NCBI GenBank assembly: GCA_032622095.1
Contig: CP136067.1
Coordinates: 128,295,990 to 128,359,989 of the forward strand
Direction of reading: 5' to 3'
DNA from: Siphonodentalium dalli
Lineage: Eukaryota; Mollusca; Scaphopoda; Gadilida; Siphonodentaliidae
DNA length: 64,000 nucleotides
Shown: piece by piece, positions 1 to 64,000 of the stretch
How the letters are laid out: the number at the start of each line of letters is the position of its first letter
Position numbering within the stretch: position 1 is the stretch's first letter
Position numbers and translations under genes: made by a program
The notes under the pieces: model-generated
Seen by the model: only the letters and a program-made list of their open reading frames with translations
What the model was told of the DNA's origin: nothing
The model's database searches: none

Positions 1-1415
1 CATTTTACCATTTAAATAAGCATTTGATAGAACAAGTAGTAATATTGGCTGTGTGCATTGTGGCATGTGAAAATCAAGTTAGAAACGTACAATATGGTGC
101 TAGCCGGTCATATACCGGGCATTTTACAGGGTGTAATCGAAAGTGTACAAGGCGATCAATACAAATAAGAAAACAGAAAACAGATAATGTTTGTTTGTCA
201 AATTGTACCTGGCGTTCAATTATGTTGGAGCACCACGCTTTGATAATCGGGCTCATATATCGAGAAATCACAGGAAACATGGCCCAAACGCTATGCGCGA
301 CTTTCAATGGGATATTAAGGCATCCAAAACATGTCCTTGTTATTAAATACGACATCGTATAGTTTGAAAAAATGTGCTTTTGATCGCAAAAGTTACGTAT
401 TTTTAGCACGAAAATAGGAGGTTTAACCTTCATTTACGAGAGAACTAGAGACGACACTGAAACAAAATAGTACGAAACTGTAGCGGAACACATCCCTCAT
501 CGAGGCAGATTGGCACCCGGGCTGGGATTTGTACACAATTGAAGGAAAAGACGAAAATATACGTACCGTAGTCAGTCTGAGGTGAGCGATTTTTGTTTAT
601 AGCAAAAATATCCGTCCACACACATTGTACACGAAGGGTCCATTCTTTCGACGACGTATGGGTACGGAGTGTAACTAATAATGGCCATCACAAGAAATAA
701 GGCTTATAAATGCGAATAGTATTTGGTGGGAATCTATAAACTGTTTTTGATAAAAACAAAAATACATCAAGCCACATGTACCCTCATGCGAATGGTTTAG
801 CCTTGGTTCGTTAATCACGCTAGCTTATGATCAGAACAAGGGACGTGTCAGATATGTCATAATCTATTTGAAAACGAAATCGATCATGTAACTCTTTTAT
901 GTTCCGCCTTAGCCGGAACAATAATCTAAATATGGTTCAAAATCATAGAATTTCGGTATACCATGTTTCTTATATATTGACAAATTGGACCCCATAGATC
1001 AGTTGATGATATTTCTTGCATGCATCCCGCCACCAATTCGGGACATCATAAGTGATATTAGGCAATTCACCTTGTTTCTTGTTCGCAATACATTCAAACT
1101 TGAACATGTGTACGGATCGGATCTATCGACTAAATGGATCACACGTAAAACAGCTCACGAACCGCTCTGGTTGAAGACAGAAGACAATTTATACATAAAT
1201 AACCTAAATTTAGGCGGAGTGGCATCTGACTAAACATGACATACTCTATAACGCAAATAAATCTACCGCAGACAACTCTGTCTTGCCCTATTCGATACAT
1301 AAACATACTCGCGTAATTATCCAGTTTGAAGTGTTTTGTGAAAACAACGAGGCCTACAATAAGTCTTGCAGTGCATATACCTCATTAGATTTGTATCGTG
1401 CATATTTTTGTATAT
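1..1415. other. No gene recognised
   Basis: Only short open frames occur and none resembles a known family. One 82-codon frame near 985-1233 starts with TTG rather than ATG. No repeat boundary was recognised. Confidence 0.5.
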
Positions 1416-1751
1416 AAAATTATGTGATATATTTATGTGTCACCTATATATATATGTTGAACACTTGTGAGTGATGTGTAATGTTTAAACTCTCCGATTG
1501 CGGAGGAAATACAGGTATATATATATACCTGTATATATATTTCACAAAATTATATTTATGTGTCACCTATATATATATGTTGAACACTTGTGAGTGATGT
1601 GTAATGTTTACCTGTATATATATTTCACAAAATTATATTTATGTGTCACCTATATATATATGTTGAACACTTGTGAGTGATGTGTAATGTTTAAACTCTC
1701 CGATTGCGGAGGAAATACAGGTATATATATATACCTGTATATATATTTCAC
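1416..1751. repeat. Three-unit tandem array with internal palindrome
   Basis: Units start at 1416, 1546 and 1629. The first and third are about 123-130 bp. The middle one (83 bp) is the same unit with one clean 40-bp internal deletion. The full units contain a small stem (CTCCG, 4-nt loop, CGGAG) and a perfect 22-bp palindrome, at 1511-1532 and 1717-1738, made of an AT core closed by ACAGG/CCTGT. The deletion in the middle unit removes exactly the part between a GTTT and the ACCTG of the palindrome. Confidence 0.9.
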
Positions 1752-2963
1752 AAAATTATCCGATTAGACATCACCGCGAAAATTACATATTATAACAAAA
1801 TAACAGTTTGATTTCTTAACAACATAATTTTCTCCATCACTTCAGCAGGACCACTTAATCAGACAGCTGGGTGGCTACATAAAGCACCAATCGTCGGTCG
1901 CTCTGCCAGCTTGCTATGTTTTTGTTGATCTATGACATATTTTCTTGGCTTAGGTTTCATTGATCTGTTGACCACGACACCGAACGCAAGCGTCAGATCA
2001 CGACCACCTATGACATCGACTAACTTAAAAACACCGACACAAACGTCCTTTGTATACGTTGAACTTGGTACGTGCCCAATAACTACACCATCGAATTGGT
2101 CTAAGCTTCTGAGCATGCCAACCACTGAATTTGTATTAGTGGATATTCAATTTTTTTGATAATAGTGTTAACAACCTGTCGGCTATTGGGGTACCAGACA
2201 AATAATAAATAAAATAGGCAGCCTGTTCGCAAAAAAAATAAGCATAATACGGGCTTATTTTGAGTCACGAGTTTTAGGTTCATGCAGAGCGTATTGCAGG
2301 AAAACACACTCTCTATATTGACGTAACATTCTGCGTTCAAAACCAGCCCATATATTGCTTATTTCTGTACGAAATAAGCCCATATTGGCACTATTTAATA
2401 ACGGCTATAAGCCAAATAAGGGCCTATTTCAGAAAAAAATAAGTTCATTTTGATCCTATGCCAATATTAGGTCCAATGTGAACATATTTTCAATATGATA
2501 TGTTGAAATAGTATGCACTCTATGCAATGTCGAAATTATATTTTAAACAAATTAACTGAAATTAGCCTCACTGTGTAGAACACACAGCGAGAAAACATCG
2601 AGAAGAAATTATTTCTACGAAATGCGCTATAGACGTACTACAATCTTAGTCCTCTTGATGTTTAATTCCTATCGCCATTTATAGTTCATAACCGCGAAGG
2701 TCGACTTCCCCGCTCGATGTTGATTTGCGTTTTACTAGAACTGTGAGTATTTTCCAGGATAATATTTCATGCATATCGCTGTTTTTATCTAACTGATGGA
2801 CACGGTAGCGGTACATCAAAGACTTCAGCATATATTGACTTTTTAAAAGCTCATTGCTGGCCAAATTTCACATGAAAAGATGGCCACATACATAGTTAGT
2901 TATGTAATCATCAGTATACTTAATATATAGAGGATAGTTGTAGTTTTTGAGTGAATACCATAA
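1752..2963. other. No gene recognised
   Basis: AT-rich sequence with scattered AAATAAG/CTTATTT words around 2230-2430. No coding region was supported. Confidence 0.45.
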
Positions 2964-3046
2964 TTATTTCATGAGTGACTAGCAGTGGAAATATTATGTC
3001 CCGGGTTGAAAATTTATATTTCCACTGCTAGTCACGAATGAAATAA
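2964..3046. repeat. Small inverted repeat (hairpin), 31-bp arms
   Basis: The arm 2964-2994 is the reverse complement of 3016-3046 with two mismatches. The arms are separated by 21 bases. It could be a very short foldback MITE. No transposase and no clear target duplication were seen. Confidence 0.85.
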
Positions 3047-3368
3047 TACGGGATTTCTCCAAACACCATATATGTTCTATCTATTATATGCTTTAGCCAT
3101 GTCGATATTTTTTATTTTTAATGTTAAAGTTGCTAAAGTGTGCAGCATTTTCTCTTATCACAACAAATTAAACAATACACGGAACTGATCAGCTGATAGT
3201 TAGCAAACCGCTTTCAATGACGTCATTCGGCAAGCTACTGCTCATGTGATTTTACCGAAAGTAAGCGACTATGAAGATGTCATTTTTTAAGGACTACCAT
3301 CTGGACGCAGCCCAGCCGCGCATGTGTTGCGCGTGTCCTCTTTATACTAAGTTCGCCTTTCAAGATGG

Positions 3369-3735
3369 GCCATTCGGAAAAAGACGGAAATTACCTAAAA
3401 CTGCACATTTTCGTTAGCCACATCGCGAAAACAACATGACTCATCTCGTTAATGTCTAAAATGTTTGTCATATCACTAAATAAACTTTTCTTTAGTTTAG
3501 TAAATTAGTAAATGCACGTTCACGTAAACTGTTAGGTGGCGTCATATGTTGTATCCAAAGCGACGTCATGTTGGCACGCGCATTTCCTCGCGAAAGTTAT
3601 TGATGTTTTGTCAGCGACATAACACACAAAGCAAATCGCATTGTTAACATTCCAGAAGAATGTGTTATATTGTTCTAAATAAATTGGACCACTGTGCAGT
3701 GGCAATACACGCCAAAGAAATGCACATATGTATGG
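3369..3735 (+). repeat. Dispersed repeat, copy 1
   Basis: About 370 bases align, with many substitutions and small indels, to 14876-15259 in the same orientation. Shared landmarks include GCGACGTCAT, CATTCCAGAAGAATGTG and TTTAGTTTAGTAAATTAG. It is non-coding as far as can be seen. The two copies lie on either side of the Ngaro-like element but are not its terminal repeats. Confidence 0.8.
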
Positions 3736-4863
3736 CAAGCCTTTTTCACATTTTCGATTTATTTGCACTTAAGCTGGAACTAGATGACTGTCCTACCTAT
3801 CCATGGTGTCATAAATTTAGTTATGCCGATACATGCATGGGCGCTCATTGTCCTTTCCCTATTTACAGTGGCGTATCCTACCTATTTAAGACTGAGAACC
3901 CATGACCTTCCTTTATGAGTCGGGGCCAATTTCCCACTTACCACCTGTAGCCTATGGGTATCCATATGGATCCATGGCCATCCGGATCACATCGGATCGT
4001 CAGTCCCGTGTCGTCTTTAACTCACATGATTTGCTTCATCATACCATTAGAGAAGAACGTGTATGCATATGGTGGAAATTGGAGCTAAACATATTTGAAT
4101 TCCCCATTCATGACTCGAACAGCACGAAGGTGAATTCCATTCCTTATTCCTTATTCGAACATTTTTATATTTAGGTAAAACAGGTGTTGTATGGTGCCCC
4201 TCCCAAGAATCTTCCCATATACCCACCACGCCCAAGATGGCCACCGGACATGCATAGGGGTTCAAATGGAACACCCATGCCATTTATCGGCCCCTTGACC
4301 AATTTAGTTTAGACAAATACTCCTTGGGGTGGGTCAATGTTTGTTTTGGAGACCGGTGTTTTTTCGACACCGTGACCGATTTGGACCCATCTGGACGGCG
4401 ACCATTTTTGGATCGAGGTGGGATATGTGTGGGTGTGCGTTCAGGGCGTCTAACACATGGGGAACCATACAACATCCTTTGTTTTACCCAACCCTGGTGA
4501 CATGCATGGTCCGATTCCCTAAGTATACCACATAATTATGTCACATAATCTCATGTTACTAAATATCTATATATATACAAGGCCTATATTCTAAAAATCA
4601 TGCCTTGACCACCACAAAGCCGACAATAGAAGACTTCCGATGAAACAGTTCCTAGACAGTGGTGGTATAGTATTGTTACATGAGTCAGCAAGACCAGGCG
4701 AAACAATACCCCACTCCATTGCCCTTGATCAAACTTTCAAATTTACATACACGGCTGCTAGATCGCGGATGTATTAAACAAATTCTTGCTGCTGATTTGT
4801 TTATATTTGGACCAAATAGTGAGCTAAAACACATGTTAAAACTGAGTCGTTTGTAAATTATTT
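3736..4863. other. No gene recognised; left flank of the Ngaro-like element
   Basis: Several open frames of 60-90 codons overlap one another on both strands without family resemblance. The segment ends at the A1 repeat. Confidence 0.45.
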
Positions 4864-5543
4864 AATTCCAGAGAAATGACTAATCTCATTTCTCTTAGTT
4901 TATATACCTCGATCTATTAGCCTTTCATCATCTTATAACGCTATTACACAGATATTTTATTTCATAAATAATCGCAATATTCAGGGATCGAAAAGTTAAA
5001 TCAGTCCATGTGTTGTTTAAATCAGCTGCCGGCTTTGTTTACAATCCGGCGACCTTGACATTCCGTACTTCCGGCGAAGTATATTCGAAAATAAACAAAA
5101 ATCATTATTTGTGCTAGGGCTTCCTAATCTAATGTAATAAGATTGTAATTCCTCACCCTCAATTGATTATGACATGAAATAAATTCGATAAGTAAAATAT
5201 AGTCAGGTAAAATAAAACGAGGAATTCTAAAGGCAATAGGTGCACAGTGATCACGTGACTTTATCAATCGCGAATCTATGTAAATTCAGGTTTTAAAATA
5301 TTTGATACAAGACGTTAGAAAGTCAAGAAAAATTAATGCAAGCGGGTGGCTGAACATAGTCAACGAAGTCACTGTATTTAATTATAAAAGTGAAAGTAAC
5401 ATCGAGCAGTTGATTTTAGCCAATCAGAATAGAGGTTGGGCGAAGCCCGAAACACACGCGGTATACGTCAAATTTTAGCGTGGTTTCTTGGCAGTAAACA
5501 ATACATGAAACTTAATTATTGTTTACATCGCCAAACTATTTGC
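4864..5543 (+). repeat. Split direct repeat A1 (element 5' end)
   Basis: 680 bases are almost identical to 11008-11686. Similarity starts at AATTCCAG and stops after CCAAACTATTTGC. As the element's left end, it should hold the promoter and RNA start. No TATA box could be assigned. Confidence 0.93.
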
Positions 5544-5578
5544 CGAACTATTTGCGTTTACGGTCGAAAACCTCGACA

Positions 5579-5872
5579 TACGAACAAGCCATCTGTTTAG
5601 CTGTGCCGACATAGTTGTCATTCCATCTGCGTCTACTAAATTTACAATTATTGAACAGTTGTCAGCCGAGATTTATCGGCAGGCCATCACTCATTCACTG
5701 GCATCAGGCTCCAGCATCATGCCAAAAATCAAAAACAACGAACAAGCCATCTGTTTTGCTGTGACGACATAGTTGTCATTCAATCTGTTTACAAACCTTA
5801 CAAATTAACAATAACATTTGACAGCTGAGATTTAAGGCAGCCCCTCCAGACTCCATCATGCCAAAATCAAAA
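5579..5872 (+). repeat. Tandemly duplicated leader that includes the gag start
   Basis: Two degenerate units begin at about 5581 and 5739, both with CGAACAAGCCATCTG and ACATAGTTGTCATTC. Each runs to an ATG followed by the same codons, CATCATGCCAAAA, at 5717 and 5855. The first ATG opens a decoy frame that soon diverges. The second starts the long gag frame. Confidence 0.85.
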
Positions 5873-7264
5873 AAGAAGACGGGAGCGAAACGCTCAACAG
5901 AGACTACCACTCCTCTTCCCAAACGCACGGCGAGGAGAGGGGTATCTAATCAACAGGTGATCACCCCACCTGAGCAGACTTATGTTATTAATAATAATAA
6001 CCCTTGGAATGTCACACTTAATCCAAAGAATTGGACGGTATCTCACTTGAGATCGCAGCTGAAATCAAAAAACATTATGGTACCGGACTCACTGAAAAAA
6101 CCTGACCTGGTTAAGATATTTGAGATTAACACAAGTACTCCTGCTCCGAATGCCGATTCACAAGAATCAGACGAGTGTCCAGACATTGAAGACGACATCA
6201 GAACTGCCCAACAACAGTCGATGTCAAACGCATTCGACAATTCCAACCGGCACGGAATGGCGAATACTAATAAGAACCAACAATCAAATCTTGCTCAAGA
6301 TCAGATTTCATCACTATTAGCGGCAAATCAGGCGCTCAGAGACAGCTTGGCTTCCTTCGCAGCGCCACACACAAGCGGGCCGTCATCAAGCCAAGCTCAA
6401 CATGGATTCAAACAGAATCAGAATGGTATGCAACAGTTCATGTCAGATTCATGTAATGACTATAATCAATTTGTGCCAGATACATGTATGCCTATAAACC
6501 CTTTGCTTAATAGTACCGGCGTGGCGTTGTCACAATTGCCGGATATTGATCAAGATATCTCACCCCAAATAATGGCTGAAATATTGGCTGGTAGGGATGT
6601 AAATTTTGCCAAACTTATTATACCTCCTCTGGATACTGCAAAGGCAGATAAATTTGACGCTCGCCTGTCTAAATCGCTTTCCTTGGCTGAATTCATAAGG
6701 GCGTTCGATAAATTTAGGACTATCATTTGCGAAGTCTTTCCAAGTAGAAGGGAAGAATTGGATAGCTACTTGAACGATATCAGTAGGATATCTAATCAAT
6801 ATGGTGATGCATTTTACACTTACCATCTTGCATTCTCGGCAAAAGCTGCAGCCTGGTTAGTCAAAGGAACCAAAGTAAATTGGGGAATTAGGGACAATAA
6901 TGTGTTTTGCTCCATGTTTACAAGCCAGAAATCACTGGCTTGTGCGGCATGTCAGAATCCGTCACACACCATTAAGTTCTGTCCTCCGAATTTCACTCCT
7001 CGCAATTCGACAAATTACACAAATAACTTTCAATGCCGGCCTGGGAACAACTTCTATTCAGCAACAAACCCAGCTGGGGAATATAACAACAAAGTTTGTA
7101 TGCAATTCAATTCAGTTGCTGGCTGCTCATTTGGGACGAAGTGCAAGTATGAACACATCTGTTTTTTATGCAGATCAGGCCATCATCCACGGCAAGTTTG
7201 TAGCGCTAAAAACGCAAAACCAATGCAGTCCTCCAATGTCGCTCGTTCCAATTTTCAGAAATGA
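5858..7264 (+). CDS. Gag-like protein with SAP motif and three zinc-binding motifs
   Basis: The 468-residue intact frame starts at the second of two duplicated ATGs. Residues 1-30 are basic. Residues about 58-90 resemble a SAP DNA-binding motif (WTVSHLRSQLKSKN). Asn/Gln-rich linkers follow. The C-terminal third holds a CCHC knuckle (C362, C365, H370, C375), a CCCH finger with exact C-x8-C-x5-C-x3-H spacing (C414, C423, C429, H433), and a second CCHC-like knuckle (C435/C438, H443, C448). By position and zinc motifs this is the nucleic-acid-binding structural protein of the element. It ends at TGA 7262-7264, and the following RT frame continues in the same phase. Function is inferred from family layout. 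The frame itself is directly visible. Confidence 0.87.
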   Translation: MPKSKKKTGAKRSTETTTPLPKRTARRGVSNQQVITPPEQTYVINNNNPWNVTLNPKNWTVSHLRSQLKSKNIMVPDSLKKPDLVKIFEINTSTPAPNADSQESDECPDIEDDIRTAQQQSMSNAFDNSNRHGMANTNKNQQSNLAQDQISSLLAANQALRDSLASFAAPHTSGPSSSQAQHGFKQNQNGMQQFMSDSCNDYNQFVPDTCMPINPLLNSTGVALSQLPDIDQDISPQIMAEILAGRDVNFAKLIIPPLDTAKADKFDARLSKSLSLAEFIRAFDKFRTIICEVFPSRREELDSYLNDISRISNQYGDAFYTYHLAFSAKAAAWLVKGTKVNWGIRDNNVFCSMFTSQKSLACAACQNPSHTIKFCPPNFTPRNSTNYTNNFQCRPGNNFYSATNPAGEYNNKVCMQFNSVAGCSFGTKCKYEHICFLCRSGHHPRQVCSAKNAKPMQSSNVARSNFQK

Positions 7265-8920
7265 CTCCCTACGGACCCTACCACTTCCGGATCCAATCCT
7301 ATAATACCCAGTTCAATTACGACATCGGTAAACGTTCAGTTTCTTTCAACTGCATTAAGTTCTCACCCGGGCCGGTCATTTGTCAACAAATTGATAGCAG
7401 GCTTTACAAATGGTTTCGATACGGGTTTGTCCGAAGTCCCTGTTAATTCGCTTGAATTAAAAAATCTCAGATCGGCATTAAATAATTCCGCGGACGTAAC
7501 AGAACTCCTAAAGAAAGAATTAGACAAAGGGTTCATATTCGGTCCGTTCAACCACCCCCCATTTCAAACTTTTCGGATCAATCCTATTGGAGTAGCTGAA
7601 AGAAAAATTTATAAAAAGAAAAGACTGATCGTAGACTTATCTGCACCGCATTCTTCTCCTGACAATGATTCTCTCAATTCTTTGATAGATAAAGAAAAAT
7701 TTTCTCTCACATACGTCACCATCGACCATGCGGTAAAAATCATTCAACAGTTAGAACCGGGAAGTTGGTTATTCAAGTGTGACTGCTCAAATGCTTTCAA
7801 ATTGTGCCCTATCAAAAAAGAGTTATGGCCTTTTTACGGCATTAGCTGGAATAATAAATATTATTTTTACTCCACACTGTGCTTCGGTAGTAGGTCATCA
7901 CCAAAACATGTTGACACTCTTTCGCAAGCTATATGCTGGATAGCTACAAATACAATGGGTATAGCCAATTTGTTACATTACCTGGACGATTTTCTGGGAA
8001 TATTTCCCAATAAATTTGACCCTCACCCAGCGGTTGATCAGATAAACACATTATTCCACGAAGCAGGTGTTCCATTAGCCCAGGAGAAGTCAATAGGCCC
8101 CACTCAATGTCTTGAATTTCTGGGTGTAATTTTGGATACAGAACGCATGGAGTGTCGTTTACCAATTGACAAATTAACCAGGCTGCAGGAAAAGGTCAGA
8201 GAATTCATGACTAAAATAACATGTACCAAACTAGAGCTTTTAAGTCTGTTAGGATATCTAAGCTTTGCTGCAAAATGTGTCCGACCTGGTAGAGCTTTCA
8301 TGTCTTATTTAATATCTCTGTCTACCACGGTCTCGCAGCTACACTATCACATTAATATTTCATCTGCATGTAGAAAGGAATTAGCAATGTGGAATCAATT
8401 CCTAACTCACTGGAATGGAGTTTCTTTTTTCATTGACAATGAAATCATAACCTCAGACGATTTTAGTATAGTCACGGATTCAAGTTCATTATTGGGATTT
8501 GGGGGCTACTTTCAAACACATTGGTTTCAATCAAAATGGCCGATGGAAGTCACAGAACTCCGAAATCATGAATGGTCTATGGCATACCTGGAGCTCTACC
8601 CCATTGTCGTCGCGGCAATGATATTTGGACACCAATGGTGCTCTAAGCGAATTATGTTCATATGCGATAACGAAGCAACCGTTTATATTTTAAGAAAAGG
8701 AAGATCAAAGATTGATTCTATTATGTGTTTAATGAGACGACTTACATTGACAGCACTAGAACATAATTTCATGTTTTATGCTCAATATATTTCTACCAAG
8801 GATAATAAGATAGCTGACAGCCTTTCTCGTTGTCGTTTTCAGGAGTTCAGACGATTGGCACCGGAGGCAGATCTTCTTCCATTCAAATGCCCTCCACATT
8901 CAGCAATAACGGAAATCTGA
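7265..8920 (+). CDS. Reverse transcriptase - RNase H polyprotein of the Ngaro-like element
   Basis: This frame is open from directly after the gag stop. Its first ATG is at 7391, but similarity to DIRS-order pol proteins (HPGRSFVNKLIAGF) begins upstream of it. Counting from 7391, the RT motifs are: fingers LIVDLSAPHSS (79-89), motif A CDCSNAF with Asp131, motif B LCFGSRSSP (163-171), catalytic YLDD (197-200), and thumb FLGVILD. RNase H follows, with TDSS near residue 363, Glu near 400 in LELYP, Asp near 426 in CDNEAT, and DNKIADSLSR near the end. No methyltransferase follows, as expected for Ngaro. The last 91 bases overlap the recombinase frame. It is intact, with all catalytic acids present. 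Confidence 0.92.
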   Translation, partial: LPTDPTTSGSNPIIPSSITTSVNVQFLSTALSSHPGRSFVNKLIAGFTNGFDTGLSEVPVNSLELKNLRSALNNSADVTELLKKELDKGFIFGPFNHPPFQTFRINPIGVAERKIYKKKRLIVDLSAPHSSPDNDSLNSLIDKEKFSLTYVTIDHAVKIIQQLEPGSWLFKCDCSNAFKLCPIKKELWPFYGISWNNKYYFYSTLCFGSRSSPKHVDTLSQAICWIATNTMGIANLLHYLDDFLGIFPNKFDPHPAVDQINTLFHEAGVPLAQEKSIGPTQCLEFLGVILDTERMECRLPIDKLTRLQEKVREFMTKITCTKLELLSLLGYLSFAAKCVRPGRAFMSYLISLSTTVSQLHYHINISSACRKELAMWNQFLTHWNGVSFFIDNEIITSDDFSIVTDSSSLLGFGGYFQTHWFQSKWPMEVTELRNHEWSMAYLELYPIVVAAMIFGHQWCSKRIMFICDNEATVYILRKGRSKIDSIMCLMRRLTLTALEHNFMFYAQYISTKDNKIADSLSRCRFQEFRRLAPEADLLPFKCPPHSAITEI

Positions 8921-9917
8921 TGAGCATGGCTAATAAATTATGGTTGAACTCAGTCGGTCATTCAACCCGTCAACAATATCAAGTGGGGCTCAATAATTTA
9001 CGCACTTTTGCGGCTTTAAACGGTTCAGTGCTTTTAGCCCCGCACAACCTACCTGTTATCGATGAAAAATTATTGTTGCAATTTACCACATATTGCCACT
9101 ATCATAAGAATTTTACTTATTCCACAATTAAATTATATCTCTCTGGAATAAGATTGTTCTACATTGCATACGGTCTAGGTAATCCATTAGAGCAGCCTAA
9201 TGGTTTACCATGGACAAAGCTTTCAGGTGTGTTAACTGGCATTAAAAGAAGCAAAAATATACCAAAATACCCAGATTGCCAATAACACTCAACATTTTGA
9301 AACAAATGTTTCAGAAGCTTAAAAGTAGTCATAAACCATATTCCGATTTTAACTGTCTGCTCCTGAAAACGACATTAGCTGTTGGGTTCTATGGATTTAT
9401 GCGTTCGGGTGAGTTTGCTGTCCGCAATAAAACAAGTTCTGTATTGACTATGAAGGATATTGTTATTGGGCCAAATAACAAGACTGCTACTTTGCACTTA
9501 CAACAGTCAAAGACCGACCCTTTCAGAAAAAGTGTCTGCATCAAGTTTTTCTGCTTGCCGGATATTTGTCCAGTTCATCTGCTCGAGAAGTATCTGGTTC
9601 TACGTAAGGCACAAGGTGCTTCACCCTAAGATCCATTGTTTATTACAGATGTTGGTACGACATTGTCCCGCCAGTTTTTCATATCAAAACTTAAACATCT
9701 ATTAGAATTGTGTAACATTCCATCTAGATTTTATTCCGGACATTCACTGCGCTCTGGCGCTGCGACCTCAGCTTGCAATGCTCGATTAGAAGATCACCTC
9801 ATTAAAACTTTAGGTCGATGGCAATCTAGCTGTTATGTTACATATATTCACACCCCAGACAGCACTCTGTACCAAGCCCATCGCGCAATGGTTTATAATT
9901 ATTATCCCATAAGGTAG
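8830..9917 (+). pseudogene. Tyrosine recombinase, disrupted by a frameshift and a stop
   Basis: The N-terminal SAM-like core-binding region lies in one frame from ATG 8830 (LNSVGHSTRQQYQVGL). A 1-base shift at about 9262-9278 moves the catalytic domain into another frame, and TAA 9627-9629 interrupts it. Catalytic residues are recognisable: first Arg at 9402-9404 (GFMRSGEF), Lys in QSKTDPF, His-x-x-Arg at 9741-9752 (GHSLRSGAAT), Trp in GRWQSS, and the likely nucleophile Tyr at 9843-9845 (VTYIH). This enzyme would integrate the circular DNA copy of the element. Its start overlaps the RNase H end. Both breaks would block a full-length enzyme unless they are sequencing errors. Confidence 0.9.
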
Positions 9918-10094
9918 TATATTTATTCTCACTACGAAATGTACATTATAATGTGATCATAGTGCGAAAGCACCTGTATATTGACATGTTTGGGGGGGGG
10001 GGGGGGTCTTGTTGGTACTTTCAAAGTATTGTGCTTTCCCGGTGGTGGTTCGATCCTTTTGGGGCTCTCCGCTGGTTGGTACCCAGCTTCGTTT
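9918..10094 (+). other. Segment between recombinase and B1, with a 15-base G run
   Basis: Non-coding. G15 at 9992-10006 is followed by GC-rich sequence ending at the start of B1. It is not repeated beside B2, so it is not part of the B repeat. Confidence 0.6.
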
Positions 10095-11010
10095 GGGTGA
10101 TTTCTGCTTCGCAGATATAGCCCCTTCAGTAGATCTCACAGTAGTTATAAAGCATAAATGAAGTTAAATTCAGACAGAATGTTAAGATACGTAATTATCA
10201 TCACTTAAGTAAAGTACATAGTTTAATGAATTCAGGTACCAGTAGCCGAGAGCCCCATAAACCCAAATCTATATAATATACATTTGCATATGCCGTTCTT
10301 TCATGTTTGTTAATAATGATTGCTAATTGTTCACAGGGATGTTCTTTATGTTTTTATAAAATGATCACTAATCTTTCATATCGTACTGGAGCTCATTTAA
10401 TGTAGTTTTCTAAAGAGCATGCACAGGAATGTACCGTAATTAAATTTAGTTAAGTTTAATCTATGCAGGCACGGGCAACTTTGATCTAGTCAATATGAGT
10501 CATACTTCTAGATTAAATGTGTCTTTGATGTAACCACTACTTTTCAAGTTTAGGCCAGGCAGATTAGAATATTGGATATATACTATACCACCCATGACCT
10601 GTCTCCTGGTAACATCTGCAGTCAGCATGGGCTTGCCGAGCTAAACTGTCTCAGAGACAGTTCCTGGTTGGTGTGGTGTATATACATTTTATTCTGTAGG
10701 AACATTTAGCGAGTCCTATTCATTTATGAATTAGTATATACTTTCTATATTTAGTCCTATGATATTCATGTTACATTCAGAGCCTTATATGGCATCATAT
10801 ATGTACTTTATATTTCACTCTATATCATATTATCATTACTACTTGATGCTTTGTTCAAAATATGTGCATTACTGATTATATGTGTGTGTACCTGTATTTT
10901 TCAATTTTTGAGGAAGCGATATTGATGCGTGCAATGTTATTTTAATAAAGTATGAAAACGAATTCATCGGATCATTATGCATCTATTCACCTAGAGAGGG
11001 GTTTATAAAT
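10095..11010 (+). repeat. Split direct repeat B1
   Basis: 916 bases match 12760-13675 with about 1% differences. An AATAAA at 10944-10949 is a possible poly(A) signal. B1 runs straight into A2, and this B-A junction is what a circular intermediate of the element would contain. Confidence 0.93.
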
Positions 11011-11686
11011 TCCAGAGAAATGACTAATCTCATTTCTCTTAGTTTATATACCTCGATCTATTAGCCTTTCATCATCTTATAACGCTATTACACAGAGATT
11101 TTATTTCATAAATAATCCCAATATTCAGGGATCGAAAAGTTAAATCAGTCCATGTGTTGTTTGAATCAGCTGCCGGCTTTGTTTACAATCCGGCGACCTT
11201 GACATTCCGTACTTCCGGCGAAGTATATTCGAAAATAAACAAAATCATTATTTGTGCTAGGGCTTCCTACTCTAATGCAATAGATTGTAATTCCCCACCC
11301 TCAATTGATTATGACATGAAATAAATTCGATAAGTAAAATATAGTCAGGTAAAATAAAACGAGGAATTCTAAAGGCAATAGGTGCACAGTGATCACGTGA
11401 CTTTATCAATCGCGAATCTATGTAAATTCAGGTTTTAAAATATTTGATACAAGACGTTAGAAAGTCAAGAAAAATTAATGCAAGCGGGTGGCTGAACATA
11501 GTCAACGAAGTCACTGTATTTAATTATAAAAGTGAAAGTAACATCGAGCAGTTGATTTTAGCCAATCAGAATAGAGGTTGGGCGAAGCCCGGAAACACAC
11601 ACGGTATACGTCACATTTTAGCGTGGTTTCTTGGCAGTAAACAATACATGAAACTTAATTATTGTTTACATCGCCAAACTATTTGC
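11008..11686 (+). repeat. Split direct repeat A2
   Basis: This is the second copy of A1, differing by a few substitutions and single-base indels. It abuts B1 at a shared AAT. Confidence 0.93.
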
Positions 11687-12759
11687 ACCCACCACCATCC
11701 CCTTGCAACCACCTATTTGTACCCACCACCATCCCCTTGCAACCACCATCGGGTAAAGCACCAGTATGGGGTTCTTGTATGCTGGTATATTTAATTCATA
11801 CTCTAGTATTGGAAACCTCAATTTACATCCATACATGACATGCTCAGTCAACGACCCACATCGCTGTGGGGTCTTTGATTCAAATTCCCCAGCAGGGCTG
11901 CCGTGAGATGGGTGGCCTTCAATTGCAAGCATAATAGAAGCAGTGATAACCCATATTATTTCAAGCCTCAAGTACATTTTGCATGATATGCTAAATGATC
12001 CACAACGCCGTGGAGTGCCAACTTCCAATCCCCAGCAGGGCTACTGCGAGATAGGCCGCCTTTAGTAGCAACATAATTATTAATAGAAGCAGAATTTCCA
12101 CCGCAGCCTACCTTTTACATGGCATGCTCAACGACACACAGTGATGTGGACTCCTCGTTTCCTAAATTGCCGCCACAGTCTACCTTTTACATGACATGCT
12201 CAACGCCCCACAGTGCTGTGGAATCCTCGTTTCCTAAATTGTCGCCACAGCCTACCTTTTACATGACATGCTCAACGACACACAGTGCCGTGGAATCCTC
12301 GTTTCCTAAATTGCCGCACAGCCTACCTTTTACATGGCATGCTCAACGATCCACAGTGCTGTGGAGTCCTCGTTTCCTAAATTGCCGCCGCAGCCTACCT
12401 TTTAAATGGCATGCTCAATGACCCACAGTGCTGTGGAGTCCTCGTTTCCTAAATTGCTGCCGCAGCCTACCTTTTACATGACATGCTCAACGACCCACAG
12501 TGCTGTGGAGTCCTCGTTTCCTAAATTGCCGCCGCAGCCTACCTTTTACATGGCATGATCAACGCCCCACAGTGCTGTGGAGTCCTCGTTTCCAAAATTG
12601 CCGCCGCAGCCTACCTTTTACATGGCATGTTCAACGACCCACAGTGCTGTGGAGTCCTCGTTTCCAATCCCCAGCAGTGCCTACAGTGTTGTAGGCAAAT
12701 TGACCGCCTAAGAAAATAGAGAAGCAGTGTTGACCTCAACTTATCATCAGAGCTTATCC
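11687..12759 (+). repeat. 72-bp minisatellite (about eight units) between A2 and B2
   Basis: Eight regular units start near 12112, 12183, 12255, 12326, 12398, 12470, 12542 and 12614. Each has CCTACCTTTTACATG, CATGCTCAACG, a stem CCACAG-TG-CTGTGG and CCTCGTTTCCTAAATTG. More degenerate relatives occur at about 11835 and 11980. Because the period is a multiple of 3, long apparent frames run through the array, but they are not genes. The array separates repeats that are normally adjacent. Confidence 0.9.
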
Positions 12760-13675
12760 GGGTGATTTCTGCTTCGCAGATATAGCCCCTTCAGTAGATC
12801 TCACAGTAGTTATAAAGCATAAATGAAGTTAAATTCAGACAGAATGTTAAGATACGTAATTATCATCACTTAAGTAAAGTACATAGTTTAATGAATTCAG
12901 GTACCAGTAGCCGAGAGCCCCATAAACCCAAATCTATATAATATACATTTGCATATGCCGTTCTTTCATGTTTGTTAATAATGATTGCTAATTGTTCACA
13001 GGGATGTTCTTTATGTTTTTATAAAATGATCACTAATCTTTCATATCGTACTGGAGCTCATTTAATGTAGTTTTCTAAAGCGCATGCACAGGAATGTACC
13101 GTAATTAAATTTAGTTAAGTTTAATCTATGCAGGCACGGGCAACTTTGATCTAGTCAATATGAGTCATACTTCTAGATTAAATGTGTCTTTGCTGTAACC
13201 ACTACTTTTCAAGTTTAGGCCAGGCAGATTAGAATATTGGATATTTACTATACCACCCATGACCTGTCTCCTGGTAACACCTGCAGTCAGCATGGGCTTG
13301 CCGAGCTAAACTGTCTCAGAGACAGTTCCTGGTTGGTGTGGTGTATATACATTTTATTATGTAGGAACATTTAGCGAGTCCTATTCATTTATGAATTAGT
13401 ATATACTTTCTATATTTAGTCCTATGATATTCATGTTACATTCAGAGCCTTATATGGCATCATATATGTACTTTATATTTCACTCTATATCATATTATCA
13501 TTACTACTTGATGCTTTGTTCAAAATATGTGCATTACTGATTATATGTGTGTGTACCTGTATTTTTCTATTTTTGAGGAAGCGATATTGATGCATGCAAT
13601 GTTATTTTAATAAATTATGAAAACGCATTCATCGGATCATTATGCATCTATTCACCTAGAGAGGGGTTTATAAAT
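12760..13675 (+). repeat. Split direct repeat B2 (element 3' end)
   Basis: This is the second copy of B1. It keeps the AATAAA (13609-13614), about 60 bases before the element end, and finishes at ...TTTATAAAT next to flanking ACGTT. Confidence 0.93.
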
Positions 13676-14213
13676 ACGTTCCTTCTAACCAAGCTAATCG
13701 ATCAAAAGTAGTCTCAATATAGAAAATAGAATTGACTAGACACGTCCAGAGATTGACAATATAGAGGCTACGTCGTTCCTTCTTGTACCCATTCTGCTCA
13801 CCGTCATGACGGCGAACAAAGTAAGAGCCGTCAAAGAAATTAATATAAGGGGAGTCACTCTAATCTATGGTTTTGGCAAAATTTAACGTTTCGAGTGCAC
13901 CCTTGTAACCTCGGGTTTGAAACCCCTCGCAAATTAGGAAACATACCACTTTGTAAACTCAAGTAAAGGAATCTGAGCGTATATATTGTCAAAGAACAAT
14001 GAAAACATATCGTGAATGAATGTTCCTTCCATGTAGTTAGCATATATTAAGATGCCAATTCGGATTTGAACCAATTTTCAATGATCCCGAAAACAAGCGC
14101 CACAGCCATGCTTGTGGCAAAAGGAACGCAATTGAATGGAGATTGACTGTCACTCAAGACGTGCCGGAATATACCATTACAAAGAAGGGGACTATCGTTT
14201 TTAAACAGATGAA
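13676..14213. other. No gene recognised
   Basis: Right flank of the Ngaro-like element. Short open frames only. Confidence 0.45.
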
Positions 14214-14341
14214 TTGCACTTAAGTTGAAATGAATTGCACTTAAGTACAAATCAAATCACTATTTGCACTTAAGTGAAAATAATTGTACTTAAGTGCAAA
14301 TATTTGTACTTAAGTGCAAATATTTGCATTTAAGTCTAAAT
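14214..14341. repeat. Six spaced copies of a CTTAAG-centred word
   Basis: The word TTGCACTTAAGTGCAAA, or a close variant, recurs about every 20-29 bases (near 14214, 14234, 14263, 14284, 14304 and 14324). Each copy is itself nearly palindromic, so the array can form many alternative small hairpins. Confidence 0.85.
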
Positions 14342-14875
14342 ATATCAAAAATGTGAAAGAAAACGCCTTGCCATACATACTGTTGTCATTTTAATTAAAC
14401 AAATAATATGACTATACATGTATAATAGCATGACTACGTTGGACCAACGTTGGCATAATGTCGGCATTAGGTTTGGTTGTGTTGACGTGGTTGTTTCCTA
14501 GTGCATGGCTCCGGTGGATGGAATACAAATGACTAATATGCTAGTATAAATGTAGCTCCATGTAGTTGTAATCAAAATTATCAAATCCCAACTTAAATCA
14601 CTGGAATTCGTAGGAACAAACAAAGCATGTTCTTGGAAATGTTCTTCCTTAGCCTAGTTATATTCTGATGATTTGGGTTGTGATTTGAAACAAACTAACA
14701 ACACAAATTATGAGAGGGGGCAAACCGAAGTTTTCACTACAGAATGTTACTTTTCATATAGCCAACATAACAGTATTCATTGCGCAAAGGTATTACAAGG
14801 TTTATAATTCAAACAATAATCACTACTTAAATCAAAAATATTGTCGACCGGACTCGTGTTTCTATGCCATTCGGA
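14342..14875. other. No gene recognised
   Basis: AT-rich. The part at 14503-14600 weakly resembles 15510-15600, but boundaries are unclear. Confidence 0.4.
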
Positions 14876-15259
14876 AAGTGACGGAAATTACAACGAACTG
14901 CATAATTTCGTTAGCCGCATCGAAGAAACAACATGAATCATCTCGTAAATATCTAAAAATGTTGTCACTAAATAGACATATCTTTAGTTTAGTAAATTAG
15001 TAAAAGCACGTTCACGCATTACAGTAAACTGTTAGGTGACGTCATATGTTGTATCCAAAGCGACGTCATATTGACACGGGCATTTCTCCACGAAAGTTAT
15101 TGATGTTTTGCCAACGACATGGCACACCTAAAGAAAATCGTATGGTTAACATTCCAGAAGAATGTGTGATATATAAATTGTATCTTATTTTAACTAAGAA
15201 CACGAGGACCACTGTGTCGTGACATGCAATATAGGCCTACACAAGAAAACGCACATACC
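14876..15259 (+). repeat. Dispersed repeat, copy 2
   Basis: Diverged direct copy of 3369-3735. A 9-base insertion follows GCACGTTCACG, and other indels are scattered along it. Confidence 0.8.
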
Positions 15260-17279
15260 ATTTATCTATACTCTAGACTACTGGGGATCCGAAAGTCAGA
15301 CCTCCAGACCCCATTTAAAAATGTAAATAATTAATAGGGTATACGTGCGCGTATAGTCGTACGGTGTGCCAATGAGGCTATAGAAACTGACCGCGACTGG
15401 GTACAAGTTAAAAGGACCAACCTTGGAAGTCATGAGACAAAAAATCCACTACAGATCAGATTATTTATTTTGAAAATATCTCATACATTATCATCCAGTT
15501 GGGTTTCCCAGTGGTCGGCCCCAGGTGGGTGGAACCCAAATCACGTATACGCTATAATGTAGCTACATACATGCAGTTGTAATCTAATTTCCAACCCAAA
15601 TTGTGGGAGGGGAGAACCAATTTGTTTTCACTCATTTGAGCCCCAGTTGAAATTTCCAACCTAAGGGTGGGGTACTTGTAACTCAAATTTCACCCAAATT
15701 GAGAATGTGCCAGTCAAAAAATCATCTATTCGTGTAATATGTATGGTTATTTAAATCTTAACATTCATATAAGTTAAAAGTCATCACACAGAGTTCTGGA
15801 TAGTGCAGGCCGTCGTCCTTTTTACATGGAGTTCACTGCCAAACTTTCTTGTTGAATAACAAAATGAAATCTTTACTGTCGGTCTGGACACAAACTACGA
15901 TATTTACGTGGCGGCAATTTCCCGCTATTTAATGGGGAAGCATATAATACAAGTGTTTTACGATTACGGAATATTTGGGTAATTAAGCAGCGATGGTTGG
16001 GATCGTTTCTATCTTCTTTGTTTTACAATTTCTTCAGTTTCTATGTATTGGATAGATCACCTCAACGAGAGTCTTCATAATTAAGACGGCCGTTGTGCGT
16101 CTTGTTTGGGAGAGATACACACTACTCACGAGCGCGGCGAAATATTAAACTATGAAATCATTTGCAACCTATTCTCGATGCGAAATCTCCAACTGATGGT
16201 GTGTTAGGCTTGAAACTTCCAACCAAATGTTGAATATTTTTACCAATCATTGGGGGGCGCGTGTCACCGCATCCGTGCGTATATATAACTCATTTCGTCA
16301 ATGTTACAATGTTTCTCCCGCCGTAACATACATGTAAATTGCATGAAGGAGTGTGCCCACTTACTATATTGTTCAGCCCAATAGAAGAACATTCTGCAAA
16401 CATATATTTTGTATTAATTTATGCGTGAGAAAACGAAGTGACGTTGACGAAATTAGTTCTATATACAGCATTGTCATTGAAATTAGTTGTATTTTGTTCG
16501 ACACCCCCATTTCCCCATACAGAAGAATGTCAATTGCAACAATTTTGAGTTGTGGTTAAGACAGACAGTCGCGCTTGCGTTATGTAATTAAGCAATCAAC
16601 AGACAACTGGATATTCGAGCGTCCGTACTACTCGCACCTACTTTGCAATTGTCTGTTGTTCAATGGTTCGTTGATTTCTTGGTAAGACAACACAAGCGCA
16701 GTAACTTAGCCATTAAGAGCCACCAAAAGAACAAAAGAAAGTAGGGTCTGTATCGTCTAAATTGGATATGCAACTGTTGTCAGCACATGCAATACATTTC
16801 TTTGATAGTTATTATTTTTTGGATATTCATCTATTGTAAGCACATAAAATACACTTCTCTGATATATCTCACGGATCTACTACATGGCATAAGGTTAAGA
16901 TCCAAGTAAAGATATCAAGGTCCTCTTCTGTTCGAAACTTGTCAATGTTTTCGTTCCTTAATTGCTTGAACACGATGACACGGCCTGGGGCGGATGATCA
17001 GCGTGTGTTTCAGTAACAACCGTGTAATCATTGTACACAATACAGAACGTACACATACAACAACCCCGCACATACCACCGATGTTAACGTGTCCGTGTAT
17101 TTGTGCAAAACGAGTGGAGTGGTGGTAATGACAGTATATGTGGGCGGTACATACATATAAAGTGAAACAAACTTATAAGCACAATACATTATGATGGAAT
17201 GACACTTATAGAGTGTACATATAAATACTTAGTAAACAGTCACAATGCCACCGGAGTCCTGCTTCCGTTTCAGTGCCCA
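15260..17279. other. No gene recognised
   Basis: About 2 kb of AT-rich DNA with short frames only. It leads into the promoter-like block of the first PAN-like gene. Confidence 0.45.
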
Positions 17280-17430
17280 GAACGAACGACTTGGCCTTTG
17301 TCCCTTATTCACTGTTGATGTGTGTAGACTGGTGAAGGATCGTCTTTGTCTCGGGTTGAAAGGAACTTTGGTGTCAATAACCTGAATCACCGATTGGCAA
17401 ACTACACCACGTGACCCACTATAACGTCGT
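17280..17430 (+). promoter_or_regulatory. Upstream block shared by PAN-like gene copies
   Basis: It contains TTTGTCCCTTA and GGTTGAAAGGAACTTTG, which are matched at 58655-58745 and partly at 42225-42250. An E-box-like CACGTG at 17408-17413 has a counterpart at 58843-58848. The block is about 0.5-0.65 kb upstream of the exon. Conservation between paralogs suggests, but does not prove, a promoter or enhancer role. Confidence 0.55.
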
Positions 17431-17557
17431 ATCGATCCAATACAAGCGATAGTGTATTTCTCAGTGTGGTTGATGTGCTGTTATAAGAAAACAATATTAG
17501 TATCAGTTCCCGCTCATTGAGCAGACATCGCAGTTGGTCAGTTATTTTACATACTTT

Positions 17558-17817
17558 GATTTATGCTAAGGGTTTTGACACTGGAAAGGTATAACTACAT
17601 GTACTGAATACCCGTGTATTGAATGAACATCCGGGAACACAGGGAGGACTGGACGTTGCAATTGAGCAGTTGTCACTGATTGATGATTTGTGATTTATGC
17701 TAAGGGTTTCGATACTTGTGGAAGGGTAGAAATACACGTACTTAATATATGTTTATTGCATGAACACCCGGGAACACAGAGAGGACAGGCCGTTGTAGTT
17801 GAGTGTTGTCACTGTTT
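17558..17817 (+). repeat. Tandem duplication of the proximal promoter region
   Basis: Unit a (17558-17691) and unit b (17692-17817) share GATTTATGCTAAGGGTTT, a GAACAYCCGGGAAC word (17625-17638 and 17762-17775) and a following TTGTCACTG. Unit a has a TATAACTAC at 17590 that aligns with TATAAAACTAC of the paralogs at 42569 and 59012. The duplication is therefore of core-promoter-like DNA. Confidence 0.75.
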
Positions 17818-17925
17818 GATATACCACTTTTGTGCTTCATTCAACGGCATTCGACATTTGCGAATTGTATATATTCTTCACACCCGTGCATTACATACAA
17901 CCGTGAGTGGTCTATGATATTAGCG

Positions 17926-18232
17926 ATGAACATAACACGTGCTCGCGTTTACATTCACATCATACTGATCGTCGCCGTAATGCGCAGTCAGGGTGCGTCT
18001 CGTTTCTCGAGAATTAGTGCACTCGACGGACTGAGCAGACCTGGATTATTCGAAACCACATCGGGAAGAAGTCGCATGGAATGTGCCACGGGCTGTATCA
18101 AGGTGGAGTGTGTGTCGTTTATCTACGACGCAAAGAAGAACACCTGCCTCTTTTATGATTGGCCTCTGTCGGTCACGAATGCAAACACTTTGCTCACAGA
18201 GGGCAGCACCGCACATGTCGTGGCCGAGGACG
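17926..18232 (+). CDS. First coding exon of a secreted PAN/Apple-like protein (copy 1, intact)
   Basis: ATG 17926 is chosen because paralogs align from here. The frame is open further upstream, but that part is not conserved. Residues 1-24 look like a signal peptide: a short basic start, then IHIILIVAVM and small residues. A Cys-rich PAN/Apple-like segment follows, with Cys 53, 57, 62 and 74 in ECATGC, EC and TCLFYDWPL. The exon ends at ACG|GTGAGT, a strong 5' splice site, in phase 1 after 102 codons. PAN modules bind proteins or carbohydrates outside cells, so a secreted or surface role is inferred. Later exons are not found, and a LINE now occupies the presumed first intron from about 18.4 kb. 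Copies at 40.4, 42.7 and 59.3 kb are damaged. Confidence 0.75.
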
Positions 18233-18439
18233 GTGAGTAATTTGGTCAAAATACATTTCTTTCTATTTAAAATTTTGTTTGTCTCATTTATGTACAATTG
18301 GGATTATGGCAAATTAGGTTGCTCTTCTCTCCATTCAATTACAACACAATATTATAACACGATAGTATATAATATGTGTAAATAGTTTTGTGTGTTAAGG
18401 TTTTACCAGATCAAAGGTTAAACAAAATCGTAAGCGTGG

Positions 18440-18895
18440 CATAACACACAAAAGAAAAAATAGCCGCCCTTGGTTCGCATATGACTGCGCGCGCACGCGA
18501 ACGGCGTATATAAGAGAACGTAAGCGATACCGCACAAACCCAACTGTCTCCAGCAAATTAAATATGATTAAAAGTAGACAACAATACAAAATTGCATTAA
18601 CCAGAAGTAAAATGAAATATAATGCGGGTATAAGAACAAAGTTACATAACTTTCGCACTAATTCCAGCAAAGATTTCTGAAAACTTTTAAAGAAATTAGT
18701 GGTCCCAACAAGACGCATGAACTATCACGCCCAACAGTAGAGAGCTTTAGATCGCAATACAAAAACGAAGAACTCGCGTTATCGACTATGGCAGATACAG
18801 GCGTCAGCCAAACCAATAACCCAACCAGAGTCCAACCCGGAATCACGACAGATGACAATTCTTTGAACGGGCCAATTTCGAAGGTGTCAGACCGG
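18440..18895 (+). pseudogene. LINE fragment, 5' part (linker before RT), interrupted by foldback element
   Basis: One frame reads RPWFAYDCARTRTAYIRERK and then basic, helical sequence, typical of the linker between endonuclease and reverse transcriptase in CR1/jockey-like LINEs. Stops and shifts occur at about 18679 and 18739. The sequence halts at 18895 where the foldback element begins and resumes at 20138. Confidence 0.7.
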
Positions 18896-20137
18896 TTTTC
18901 CGAAGACCTATTACTACGAAGGCCCACAACTCCGAAGACCCGATTCTCCGACGGCCCACAACTCCGAAGACCCGATTCTCCGACGGCCCACAACTCCGAA
19001 GACCCGATTCTCCGACGGCCCATAACTCCGAAGATCCGATTCTCCGAAAGCCCATAACTCCGAAGGGCCGATTCTCCGAAGACATATAACTCCGAAGACC
19101 TATAACTCCGAAGGGCCGATTCTCCGACGGCCCATAACTCCGAAGGTCCGATTCTCCGAAGGTCCGATTCTCCGAAGATTTTGTTTTATCGGGGTATTAT
19201 CGTTTACTAAATAGTGTACAGTCCAGTGGCGAAGCCAAGGGGTCCCAAAATTCCCACTGCCCCCATTAAACCTCTACTTGCTATTTCAGACAATATGGGC
19301 CCCTACCAAAACATGTCCAATGTCATGTAAACGCCCGGAAATCGTTCATGGGGCATCAAAATATTCAAGCTTTTCCTACTGCCCCCACCTAAATGGGAAT
19401 CCTGGCCCGCCACTGACTATACACCAGATACCATAACGTTACGTTGGCCCATGAGATGCCAGAGTAAAATGTACAGGGGTGAACGGGGAAGAACTTGTCG
19501 CCCCTGTGCATGTTAGGCTACTCTGACATTCTTGCAGCGTTTCGTTATAATATACCCGGAGCACACCAGTGGCGGAGCCAGGGTTACCATTTAGGGGTGC
19601 ACATTAATTAGCATATGTGGGGGATATGTGGGGGATATATCATGCATATGATATGCCGAAAGCATATCACGAAGGCCTGATTTGGGGAGAGCATACATGG
19701 GAGGGGTCGCCCCCAATCGTTGGTCCGGGGGCTCCCCTGGGCAGGAACACTGAATATTTGAATGCCTAGGAGGGATTTCCTGACGTTTACATGACATTTG
19801 ACATGTGTTTTGGGGGCGGTCTTCCCTAGGGCCCCATTGACCCCGCCACTGGACTGTACACTATTTAATAAGCGATAAAACATGATCTTCGGAGAATCGG
19901 ACCTTCGGAGAATCGGACCTTCGGAGAATCGGCCCCTTCGGAGTTATAGACCTTCGGAGTTATGGGCGTTCGGAGTTATATGCCTTCGGAGTTATGCGCT
20001 TTCGGAGTTATGGGTCTTCGGAGTTATGGGATTTCGGAGAATCGGGACTTCGGAGTTATGGGCTTTCGGAGAATCGGGGCGTCGGAGAATCTGACCTTCG
20101 GAGAATCGGACCTTCGGAGTTATGGTTCTTCGGAAAA
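18896..20137. mobile_element. Foldback (TU-like) element with minisatellite arms
   Basis: The element starts TTTTCCGAAGA and ends TCTTCGGAAAA. Left arm 18896-19175 and right arm 19883-20137 are inverted and consist of two alternating roughly 15-base words, CCCATAACTCCGAAG and CCGATTCTCCGAAG, with variants. Inner sequence is also inverted: AAATAGTGTACAGTCCAGTG near 19208 against 19846-19870, and a further weaker match between 19290-19400 and 19700-19835. The whole element is therefore one long imperfect palindrome. Foldback elements of this kind (sea urchin TU, fly FB) have tandem short repeats in their arms. No transposase is encoded, and long frames through the arms are artefacts. It interrupts the coding part of a LINE. 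No target duplication was identified. Confidence 0.85.
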
Positions 20138-21233
20138 ACGCTACGTAACCATTTCTAAAAACGAAATAGAGAACATCGGTAAATCGTTGACATCAGGCAA
20201 TGCCCCGGGAAGTGACAATGTTAATAATTCATTTATTAAACATTGCTGGCCATTTTAGGTGACTTTTATGCATCTTACTTTAATGTTATATTCGATACAG
20301 GGGTTATTCCAACTGACTGGAATATTGGAGTTATTAGCCCCATCTTCAAAAATAAGAATGACTCTTCAAATCCTGACAACTACCGCAGGATAACACTATT
20401 GAGTTGTATGTCAACATTTTTCACCCGTATTTTAAGCAAACGTATATCTGCTTACATGGAACAAAATCAGAATTTCAAGCTAGTTTTCGCAAAGGGTACT
20501 GCACAATAGATCATATGTTCAATATTTACACCCTGATCAACTTAGCAAATATCAACAGGGAGAACCTTTTCTGTGCGTTTGTTGATTTCTCCAAAGCGTT
20601 CAATCTATTGCCCGCAGCAACAAACTATCGGTCGAATCTATACTCGAAGTTTATGACAAATCTATTGTACTCATCATTACATACGGCGCCGAGATCTGGG
20701 GGGTTTGGAAACCTTGAAATAGAAACATGGTTTCTACGTTTTATTCTTAACTTGAACAAGTCGACTTCTCAACCATTTATATACGGAGAGCTGGGAAACC
20801 TACCAATCGTGACGAAAATCAAGGCAAAACCCCTAATATACTGGGGCAAGATATTAACTACAGAAAACACCAGACTCCCTATGTCCTTTACACCATTATG
20901 ACAGAATCAAGTGCGAAGGAATCGGTAAATATCCCATGGCTAACATTTGTGGTAACGGAACTAAATAATCTAGGTATGTCTTATACATGGCAGAATCAAT
21001 CAGTGAGCAGTGTCAAAATATTTTCTTGTGCTGTAAAACAGAAACTCATTGACGCATACATAACCGAATGGTATTCGTCTTTGGATACATTAAACAAATT
21101 TGCGTTTTATAGATGTATAAATCCGAACTTCGGTAGACCGAAGTATATATCCTTAGATGACAACAACGCCTTATTGACCCTCCTTAGGAGGTGTTTATAC
21201 ATTAGTCGGCTAAGATCCTATCCGATATAATCG
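20138..21233 (+). pseudogene. LINE fragment, RT and C-terminal part, with internal deletion
   Basis: Continuation of the LINE broken at 18895. RT fingers (ISKNEIENIGK, NAPGSDNVNNSFIKH) are followed by WNIGVISPIFKNK, NPDNYRRITLLSC, and motif A FVDFSKAFN at about 20578. The segment with motif B and the catalytic YADD-type box is missing. After about 20640 the text resumes at the RT end (IITYGAEIWGVW, in another frame) and the C-terminal domain (FIYGELGNLP, then PKYISLDDNN). There are several frameshifts. It is non-functional. Confidence 0.8.
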
Positions 21234-21540
21234 GTTAGTGATAACGGTTTTCATCTTCTGGCTTAAATTATTCAATACAAGCAACTTGTTGTCGTATAGA
21301 TTCTAATTCGCTCTGCATTATAATTATATCCTTATCTGGTGTCATGCCGTCATGGATGATTGCCTTTCAACAATTAACTCGAGCAATATTATTTTGTAAG
21401 CACCGATAGACCAGTCCGCTTTTGGCTTGTGTATATGAGTAAGTGTCTCAGTTTGATTGGCTCTAATTAGCTGTTCATCGGTGGTCACGCACCTTGATTA
21501 TAAGATATTATTATAAATACTGACTGATGGTGGTGTGTAA
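21234..21540. other. Spacer between LINE and Harbinger-like element
   Basis: No gene or repeat was recognised. It ends with TAA 21538-21540, the presumed target duplication. Confidence 0.5.
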
Positions 21541-21802
21541 GGCCCGTTCCAAACGACGGATTTTTGTCGACTCGAATCTAATACCAGACCCACAATTGTA
21601 TTAAATGCGTCTAAAATGCGACGTTTGAAACAATTAGATCCGTGTCAGACGCACCACAGACGAATCTCCTTCCAATTCAGACGAATCTTCGTCGGTGATG
21701 CGTCTGAAATCCGTCTTGGTTTCAAACGACGGATTTTTGTCGACTCGAATCTAATACATGTGACGAGAAGAGCCGAAAGTTGCCGAATAACGAATGCAAA
21801 TG

Positions 21803-21967
21803 ATATAAGGATTAACTGTCATGTGGACTATTTTTATGGAGATGTAACGGTGAGGTAAGTGGACATAACTTGTGTAAAACCCGAAGGGTTTTACATACAA
21901 GTTATGTCCACTTACCTCACCGTTACATCTCCATAAAAATAGTCCACATGACAGTTAATCCTTATAT
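21803..21967. repeat. Perfect long hairpin, 80-bp arms, 3-base loop
   Basis: 21803-21882 pairs with 21886-21967 without a mismatch. The only difference is a 2-base insertion in the right arm. The loop is GAA. It lies inside the Harbinger-like element. If transcribed it would give double-stranded RNA. Confidence 0.93.
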
Positions 21968-22580
21968 TTATATACATTTAGCGAAAAAGCCACTTTTGTA
22001 AATATATTTAAATCGAAAAGTGTATCGTGACAAGATCAGCCCAAAATACCCAATAGCACCCTTGGCAAAAGTTAATAGGAACAATTTCTCTTCATGTTGA
22101 AACCCGATGATGTATTAAGTCAATCCTGCGTGAGTCAAAATGCGCCCAAAGCATTACGCGTTCGTCTTTCCAAACCTAATGACGTTTCGTTGGTGTTATT
22201 AGCTTGGTGTTATGAGGCGTTGCGCATTCACCGAAAAATAACTGCAACTAGCCACGTGGGCGCCGACCAATCAGAATGCTGGATTTAGTGATGACAACTC
22301 TTAGTGTGTAAATATATGATAATGGTATAATAATGAGGGAGTTCCCCTTATCTGCGGAAATACCCACATTATGTCATTTGTCGCACGCTCTCTTTGTTAT
22401 AAAGAAAGATATATCTATAAGAATTGCTTAGGTAACAGTGTGAACATTTTAATTATTACGGTAGTTTGATGTCACTGACTCACATCTTATATATATAATA
22501 ATGTATACAGTATCAATGATTTATAATAATTCATATATATACCGGTATAAGGGATATGGGTTGTAGCAACTGATTTATAA

Positions 22581-25397
22581 TCTTCTATATCTATATTTGC
22601 GAATGTCTGTCTGTCTGTCTGTCTGTGTTCTATAGAAATTCACAGGGGACCATCTAGATGATGCCAAAGGGGTCTACTAGGAGTAGCTTTTTACGAGAAA
22701 GATAATGGTCGGGGTTAGAATTTTCTAAAGTGACGCCGTTGTTGTCAGGGGCAGAAAAGGGGGAGGGGCAGAAAAACAATTTGTCGCCGATTGCCACCAA
22801 ACTTATATATAATCATTCCCATAATATGAGGAATCTAATGGCGTGGTTTAAATATGGCAAAAGTCGCGCCGTTGGCGTCAGGGGTGCCCGGAAGGGGGGG
22901 GGGGCAGATTTTTTTTTCTGTCGCCGATTGCCACGAAACTTGCATATAATCATCCCCATGATATGAAGAATCCAACGGTGTGGTTTAAATATGTCAAAGT
23001 GGCGTCGTTTGAGACAGGGATGAACGGAAGGGGAGAGGGGCACCAAAATTGATAAAACTTATTTTAGCGCCGATTTCCACCAAATTGATATATATTCTTC
23101 TTCATGATACAAGGAATCTAATTGTGCGATTTAACAACGCCAAATTGTTGATTTGAATGAGAGATTGGGAGGGGGTGGGCACTAAATTTGATAATAAGTC
23201 GCCGATTGCTACCACACTTATACAAAATCATCCCCATGGTATCAGGAGTCTAATGGTGTGGCTTTTATCTGTCAAATACGGCCCCATTCGAGCCAGGGTT
23301 GCATTGAAAGGGACAGGGGCACCACAATTGATGCACAATTTTTTTAGCGCCAATTTCCACAAAATTGATACACGTTCTTATCCATGATACGAGGAATCTA
23401 ATCGTGATTTAAAGACGCCATAGTGGTGCTGTTTGGGTGGGAGATGGAGACGGGAGGGATTGGCACCAAATTTGATAAAAAAAAATTGTTTAGTCGCCGA
23501 TTATCGCCAAACTTATAAACAATCATCTCCATGATATCAGGAGTGTAATCGGGTGGTTTAAGGATGTCACAAGTGGGGCCATTCGAGTCAGTGGTGTATA
23601 GAGATGAGAGGGACACAAAATATTATATCTATATGTTTAGTGCCGATTTCCACCAGCTTGATACATATTCTTCTCCGTGATACGAGGAATCTTATGGTGT
23701 GGTTTAGATACACCAAATTGGTGCCCTATGGGTGAGAGATTTGATACGAATCTGTATACTCGCCAATTTTCACCAATTTCATATATATGCATCTCTAATC
23801 TCTAATGAGTCTTAGTGTGTGCAGCTTGAGTCCGAAATAGGGACGGGAGGGTCACAAAAATTGATACAAAATATTTTTAGTACCAATTACCATCAAATCC
23901 AGACACGTTCTTCTCAAATGATACAAGAAATAAAATCGTGCTGTCTGTCTGGCTTTGTGTCTGTCTGTGTGCGTTCTATAATAACTTCACGCGGTACAAT
24001 CGAGATGGGACCAAGGCGTTCTAAGAGGTGTAACGTTTTACAAGGAAGATAATGGTGCGGGTTAAAATTTTCTAAAATGACGCTGTTGGTGGGAGGGGAA
24101 ATTAAAAAATTAGGTGAAATAGTTTTGTCGCTGATTTCCACCAAACGAATACATAATCACCTTCGCAATATGGCGTTGTTCGAGTCAGCGTTGCATCAAC
24201 AATTGATTTAATAAACCAAATTCCACCAAATTCATACACGTTTTTCTCTAATGATATACCATGAATTAAATCACATTTGGTGTCGTTTGCGTCACGGATG
24301 GCGAGCGGATATGCACTATCATTGATAAGATTGCTATTCGCCGATATCCACATATAAGTTATATACAGTCACCAGGCCATCTCCATATCATTTTAAGTAG
24401 TTGAACGTTCACATTTCACAATCCCGACATATGGTGACACACATAAGTCACTTGAACAATTGTATCTTCTTAACAGTCATATTTATATGGGAATGGCAAT
24501 CAAGGCATTCACACAATGAGCTAGCAAATAGAGATAACTAGAAGAACCATTAAACGTATAGTTATCATTCTATTGAAGAGATAAATATATTCGTGCAAAC
24601 TGAGAGACCTCGAACCGTCAGAGGATTGCATATATATAATAACAAAATTTAGTCTTTTCCATTCAATACAGTTTCCACAAAAAGTTACAATTTGTCAAGA
24701 GATATGGAAGGCCTGTTCAAAAATAGTGGTCACAGTGTGCAGTCAAATATAGTTTCTTCTGATATACAAGAAAATGCAGTTAGTAGCACAAGACTTTTCA
24801 GGATCCTACCAATACTGACATCTGACAAGGGTTTTAGTACAGACTCATCGACTGACATAAACAACTCAAAATCTCGCTCTGTGCCTGGCACATGTAGCTG
24901 ATATATGTGCGCAGCAACATTTCGTTTAAACTAAGAATATTTAGCAAATTTATAGCACCATGAACTTATAGCACTTGGAAATTTCTTTGAAACATCTGTA
25001 TCTTCATGGAGATATGATAGCCAGGTGTCCTCTAGATCTTAGTCCAACCCACTAGATTGATTGATACATCTCAATATGTAAAACCCAATTATCATCTTTT
25101 ATCGAACTAATGTGTTTATGATGTTCATGTATCATATTATAACGTCTAATGTATACGCAATTGTAAATAAATAAATACTTCATTATTGGTGGAACGGATT
25201 AATCGCGATAAACAGAATGACAATTGACAAGGTGAGCCACTACTTATATTCCATGACTGTAATAATCATGTTTTGTGATGCTATTTGAATATACAATTTA
25301 TGAGAAAACGTATAACACTTTAAGCAAGAGCATTCTCTATTCCCAACAAATATCCACAGCATACATTAACCTGGGCAACGCCGGGTAACCCTGCTAG
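22581..25397 (+). mobile_element. Non-autonomous Helitron with exact ends
   Basis: It starts TCTTCTATATC and ends with a hairpin (ACCTGG, loop GCAACG, CCGGGT at 25369-25386) followed 11 bases later by CTAG. It sits between A and T. The flanks GATTTATAA and TAATTCAT join into the normal satellite unit, which proves both ends. No Rep/helicase is encoded. A (GTCT)n tract near the 5' end and internal tandem repeats fill the body. The 5' leader (22605-22745) recurs at about 23945-24090, so the element looks like two units fused head to tail. Confidence 0.85.
22786..24350 (+). repeat. Tandem repeats inside the Helitron, two alternating unit types
   Basis: Units of about 120-150 bp begin at about 22786, 22921, 23069, 23200, 23347, 23495, 23641, 23760 and 23880, then 24127-24340. 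Type A has TCGCCGATTGCCACCAAACT and ATCATCCCCATGATAT. Type B has GCGCCGATTTCCACCAAATTG and TTCTTCTCCATGATACGAGG. After two A units they alternate. Confidence 0.8.
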
Positions 25398-26267
25398 TAA
25401 TTCATTTAGACCGATATTCCTTATTATAAGTGCTAGGGGTGGTAGTCTCTGATGTATAATAATTAATATATACCGGTATTACTTATTATAAGGGGTCGGG
25501 GTGGTACCACTGATTTATAATGATTCATATTTACCGGCATTACTTGTTATGAGGGGTATATGGGTGGTTACCTCTTATCTATAATAATTCATATATTCTG
25601 GTATTCCTTATTATAGGGGGCAGAGTGATAGCCTCAGATTTATAATAATTCATATAAACCGGTGTTACTTATGACTATGAGGGGTAGGGAAATAGTAGCC
25701 TATGATTTATAATAATTCATATATACCGGTATTCCTTATTATAAAGGATATAGGGTGGTAGCCTATGATTTATAATAATTAATATATTCCGGTATTCCTT
25801 ATTATAAGGGGTAGGGGGTGGTAGTTTCTGATTTATAATATTGTATACCGGTATTTACATGCACGGTATACACATAGAAGGCAATTTGTTGCACGATATA
25901 ACATTTATTTGTTGCGCCTATTATAGTTTATTATATATCTGTATGTACTATATACATTCTCATATACATGAGCACATATATTCGCACTGCAGTCGCGCAT
26001 ATATAATATATATATACATAATTTATATTGTATTTTAGTATATATATATGTATAACATATACCGGTATATATAGGCCTCTATATCTACGCGTGACCATAT
26101 TTTGACGGTAACCGGGAATCCACCTTTAAATAAATCTACCAATGTATTAGATTCGACGCGACAAAGATGCGTCCGTCTGTAACAAAATCGACCGCAGACG
26201 CATCACCGACGGATTTAATACAATTAGATTCGAGTCGACAAAAATCCGTCGTTTGGAACGGGCCTAA

Positions 26268-26767
26268 CGCAACCAAAGGAGGGTTGTTAGCAGGTGTCAT
26301 GCAGCCACATGTACTCTGCACGTGCATGGTACATTTGTTGCGCATTCAAGGGAATTCAATGTACATGCACGTATTCGTGTTCATGTATGTTCATATATAT
26401 GGAAGAAATGGGATGGCACATTTATATGGATTCAAACTTAATTGACAATTAGTTCAATAATCTAATTTTGAATATGTATAGTCCACGCTGAGGGACGGTC
26501 TGGAGGGCCTGCCTTTGAGAGGGTGTGACTGTCCATCGTTGGAATTTCCAACTGCACCCCATCTTGAATCTCACGAAACTCACAAGTTCGCGTAATTCCA
26601 TTTACACACCACTTGGGCTTAAATAACTTTCCACTCAAATGCCTGGATGGCAGCCTTATATACTCTAATCCGCTAGGCGGCCCCGTATTGAGCGACTTTT
26701 CTTTTTATATCTGAACCAGTGTCTAACCCAGGACATTGCCCAATCCTAACATGTACAGTACAAAGCC
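26268..26767. other. No gene recognised
   Basis: Right flank of the Harbinger-like element. Nothing was identified. Confidence 0.45.
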
Positions 26768-27112
26768 CGTGGTTTTTTCAAAACCACGCGTGGCCAACAT
26801 TTTAACACGGAAAAAACACGGTAAAATCGCGCGTGGTCTTAGCGTGGTCAACTTCAGAAAAATGACCAGCGTGTTCAAACACGGCGTGTACATGCCGTGG
26901 TCATCCGAGTTCACGCCGTGGTCATCCGTGTTGAAGTCGTGTTCTTAGCGTGATCAATTTCGGCAAAATGGCCAGCGTGTTCAAAAACGGTCTGAACACG
27001 GCGTGTACATGCCGTGGTCATCTGAGTGCACGCCGTGGTCATCCGTGTTGAAGTCATGTTCATGCCGTGTTAATAGCGTGGTCAGTCGTGTTTACGGCGT
27101 GGTCTGCATCCC
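26768..27112. repeat. CGTGTT/CGTGGTC word-repeat block
   Basis: It opens with a 9-bp-arm hairpin (26768-26788, CGTGGTTTT/AAAACCACG). Two longer units of about 110 bp follow (about 26838-26945 and 26946-27060), sharing AAAATGGCCAGCGTGTTC, CACGGCGTGTACATGCCG and GTGGTCATCCGTGTTGAAG. The G+C content is higher than in the surroundings. It could be the end region of a DNA transposon. No coding function was seen. Confidence 0.75.
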
Positions 27113-28544
27113 AGTCAGGGACAGTGCGGGAGGTGTGAATAATCCGCGACATCAAAGAGTTGCCGCAGTATTACTTGCGGTAGGATTTTTTCGGGTATAT
27201 TTGGCCCGGATTGATTTCGTCAATGAATAAAGAATTGTCAGATAAAATCTTTTATAATAAAAAACAATTTCATATATTGAATTATATATATATATATGCA
27301 TATTTGTTAATCCGTGTCAATGGCCTTTATATCCGTGTCATGTTTTGTTGTCGCATTTTATTTTAGTTGGCATTAATATTTTCTTGTGTTTCCCGGCCAT
27401 AGCTAACAGACAGACAAACAAACAGAAGTCCCAAACTATATATTAGATCAGTTGTGGGTACCCGTTTCAAGGTGAAGGTCACCTCGGGCGGAAAAACTGA
27501 CCCGATGAAAATCTCCCCAAATTCCCAGGAACCCCTAAGTACGAACACAGACTTAAGAATCACACAACACGCTCATGTCTGTACACAGGCACAGCACGCT
27601 CATGTCTGGACACATATACGCTCTTTATCAACGACACTGCGGATACGAACGCTCTTTAACTATCACGCAATTAACCCATGAATTCCCATTGCGGTGGCGG
27701 GGGGTTGGAGAATGAGTGCTCTGACATTCTCAGAAGCGGTCCGATGACCATTCCCGCGGTTTTTACCCTCAGATAGCAAGTTTGGGCTAAATCCGCCCGG
27801 CAGTTTTCCCGGCCATAGCTAACAGACAAACAACAAACAAACAAACAGAAGTCCTAAAATATAAAGTAGATTAAATGCAGATATTCTCGAATGTGAAACC
27901 GGTTTCGTTAGTTTACCGTAGACAGTTGCGTCCCGAATTGAGAAGTAAATAATTACAATTGAGCTTAGTTTAGACGGTACTTTTGATTTGTTTGAGATTT
28001 TCGGCGATGCTACATTTCCCCAGTTGGCATAGCACCTGAATACTGACTTATCAGGTTATACGCAACAGAACAAGTCCATAATATAAGTTAGCCTGTGCCA
28101 CCGCTAACAAGATATCATATTTGTAGTTTTAGATCGGTTATCATTGCTTTAACAGTGATCTAGAACATTCTTAACCATGCTAAATGAACAATAACTCTTA
28201 AAATGACTTAAATGTTCTGCAGTTTCGTCAAAGGTCACAATATTGAAAATAAAATAAAAGTTACCTAATTATGAATTTTATCAAGAATATACTAAAAGTA
28301 TAGTATAATGATAATATGAAAGTGATATTACCCACAAAACACTTTGTGTGAACCGAGAATTTAATTCAACGCAGAAGTCTTGTTAAAGTAAACTTATCGG
28401 GGACTCCTCTGTGTTGAGTGCTTTGCGTATAGCACACTTTACTCACTCTACTGTATCATAATATGGATTTTTGTTTATTAACAAACCGTACGGTCTTGAC
28501 AATAACATGCTATTTATGATTTTACACAATATGTCTATAAATTT
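27113..28544. other. No gene; one short duplicated segment
   Basis: About 50 bases at 27388-27438 (CCCGGCCATAGCTAACAGAC, then CAAACA and AGAAGTCC) recur at 27806-27862. No other feature was recognised. Confidence 0.5.
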
Positions 28545-29110
28545 ATATTCGTTCTGTTTATGGCGGTCTTAACCGATGCCACATTTTAAAAGAGCAACAC
28601 CCATCGCGATGACAATACTTATATTTAAGTGTCAATCGTATATACCACACTATAACAGGTTGCTGAACGTTCTAGCATTCCATGAAGCAACAAAGAGGTG
28701 AGGTCGGTACAACCAATCTAGATCTATATTAAGTTCATTCGTTGTGTGTTCTTAGTGTTTCAGCCATGTGTATTGGCTACTATGCAAACTGAATCTATAG
28801 AAGGTGTTAAAGATAACGTACCGTTTGATGCGTTTCATTTCAGACTGAAGTGGCACCACGCCATTAAAAACCCATATCGATAAAGTCTGTCTATATTTGA
28901 CTATTCTTTCTGTTTATGGCGGTTTTTGGCGGAGCTGAATATTTTAACAGCATACCCATCGCCAACGCCGCCCGTATCTTTAATTCTAATCCTACTATTT
29001 AACATATATAAACAAAAGTGTTGACAAAAATAAATAGAATGGAAACTATGGATCGATTGGAACCATTTTCGTAAATAAAACGCAACAACTAGTGTTGAAC
29101 GTTGTGCAGA
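28545..29110 (+). repeat. Diverged tandem duplication, about 364-bp spacing
   Basis: TTCTGTTTATGGCGGT followed by CATTTTAA and CACCCATCGC at 28553-28615 recurs at 28914-28975. A GTTGAACGTT-like word lies about 100 bases further on in both. Non-coding. Confidence 0.55.
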
Positions 29111-30760
29111 CAGTCACATACTATTCTGCATGCTTTTCTTTTCTGAGGAGATAACTTCAGATAAGCGGTGACCCGCTTGTTGTTATGTCCTCTTCACCCT
29201 CTTCTATTCTAACCTGTCATATAAATCACAATGATCAATGTCTTGTTTCATGTATATATGTATTAATTGAGGGTAGAAATAAATATTGTTTAAACCATTC
29301 AGAGACGGCGACGATACATGTAGCTCGGGAAATAAAACGGTATACTTCTATATATTTATGCACCCTATTTAGTATCGGAAAGATAAACAAACGTATTTAT
29401 AATTAAGTACAAAACATCCCTTCTTATTCGGCGTTGACACTTAAAGAGCGTTTCTCGTTTCCGTCACGATAAATACTGTCATTTTAGCTAACAAAAAAAA
29501 AAGATTAATTGCTATGAAGTCGGTAACGTTCGTTCATATGTTATGACTGTGACTGTGTTTCGCTTTAATCGCGGGGTTTAGGGGCAAAAACAAACCATGC
29601 AATGAATTGTCAACAGTTCAAGAACGTCATATACATAACAATCATTTACCAGGTAGAAGTTCAGAATGATGAAAAAGACAACAGGTCATGCTGTTTTAAA
29701 ATAGTGATTGTTATGTATATGTATGTCTGGGTATGTAGTAATAAATAGATACACTATTGTTTTTAAATCATATATTTTATGGTTCAATATACTGCAGGTA
29801 ATATTTGCCATCTTAGTATAAATAGGAAGAGAGAATGCATATGGATATACATTAAAATTTATTCATTGACTCTTTGGAATGATTCTGGACTGTCTCAGTT
29901 ACAACTTAGAACTTCGAATGAAACAAAAAATTCATTAATATTTTTTATAAAATAACGAGAATACTGAAGTCGGCGGTGGAAGTTTTCTGTGATAGTTATC
30001 TTGTGAATTTAGTTTCCAAATCCAGCGATAAACGCATGTTTTAAGTTTAACCTCTTCAATTTCATTTTTAATCATTGTTTTTATGTAAATAACTTTATTT
30101 AAACACAACATAATGAGGATTAGAGGTTTCCCCTCATCTTGGGAGGTGTTCATTTAGATGAAGACAAAGAGAGGTGTGACACCTCTCCTTAACGTGACAA
30201 GATATTGTAATGACCAATGGGAATCAGAGTTAGTTAGTGGGCGTGGTTTAAGGCGTGACTTGTGATTTCGCGGTAAAAATATCAGAAAATGCTGCCATTG
30301 CTCCATGGACTGTCGCGCTATTCACATCTATCCATACGGTATGTTTACTATCAACTGACGTTTCTCTTTTCGTCTAAAATAAAACAAAGTAGTTTAAATT
30401 AAAGTATTTTCAATCTATAGATTGTTCATAAAAAGTCTTGAGACCCAATTAAAATTGTCAAACAAACATTTTGTATAACCATTTCTAAAACGAAATTATA
30501 AATGGTCTGTGAACTGAATTAATATTTTATGTTGGTCATTTAGTACCCGCAGACTGAGGGTACCAAATTGTATGTGATAAAGTTAATGGTAATACATGAT
30601 AGATAACATATTCTCCCGCACCAAATTCGCTCTTGACGTTCTTTCCCTTGTTTTCATCACCAGTTCTGGACGATTCAGGTATGCAACATCTGCAAATGCC
30701 AATATGATAATCATGCATAGCTTATGGTTGATGGTATGTATATTGAATGATTTATGGGGG
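29111..30760. other. No gene recognised
   Basis: AT-rich. It contains a small palindrome at 30169-30187 (GAGAGGTGT/ACACCTCTC). Frames of up to 73 codons have no recognisable homology. Confidence 0.45.
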
Positions 30761-31087
30761 GGGGCTTACGTAACTGCCAACTCGTAACTGATTTGGTCAT
30801 CTCGTAGCTTCTGTTCGTGAGTATTTTCCTGCCCTTGCATGTCATGTTTTACCTCCATGAAATGACACAGAAGCCCACCAGAATGCCGCACGATGTTATG
30901 TTAGGCTTCGTTCATCGTTTATAGTGCATCGTCTGGTGTTATGGTGCTCTTCTTTTTATTTCTGAAGGAGGGTACGACATGACTCACAGGGTACGAAATG
31001 ACTCACGACCAGAGGGTACGAGATGACCAAATCGGGTACGAGTTGGTAGGGTACGAAATTGCGAGGGTACGAAATGACTGTAACCCC
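30761..31087. mobile_element. MITE-like element built of GGGTACGA words
   Basis: The left part (TTACGTAACTGCCAACTCG, then GATTTGGTCATCTCGTA) is the inverse of 31012-31045 (TACGAGATGACCAAATC, then ACGAGTTGG). The right half carries five to six copies of GGGTACGAAATGACT-type words and ends TAACCCC at 31087, against GGGG at the left end. No target duplication was resolved. Confidence 0.6.
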
Positions 31088-31448
31088 ATGTTGATTATTG
31101 GTTGTTTTACATTTATCATAATAAACAGCCCATTTGAATCTGAGCTATAGTTTTTGTTGTCAATGAACAAGCTCATCCTATGAGTTCCCCTCTTGTCCTT
31201 GTATACTGGCATACTTATGTGACAACCAATGGTTTTATATATAGTAGTCCGTGGAATGACAACTTATGATTAAATTACATGTGTTTATCCACCGACCGCG
31301 CTTTCGGGGTTGTCACATAAGTATGCCAGTATACAAGGACAAGAGGGGAACTCATAGGATGAGCTTGTTCATTGACAACAAACACTATAGCTCAGATTCA
31401 AATGGGCTGTTTATTATGATAAATGTAAAACAACCAATAATCAACATG
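31087..31448. repeat. Near-identical inverted duplication, 141-bp arms
   Basis: 31087-31227 and 31308-31448 are reverse complements with one mismatch in 141, around an 80-base spacer. The left arm begins exactly where the preceding MITE ends. The single mismatch is synonymous in the frame reading IVFVVNEQAHPM, which is open through the arms. Confidence 0.92.
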
Positions 31449-31519
31449 AACAAACATATTGTCAAGAAGGTGGATGCCAATAACCGCCGCACGGAAACGA
31501 AGTTACTACTCATTTTCAT
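31385..31519 (-). pseudogene. Possible first exon of a type II membrane protein (fragment)
   Basis: From ATG at 31519 on the minus strand the frame reads 44 residues: a basic start ending in VRR, about 24 hydrophobic residues (LLASTFLTICLFMLIIGCF and on), then SPFESEL and a stop. One base shift later the DNA stays open (VNEQAHPMSSPLVLVYWHTY). That pattern fits the anchor and stem of a Golgi-type type II enzyme, but no enzyme family was recognised. The second half of this sequence is duplicated in inverted form at 31087-31227. It may be a chance frame. Confidence 0.3.
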
Positions 31520-32348
31520 ATACTTTAGTAATAAGATGCCTTCCCCCACCGAATCCGACGAGTTCCCAGTAAAGGAATAGCCATACACTGTAAAAACTAA
31601 AACGCATTGGACGCGTTCTGTAGTGTTCCAAAAAGGATACATGTGATCCATGTCGAACGCAATGTAAGCTGATAGTGATGGGTTATAACCTTTTAGATCG
31701 CGAAACGTTCTAATCATATCATCATCTATGACATGATATGTTCTAATCTGAACATATGCTGTTCCTTGCAAGGGCGGCACTAGTTATGCATTTAGGCTAT
31801 TGCAAATATGGTGTCAATCCTGTTTCACTGGGGTTTAAATTATCTCAGGATTTAACAATTTGGGTGTATATTTTGTCTTCCCTTTCCTTCTTTTTCCAAA
31901 TGAATATATATAGTTCCTTATATAAGCCTATATATTTGAGGTGGGGTGGGCGAGAATTCGTATAGTATGCCTATTTATAAGAAGATTTGAATAACACTAA
32001 TAAAATATATTTAACATACATGTAGTTAATGTAACACCCTTGTATTACGAATCGTCAGATAAAAACTGCGAAAACAGAACGCCGGTGTTCAAAAATACGC
32101 GGAACTGAATGACACGTCCCATTATTTTGAGATAATATAACGTGTTCTATTCAGAACATAACGTGTTCCAATTAGAACACAACGTGTTCTCTTTCTAAGA
32201 ACGACAACCACACAGGTGTCGCCACCAGTAAATTGAAGCAGACGCATGTTGACGCGCCATTTTGAAAGACCGGGTGTATGTGAAGTTCTTGTCATTTCTT
32301 TTTTTTTAAATTTAAAACGTTGAAACAGCAGATGGTATGTGATAGGCT

Positions 32349-32500
32349 ATGGATGCTGGTAGTCCAAACACGGAGGATTTGCAGTGTAGTCTTTGTGATG
32401 TTGTTACCGATAAATTCTCATTCTAACTAGAACATTTGGGAACTTAACATAATAATGACCCACACTTTTGTGTTAGCTGTGGTGCAGGTTGTGCATAGTT
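32349..32500 (+). pseudogene. Degenerate zinc-finger-like coding remnant
   Basis: From ATG 32349 the frame reads LQCSLCDVVTDKFSF, a stop, LEHLG, another stop, and PHFCVSCGAGC. The Cys/His pattern (C-x2-C, then H, then C-x2-C-x2-C) resembles the C2H2-type N-termini found in some invertebrate transposon proteins. Two in-frame stops show it is broken. Its position inside the CACTA-like element suggests transposon origin. Confidence 0.35.
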
Positions 32501-32759
32501 ATGCACATGTACTTTAGCCTTAGCCGATGATGGCACTGACGTGGACGACAACTTCATACGGATGTGGTGGACTATGGACTATGGCGCTAATAGATTGGCC
32601 TTGACAAGTACATCAAATTCACCACGTGAGTTTATTGAATTAAAACTGTCAATGTTATTTTTATGTGTACCCATACCATAGTATGGTACACATAGTGTCG
32701 ACGTCTGGATTGACCACTCGTCGTTCGTCCGTCTGTCTCTTTGTCTGTCCGTAGACACT

Positions 32760-33060
32760 TTACGCATAATGCGATAACTCAAACATTTTCTATCTGATTC
32801 GAACCAAACTTTGTATATTGGTTTCTTAGCACAAATTACAGATCGAGTTCGAATATGGGTTTGATCCTAATTTTATTTTGCAGAGTTATGGCCATTTTTC
32901 GACTTAGAATTCACGCATGCTGCCATAACTCAACAATTTTTATCTGATTGGAACCAAATTTGGTATGTGAGTTTCTCATCCCAAAATACAGATTGAGTTC
33001 GAATATATTCGAATTTATTTTAAAGGAGTTATGACCCTTTTTCCAGGAAAAATAATTTTA
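32760..33060 (+). repeat. Two-unit tandem repeat in the CACTA-like element
   Basis: Units of about 155 bp at 32765 and 32922 share CATAACTCAAC/ATTTT, TATCTGATTGGAACCAAATT and ACAGATTGAGTTCGAATAT. A GTCTGTCTGTCCGT tract precedes the first. This design is common in non-autonomous elements of marine invertebrates. Confidence 0.65.
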
Positions 33061-35246
33061 AAACCAAATTTAAATTTTTTTTTAGATTGAACTCCTTGCT
33101 CAATTTAACCAAATACAAAATATTTAAATTTTGTTTTTAACTTTTATAACTTATAATTAATTGAGTTATGACATATGTTACAGAGCTCTGGCCTTTGGTT
33201 AGATGAAGTCAAAGATAAACAACTCTGCTGGCATCTGTCAAATTTGATTAATGGCAGCATGAACTCTTGTTTCTCCTATCCCATAGACATATGCTGTAAT
33301 GTACAAAGACTTTCCTCATATCTCTTATCTATGGTTATCTTTTCACACTAATTACCTGTATTGATTTTGGTATTGACTGATTAATTGACTTTTGAGAAAT
33401 ATATGAACCGTTCAGGCACATGCTTCAATGTGAAATTAAAATAATGGCTGATAGCCAATTTGATTTATATATGCAATAGGTAACAGGCAGATGAATCTAC
33501 ATGATTATTGTAAGTACCTTGTTTTGAAAATCAAGATGATAGATGTTGTTAATATTTCCAGGATCCTTATTTTCCCTTTTGTTCATAATGTCTTGGTTGA
33601 TTGAATTTTAGGGGCCACAGCGCACTTAAAAGATTAACATTGGATTTTAGTGTCCAAGGTACTTGTAAAACATTGTAATAAGTAAAATCATTAGACTGAG
33701 GGCTACTTACTTTCTTTAATATGAACTATGGTAATCATCATATTATGTCTGTATAACATTATATAGATAACACGTTTGTATTGTATAAACTACATATATT
33801 TTGTTTAAACCATACACCCCTGTTATGAAACAATTAATCTTGCATGTACCTAACAATATAAGAATTCATTATTACACTGAACAGATCTGATCATATCTGC
33901 GTGACATGTTTGATAAACAAATAACAACTGGGGAGAATGGGGGGTGTTATTAAAGTACATTTTAAAATATGAGATAGAATCCCATGCATGTATGTTGTTC
34001 TGAGCAGTCTGGCTTGTCAACAAATTATAATTTCTCTTTAGAAGTAAATGAATTTTGAATATATGGCAGGTGAAAACTGGCAGAGATAAGGGTTTATCAT
34101 TTTTGCTTCCAATGAGTTAACTCCTAAACATGTCCTTTCACTGTGAGAGGTCCTTGTGTGAATAGTGACAGCGTTATGATATTTAAAACTACTCCTCCCC
34201 ACCCCATATACTTTAACCCATCTTAAGACAGATTATTTGAGCTTTTGATTTCAAGTTTGGTACTGATATATGGATTCCTGCGACCATGTCTTTGACAAAT
34301 TATCAGTTATAGCTAATCGCTATCGCCAAGGTATGGGTTAAACATCTGCCGATCGTGATCGGCCTCTCGTTCAACTTTCGAATCAAATTTGCCGAGTCTG
34401 ATTTGTCCCTCTATGTGTGTGTGAGAACGAGTGAACATACAGTACAAAACCCTGCAATTTTACTAAAAACAACCGATTAAATTAATCTAGAATTTGAAGT
34501 GATTTTCTACATCGATTAAATATTGTTTTTCAAGTATGTCTTTAACACAGTAGACTTTTCCCGAACATTTTGGTATGTAACATGCTTAACGGGTAGGCTA
34601 CATTTACCAGCCATCGGAACAATGAACAATTATTCACAATATAACTTTCACAGCAGTGATTACCTTGACTGCTACGTATAACATTGTGGCAGAGATAAAA
34701 GTAGCATCTGTTAGAACTCATTGATTGATATGGCATTTTAGTGAGTTTTGTTTTAAAGTGAGAGTGATCCGGCTTCTAATAGTCAGCAAATGACTGCAAG
34801 CTGTTTACCAAAGAAGATCACTGCGGAATGAAATAAATCTGCTTAATATTAGCCTGAACTCGACATCCAAATGTGGTGATTATTTTTGTTCTTAGCCTCG
34901 ACGCCTTAGTGATACTTACACATAATGATACATGTTTGAGTTGTACGTTAATAATAAGAAATCATGGGACACATGACGGAACCACATTATTTTTACTTTA
35001 TGATTGTAGGAATATTCGGCCAGCATAATACCACAATAGTTACATGTATGACGGAGCTCTCTGTAAAAAAAACCCCAGAAAATGTGAATGTTCATGAGTT
35101 TGCGCAGTAAAATTAGAAATGTGGTTTATATACATGTACAGGTAGTCTAGAATCTAGAATGCACTTATTGTAACTATTGTGGTATTATGTCAAATGATCA
35201 AACTTGAATGCTGACATAAATTTCACTTTATATTTTTCAGCAGATC
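33061..35246. other. Interior of the CACTA-like element without recognised gene
   Basis: AT-rich with short frames only. A 7-bp-arm palindrome (GCCGATC-GT-GATCGGC) lies near 34349. Confidence 0.45.
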
Positions 35247-35438
35247 ATGATGCAAGAGTTTTTTAAGTTAAATGCCTTCCTGTGCCAACATTCGGCTCAT
35301 TTGTGCAAGGAGCATTCAGTGATGACCGGGAATAAGAAGCCTCAAACATTCAGCAGAAAGCTGGCCCAAAAGTTGTCTGAAACTGCCTTGTTAGAGAAAC
35401 TGCTCGATATTATGATAAGTGCCCGGAGATTTGCGTAA
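35247..35438 (+). CDS. Unrecognised 63-residue frame behind a 3' splice-like site
   Basis: The frame reads MQEFFKLNAFLCQHSAHLC at its start and ends at TAA 35436-35438. It is preceded by a pyrimidine-rich TATTTTTCAG (35231-35240), which could be a splice acceptor, so it might be a last exon of a transposon gene together with the remnant at 32.3 kb. No family was recognised, and chance is quite possible. Confidence 0.25.
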   Translation: MMQEFFKLNAFLCQHSAHLCKEHSVMTGNKKPQTFSRKLAQKLSETALLEKLLDIMISARRFA

Positions 35439-36121
35439 CTGAACATTATGGTATATATCTGACATTGTACCCTGTCAAACTCTCTAAATTTAGTCATCCG
35501 TGCATTCCATTTTTGTTTGTTGTTGTAGAATTATTGAATCTTAAATTCAAATAGAGTTTATGAAGTTTGATTGAATTAAAAATCATATTTTATCATTAAA
35601 AATTTATATTTTTTTCTTATTCACATTGCAACATGCCTTTTATAAATAAAATGTATCAATTGACATGGTTGATCGGGGCATATAAAGCGACAGAAAGGGT
35701 CCCGTTCAATTGCAAAGGACAAACTTTAATTATCGAACCCCTGTAATCAAAACACTTGCATCTTCAGAACACTGAAACATTCATTTCAGAACGTTTAGCG
35801 ATCTATTGGTCAAATTAGAACACTTCAATAGTATTCCAAATCTGTTGCATCGCGAAAATCGCGCCAGAGCGCGTCCGCAGATATCAATTTGGAACACCAT
35901 CTGGTGTTCAAAAGTGGACACATCGTGTGCAAACAAGGACATATCGTGGTCTGTTGTGGACATTATACCGTTCTTATTGGAACACCCGCCATACACGTTC
36001 TAATTTGAGCAAATTATCCTGTAATGTAGAACACTAAGACGCGTATTGAAGTGTTCTAAATCTGTTGCATTTTGGTGTTGTAAAATGGCGTGCTGGAGAG
36101 CTTTTAGTTTTTACAGTGATA

Positions 36122-37689
36122 ACATGGGCAAAGCCATGTACTCGTACCTGCGTAAGAGACCAGGACACGTACCTGCGACAACGATTATTTGATACAACAA
36201 TCGGATGTGTATAACTCATACTACCAACATTTTGGTAGTAAGCGTCATTCGGATATGATTTTCGTATCCGAATAATCAAAAGATTTCCATTTAGACGTAA
36301 TATTTGGCATGTCTCTTCCTCCTTGCCATGTGCAATCTAAGATAGTTTGTTTACAATTAAAATATCCAAATTGACATAAAACCCCGGTATTATTAAGCTG
36401 GTGGCGCATGTATACTTGCCTGAATATCGAATACCGTGTTCGTGCGTAAATTCGCATATACGTATACACGCATGCGATCATACGCACTACGCAGGTATGT
36501 GTTACCAGCTTTATATCCGCCTAACGCGTCCGTAAAACGCAAGAATTAGGGTCAATCCACACCGGACGCGAGCTCGCGATTATAACGGCCGTTTTCTGTC
36601 GTCCGTAGCAGTTCTAAGCGCGCGATTTTTATATTCACACTGCAAGCGACTGAATCGCTGACCACGAGACGATCACAGCCGTGATTTTATGCTTCGTCGA
36701 TTTATCGCTTTGTGGAATACCAGCGGGATAATTGGGTCGCTGTCAAATAGAATATTTATACAGGAGTAATCATCCTATATCTGAAGGCGATACATTCATT
36801 CGTCGTCGCGATAACAACGACGGTGGAGAAGAGAAAATGGCTGGCAAGAGATCGACGTAATAACAGGGTCGTCTGGTAATTTTTGGTCCCAATCCATTCC
36901 AAGCTTGTGAAGTCACTTTGCCCACAATTTGCATCTCCACCCCCACCCCCACCAAATAAAAAAACTCACAAACTCGAATTATAGAATTAAATTCAATTAA
37001 ACGCAATTGCTATGAGAATTTAGGAAGCACGTGCACCATTCCACTTGACATACTATATTTGACAATTAAATAGCTTTGAAAAACTCTTAAATGTATACAG
37101 TATATTGGTCTGACATCAAGCAACTTGAACCCCGATGTGTTTCGGTTAAATTAGATAGCTGTGTTTGACTTCCCATTGGGGAGGGACCAATACATAGTAT
37201 TACCGGGCCGATCATGGTTATGGCTCGGTGTGAGAAAATGTTGAAATCTGAACCATGAAAATTGCAAAATCCTAGCATCTAGACTTGCCTTAAGCTATCC
37301 AATTGTTGGACAATTTCCAAACTTGAATCCCCTCTAAAGTTGGATCATTTCCAACTGATGGCCATTTCAGTCCAACAATTTGGCAAAAAAACTAAAAATA
37401 AGCAAATGTTGGTAAAAACAAATACCCACTAATAAATTGTTGGAAAAGCAAACTACGAGAAAAATGTCCACATATTGTTCGATGTCAAATTTCCTAACTA
37501 ATGTCGCTTCAGGTATGAAATTTCCAGCTATTGAATATTTTGATCACAGTTGGGATGAGACCTCCCCTCGCCGCTATGACCCTGTATACATGGACAAGGT
37601 GAACACCGAAATTATTTTACCAAGGCGATGTGTAAACAGTCTTCAGTAACGTTCGCCGGCTAACTCGTTCGCCGCAGAGATCGATAACC
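36122..37689. other. No gene recognised
   Basis: It contains a 12-bp palindrome, CGCGAGCTCGCG at 36567-36578. A 70-codon frame at 37437-37649 has no recognisable relative. Confidence 0.45.
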
Positions 37690-38202
37690 AGTTATATGTA
37701 AACGGCACATTAGATTCAGAACTAGAAACCACAAATTGCCAGTGGAAACTGGTTCTGGATAAATACCCCGTATTCCGATAGGAAATGCACCATATGTATG
37801 GAAGCGCTAGGTGACGAATACTACACCATTCTCATATGCCCGCAGTTAAGAGATCTGAGATTGAAATATATCAAACCGTACCACTACAGTCGACCTAACG
37901 TAATAACACTTCATGAACTATTTAACTCTAGCGGTACAGATAAAACCACTCCTGAGGCTTAACAATGTGTTACCCCCCCCCCCCCCCCCCTCCACCCATC
38001 CCCTGACGAAATCTATGAACATGGCTGCCAAATTACGCCAATCTTTCTTATGAATACACAAATACCCCGTTTAATTCCCAATATATTCATATATTCATAC
38101 ATATCATTGTGAATTGCATGCACTAACACATTTCTTCTCAATATGTGGTATTGTTATACTATGAGCGTATCTAATAAATTGAATTGAATTGAATTGAATT
38201 GA
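37690..38202 (+). pseudogene. LINE 3' end with GAATT-repeat tail
   Basis: In shifting frames it reads NHKLPVETGSG, then CTICMEALGDEYYTILICPQ and LKYIKPYHYSRPN, the Cys-rich C-terminal domain shared by the other LINE pieces here. A C18 run follows at 37973-37990, then a short 3' untranslated part ending in TTGAATT repeats at 38178-38202, as expected for a CR1-like tail. The 5' part is missing. Confidence 0.75.
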
Positions 38203-39538
38203 GGTTCGATGTGTGAGTTCGTTTGATTTTATTACCGAATATGGACAACAGAGAGAGATGCGTTAGTTAGTTGTGTAGTTTTGCGGTATTAATTCAATTC
38301 TTTAATCTCGATAAACCAATATATATGGCATTTGAGATACATAAATATAAATACAAATGAATGACAAAAGCACATTTAACAGGTACATAATTATATTATA
38401 GTATATGTAATAGTATTGTATTTATTGAAGGCACATCCACCCAAAACTTATGTCATGAAACCTTTAAGTGCGATTGAGTCTCTTCCTTATTCGGCAGTAC
38501 TGTGAATATCGCAACGTTGTTGATCATTGGACATAATAACAAAAATAGAAAAAATTGAATAAAAAGATAAAGACTAAGTCAGGATGGATGTGACCTTTAC
38601 TATATACAGACTATCTATTTATTTGATACACTCGCGTCATTCACACATAATTTACTGTCATAGCGACATGCAATGCATATACATAAATGTATAAATGTTG
38701 ACTTGAGACGATGTGACACATGAGCTACAGACATTGAATTTGAAAAAAATATATCGTATGGATAAAATCTGGTATGTTTTAATCATCCTATAACTCGAAG
38801 TTGTGTGTGTTTGTGTTCGAATGGTGATGTTTAGGATAAAGCGTGGCTACAAATAAACTGACAAAGACATCATTGCTAATAAGCCCCATCGCATCAAGTG
38901 CATGTCCACATCAAGTAAATCCTGCGTACTCAGTGAGGATCAGGCGAACCCTGTCAAAAATCGCGCTCAAGTCAACTGAGCGGCACGCGTCGGGTACTAT
39001 TTCACGCAATCGATGATCCCACTATGAAAATACCAATGTCACGTGATTACACTCAGGTTGTTCGGGAATCACCGTCTGAAATGTGGGTCAGTATTATGTT
39101 GTGTCTGTGTTCACGCAAGTCGGGGGGTTTGAGTGTATACGCTATAGGATGTTTCCAGTTGGACCAAGCCGTCACCAAGGTGAGTATGGTATTCATAACA
39201 TAAAGGTACATTTTACGGTAATTATTATATACACTCAGCTTTATTCATTCTAAATATTCGTGATAAATATCGTAAGCGTGCTGGAGCATAATATCCACGA
39301 CCATTCGGTGGGTGCACACAGGGACGCGAACGCCCTGCGTGGTGGGTGGGGTCATCGATGGAGAATAATCCGACTCTCCAATTGGCACACGTGTGCATCA
39401 CGGGTGTCGAAGTAGACACTAAAAAGACCATCATTGAGCAGCAGATATATGATGGTCCTCCCACTGGGATTAGTGGGGCGTCAACTGCCTGTGGCAATAT
39501 GTTGGGGGGGGGGGGGTTGAAATGATGATAAAGAGCGT
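38203..39538. other. No gene recognised
   Basis: Nothing identifiable except a 13-base G run at 39504-39516. Confidence 0.45.
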
Positions 39539-39997
39539 TCATGTAGAATAAATTATTGTTCTGACCACATGACAGACATTGCGCATTACCTGTGATTTAG
39601 TATTTCCCATCAATTGGCTTAATTTAAAATTGTTTGGGTATTTGTGGTAGTATTTGGGGATTAGTTTAGCACGACTTTCAGCGAATTTCTCGCAGACCAA
39701 CATCACATTATACTCGTCGCCGATACCGTTGCAGCAAAATGTACATGTTTTGTTGTTAGACATATTAGCCCAACTCGCAGTTTATGTGGGCATGTGATGG
39801 TTTCGCGTTATTAGTGCTTCCTTGGTTGATAATTTCGATATATATTCTTCTGTCAAAAACTCACGTTTGATAGTTTGATAGTAATTATATTTATCAGAAG
39901 ATTGCAGTGAGGACCGCCAAATATGTAAATATGATGGTGATCGTGACGTTGATCCAGAGGTGGTAAATGTGTTAATTGGTAAAGCGGTTTGTAGCAA
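39539..39997 (-). pseudogene. LINE C-terminal fragment, reverse orientation
   Basis: The minus strand reads REFLTEEYISKLSTKEAL, TRNHHMP, then SNNKTCTFCCNGIGDEYN, VMLVCEKF and KLIPKYYHKYPNN. This is the same C-x2-C...GDEY...C domain as at 37.7, 53.3 and 55.3 kb. A stop separates the two readable halves near 39780. Confidence 0.75.
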
Positions 39998-40070
39998 CTA
40001 TACATCTTTCAACTTCTACAAATATTATTCGGTTTTTGTTATTGCTAATAATGTCAATATGCATATATTT

Positions 40071-40180
40071 GAGTCTAAAACGTGGTCAATAGTACACATG
40101 GTTTGCAAAATTTCAAATATAGTTAACAACAAGTGCACCGCACATAGAATTCCCTCAGAGGTAGCTTTTTGCTGAGGATG
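40071..40180 (+). repeat. Partial extra copy of PAN-gene intron sequence
   Basis: CAACAAGTGCACCGCACATAG followed by CAGAGGTAGCTTTT matches the intron block at 40577-40625, and TTTGAGTCTA matches 40500. It indicates repeated local duplication before the truncated exon. Confidence 0.6.
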
Positions 40181-40370
40181 ATGTCATAATTGAGAAAAAT
40201 AATTTTAACACTTCCATGACTGAAGCATCCTGAAATTTTGCGAAAACTAGACGCCAATGCATTCTCTTATATATGCGTGTCTCCCACAGGGAGCCTCGCA
40301 TATATAATATAATGCTTGGCCGGACACTATTTACCTTAACCTGGTAAGCCAGTGCATTCTCCTATAATTA

Positions 40371-40467
40371 AAGAACACCTGCCTCTGTTATGAATGGCCG
40401 CTGTCGGTCACGAATGCAAACACCTTGCTCACAGAGGGTAGCACCTCACAGGTCGTGGCCGAGGATG
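40371..40467 (+). pseudogene. PAN-like exon, copy 2 (5'-truncated)
   Basis: It starts within the exon at AAGAACACCTGCCTC, equivalent to 18135 of copy 1, and keeps the rest: CxYEWPLSVTNANTLLTEGS, then VVAEDG, and the donor GATG|GTGAGT at 40468. Signal peptide, start codon and the first three PAN cysteines are gone. The intron beyond matches copy 3. Confidence 0.85.
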
Positions 40468-40589
40468 GTGAGTAATTTGGTCGATATATATTCATATAGT
40501 TTGAGTCTAGACGTGTTTAGTAGTAGAAAGGTTTTTTTTAATTGTTTTTTTTTTTTATATAAAATTACGATTATTGTTATCAACAAGTG

Positions 40590-41062
40590 CATCGCACATC
40601 GAAACTCCATCAAAGGTGGCTTTTCGTGAAGTTGATACATTTTCTGAGGTGTCTTAATTTGAAAGATGCCTTAAATATCAACGGGATTTGATGTCAAATT
40701 TGTCAAAATTACCTATACCAATATTTTTTTTGTTTTTTTTTGTTTTTTGTTTTTTTAAAGAATACAAGAAAAATTTATTAAAATTTATTAAAATTGTTAG
40801 GCGAATGCATTCTCTTATATTATTATGCGAGGCGACCAATATTTAGCTTGTCAAGAAAAATACAAATGAAACCTTAGTCATCATTAAGTAATAATACGCC
40901 GAGAAAGTTTACCAACGCTCATAATTGGGAACATTATTTATTTCCTACTGCTTCTGGGTATCGGAAAAATGGTCCTGCACTAACGTTCTTCATAAGTGAC
41001 GTGTTTAAATGTGTTATATTCCCTTCGCGGTTCCAGGCCTCAAACTAAGCTCTAATTTGTAA
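40590..41062 (+). repeat. Intron block shared with copy 3
   Basis: CATCAAAGGTGGCTTTTCGTG through CTCAAACTAAGCTC aligns closely with 42987-43322. It is interrupted by a T-rich insertion at about 40720-40800 that copy 3 lacks. It shows that the duplication unit reached well into the first intron. Confidence 0.85.
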
Positions 41063-41374
41063 CAATCCGGTTCTGTTCCTGGTATCAAAAAAGGTCGACG
41101 CATTTATTATACGAGTATACACTGGAACATGATATTTAATGTTGCACATCCGCACCTCCGGGCGTGAAACCGAGCAACCAACCAACCGATTGATACGAAA
41201 TTTCCAAACGAAAAAGAAAATTACCTGCAATAACCACCATTCGTGCAATCACTTTCGTGTGTACACGACATTCGCCACAGCGTCAAAAGAAAAGAATGGA
41301 CAGAACATGTTATGTGTATACGGTTTCCTTCATGCCAACCAGCATACCAAAGATTATTTAAATAAGTTCGAAAA

Positions 41375-41815
41375 AGGCGCGATTATAGCGTAATACCAAA
41401 AATAAGTCGCGCTTATTATTGCGATATTGAGCGCAGAATATTGAGATATTAAGCGCACATTTCGCAATATTGAGCGCAACACCATTGCATACACACCCGA
41501 TAGTGTTATAGATATTTATATTAAATAAATTATGTGCATATGGTGCACCTACAGTGTACACATAGCATTTACAACTACAATTATATACGAATCTAAAACA
41601 TTGTCTTTATTTATGTCAAACAATATAGAAGAAGCAATAGTTTGCTTTAAATGTCACAAGTTTGAGCGCATGATGTCGCAATATTAAGCGTGTGATATCG
41701 CAATATTTCCATAATATTCCAAGAATATCACAAGCGTTATAAACGTTTCCACTTGCAATATTATTGCGACATTGACGCGAAAATAGCGCGCTTAATATAC
41801 CACTTCTTCTGACTG
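41375..41815. repeat. Block rich in CGCAATATTGAGCGC words
   Basis: Words such as TTGCGATATTGAGCGC, GATATTAAGCGC and TCGCAATATTAAGCG recur in both orientations near both ends (41400-41485 and 41665-41800). This suggests a decayed transposon with subterminal repeats. No clear termini were found. Confidence 0.5.
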
Positions 41816-42209
41816 CTACTGTATCTGTCATGCAGTTATCCGTTCCCTCATAGTGGTTCAATGGTCACACATATCCTAAAGATTTTTCAAATATGACCTA
41901 CATGTACTATATGACTGAGATACAGCGATCCAGTGCTAATGGCATTGTCAACTAATCGGTAAGGAACTCGGTTAAAGGTGTTCGTGAGTTGGAGAAGATA
42001 AGTGAAGTATCCTGGAATAGAACGGTAGCGTTTCTGAACGCCGTGTGGCATACCTTATATAGACCCCGCATCATTATCTAAGTGCAATAGTGAAATTGTT
42101 AACATTTTACATCAATAATGGATAACTATGAAAAATAATGTGTTCTTTGTCTCAGTTTACTAATGGTCCATTGCTCTAATGGGCATTTAAAGTGAGGGAA
42201 AACTAGAAT

Positions 42210-42270
42210 AGTTGTATTAGTTTTGTGGTTGAAAGGAACCTTTGCATCAATAAACTAAATGAGTACACTA
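42210..42270 (+). promoter_or_regulatory. Remnant of the shared upstream block before PAN copy 3
   Basis: GTTGAAAGGAACCTTTG followed by CATCAATAAACTA matches the blocks near 17360 and 58730. Confidence 0.5.
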
Positions 42271-42568
42271 CGGTACAGATCGATAATTAGTATGCACACA
42301 CAATATACCTATCGTTGCTTTGACGTTTCCGTTCATGGGTCGGAGAGAACTGTCCGTTTGTCATAATATGTTTTGAAACTTAAATGAAAGGACTGTCTTC
42401 TCAATAGACTGACCCGCAATACTTATCTAGCAGTTTGTGTGGATGAAGCTGTGGAAATTAATATATGCCCAGCACATCATCGTGAGCTATATTAGTCACT
42501 TGTAGGAAATTCACTGACAATTCAATTCACGAGTTTATTCTGATAATGATGCGCGTTATTGGATGAGT

Positions 42569-42613
42569 TATAAAACTACTTAATTGCTCTACAATTCATG
42601 AACATCCGGGGAC
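42569..42613 (+). promoter_or_regulatory. Likely core promoter of PAN copy 3
   Basis: TATAAAA at 42569-42575 lies in a context (TTATAAAACTAC, GCTCTACAATTC) shared with copy 4. GAACATCCGGGGAC follows at 42600-42613, like the words before copy 1. The start codon is 84 bases past the TATA box. Confidence 0.6.
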
Positions 42614-42658
42614 TTGGACCCTCACGAATCACGTACAGACTAGCCGGCTACATTAGAA

Positions 42659-42973
42659 ATGAACATACAACGTGTTTGTGTATACTTACACGTTATACTG
42701 ATAGTCGTTGGCATGAGCGCACATGGTTTGTCGAGAAAGTGTAGATTCATGAGAATCAGTGCATCGACGGAGTAAGCAGACCTGGATCATTTGAAACAAT
42801 CTCGGGAAGAAGTCGCATGGAATGTGCTACGGGCTGTATCAAGGTGGAGTGTGTGTCGTTTATCTACGACGCAAAGAAGAACACTTGCCTCTTTTATGAT
42901 TGGCCGCTGTCGGCCATGAATGCAAACACCGTGCTCACAGAGGGCAGCATCGCACATGTCGTTGCCGAGGACG
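42659..42973 (+). pseudogene. PAN-like exon, copy 3 (1-base deletion)
   Basis: ATG 42659 begins a signal-peptide-like start (MNIQRVCVYLHVILIVVGM). At about 42763 one base is missing relative to copy 1 (GCATCGACGG against GCACTCGACGG), which brings TAA 42773-42775 into frame after 38 codons. Beyond it the PAN segment is nearly identical to copy 1 (ECATGCIKVECVSFIYDAK), and the donor ACG|GTGAGT is kept at 42974. Apart from the one base it looks well preserved, so inactivation is recent or is a sequence error. Confidence 0.87.
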
Positions 42974-42983
42974 GTGAGTAATT

Positions 42984-43325
42984 TGGTCATTAAACATCAA
43001 AGGTGGCTTTTCGTGAGGCTGATACATTTTCTGAGGTGGCTTAATTCGAAAGATGCCTTAAATATCAACGGGATCTGATGTCAAATTTGTCAAAATTACC
43101 TATACAAATGTTTAGCTTGTCAAGCAAAATACAAATGAAACCTTAGTAATCATTAAGTCATAATACGCCGATAAATTTTACCAGCGCTCATAATTGAGAA
43201 CACTATTTATTTCCTACTGCTTCTGGGTGTCGGAAAAATGGTCCAGCACTAACGCTCTTCGTAAGAGACGTGTTAACTTGTGTTAAATTCCCTTGACGGT
43301 TCCAAGGCTCAAACTAAACTCTATT
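42984..43325 (+). repeat. Intron block of PAN copy 3
   Basis: Close match to 40590-41062, without the T-rich insertion found there. Confidence 0.85.
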
Positions 43326-44936
43326 ACTGGCATCAACATAGGTCGGCACATTGGTTAATCGTTTTATGCGGACTCTGTATGATACATAAAGACCAACCTG
43401 CTAAATATCCAGACTCCGCCTCATTTCGTTCACCTACATGTATACCTCACGATACTGGTACCGATGAAGGGAGGATCACAATTTTGTGAAAACTCATTAA
43501 TATTTATGTATCCAAACAAGGAAACGCCCGTCTAAAACCCTCTTTCGAAAGGCGATATGTGGCCAAGGAAATATATCGACAAAACCTGTTATATGGTTAT
43601 TTTTTCGTGAGAAAAAATCGAGATTATTAAAACCTGCTCTATTTAACATAATTGCGATACAGAAATCCAAAGTTGGCAAAAACGCATTTTCACCCTAAGG
43701 ACCATATAACACTGTAAAATGGACCAAACCTGTTTCATGTGGATATCCATTTTACAATGGTGGTTCATAAGCATAATAAAGATCGCCCAAATGCTGCTGA
43801 TGACGCCTGAGGTAGAGAGCTCCAAATCTGTTACGGGCGTATCCCCGCATATAAAAGCTCTCCGATGAATGGCAACAAGCCATATTTCCGACTAAATCCT
43901 GAAAAGTTACCATAATTCTGCTGTGGTTAAGGAGTTGATTATTTAGGGCATTACTGTAACAAGGGTAAGATCAAATAAGATTGTATACCTTTGTGCTATG
44001 GCCTACTTGTGAGCTGCAGACAACCCCTTGTGGGTTGAATCGCCACTGTCCTGGAATTAGTGAGTTGCAAGCCAGATTGTTTGTCAGTTTGGGCTTATTG
44101 ATGTTGATACATCAGAGTAAAAACCGTGGTTACACAAACGTCTAATGTGGTGTTGCATCCAACATGTTGAAATCCAATGATATGTCCAAATAGTGTCAAA
44201 TGGCCTATATACATGGAATTTATTTATCAATTTATTAAGCAATGGTTGAAAGAAAGCAAAATCAAATTCAATATTAGTCATCAGACGAGCCTTAAATGTC
44301 CCCTCATCAAAGCAGCTATAGTGTTATGTATCATTTGTTTTATTGTTGAATTTAAGTTCCTTACAAAATCTGTAGCTTTAATTATTTACAATAAACATTA
44401 ACCATAAACTACTGATAAAATGCTAACCATATTGTAACTATAATGTACCATCGGTTCGTTGGTTCCACAACAATCGGGGAAAATACACCACGCTCGCTTT
44501 GTTTGCAGCTCGGTGTGTGACTGAAATATTTCGTGATGTGGTTAAGCTAACCAACATACATATATTAATGTTCCCGGGCATTCTTCTTCGATAAACCAAA
44601 AATGATTGGTGGATTGAAAACGAATCGTTAACATGTCGCTGGGTACCGGGTAGTTGATTTATTGCGTGTGGCGTTCAGGGTCACTGTTATGGGTGGGTGC
44701 GTTCTTCGAGCATAAACTATGGGGTTTTCAGTATATTAATCATTTGAATGCATTTCGTGACATCCCTTTCACATCCTGCCGAGTCCCTTCCCAAATCCCT
44801 AATAAAATCCAGTACATTTCCATATGATGGAATACCGGTATAAGGTGGATTACTTGTCACTTATATGATTGATTTCAAGCTCTACAATACAGCTTATAGT
44901 AGTTAATAATTTTTCCAAATGATAGCTTCATTTAAA
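43326..44936. other. No gene recognised
   Basis: It contains a short inverted repeat TGTAAAATGGA/TCCATTTTACA at 43713-43756. No further PAN exon was found. Confidence 0.45.
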
Positions 44937-45138
44937 AGGGGACTGTACCCTAAATCGGCAATTTATGGAACCATATCTTTTTATACTCAACATTATATAT
45001 GCAACAAATGAATAAATTTGAGTCATGGATTTGTGCAAAATACACCCATGTGCTCTATGAACGATGCAAAGAATATGTTAGTTATAATTTAAAAAAACAG
45101 ATGGTTCCATAAATGGTAGGATTTAGGGCACAGCACCC
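44937..45138. mobile_element. About 200-bp MITE-like element
   Basis: The left end (CTGTACCCTAAATC, then ATTTATGGAACCAT, 44942-44974) is the imperfect inverse of the right end (ATGGTTCCATAAAT, then GATTTAGGGCACAG, 45101-45134). No target duplication was resolved. Confidence 0.65.
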
Positions 45139-45139
45139 G

Positions 45140-45560
45140 TTAGGTAAAGTTTGCCATTTTGTAAGCCAAGAGCTTTGGTGCATGTGTCGCTTTGAGTATC
45201 TTGGTCAGTAATTCGTGGTTCGGCGTTGTGGCATCTTCTACAAAATACATGCCCGAGTGTTTGCAGTCTGCTCCTGGTCTCAATCGCTTCATACTTTGTA
45301 AACCGATTCAAGAATTTAACTTTGATTGCTCTCGGTTTTCCTTTGTTGCTGACTACTTTGTGACTGATATTGTGCTTGTCATTTCGTCATTGCTGTTCCA
45401 AAACATTGTAAATTAAAAAAAAAAAATTATAGTTCTTTTGCCATTTTATTTTCACGTTTTTCCAACTGTTCTAATTTGTTATCGTTTTCCTTTATTCACC
45501 CGTATTTATTTTCGTATGCAGTAACATTTTCACTCAACGTTTGGGAATGTCTTCTTTGAA
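45140..45560 (-). pseudogene. Possible LINE ORF1-like remnant
   Basis: The minus strand reads, in broken frames, a heptad-like ENDNKLEQLEKRENKMAKEL and then, after about 90 bases, GKPRAIKVKFLNRFTKYEAI. A coiled coil followed by an RPRxIxVKF-type segment is the layout of L1-like ORF1 RNA-binding proteins. Several stops are present. The assignment rests on the motif pattern only. Confidence 0.45.
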
Positions 45561-46055
45561 TTTGCTTGCTATAATTTTATTTACACAAATTCGTATCTTG
45601 GACTGCCTTAAAACATCGTGCGTTGTTTCTTAGGGTTCGGATTAAAACAATCTTCACTATCAATTGTTAGAGTGATTACTATGTTTCTTGTTATGTTTCC
45701 CTTTCTTTGTCATTGGTGTTTTTATTTACCTTCATGCATTCAAAGTGAGGGCGACTGGGTGGTCGTTGAAGTCCAGAACTAAACACCGAAATTTGGCATC
45801 CGTGTTTCTCTGCTAAACGCCTGGTTGCGGAGTTTCTGCATGGGGCAGTTCCTAACTATTTAGAACACCGATCCCCTATTCATAGCCTCTTTTAAAACCT
45901 TTAACAACTGTATGCACTATGCACACATGCCACATGTAAAAAAAAACAGGCCGGAGCAAGAAAGAGTTTCGGTCTTCCCAACCACGGATCGAGAATATGG
46001 ATGCGTTTGTGTTGTGTCTCTTCATCAATCGCCTGTTATTTTTTTTCTCAATAAA
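45561..46055. other. No gene recognised
   Basis: Nothing identifiable. Confidence 0.45.
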
Positions 46056-46059
46056 AAAA

Positions 46060-46090
<31 letters not shown>

Positions 46091-46122
46091 AAAAAAATAA
46101 ATATATATATATATATATATAT
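46056..46122. repeat. (AAAT)n and (AT)n microsatellite
   Basis: AAAT units are followed by (AT)n. This explains the Tyr/Ile-rich frames on the minus strand here. Confidence 0.95.
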
Positions 46123-46431
46123 GTAGAAAAAATACATGTGGGATGCAGATTGGATAATGCCGTACATTCGAGAAACAGCCATACGTTGTCGCTCATTTAC
46201 TTGTTTGCAGTGTTTCAACATGATAATTTGTAAGGTGTATCTCACATTTACCACGATACCTGGTACTTCCAATTTTACTTTCTCGCCTCACGCGTACATC
46301 ATTGAGAAAGCGGACGAACGCATGACAGGAACCAATATTTATATCCCCACCAAACGTCGTTTACCATGGATAATTATTATTATGTAATTTTGTGGGTTTA
46401 TAACGTTAGCAGCTGAGTTACAACATGCTTT

Positions 46432-46690
46432 GGGAGCCTCGGTTGCTCAATCGGTAAGGGGCTCTGCTCCAGACCGACTCGCTCACCAGCGCTGGCGATA
46501 TGGGTTCAATTCCCGGTGAAGTCATGGCTGACTTTGTATCCCCATATCGCTATCTGCTGGAGTTGCAAGTTACTCGCCGATGGTCGGTGGTTGCGCCGGT
46601 CACATTGTTATAATTATTAGTTGCTCAGTAAACAGTCGACGAGCCGACGATCTCGAACCAAATTGCGGATGAAGATGGATAACTCTAGAA
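46432..46690 (+). mobile_element. tRNA-derived SINE
   Basis: The head has an A-box-like GGTTGCTCAATCGG (46441-46454) and a B-box GGTTCAATTCC (46503-46513) at tRNA-like spacing. GGGAGCC at the start and sequence after the B box do not complete a standard acceptor stem. The body (46530-46690) is unrelated to tRNA. RNA polymerase III would transcribe an active copy. The 3' end is uncertain. Confidence 0.65.
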
Positions 46691-47514
46691 TCAAGTGGCT
46701 TTCTGTTGATAATAAGGCCAACTCTGTTGAAAAATAACACGTTTCGGGCAATTTTATACTATAGTTGACAGCGGTTTGCATTAATTTGGGCAATTAATCG
46801 ATTCTGATAACTGAAGCGGCATTTTCCAGAAATGTTGTTGGAATCTGATTATATGGTGACCATCGAATGGGAATGAGTACCTTTAATACCAATGATCCGA
46901 ATGTAGGCCAAACGTTTCGACCCCGCCTCGAAATCGCTGTCCTCTGTGGCGATTCCATTCAGTACGCTCGGCTACAACGATTAAATTACTCTGGGTAGAA
47001 GTGAAAGGAATAATTTTTAGTGACCGGAGTATTCTAAAAATAATATAGTTACAACTGCAAACAAAACATGATTCAGGAAATTTGACAAAACTCACACTGG
47101 GCGTGTCGAACGGACGAAGACTTAAGTAAATGAGCATAATTATCTGATATCAATATATCTAAAACTTTTGATAAATATGTTTAACTGTCATTCAATTGAA
47201 TTATATAATTCTGAATTATATATAACATATTTATGACAAATTTTAAAAAATTAAATTCATTTATTCCATTACTATTTTCCATGTGCTTTCTCAGTTGACA
47301 GCCGATCTTCGCGCGGAAAGTGACATCACATTACAATACTCTCGAAATTACACTACCTCGGCCGTAGGTGTAGCCATCATACTCGGAGTATTCACGCTGA
47401 ATTTACGCTCGATCATTCCATTCGTTGCTCATTGTAATTTAGTTACTCATTGTAGCCGATCGTAATGCATGGAATCGCCCCCCTGGTGTCTATAAACTTC
47501 TCTATCTCAACCTT
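46691..47514. other. No gene recognised
   Basis: AT-rich. Short frames only. Confidence 0.45.
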
Positions 47515-47768
47515 TGTCGTGGTGAATTCCAAAGCCGATGGCTGCTTTGCACGCAGAGACATATTATATGTGGGCTGATTTACATTTGGAATGAACACTA
47601 TGTCGTGGTGAATTCCGAAGCCGATGGCTGATGTGCACCAGATACATTAAATGTGGGGTGATTTACGTTTGGAATGAACACAATGTCGTGGTGAAATCCG
47701 AAGACGATGGCTGCTGCGCGCCGAGAGAAATTTTAAATGTGGGCTGATTTTGGAATAAAAACTATGTA
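47515..47768 (+). repeat. Three-unit tandem repeat, about 85 bp
   Basis: Units start at 47515, 47601 and 47684 with TGTCGTGGTGAATTCCGAAG. They share GATGGCTG and ATGTGGGCTGATTT. Confidence 0.85.
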
Positions 47769-48560
47769 GCAGAACGAGATTTTTCGCGAGTTTACGACGC
47801 AAGTACGTCTGGTAAGGGTACGGGTGTGGGTAAATATGTGAAAGTCGTCAACGATATTTGAGTACTTCTACGATCGGCACACAAAGCGATCGTGACCTGG
47901 TCGTCAGACATAGGGTACAGGTGTCTAGTTGAGTGGCATTTTCTACGAATGCTTTATTAATCTAAAGTGATGTCTATCTTAGAATTTCCAACTGTATACC
48001 ACCAATCGACGTTGCTTGAATCATGCAGGTCAAATTATGATTTCTTGGGTTCACATTTCGAAGTCGTACCTTTGTGTGGCCCACATATGTGATCAAATGG
48101 GGCGACAAGAGGTATCGTGTCTTGCCCACCGAAAGTTGACAAGCTAATGATAGGCAGAGCACCCTGCTGTACGAAATAACATAAGCAGGAAACTCCCACG
48201 TCCTTCCGAGTTTACCATATATATCGTACTTTAATTAAAGGTACACACAGTTATATATACGTTATACATTTTCCGATTGTATTGGTGTTGTCTCATCCAT
48301 AAGAGTAAACAGTTCATTTAGCGCAAGCAAGGGTGAGTTACATATAAACGCTCTGTGTGTTGAGTTCGTTAGTTATATGTCTCATGAGGTATTTCTTATG
48401 GCTAGGCTTCACACACTATCACAAACAGGTTTTATTATTTGCGTGATTTCAGCGGTGTCGTTGTTAAAACGACACTGATGTGCGGGACAATACAAACATG
48501 TCACATACACTGTCAATTTTAGTGCAATTCTTATCAATCGGCCGGATTCGACCAATTTTC
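47769..48560. other. No gene recognised
   Basis: Nothing identifiable. Confidence 0.45.
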
Positions 48561-48564
48561 TTAA

Positions 48565-50423
48565 GGATATCCTAAACGTGACAAAGATGGCCGAATGAGT
48601 TTTTATACCGCTCTCTCAGATAAATGCCAGCCATGCATTACAAGACTATATTTCCAATCGACATGAAATTTCACAAAGATATAGGAATATGATTGAACAA
48701 TTTTTTGACATCACAACTATATTTTTAAAAGATATATTTGATTGAGAAAATTAACTGGAAAGTGAGCGAAATTATGCAATCACCAGAAGTCAAAACTAAT
48801 AAAGAAAATAGTTATAATTATTGTGGCATCTTATAGATTAGGATTCCAGGATGAGGAGAGGGACCATCATTTTATAAACTAACTCACTGTTTTAGCTACA
48901 AATCAATTGAGTTGAAGGCACCCTCCATCATTTAAACACAAATATGTGGCCATTTGCTTTTTGGGACTATTGTTTGGTATGGGAAGCCAAGTTGGCAGTG
49001 ATGTGAGCTGAATCATTAGGATGTATAAGGCTGTCTATTTTGCCACTATTTTAACAATACGTCAGGCACAATTGATACAGTATAACACAATTAAGCAAAA
49101 CATGACACTGTAAGCTATATTTCCAACATGCCCTACGATATCAGATGCATCATATCTTGTGATACTGATGCATTTTGACACAAATGGCCTGGCATACATT
49201 CATACTTCCGAGATTTTCTAACATAAATTACCTCAGACGGTTGAAAAACAATACTAAGAAGCTAGCATATAGTGTAATTTGAAATAATTATAGTTTAATT
49301 AGCCCTAATATTGTTTTTAAAAATATTTTGAACTCATTTAGTCATCCATCAAACCGAAACCAAAACGAGATTTCGACATGTTTTTGTTTTTCTGAGAAAG
49401 TTGATCAAACAATACAACAGCCCTAAAAATGAACTTGGATGAGCGATTGCGCAGTTGTCTATACATGCATGAATTACAGATGTTGTGGATTATGTTCGCT
49501 GTGTATGATGCGTGTAACCTTGTTTTGATTGTTTTTAATAAGAATAATTTGCATCTGCAAAGTTCTGCAATGAGGGAAACGCGTGCATCACTAAAAATAG
49601 ATTTGGGAAAGACCGAAAATCCGTACCCTCTAACAAAATAATACTTGATAGATATACAAATTATGGACTAAATTCTGTTTATATATGAATACCGTGTTCC
49701 AAGTTGTAAATCTAATGCATATTTAGGTGTTTTGCCATGTTTAAAAACAAAAATTATTTAAAGAGTGAATTATTTCATACTTGTGAGAAATTCGTTCGGA
49801 GGGTATTCCGTGTTTTTAGTCACGTGATGTTTACTATCCATTTTGTCAAAGTTTGCCTTCAAATATTTTTTTTTCTAGGAAATTGTCATTTAAATTAGCG
49901 ATGTTCTAAGGTTAGTTTTGGTCATAAAGTACTTAAATATGGCAATTAGTGGTGACTATATATTCTCAGATTTAGTATATGTGAACTACAAATTGAAGTT
50001 CCCTATTTTTCGAGTGTTGTTGTGGATTTTGAATATAGAGCGGATACGACCACCTTTTACACGGTGAATTTCTGACACAAGAAACATTATAATGAAAAAG
50101 CAAGGTCCCTCTCAATATATTGGAATATCAAAGCATCTATCGTTAAACTATTATAGTAAAAACATGTAGTAATTTTATAGATATGAGTACTGTAAGAAAG
50201 TGTGAAATTGAAAACAACAATTGTTTCATAATTTTTTGTATATAGATTCCTGTAAGATGAGACAACATTTTACATTTCAAAATTATCTATGTTTTATTAT
50301 TATTATATTGTATTGGTTCATTGTGGCCATTTTGCAAACCTTATAGTGAATTTGAGCTCATTGTTTTTATAAATTGTCGGCCATATTGGAAGAAATTTCA
50401 ACTCTGTCACGTTTAGGATACCC
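48565..50423. mobile_element. TTAA-flanked non-autonomous DNA element
   Basis: Inverted termini GG(A/G)TATCCTAAACGTGACA (48565-48583 and 50405-50423) differ at one base and are flanked by TTAA on both sides (48561-48564 and 50424-50427). A TTAA duplication is used by piggyBac and Kolobok. The end sequence does not decide between them. No transposase frame was found in its 1.86 kb. Confidence 0.7.
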
Positions 50424-50427
50424 TTAA

Positions 50428-51845
50428 TGCATACCTATGAAACGCGTATTTGACTTACCGCAGGAACTTTATAATGCAGAAGAAATCAATTATGTGGACA
50501 ATATTTACTACGTCCGGTTCGGAAATTATGTGTATAATTAGAATGATTTTCCCATGAATAAAATTAAGGCTTCAGATCACCAGGTGACCTTTTAGTCCTT
50601 TAACAGATATGAAGCAATCTGTTATAATTATATACGTGCATTTTCGTAAGTGAAGCGCACGACCCTGTAGAGGACAGTCCAATTCTCCCATATAGACCAA
50701 GTCCTCGACCTTTACCCTGAATGCCAAAACGAGGCTTAAAGATTCTTTCAATGCCAAACTTCGTAACACTTGCCAAATGAATTTATCGCGCGCGGTGTTC
50801 AACAGTGCACTGCGTAAAATGGCGACGGTATCGATGTTAGAACGTGTTATGCTGAACTGGGAGTTTATTTAAATAAACTTTTAAAGGATTATAATTAAAG
50901 TATAATATGAATCGTACGTGACACGTAGTGGAGCAAACACACACGCTGTGCCTCAAATTTACCTTTTATCGCCGAAATAACACTACGAATAATATGTGTA
51001 ACATTATGCAGTGGTTAACACAGAGACGACATGACAACTTGATAAAACGTGTCGTGGATTATGCAATCGTGTCTGGATTCTGGTCCAGAAATCCAAAATG
51101 ACTTCAGAAACCGTGTCATGACCTCTTTTTTTCTTCATTAAGCTAACCAAAGAAATTGGTCTAATTGAAATTAATAGACCTAAATCACATCGTAAGTTGT
51201 GAATTTGCTACTTTCATTTTCATCGCGATGTTTCATTCCCAATTCCGAGTTTTTTGCAATCTCCACACTGTTTCTAACCGGAAGTCACGTGATATTTTCT
51301 ACAAAATCCATACCCGCGATCTAAAAATTCACTGACGGATATAGAACAAAATGACGTCATTCACCTGCCTTAGGAATAAGCACCCTTGGTGGTTGCTATT
51401 AAATCTGACACAGTTGAATATACATGACATGGAATTTAAAGTGACATACACGCGATTATATTTGTATGAATTTAATTGCAATACCTTCCAATTATGTGTA
51501 CCCGTGACATGATAGCGTGTAAACAATGTTGAATCTGTTATCATTGTTGAACGAATTGCATCAACTGGGTGTGTACTACAAGTAAAATCGCGCCATATTC
51601 AGTTATCAACTAATCACACACATGCAGCTAACTTCCGCAGACTTCTAGTAGAAATGATACCGTTTACTTACGTAATGACGTAGTTAGATGCAAACATGTC
51701 TAGTGATTGATGTCATAATAGCAAACATATGCGATGTGAACGAAATTTCGATCGAATATATCAAAGAATCGTTAGGTGAACTGATGAGCATATATGTTCG
51801 CTTTTTAAATCTCATTTTGAGTAGTGGGCATTGTCGAAACAATGG
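50428..51845. other. No gene recognised
   Basis: Short frames only, ending at a LINE fragment. Confidence 0.45.
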
Positions 51846-51851
51846 GCTGTT

Positions 51852-52099
51852 GAGACGATAAAACCCATCTTCAAGGATCAGGGGACCCTAATTTTACTGA
51901 TTCATATAGAGGAATCACACTTCTAAGTTGTTTTGATAAACTTTTTACATCAGTTATTAATAATCGAATATCGTCATTTGCAGAAGACAATGACTTGACA
52001 AATAAAATTCAAACAGGTTTTCGGAAGGATAACTCAACAATAGATAATATAAATATTCTACATGCTCCGATTGTGTATGGCTGCAGAGCGGACGAATGA
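51852..52099 (+). pseudogene. LINE reverse-transcriptase fragment
   Basis: An upstream frame reads IKPIFKDQG. After a shift it reads DPNFTDSYRGITLLSCFDK, then NNRISSF and QTGFRKDNSTIDN, which are the RT finger motifs preceding motif A. It stops before the catalytic region. The matching C-terminal domain appears 660 bases later. Confidence 0.78.
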
Positions 52100-52753
52100 T
52101 ATATTGTACTTTATTATATTTTCAGTAACTTTTTATGCAAAAATAATAATCGTATCCCCACTCCCGGAAGTGCCACGATGTTATCCTACTCCCAGAGGTT
52201 TATCCTACTCCCAGCGATGACGAACTATTTATCCCAACCTCGCACGTTCCGAATTACGTAATTCGAAGTGCACGTTTTGGGTTACTCCCCTTACACCAAA
52301 ATAATTGTCTCAGTTCCAGTGCATAGTCAGATAACACAAAATACATCACCAAAAACACAGACCACCAATGTGTTATCGACATCAAATTCCAGCTCAGTGA
52401 ATTTGCAGGATCAACACCAACTGGGAAACATGTTTGGTTACGCTACACTTCGGAATCCAAAGATCGAAATCGCGATAAACAATTGTTCCCACAAGTGCAT
52501 TCGCACCAAGAAAATGAAAACAGTGTTGAGATCCACTTCAGTATCTTCAAGCAGTTCCACTTCAAATTCCACTGATATTCGAGTTCATATTCCAAATGAA
52601 AGTGAGCAGTGATATCTCATAGAACTAGCAACGCTTATCCACACAATGCCATTCCAAACAGTTACTAATTTAATCAATAAAGTGTGTTGTTTGTTTGAAA
52701 AATTCCTCCGAAAATCCCCTTTGAAGTTGGTGGCATGCAATAGGAGAATATGT
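52100..52753. other. Unassigned insert between two LINE pieces
   Basis: It contains a perfect 16-bp palindrome, CGAATTACGTAATTCG (52250-52265), two near copies of TATCCTACTCCCAG (52174-52215), and a Ser/Thr-rich frame at 52268-52612 (114 residues) with no recognised relative. It may replace or interrupt the LINE RT core. Confidence 0.5.
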
Positions 52754-53812
52754 TCACTTGAAATTCTGTAAAATATTACTGGGAATGAAATCAAGCACGC
52801 CAAGTTATATGGTTTATGGTGAGTTGGGGAGATACCCGATGAATATTGCTATTAAATGCAGAAATATTTCTTATTGGTCTAAGTTAGTTTCACAAGAGGG
52901 GTCTATATTAGCGAAAGACATATACAAACTTGTGTTCGCATGCAGTGACACAGATTCATTCGCGGGAAAGATAAGATGGATAGAACATATTAGATGTATA
53001 ATGAATGAAAGTGGTTTAAGTGAAACATTCACCGCACAAACACCCTTGTCGAAATCGGAAATAAGGAAAGTTAAAACAGTTTTGATTGAACAGTTTGAAG
53101 ACAGTTGGCGAATTGAAATAGGGAATTCATCTCGGGGTTTACTATATCGACAAATTAAACCAAAATTGAATTTTAGTAAATACCTCACTGAGTTACCGCG
53201 AACATTATCTGAGTATCTTGTTAAGATTAGAACAGCTAACCACAGACTATCTATAGAGTCAGGACGATGGCAAGACCAGGTTAAAGAGAAAAGAATATGC
53301 AGGGCATGTAGGGAAGGACTAGGGGATGAATACCACCATGTGTTAATTTGTAAAGAATTTCACACTCTGAGGGCTAAATATATACCTACGTACTACTGGG
53401 AGTCGCCTAACCTGACAAAATTTTGTGGGCTAGTAACAGTGGAAAATATGAGCCTCCTTAAGAAAGTATGTATTTTTCTAAAGTTATCGCTAAGAAATTA
53501 CCCCATGTAATACACACAATCGATGCCAAATATACATGATACAGCTTCATGCAAAGGGGAAAACCCAGCTTGACAAAGTCGACTAAATCGGACGGAATTT
53601 TATGACACCACAGCAGGCGAATGAGCGTGGCCAAAAAAACAAACAAACAAACAAACAAATAAACAAAACAAATAATATAATATAGGCAAATCGGGGGTCA
53701 CTTCTTGTATATATCTATTTGTATTATATATATGTAAATATGTTTTGTTCATGTACTAATGCACTTATGTTCTGTATTGATTTGCAGCTAAGGCATAATA
53801 AACTTATCAAAC
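52754..53812 (+). pseudogene. LINE C-terminal domain and 3' end
   Basis: The open frame to TAA 53508-53510 (about 250 residues) begins HLKFCKILLGMKSSTPSYMV, then YGELGRYP. Later come KIRTANHRLSIESGRW and the Cys motif RICRACREGLGDEYHHVLIC, then YIPTYYW. This domain follows RT in the CR1-like LINEs of this window. It is the best-preserved copy and has no stop, but the RT core in front is missing. AATAAA near 53796 and an A-rich end mark the 3' region. Confidence 0.82.
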
Positions 53813-54052
53813 AGAGAAATCAGTCAATGAAATGACGTCACGTTCCTTATACGGGGTAAAATACTATGGCGCGCGCGGCTATAGTAAAAAATTCATGAGT
53901 GACGTAATCGATTTACCTTATTTGGGTTGTTATCTTATCATTGCGCGTAATTTAACGGAAACATTTAGGTCAATATTCAGAATCGGAACATCTTCTCAAT
54001 GCATTTTATTAGAGTTGTGTCGTGACAAACTGTTGTGGAAAATATAATAAAC
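53813..54052. other. Spacer
   Basis: No feature was recognised. Confidence 0.4.
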
Positions 54053-54205
54053 ACAATAGTTAACTGTCATCAGCGACGAACGAAGTTTCTCCTCTCGTGA
54101 GATGCGAGGATTATTTTTCACTCGGCTAACGCCTCGTGAAAAATAATCCTGCGCATCTCACTCGAGGAGAAACTTCGTTCGTCGCTGATGACAGTTAACT
54201 ATTGT
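54053..54205. mobile_element. Long hairpin (MITE-like), about 69-bp arms
   Basis: 54053-54121 pairs with 54136-54205 except for a 2-base mismatch and one extra base. The 14-base loop can fold again (GGC-TAAC-GCC). Ends ACAATAGTT...AACTATTGT. It abuts the broken 5' side of the next LINE fragment. Confidence 0.9.
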
Positions 54206-54209
54206 CTAT

Positions 54210-55495
54210 TATTGTCTTCCGCCAAGCATTTGATAGATGCTATGTGGTTGAATCTTATGCAAGCAGATATAAACAGTAAGATTCTAAGGGTAATACGAAG
54301 CATGTTCTATGTTCAAATTATGTGTGAAAAACAATGATTCGCAATCAGTCTTCTTTATCAGCCAAATAGGCTTATTTCCAGGTGAGCCAATGTCACCTCT
54401 ATTATTTTCTTTGTTCGCAGATTATTCCGAGGCATGGAATCTCCTATTTAATACAAAGAAAACGAAAATGTTAGTTTTTACTAACAAATTGTTGAAAAAC
54501 TTATCAGCATTCACATATCGGGGCCATGCAATACAAATTATAAAAGAGTATAAATACCTTGATATTAAATTATTTTACGACGGTAGATTTTGTCAATCGA
54601 TTAAGCAGACCAATAGTACAGCCACGAGAGCCATGTGTGTCCCTTTGAATAGAACAAGAAAGCTGCAGTTGCCTCTATGCATTATGTTTAAATTGTTTGA
54701 TTGTGTGATCATGCCGATTATGCTGTATGGCGGTGCTGTTTGGTGTATCGAGAAAACTAAAATTTTGGAGGCCATTCATCTTAAATTCTGCAAAAGTATA
54801 TCACAACTATGACGCCCACATGATATATATGCAGAATTGGGGAGATAGCCCGTAATGATCGATATTAATTGCAGAGCAATATCACATTAGTCAAAACTGA
54901 TCACGCGAAGGATCAGAATTAGCCAATAATGTATTCATTCTACTGAGGTGTCTCAATGTTAGTGATGCCTTACTACAAAACACGATTAAATGGATTTCTA
55001 TTTTAAAGAAATGCTCTGCGAAGTAAATATGGCAGACATGAACCGCATGACAGCGAAATTAATATAGAACAACACGCAAGTTGCTTCTCCGGGAATCTAA
55101 ATATTTCTACATCAATCCGTGCCATACTTTATTGAAACATAAAGGATTCTGTCATATTGAGCCGATACTTGTTATATAGTATATGCCCCCTCATCTGGCT
55201 ACGTATTTACTGAAATTTAGAATAGCAAATCACAGACTACCGGTGGAGCAACGCAGATGAAATAAAAGTACATGTAAAGACTTGAAATGCCAGTTATGTT
55301 TCCCCAATGTCTGTGATGAATACTAATTTGTTATTTTGTGTACATAACTTAACGACATGCGAGCAATCTATATCCCGAAGTATTACTGGAAAAATCCTAA
55401 CAGAAATATATTATACAGATTGTTGTCACGGCCAAATATAAGTATATTGATAAGAGTGACCATTTTCTTAAAATTAGCGTTTAAAAAGTTACCAT
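54210..55495 (+). pseudogene. LINE fragment, RT core to C-terminal domain, decayed
   Basis: It begins FRQAFD (motif A, about 54217), then NLMQADINSKILRVIRSM, FPGEPMSPLLFSLF (motif B, 54378-54420), NTKKTKMLVF, and IMLYGGAVWC before LKFCK at 54788. The catalytic box between motif B and the KTK segment is deleted. Beyond 54812 the C-terminal domain is recognisable only in pieces: KFRIANHRLPVEQ at 55225, CQLCFPNVCDEY and YIPKYYWKNPNRN to about 55410. Many stops. Confidence 0.8.
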
Positions 55496-56975
55496 GGCGC
55501 AAGTATGATATTATATTGTATATTATATGAATATTATATGACTTATATATCATTTAAGGAAACCTATTTCTGAATATATTAGCATTGTTTGCCTTTATTA
55601 TTAATACCATGTAATATGATGGAAGAATTTATCGATGTACATACATGTTATGTCTTGTATGTATATGAATATACATTGTGGCATGTTACAACTTCGATGT
55701 TAACTTGGCAATTAAACAATTCTACTAAATTGTACTTTAATCCTGTGGTGACAGTGCCAATGACTCAAATTGTATCCCGTGCTGTTTAGTATGAACGGTG
55801 AAGTTGGTGTTTAGAGCGGCTTATATCGAAATACTCATTTATAAATGTTTTGGTCGCAATTAGTGCATTGTTGGGGACATATATTGGGCTAATAAGGCAA
55901 ATTAAGCAAACTAAGGACTAAGAGATGGTCAACAAAATGGAACGGAAAACCAAATGAATAATAAGTTGGTAAATAGTTATACCATACATTGATATGTCAA
56001 GATAGTCAAATAGTCAAACCTGAAATACTCCTCTGACGCAGAATGTCAGCTCATGGGTTCCATATATCGATGCGTGTGTGACCCAGATATGTGAGATTCG
56101 ATTTCTTGGGATCACATTTTCGAAGACGTACCGCTTATCTTTCGAACTATTAGAAAATATCAACCCAACACTCATAAGACTAGATATTCGTTATATTGGC
56201 CAATTCAGTATTATATTTGACTGAACGTTGGGAAATTTGACAAAACACTATATATTCTACATCAAATATTGGTTGTATGGCAAATAAAACTATTTGAACA
56301 ATCAAAACATAGTTACTCGTGCTGTATATTCAGCAATAAACTGTTGTGATTCAGTACACAATTTAAAATTACCAAATTTGCTAGCATGTAAATGTAGTGA
56401 ACGAAGGCCCTCTATTTATCAAAGTAAAACTATGCTGAAATGTATTTCTACCGCGGAAAGTGATTTGGAACCCATATTTCGCCCAACATCCTTGCATCGA
56501 TCGTATGCTTCCAGAGAGCAGCTCAAAGCGAAATATTGACACACACACTAGTTACTTATGTACGTGCATGGCAACTGCTTTCTCTCTCTCTCTCTGAAAT
56601 GTGTTATCAGTAACAATAGAGGCTGTAAGAAACCAACGATATCGACCGATATAGCTTCAATGTATCTATTACACCACATTACCCCTTTACGTAGAAACAA
56701 AATATCAAGTTAGTGGATAAGTGTCAGGGATAATTTATATGCGGAATCAGTGCATAATTAATCAAAACTCGTGTGTTCTCTCTAGAGACATCCATAAAAT
56801 AGGTATCACAACATAGAAATTATCGAACTTTCCTGAAGTGTGTTCCAGTACAATCATATGCGAGAGTTTAAGAACTGACACACGATATATAGTAACTATG
56901 AACAAAGAAGTCTAATCAATGCAAACTGACATTTAATATCTACGAACAACTTTCCTTGTTGAGCTGACAGCTGAA
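55496..56975. other. No gene recognised
   Basis: A short (CT)n tract lies at 56580-56595. An 81-codon frame at 56294-56539 has no recognisable relative. Confidence 0.45.
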
Positions 56976-57083
56976 TTGGCCGCCGTGGTACTTACAAAAG
57001 TGAATGAGTCACATTCGACATTACACCCATCGATATTTTGCATGAAATACATACAATGTACAGCGATCTCCTCTAGAATTCCG

Positions 57084-57335
57084 AACAAAAGAGCCAGTGT
57101 GCTTCTTAATCCGACCAACAAAGGCGCCAGTGTGCTTCTTAATCCGACCAACAAAAGAGCCAGTGTGCTTCTTAATCCGACCGACAAAGGCGCCAGTGTG
57201 CTTCTCAATCCGACCAACAAAAGAGCCAGTGTGCTTCTTAATCCGACCAACAAAGGCGCCAGTGTGCTTCTTAATCCGACCAACAAAAGAGCCAGTGTGC
57301 TTCTTAATCCGACCAACAAAGGCGCCAGTAGCTCT
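57084..57335 (+). repeat. 33-bp minisatellite, two unit types in strict alternation
   Basis: About eight units of 33 bp lie in a 66-bp dimer pattern: AAAAGAGCC and AAAGGCGCC versions of (...)AGTGTGCTTCTTAATCC. On the plus strand a frame from 56976 to 57338 reads NKRASVLLNPT and NKGASVLLNPT in turn. Other frames on both strands are open too, because the period is divisible by three. No flanking coding evidence supports a gene. Confidence 0.88.
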
Positions 57336-57338
57336 TGA

Positions 57339-58639
57339 GTTACCAATGTCACAGTCTCCGACACCTTATCGGACCCACAAGCTATTAGTTAAATTCAACA
57401 TCAATCATGCCGCCTATATGTCTTCCGGGAAACGTTATGTTCTTGTCATATATTCTAAAATATGAGAACTTTCTGTCTTAGTTTCAAACGAAGATTGAGA
57501 TAATAGTATTCAGATTATAGAGAAGTTATCATGAAATCTCAGAACTCAAGCTCAACACGACGTCTCATCCGACGCGGAATTATTATTTCATGCACATAAG
57601 TAATGCATATGATTCCGGGGAGAGATTATGCATCTTTTATAATAAAAATAAAAAGATAGGAATTTACATGATTCGCCGGAAAAGCTTTTTGTTGAGTGAG
57701 GTTTTGGGAGAATGTCAAATTTATTGCAAACGTCGTTGAACAATATTTATGTTGTCTTTTATTGTTAATTTGATAAACAAATGGTTCTGCAAATTGCTAC
57801 CAACAAACACTAGAATATACAATGAAAATGTTTGATCCATTATCTCGCAGGCATGCAGTAATGATGATTTCAGAGCGTAGACAGAGCTCATGCAATAGCT
57901 GGGTTCATAACCTAGATAATGTTCTGTTTTAAGAAAATAGTTCATGTCAAACTCTCTATCGACCTATACCTGAAAAGTGCTTTCTTTTTATTTGTTTAAA
58001 CCACTTATTTTACTAAATTCTGTTCATAATTTGCAAGACAGTTTGAAACATAACTTAATTTAAAATGCCCCAATATTTAGGCATCTCTTATTCTCGTGAG
58101 GGAATTGGCAATTCGGTCCCTATTTGAGGTATCTTAAACTCTGGAATCAAGTTTGCTATCAAGGTAAGAGATACCAGACTTTCAAAAACATACAATGGCA
58201 ATCATCTTTGTCCTAGTAGTCCAAAGGCTATACCAGAGGCAATGCATACACAAGTGTTATCCATCTTCAAAAGTCTTCCACGTGCGTACATGGCGTTGCA
58301 AGCGATGTTTTTTTTAAATATTTTTATCATGATCTGGTTGATACAAATATTTTTGATTCGACAATGAATGATATTCTGATCGCCTACCGATATAATCCTT
58401 CATACAGAACATCAGTTATATCGTCACCACAATGTACGCTCTACGACTCATAAAAACATAAATACAATGCACACTCTATACTCTGACAACAGTCCCCAAA
58501 GAAACCACACAACGTATAGTATTCTAAACAAGGCGCGACATCTGACAGGTATATACACACAAACGTGTAAGCACAATATCGACGAATACTTTTGAAATGC
58601 ACAGATCAATAATACGTATATAGTCACAACAGGATCACC
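57339..58639. other. No gene recognised
   Basis: AT-rich. Short frames only. Confidence 0.45.
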
Positions 58640-58880
58640 TAAGCGTGCCAGTTTCCGTGACTTTGTCCCTTAATTGTTCACAATTGAAATGTATAGTTGA
58701 CTTAAATTAGCGACAATCTTTGTCTTGGGATGAAAGGAACTTTGATACCAGTAAACTAGACTGGAATATAAAATATTGTTGATATAGCAGACGTCATAAA
58801 CTCGTCGTAGATTCAACTTCAGTGTCAATTGGTGAACCACCCCACGTGATCATAATGCCAACTTCGTATTTATTGACTGG
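58640..58880 (+). promoter_or_regulatory. Upstream block of PAN copy 4
   Basis: TTTGTCCCTTAATTGTTCAC, GATGAAAGGAACTTTG and a CACGTG at 58843-58848 line up with 17280-17430 before copy 1. Confidence 0.55.
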
Positions 58881-59011
58881 GTCCAATGCACCACCCCTCC
58901 TCACTTGTTCCAGCAGCTTGGCAAAAACATGAGATACAGTTCAACTGACTACCAACTCAATGGCTCATGTAAAATTGTTTATTCCAACAATGACGTGCGT
59001 TACTGAATGAT

Positions 59012-59045
59012 TATAAAACTACATAATAGCTGTACAATCCTGGGA
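59012..59045 (+). promoter_or_regulatory. Likely core promoter of PAN copy 4
   Basis: TATAAAACTAC at 59012-59022 with ACAATCCTGGGACTTGG after it, matching the arrangement at 42569-42616. Confidence 0.6.
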
Positions 59046-59084
59046 CTTGGATTAACAAGAACCATATGGATTGTTTTATATTGT

Positions 59085-59290
59085 ACAAACCACGTTTGTG
59101 ATTTACTCAACGGCGTTCGTCATTTTCGGAATTGAAGAACTACTTAATACCGGCGAGTTGCGTGTACATTCCGTAGACTTAGTTCGACCTTTGGGGACCA
59201 CATACATTCAGAACAGGCCAGTTACCGTTGTTGCATTTTCCAATTATGTGATTTACGCAACGGCTTTCAACGCTTGTTCATTACATACAG
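59085..59290 (+). repeat. Internal duplication in the leader of PAN copy 4
   Basis: GTGATTTACTCAACGGCGTTC (59096-) and GTGATTTACGCAACGGCTTTC (59249-) head two related segments. Copy 1 has only one counterpart (TTCAACGGCATTC, about 17839). Confidence 0.6.
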
Positions 59291-59292
59291 CC

Positions 59293-59619
59293 ATGTCGGT
59301 AGCGATACACATAGCACGCGCGTTTACTTTCACGTCATACTGATCGTCACCGTCATGCACAGTCATGGTTTTTTGTATCGTGCATGTATATTCTTGAGAA
59401 TCAATGCGCTCGACGGAATGAGCAGGCCTGGATCATTCGAAACAATCTCAAGAAGTCACTACATAGACTGCGACACGGGTTGCATCAAGGCAGAGTGTGT
59501 GTCTTTTATCCACGACTCAAACAGGAAGATATGCCTCCTTTATGATTGGCCACTGTCGGTCACGAGTGCACATAGCGTGAGCACTGAAAGTAACCTTGCG
59601 TGTGTCGCGGCTTAGGACG
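59293..59619 (+). pseudogene. PAN-like exon, copy 4 (start lost, stop before the donor)
   Basis: Aligned with copy 1, the start codon is ATA at 59305-59307, and a small indel follows. An upstream ATG at 59274 happens to be in frame with the conserved part. The hydrophobic FHVILIVTVM, INALDGMSRPGSF and a PAN segment CDTGCIKAECVSFIHDSN are readable. TAG at 59613-59615 replaces the GAG before the donor ACG|GTGAGT (59620). It is more diverged than copies 2 and 3. Probably non-functional, unless an upstream start and a different splice are used. Confidence 0.82.
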
Positions 59620-60499
59620 GTGAGTAAATTGGTTACATGTAGTGTGAGTACACAAACAAATACTGTCTACTATTGTCGAGAGAACATGACATAATTAACC
59701 CGGATACAGTATAAAACACTACAAACTTCTTTGTGAGTCTCTAAAATATTGAGTATTTATCGAATTTGTCAGGTAATATTTGATACTGCAAACTCACTAT
59801 TTCGTTAGTTTGAACTGAAAAGTTACACGTTATCATTCATCATCAAATGACCGGGCCATTTATCAACAATTAGTTTAGTAATTCAAAGTATTATATATAA
59901 ATTCAAAATAGCAATCACAATAAAAAAAAAACAGCAAACACAAAACAAACAAACAATGCGATGACGTAATTTAGTGCCAATTCGACGGTGAAAATAGATA
60001 GCGACGATTAGTTTTGATAAATAGATGAAATATTGGGACGCGTGACAATGGTTGAGATTGATATCGGTTGAATTGACATGTTACACATGTGTCCGACCGA
60101 TTGGACGCGTGGATTATCAATGGTCAGAAACGACCATGAAAATACTCTCATCTTAGTATGTGACTATCACTATGCCCTCATTGGATACAATTGTGTTATG
60201 TCCCTCGAATAAGGTAGTTATTTTTTTGTTTTAGAAATTACCGACTAAATTTTGGGATCAATCATTGAATCAAACTTTGCTTCTGTGTTATGGACGAATT
60301 TGCTTGGACGCCAGGGTGAAAAGATGTGGCGTCGGCTTTTCTAAGAACAAAGGAGTCTAAATTTCTGGTCATGAAGAAACTATTTATGCTACTGAAAAAA
60401 ACTAGGCAAGGCAAGGGGCATAACTAAGTCCGAAATGTTCAGACCAGACCCAAAGTTACATTTTGACAGAACTTTCCCATAATGTATGATATTTTCAAA
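59620..60499. other. Presumed first intron of copy 4; no further exon seen
   Basis: AT-rich. No coding match was recognised. Confidence 0.45.
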
Positions 60500-61015
60500 A
60501 GATAGCTAAAAATACTTGTTAATATCTGTTTTAGTTGGGCTTAACCGTTAAATAGCACCTCCGAACAAATTACAATCAAAGGTCCATAACTCTGGTAACA
60601 ATATGTGGCCATTTGCAAATTCGTTTTATAAACTCCCCCATGTGAACTCTCATACCAAACTATTTCAAATCCGTTGACAACTTTTCGTGTTCTGTGTGTT
60701 AGAAATAAACCCTGGACAACTGTTTTGGGTGCTTAGCGCCAATACATTAGAGCCACCGGCCGTAACTCGCTTAAAATATCCGGCCGGTGTCGGTATTCAT
60801 TGTATGAACTCACATGACAAAACTGTACGAAATAACTCCCCATGTCAATCCAAGGGCCGTAACGCTGGTGGCAGTGTCCGACCGAGCCTAATTGTTGAAC
60901 TCATATACCAAAACACTTAAATATTGTTCGAAATAACATCGGAAAAAACTGTTCGGGACGGACAGACAGACGGACTGGCAGACAGACGGAACCTATTGTT
61001 ATATCCCCCGCCTAA
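60500..61015. repeat. Probable non-autonomous dispersed element
   Basis: Repeated phrases (GGTCCATAACTCTGGTAACA, GGCCGTAACGCTGGT; TGAACTCTCATACCAAA, TGAACTCATATACCAAAA) end in a GGACAGACAGACGGACTGG tract. This is the layout of widespread marine-invertebrate repeats. The ends were not defined. Confidence 0.5.
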
Positions 61016-61213
61016 ATGTCTTCGGATTGGGGATGAAAACAACGGATTTAGATCGAAACAATATCTGAATCAACCATTATAGTAACCCGGGCTGACGAAT
61101 GATCTCCCTTACATTTATGAAAGCGTGTAGCAGGGGTACGTTTGCGTAATCAGCTATTTTATTTTTTAGCGCCAAGATACATATGGCTATATTCTGGTTG
61201 ATACTATAAAGTT

Positions 61214-61374
61214 ATTATACAATGTTGTGTACAGTATGTGTTTTTCTTGTACGAGTCCAGGTTGTGGTGAAAGGTCATATTGGACGAGACACGCAGTGTC
61301 GAGTCCAATATGACTTTTCTCCAAAACCTGGACGAGTACAAGAAAAACTCATACTGTACACACCATTGTATAAT
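61214..61374. mobile_element. Long hairpin (MITE-like), 79-bp arms, 3-base loop
   Basis: 61214-61292 pairs with 61296-61374 with about nine mismatches. The loop is GCA. A GAGTCCAATATGAC word of the hairpin recurs at 61667-61697, outside it. Confidence 0.88.
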
Positions 61375-62043
61375 GATATTTTTATTGTATGTTTATCAAA
61401 ATTTTGGGAATAAAACTTTAGTGGTTACTTTTGGTATTTGTCGGCACTCAATTCTCTATAAAAGCCTGTATTTTGATCATCAGAAAGCATGATTTGGAAC
61501 AGTAAACACGGAAATAATAAAAAAAAAAACTCAACGCGGAAGTGAAACGTCTGCTAAATCCACCAGTGTTGCGCGCGCATCACAATTTCACCGATTCATT
61601 TCGCAATAGTTAATTTGTGACGTCACATAATCCCGATAAAAAAAGTAATATTGCACACTTGGGACTCCAATATGACAATCTGGAGTCCAATATGACTTTG
61701 TCCCGGATTATCACGTGGTAGCTTTTACCCAATCAGAAATAGTGTTAAGGGATGGATGATAATATATTTTATTATAAGAGTGTGTAAGATATGAAATGGT
61801 ATCCCATCCATCGCGCATGTTTAATGATTTCTCATATAAACATCATATTTGAAATAAGTTAAAATAACGCTCTTTATTTTTTACATGAAGATAACAAAAT
61901 AACGCTCTTTATTATATACTTTATGATTCAGCTTTGCCACGTCTCAATCAATATTTAAAAACAACTATTACTAATAGCTCCGATATATAAAGGGTGGGTT
62001 CCTCGAATCAAATCAAATATTTTCACACCCACAGCTGAAGACA
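61375..62043. other. No gene recognised
   Basis: Two GACTCCAATATGAC-type words (61665-61700), related to the adjacent hairpin. Nothing else. Confidence 0.45.
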
Positions 62044-63085
62044 TCTGTATCTATATTGGCGAATATCTGTCTTTCTGTGTTCTATAGAAATTCTTGGACG
62101 ACCATCTAGATGAAACGAAGGAGGTCTAACGGGGTTATACGTTTTACGTGATACATGTAGATAATGGTGCGGGTTATAATGTTCAAAAGTGACGCTGTTG
62201 TTGTCGGGGAGGGGCAGAAAGGGGGAGGGACATCAGTTGTGTGTGTCTCCGATTGCCTCCAAACATATATAATCAGCCCCATGATGTAAGGAATCTAATG
62301 GTGTGGTTTAGATATGTCAAAAGTGGCGCCGTTGGAGTCAGGGATGCACGGAATGGGAGAGGGGCACAGAAATTGCTAAAATATTTTAGCGCAAATTTCC
62401 ACCAAATTGAATCATTCTACTCCATGACAAAAGGAATCTAATTGTGTGATTTAAAGACGCCAAATTGGTGCCGTTTGGATGAGAGATGGGGGGCAGAAAT
62501 TTGAGAATAATTTCTTTAGTCGCCGATTGCCATAAAACTTATACATAATTATCCCCATGTTATCAGGAATATAATGGTGTGGCTTAAAGCTGTCAAAAGT
62601 GGCGTCGTTCGAGTCACTGGTCCACTGAAGGGGAGAGGGCACCCAAATTGATACACATAATTTTTAGCGTCGATTTCCACCAAATGGTACACATTCTTAT
62701 CCATGGTAAGAGGAATATAATCGTGCTATTTAAAGACGCCATATTGGTGCCGCTTGCGAAAGATGGGGGGGGGGCTAAATTTTAATAAAATTTGTTTAGT
62801 CGCCGATTAGCACCAAACTTATGAATAATCATCTCCACGATATCAGGAGTCTAATTGCGTGGTTTAAATATGTCAACAGTCGAAGGTGATAGCGACACCA
62901 AAATTTTATATACCCTGTGTGTTTAACGCCGATTTCAAACATATTGATACTTATTGTGCTCCGTGATACGAGGAATCAAATCGTTTAAATACACCATTTG
63001 GTACCGTTTTTGGTGAGAGATGGGGGGCTTTAACTTTTATGCGAATTTGTTTACTCGCCAATTTCCATCATAAGTGGCGCCGCAT
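62044..63085 (+). mobile_element. Second Helitron-family copy, 3' end missing
   Basis: It starts TCTGTATCTATATTGGCGAA after an A, then a shortened GTCT tract, then GTGTTCTATAGAAATTC as at 22626. Alternating type A and B units follow at about 62248, 62389, 62519, 62668, 62800, 62927 and 63056. No hairpin plus CTAG end was found, so it is truncated on the right. Confidence 0.75.
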
Positions 63086-63420
63086 CACCCCCGCTAGAGA
63101 TCGTGATAGTGAGGGAGGATTACCAAAACTGATAGGCCATACACTTCGCACTTCACATACCATCTATTTTCACCACTTTTCCCCATTGCAATCTGCCAAT
63201 TGTACCACAGTTAAAATAACGAGTCATGATAGCTAGGCACCACTCTATTTTCCGTCACAGTCCTTATCGAGAATCGAACAAGGACAAACAGGGATAAACT
63301 GACTGAGAAAGATGAAATATACTTTAAATACATCGAGAATGGCACAATTTACGCCTTACATACCGAATAATGACACGAAACGCACCCCCATATATGTTGG
63401 ATAAACTCCCCACCCCCCAC
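63086..63420. other. No gene recognised
   Basis: Nothing identifiable. Confidence 0.4.
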
Positions 63421-63807
63421 AACAGGAGAAATAACTAAACATAGATATGAATTTAGAAACCGTAGTTACGTTCGAACTTTTACCCCTGGTTCTCAACACA
63501 CAAACTGTAGTTTCTTCCCTTCAATGGGTTCGATCTGTCTGGACAAAGTAGCTCAACAATGTACTTCCATCTCCATACTTTCAAATATTGTAAACCCATA
63601 CTGAAGACATTGAGACCAGAAGAAGAAGATAACATTTTACAGAATAGACCCCGAAACAGATGTAGTGATTTGAACGGAGACAAACTAAAAAAATATATAA
63701 CAAAAAATCCCAAATGTAACTGTGGATACAAAATCGAAGATGCTGATCATTTTCTATTTACTTGTCCTTTTTATTTAAATGAAAGAGCTATACTGGAAGA
63801 AAAATAG
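63421..63807 (+). pseudogene. Retrotransposon C-terminal fragment (zinc-binding, RVT-associated)
   Basis: The frame 63559-63807 ends NPKCNCGYKIEDADHFLFTC, then PFYLNER and a stop. C-x-C followed by H...C (DADHFLFTCPFY) is the zinc-binding tail after reverse transcriptase in many LINEs. It differs from the GDEY-type domain elsewhere in this window, so a second LINE family is likely. The 5' part is missing. Confidence 0.6.
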
Positions 63808-64000
63808 CTGGCATTGGACTACATATTGTCCATTCTGCAGCTTTATTTTGCGGATCACCACTGATTTTCTTTTCACAGCTGTTACAGCAATACACTATAT
63901 CGTCTCACCGTTTTTGTAATGATAATATCCATTGCTATAGTAACCAATAATTGATTCTACATAATCACATGCATTACCTGCATACTTTGTACGATGACTC
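63808..64000. other. Window end, nothing recognised
   Basis: AT-rich sequence without feature. Confidence 0.4.

What the first reader, a model, noticed from the sequence alone, without database searches (positions are those of the whole stretch)
17926..59619. Four copies of a PAN/Apple-like first exon, only one intact
The same signal-peptide plus PAN-like exon with a GTGAGT donor appears at 17.9, 40.4, 42.7 and 59.3 kb. Related promoter and intron stretches are also repeated. Each damaged copy is broken differently: truncation, a 1-base deletion, or a lost start plus a stop. No downstream exon is evident in the window. That leaves two readings: a decaying gene cluster, or an array of alternative first exons feeding one distant body. 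A fast-turning secreted protein family fits recognition or venom/mucus-type roles, but that is speculation.
Basis: partly seen in the sequence, partly recalled or inferred. Interest (0 to 1): 0.75.

Follow-up and report, generated by a model that had tools for sequence, protein, structure and literature searches.

The report
Spare lectin first exons, one intact
An animal gene for a secreted lectin-like protein has four copies of its first exon but only one body, which lies just past the window; three of the first exons are dead, and in this gene family first exons seem to have been swapped between bodies.

Summary
The four exon copies are real. A (17926-18232) is intact, B is truncated, C has a one-base deletion, D lacks a start and has a TAG. 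All keep a phase-1 GTGAGT donor. The exon encodes a signal-peptide-like start and a PAN_1 domain (21.5 bits, cut-off 21.4).

The missing body lies outside the window: two intact exons, 0.4 and 4.1 kb past its end, encode the halves of one C-type lectin domain (CTLD). Joined to A they give an open 245-aa frame (Lectin_C 28.8 bits, cut-off 22.6). The genome holds 144 matches to exon 1; of 134 outside a mobile-element set, 104 are followed directly by a CTLD exon on the same strand.

My reading: one lectin gene with a 46-kb first intron holding three dead first exons. An inverted second copy has the same layout. In 20 genes, exon-2 and exon-3 distances agree but exon-1 distances agree with neither; the closest relative of this body carries another type of first exon (p-AU 4e-5), pointing to first-exon swapping. 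No RNA data: splicing of A to the body is inferred.

The parts
17926..18232 (+). Copy A: intact first exon, signal-peptide-like start plus PAN_1; ends in phase 1
   Evidence: open, joins in frame to exons 2 and 3
18233..18238 (+). Splice donor GTGAGT of copy A
18233..64000 (+). Inferred first intron of the A gene (continues 390 bases past the window; exon 2 at window-equivalent 64391-64579 and exon 3 at 68062-68303, i.e. L050:391-579 and L050:4062-4303, both outside the window)
   Evidence: splicing inferred, no RNA
40371..40467 (+). Copy B: 5'-truncated first exon, donor at 40468
42659..42973 (+). Copy C: first exon with a one-base deletion near 42762, donor at 42974
   Evidence: same in the second copy of the locus
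59319..59619 (+). Copy D: first exon without start, TAG at 59613-59615, donor at 59620
   Evidence: TAG shared with D'
40608..41054 (+). Intron stretch of B shared with C (pairs with 42995-43323, 89-94%)
42995..43323 (+). Intron stretch of C shared with B
17557..17820 (+). Direct repeat upstream of A (17557-17684 and 17691-17820, 82%)

Best explanation
Copy A is the live first exon of a three-exon gene for a secreted protein with a PAN domain and one C-type lectin domain. Exon 1 splices in phase 1 over about 46 kb to exon 2 (first half of the CTLD) and then to exon 3 (second half and stop), both just past the window. B, C and D are dead copies of the first exon inside that intron. They exist because in this family the first-exon cassette (upstream DNA, signal peptide, PAN) is duplicated and re-paired with lectin bodies partly independently of them. 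The protein is most likely a secreted recognition lectin. Shown: copies, lesions, donors, body exons, open joined frame, family-wide pairing, discordant histories. Inferred: splicing, promoter activity, secretion, sugar binding, and recombination in long first introns as the swapping mechanism.
For: Body exons beyond the window with matching phase; 738-nt joined frame, 245 aa, one terminal stop; Lectin_C 28.8 bits, cut-off 22.6; best PDB match by sequence codakine, E 0.0012. 30 of 30 fetched loci (the best 30 of 144; 23 distinct proteins) have GT at the same place. 89 of 135 first exons have an exon 3 within 50 kb downstream on the same strand, random mean 0.7, maximum 4 in 1,000 draws. No body remnant between the first exons in the window. 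In both copies of the locus A and the body are open: 6 synonymous and 6 nonsynonymous differences, pS 0.037, pN 0.0105, p 0.03, while D's TAG is in both, so D has not been the partner for some time. Exon 1 versus body discordance: Mantel exon 2-3 rho 0.32 p 0.001; exon 1-2 rho 0.09 p 0.24; exon 1-3 rho -0.05 p 0.65; body tree joins this gene to C7:98.73 at 100/98.9, exon-1 data reject that pair, p-AU 4.2e-5.
Against: No RNA. The intron would be long against the family (90 paired distances, half of them about 15 kb or less). Full-length PAN_1 scores 19.6, under the cut-off of 21.4. Body exon 2 was the least conserved of the three between the copies (7 of 189; A 3 of 307). Identity between the copies is uneven, 87-99.94%, with the highest value in non-coding DNA around C, so low divergence of an exon is weak evidence. 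Swapping tests are post hoc, on 20 genes that I picked and 78 columns for exon 1; the alternative exon-1 grouping was not recovered as one clade (p-AU 0.078). AlphaFold gave no usable model (pLDDT 32).
Confidence: 0.65

Rival explanations
1. A decaying tandem cluster of complete PAN-CTLD genes: A, B, C and D each had a body, three bodies were deleted, and the surviving body was D's. A would be an orphan exon.
For: Most first exons of the family have their own body (104 of 134); three of four copies here are broken; D is the nearest first exon to the body (8.4 kb).
Against: No remnant of exon 2 or 3 between the copies, although A-C and A-B dS is only about 0.2. The body is open in both copies of the locus although D's TAG is in both, and A is open in both.
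Confidence: 0.25
2. A working array of alternative first exons that feed one body, with two or more in use.
For: Same donor phase in all four; one body; runs of two or three open first exons before one body at C7:203.09-203.18, C4:52.96-52.98 and C1:41.15-41.20 Mb.
Against: Three of four copies here cannot give a full first exon, and C's and D's lesions are in both copies of the locus. At the other loci a missed body is not excluded, and for one exon (L074) the donor pattern used found nothing.
Confidence: 0.06
3. Stand-alone one-exon genes for a small secreted PAN protein, ending at the TAA that follows the donor-like GTGAG.
For: TAA follows in all four window copies and the domain ends there.
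Against: Of 30 family loci GT is kept in 30, the TAA in 14 only, and those 14 are the window locus with its duplicate and the mobile-element type. Body exons in matching phase follow most first exons.
Confidence: 0.04

Closest known systems
Secreted C-type lectins of invertebrates (codakine as nearest solved structure; bivalve lectins reviewed in PMC12842671, passages seen)
   Same: One CTLD above Pfam's cut-off; sugar-site motifs QPN and FAD each occur among bivalve lectins in that review's table; large lineage expansions are known there (PMC10140915, passages).
   Different: A PAN domain on the first exon; CTLD split over two exons; first exon and body with different histories. The three phrase forms 'PAN and C-type lectin', 'PAN-CTLD' and the like gave 0 papers.
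PAN/Apple domain proteins (Pfam PAN_1; PDB hepatocyte growth factor weakly, E 1)
   Same: Core of the PAN profile with four cysteines in the exon.
   Different: Only 36 residues align, at the cut-off; joined to a C-type lectin domain, not to kringle or protease domains (those partners are recalled).
Alternative-first-exon clusters such as the protocadherins (recalled)
   Same: Several first exons of one splice phase ahead of one body.
   Different: Three of four are dead; no sign that more than one is used; elsewhere in the family most first exons have a body of their own.
Snail FREP/CREP recognition proteins (recalled; CREP mentioned in PMC9334734 passages)
   Same: Secreted, lectin-type C-terminal domain, diversified N-terminal part.
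   Different: N-terminal PAN instead of immunoglobulin domains.

Membership tests
PAN_1 (PF00024) | Score at or above Pfam's gathering cut-off (21.4 bits) | tested here: inconclusive
   Exon alone 21.5 bits; full-length model 19.6; other family exons up to 22.4
PAN_1 (PF00024) | PAN/Apple fold | tested here: inconclusive
   AlphaFold model unusable, mean pLDDT 32.4 with 4 rows; no fold search made
C-type lectin domain (PF00059) | Score above the gathering cut-off (22.6 bits) | tested here: met
   28.8 bits over profile 5-107 of 107 for A joined to exons 2 and 3
C-type lectin domain (PF00059) | Canonical sugar/calcium motifs EPN or QPD, and WND | tested here: not met
   QPN and FAD at these places; such variants occur in bivalve lectins; binding itself is not testable here
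Secreted protein | Cleavable signal peptide | not tested
   Hydrophobic start read by eye in A and in relatives; no predictor available
Alternative-first-exon array | Two or more usable first exons before one body | tested here: not met
   Of four, only A is intact
Alternative-first-exon array | Transcripts that join different first exons to one body | not testable with these tools
   No RNA data

The most novel reading that the evidence does not exclude
In this animal the first exon (promoter region, signal peptide and PAN domain) is a shufflable cassette: it multiplies by itself, is swapped between C-type-lectin bodies through their long first introns, and has also entered a recently spread interspersed repeat of at least 23 kb that carries an open copy to seven contigs. 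The window is a snapshot: one body with one live and three discarded first exons. Such re-pairing would change when and where a lectin is made, and its N-terminal domain, without touching its sugar site.
Probability: 0.35. Interest if true: 0.68.

Novelty: new variant of a known kind. Interest (0 to 1): 0.45.

Why it matters
Expanded lectin families are common in invertebrates, but how new members gain new expression and new N-terminal domains is rarely visible. Here first exon and body show different histories in a family of about a hundred genes, beside a locus with surplus first exons in front of one body. If RNA bears it out, this is a directly testable case of exon shuffling and promoter capture in an immune-type gene family.

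Tried and rejected
One-exon gene ending at the TAA after the donor: rejected, because the TAA stands in 14 and the GT in 30 of 30 loci.

Body within 10 kb at C7:151.9 and C6:25.4 Mb: none recognised (Pfam was run on one frame of L039 only); later placed exon 2 of these genes about 10 and 18 kb downstream.

A Lectin_C family search alone (150 scored of 1,097 candidates) did not show the pairing by eye; it appeared with the family's own exons.

Viral contigs: no confirmed relative. PDB with the exon alone: nothing credible. Structure: unusable. Molluscan haemocyanin as a hint to the organism: no match, which the tool says shows nothing.

Papers: listings only; 0 papers for the phrases. Passages only of PMC10140915, PMC12842671, PMC9334734. 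I claim absence from print only for the phrases.

Counting notes: 9 of 144 exon-1 matches were set aside as the mobile-element set by identical score; C7:98846129, a 95% relative of that set, stayed among the other 135. Two overlapping matches at C7:3.40 Mb count once (135 becomes 134). One search used the first 101 of 150 exon-3 hits and part of the 115 exon-2 hits, and one of its 70 rows is the window's own duplicate (D'). The lists are capped and that has a threshold, so pairing counts are lower bounds. In one search the length of C8 was typed as a round number.
Full report
OBSERVATION. A is open from 17926 to its donor at 18233; B keeps the last third; C has lost one base; D has no start and a TAG one codon before the donor. 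Matches within the window have E-values of 3e-15 to 4e-42. The exon just reaches Pfam's cut-off for PAN_1 (21.5 against 21.4 bits). Pairwise dN/dS of 0.23-0.55 shows descent from exons under selection on the protein. A-C similarity runs from 7 nt before the ATG to 24 nt past the exon end; B and C also share intron sequence.

THE FAMILY. The window lies on contig C7 of a 2.23-Gb genome in nine contigs. The A exon has 144 matches there, 108 of them by my count of the table ending at the same last residue, and 9 with a stop inside. In 30 of 30 fetched loci (the best 30; 23 distinct proteins) a GT stands at the same place in phase 1: GTGAGT 24, GTAAGT 2, GTACGT 2, GTGAGG 1, GTTCGT 1. TAA follows directly in 14 and not in 16, so this is a splice donor and not a stop. 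At a relative on C9 two exons with the two halves of a C-type lectin domain follow the PAN exon; alone, the second half scores 15.3 bits, under the cut-off. Searching with that half gave 21 matches at E up to 1, many downstream of PAN exons, and one (E 0.77, 37% identity) 4.1 kb past the end of the window.

THE BODY OF THE WINDOW'S GENE. In the adjoining 10 kb (L050 = C7:128359990-128369989) exon 2 is at 391-579 and exon 3 at 4062-4303, in phase 1, with acceptors ending CGACTAG and CGTTTAG and a donor GTGAAT. Exon 2 was recognised by tblastn with its C9 counterpart (E 9e-5). A + exon 2 + exon 3 is an uninterrupted 245-aa frame: Lectin_C 28.8 bits (cut-off 22.6), PAN_1 19.6 (cut-off 21.4); nearest solved structure by sequence codakine, E 0.0012.

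PAIRING. With the nine matches of the mobile set put aside, 89 of 135 first exons have an exon 3 within 50 kb downstream on the same strand; random placement gives a mean of 0.7 and at most 4 in 1,000 draws; 20 have one upstream on the same strand and 10 downstream on the other strand. With exon 2 added (115 matches), the next feature after 134 merged first exons is exon 2 in 98, exon 3 in 6, another first exon in 14 and nothing in 16. The window locus stands out: four first exons, then one body. Between the first exons no trace of exon 2 or 3 was found.

THE SECOND COPY. All four first exons and the body recur, inverted, at C7:91.476-91.541 Mb. Identity is uneven: 96.3% over 2.5 kb around A, 99.94% over 3.2 kb around C, 95.9% then 86.7% around D, 93.5-95.9% around the body exons; window 44000-47000 matches over its full length at an identity printed as 100%. 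C's deletion and D's TAG are in both; D's missing start is not, since D' has an ATG. A and the body are open in both (245 and 246 aa), with 6 synonymous and 6 nonsynonymous differences, pS 0.037 and pN 0.0105, p 0.03. This favours A as the live first exon, but the uneven identity weakens it. A true duplication or a retained haplotype: I cannot tell.

FIRST EXONS AND BODIES HAVE DIFFERENT HISTORIES. Over 70 paired genes the similarity of exons 2 and 3 to the window gene correlates (rho 0.66), exon 1 with neither (rho -0.16; limits in the counting notes). For 20 genes with all three exons read, chosen for easy reading and not at random, Mantel tests give exon 2-3 rho 0.32 (p 0.001), exon 1-2 rho 0.09 (p 0.24), exon 1-3 rho -0.05 (p 0.65). 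The clearest case is the gene at C7:98.72-98.73 Mb. Its body is the nearest relative of the window gene's body among the 20 (40/62 and 48/80 identical), but its first exon matches the window's in 31/74, the C7:133.93 gene's in 55/75 and the mobile-element exon in 62/75. The bodies pair at 100/98.9; the first-exon data reject that pair (p-AU 4.2e-5); forcing the other grouping on the bodies is rejected at p-AU 0.027. Against my reading: that first exon did not form one clade with the C7:133.93 type in the best tree (p-AU 0.078, not rejected), the tests are post hoc, and exon 1 has only 78 columns.

MECHANISM. Recombination within long first introns, between members in tandem or inverted arrays, is the simplest mechanism (inference). 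It gives bodies new first exons and leaves surplus first exons behind, as here. Runs of two or three open first exons before one body at C7:203.09-203.18, C4:52.96-52.98 and C1:41.15-41.20 Mb fit, though missed bodies are not excluded.

FUNCTION. A secreted PAN + CTLD protein is most likely a recognition lectin. Its sugar-site motifs (QPN, FAD) occur among bivalve lectins (passages of PMC12842671), but do not fix specificity; nothing here shows binding, and nothing bears on venom or mucus.

VERDICT. Observation confirmed, interpretation partly supported. Locally this is birth and decay with probably one live gene; the decoupling of first exons from lectin bodies in the family is the interesting part, and RNA can test it.

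Noticed in passing
L034-L038, L041-L044, L048, L049 (C5:197358726 to at least 197382041; C7:153606466 onwards; seven contigs in all): A recently spread interspersed repeat carries an open first exon of this family. Nine matches on seven contigs have an identical score; five loci compared are 99.9-100% identical over 3,273 bp (output cut, pairs with L032 and L033 not seen); two copies are 99.8-99.9% identical over at least 23 kb. Its left end occurs 207 times in the genome (88 + 119, reversed control 0) and lies 4,544 bp before the exon in 8 of 9 copies, the ninth being past the printed list. Right end and class unknown.
   Followed up: partly
L034:2196-3273 and L042:193-2584: A 71-75-bp minisatellite in that repeat is made of copies of the 3' end of the PAN exon with its donor: the end of the exon at C7:98.72 Mb matches it at 79-92% step after step.
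   Followed up: partly
window 4864-13675: Retroelement with split direct repeats (4864-5543 = 11008-11686 at 98.4%; 10095-11010 = 12760-13675 at 99.0%). Its frames match HeH above the cut-off, RVT_1 just below and phage integrase weakly. It looks like the Ngaro group of DIRS elements (label recalled).
   Followed up: partly
C7:91476031-91541209 (minus) and window locus: The whole locus exists twice, inverted, 37 Mb apart, with identity varying from 87% to 99.94% along it: segmental duplication with conversion, or a retained haplotype.
   Followed up: partly
C7:203090120-203176963, C4:52964830-52975326, C1:41152546-41202416: Two or three open first exons in a row before one lectin body.
   Followed up: partly
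window 18860-19211 and 19916-20140: Arrays of a 16-bp unit holding TTCGGAG, inverted to each other, within a LINE-like insertion that follows copy A's donor.
   Followed up: no
window 22584-24159 and 62044-63070: Related satellite-like blocks, about 74% alike, downstream of A and of D.
   Followed up: no
window 46604-46896: Dispersed repeat of about 280 bp with copies at 83-88% on all nine contigs in a list limited to 40 scored candidates.
   Followed up: no
window 57051-57362: Array of a 33-bp unit that is open in several frames.
   Followed up: no
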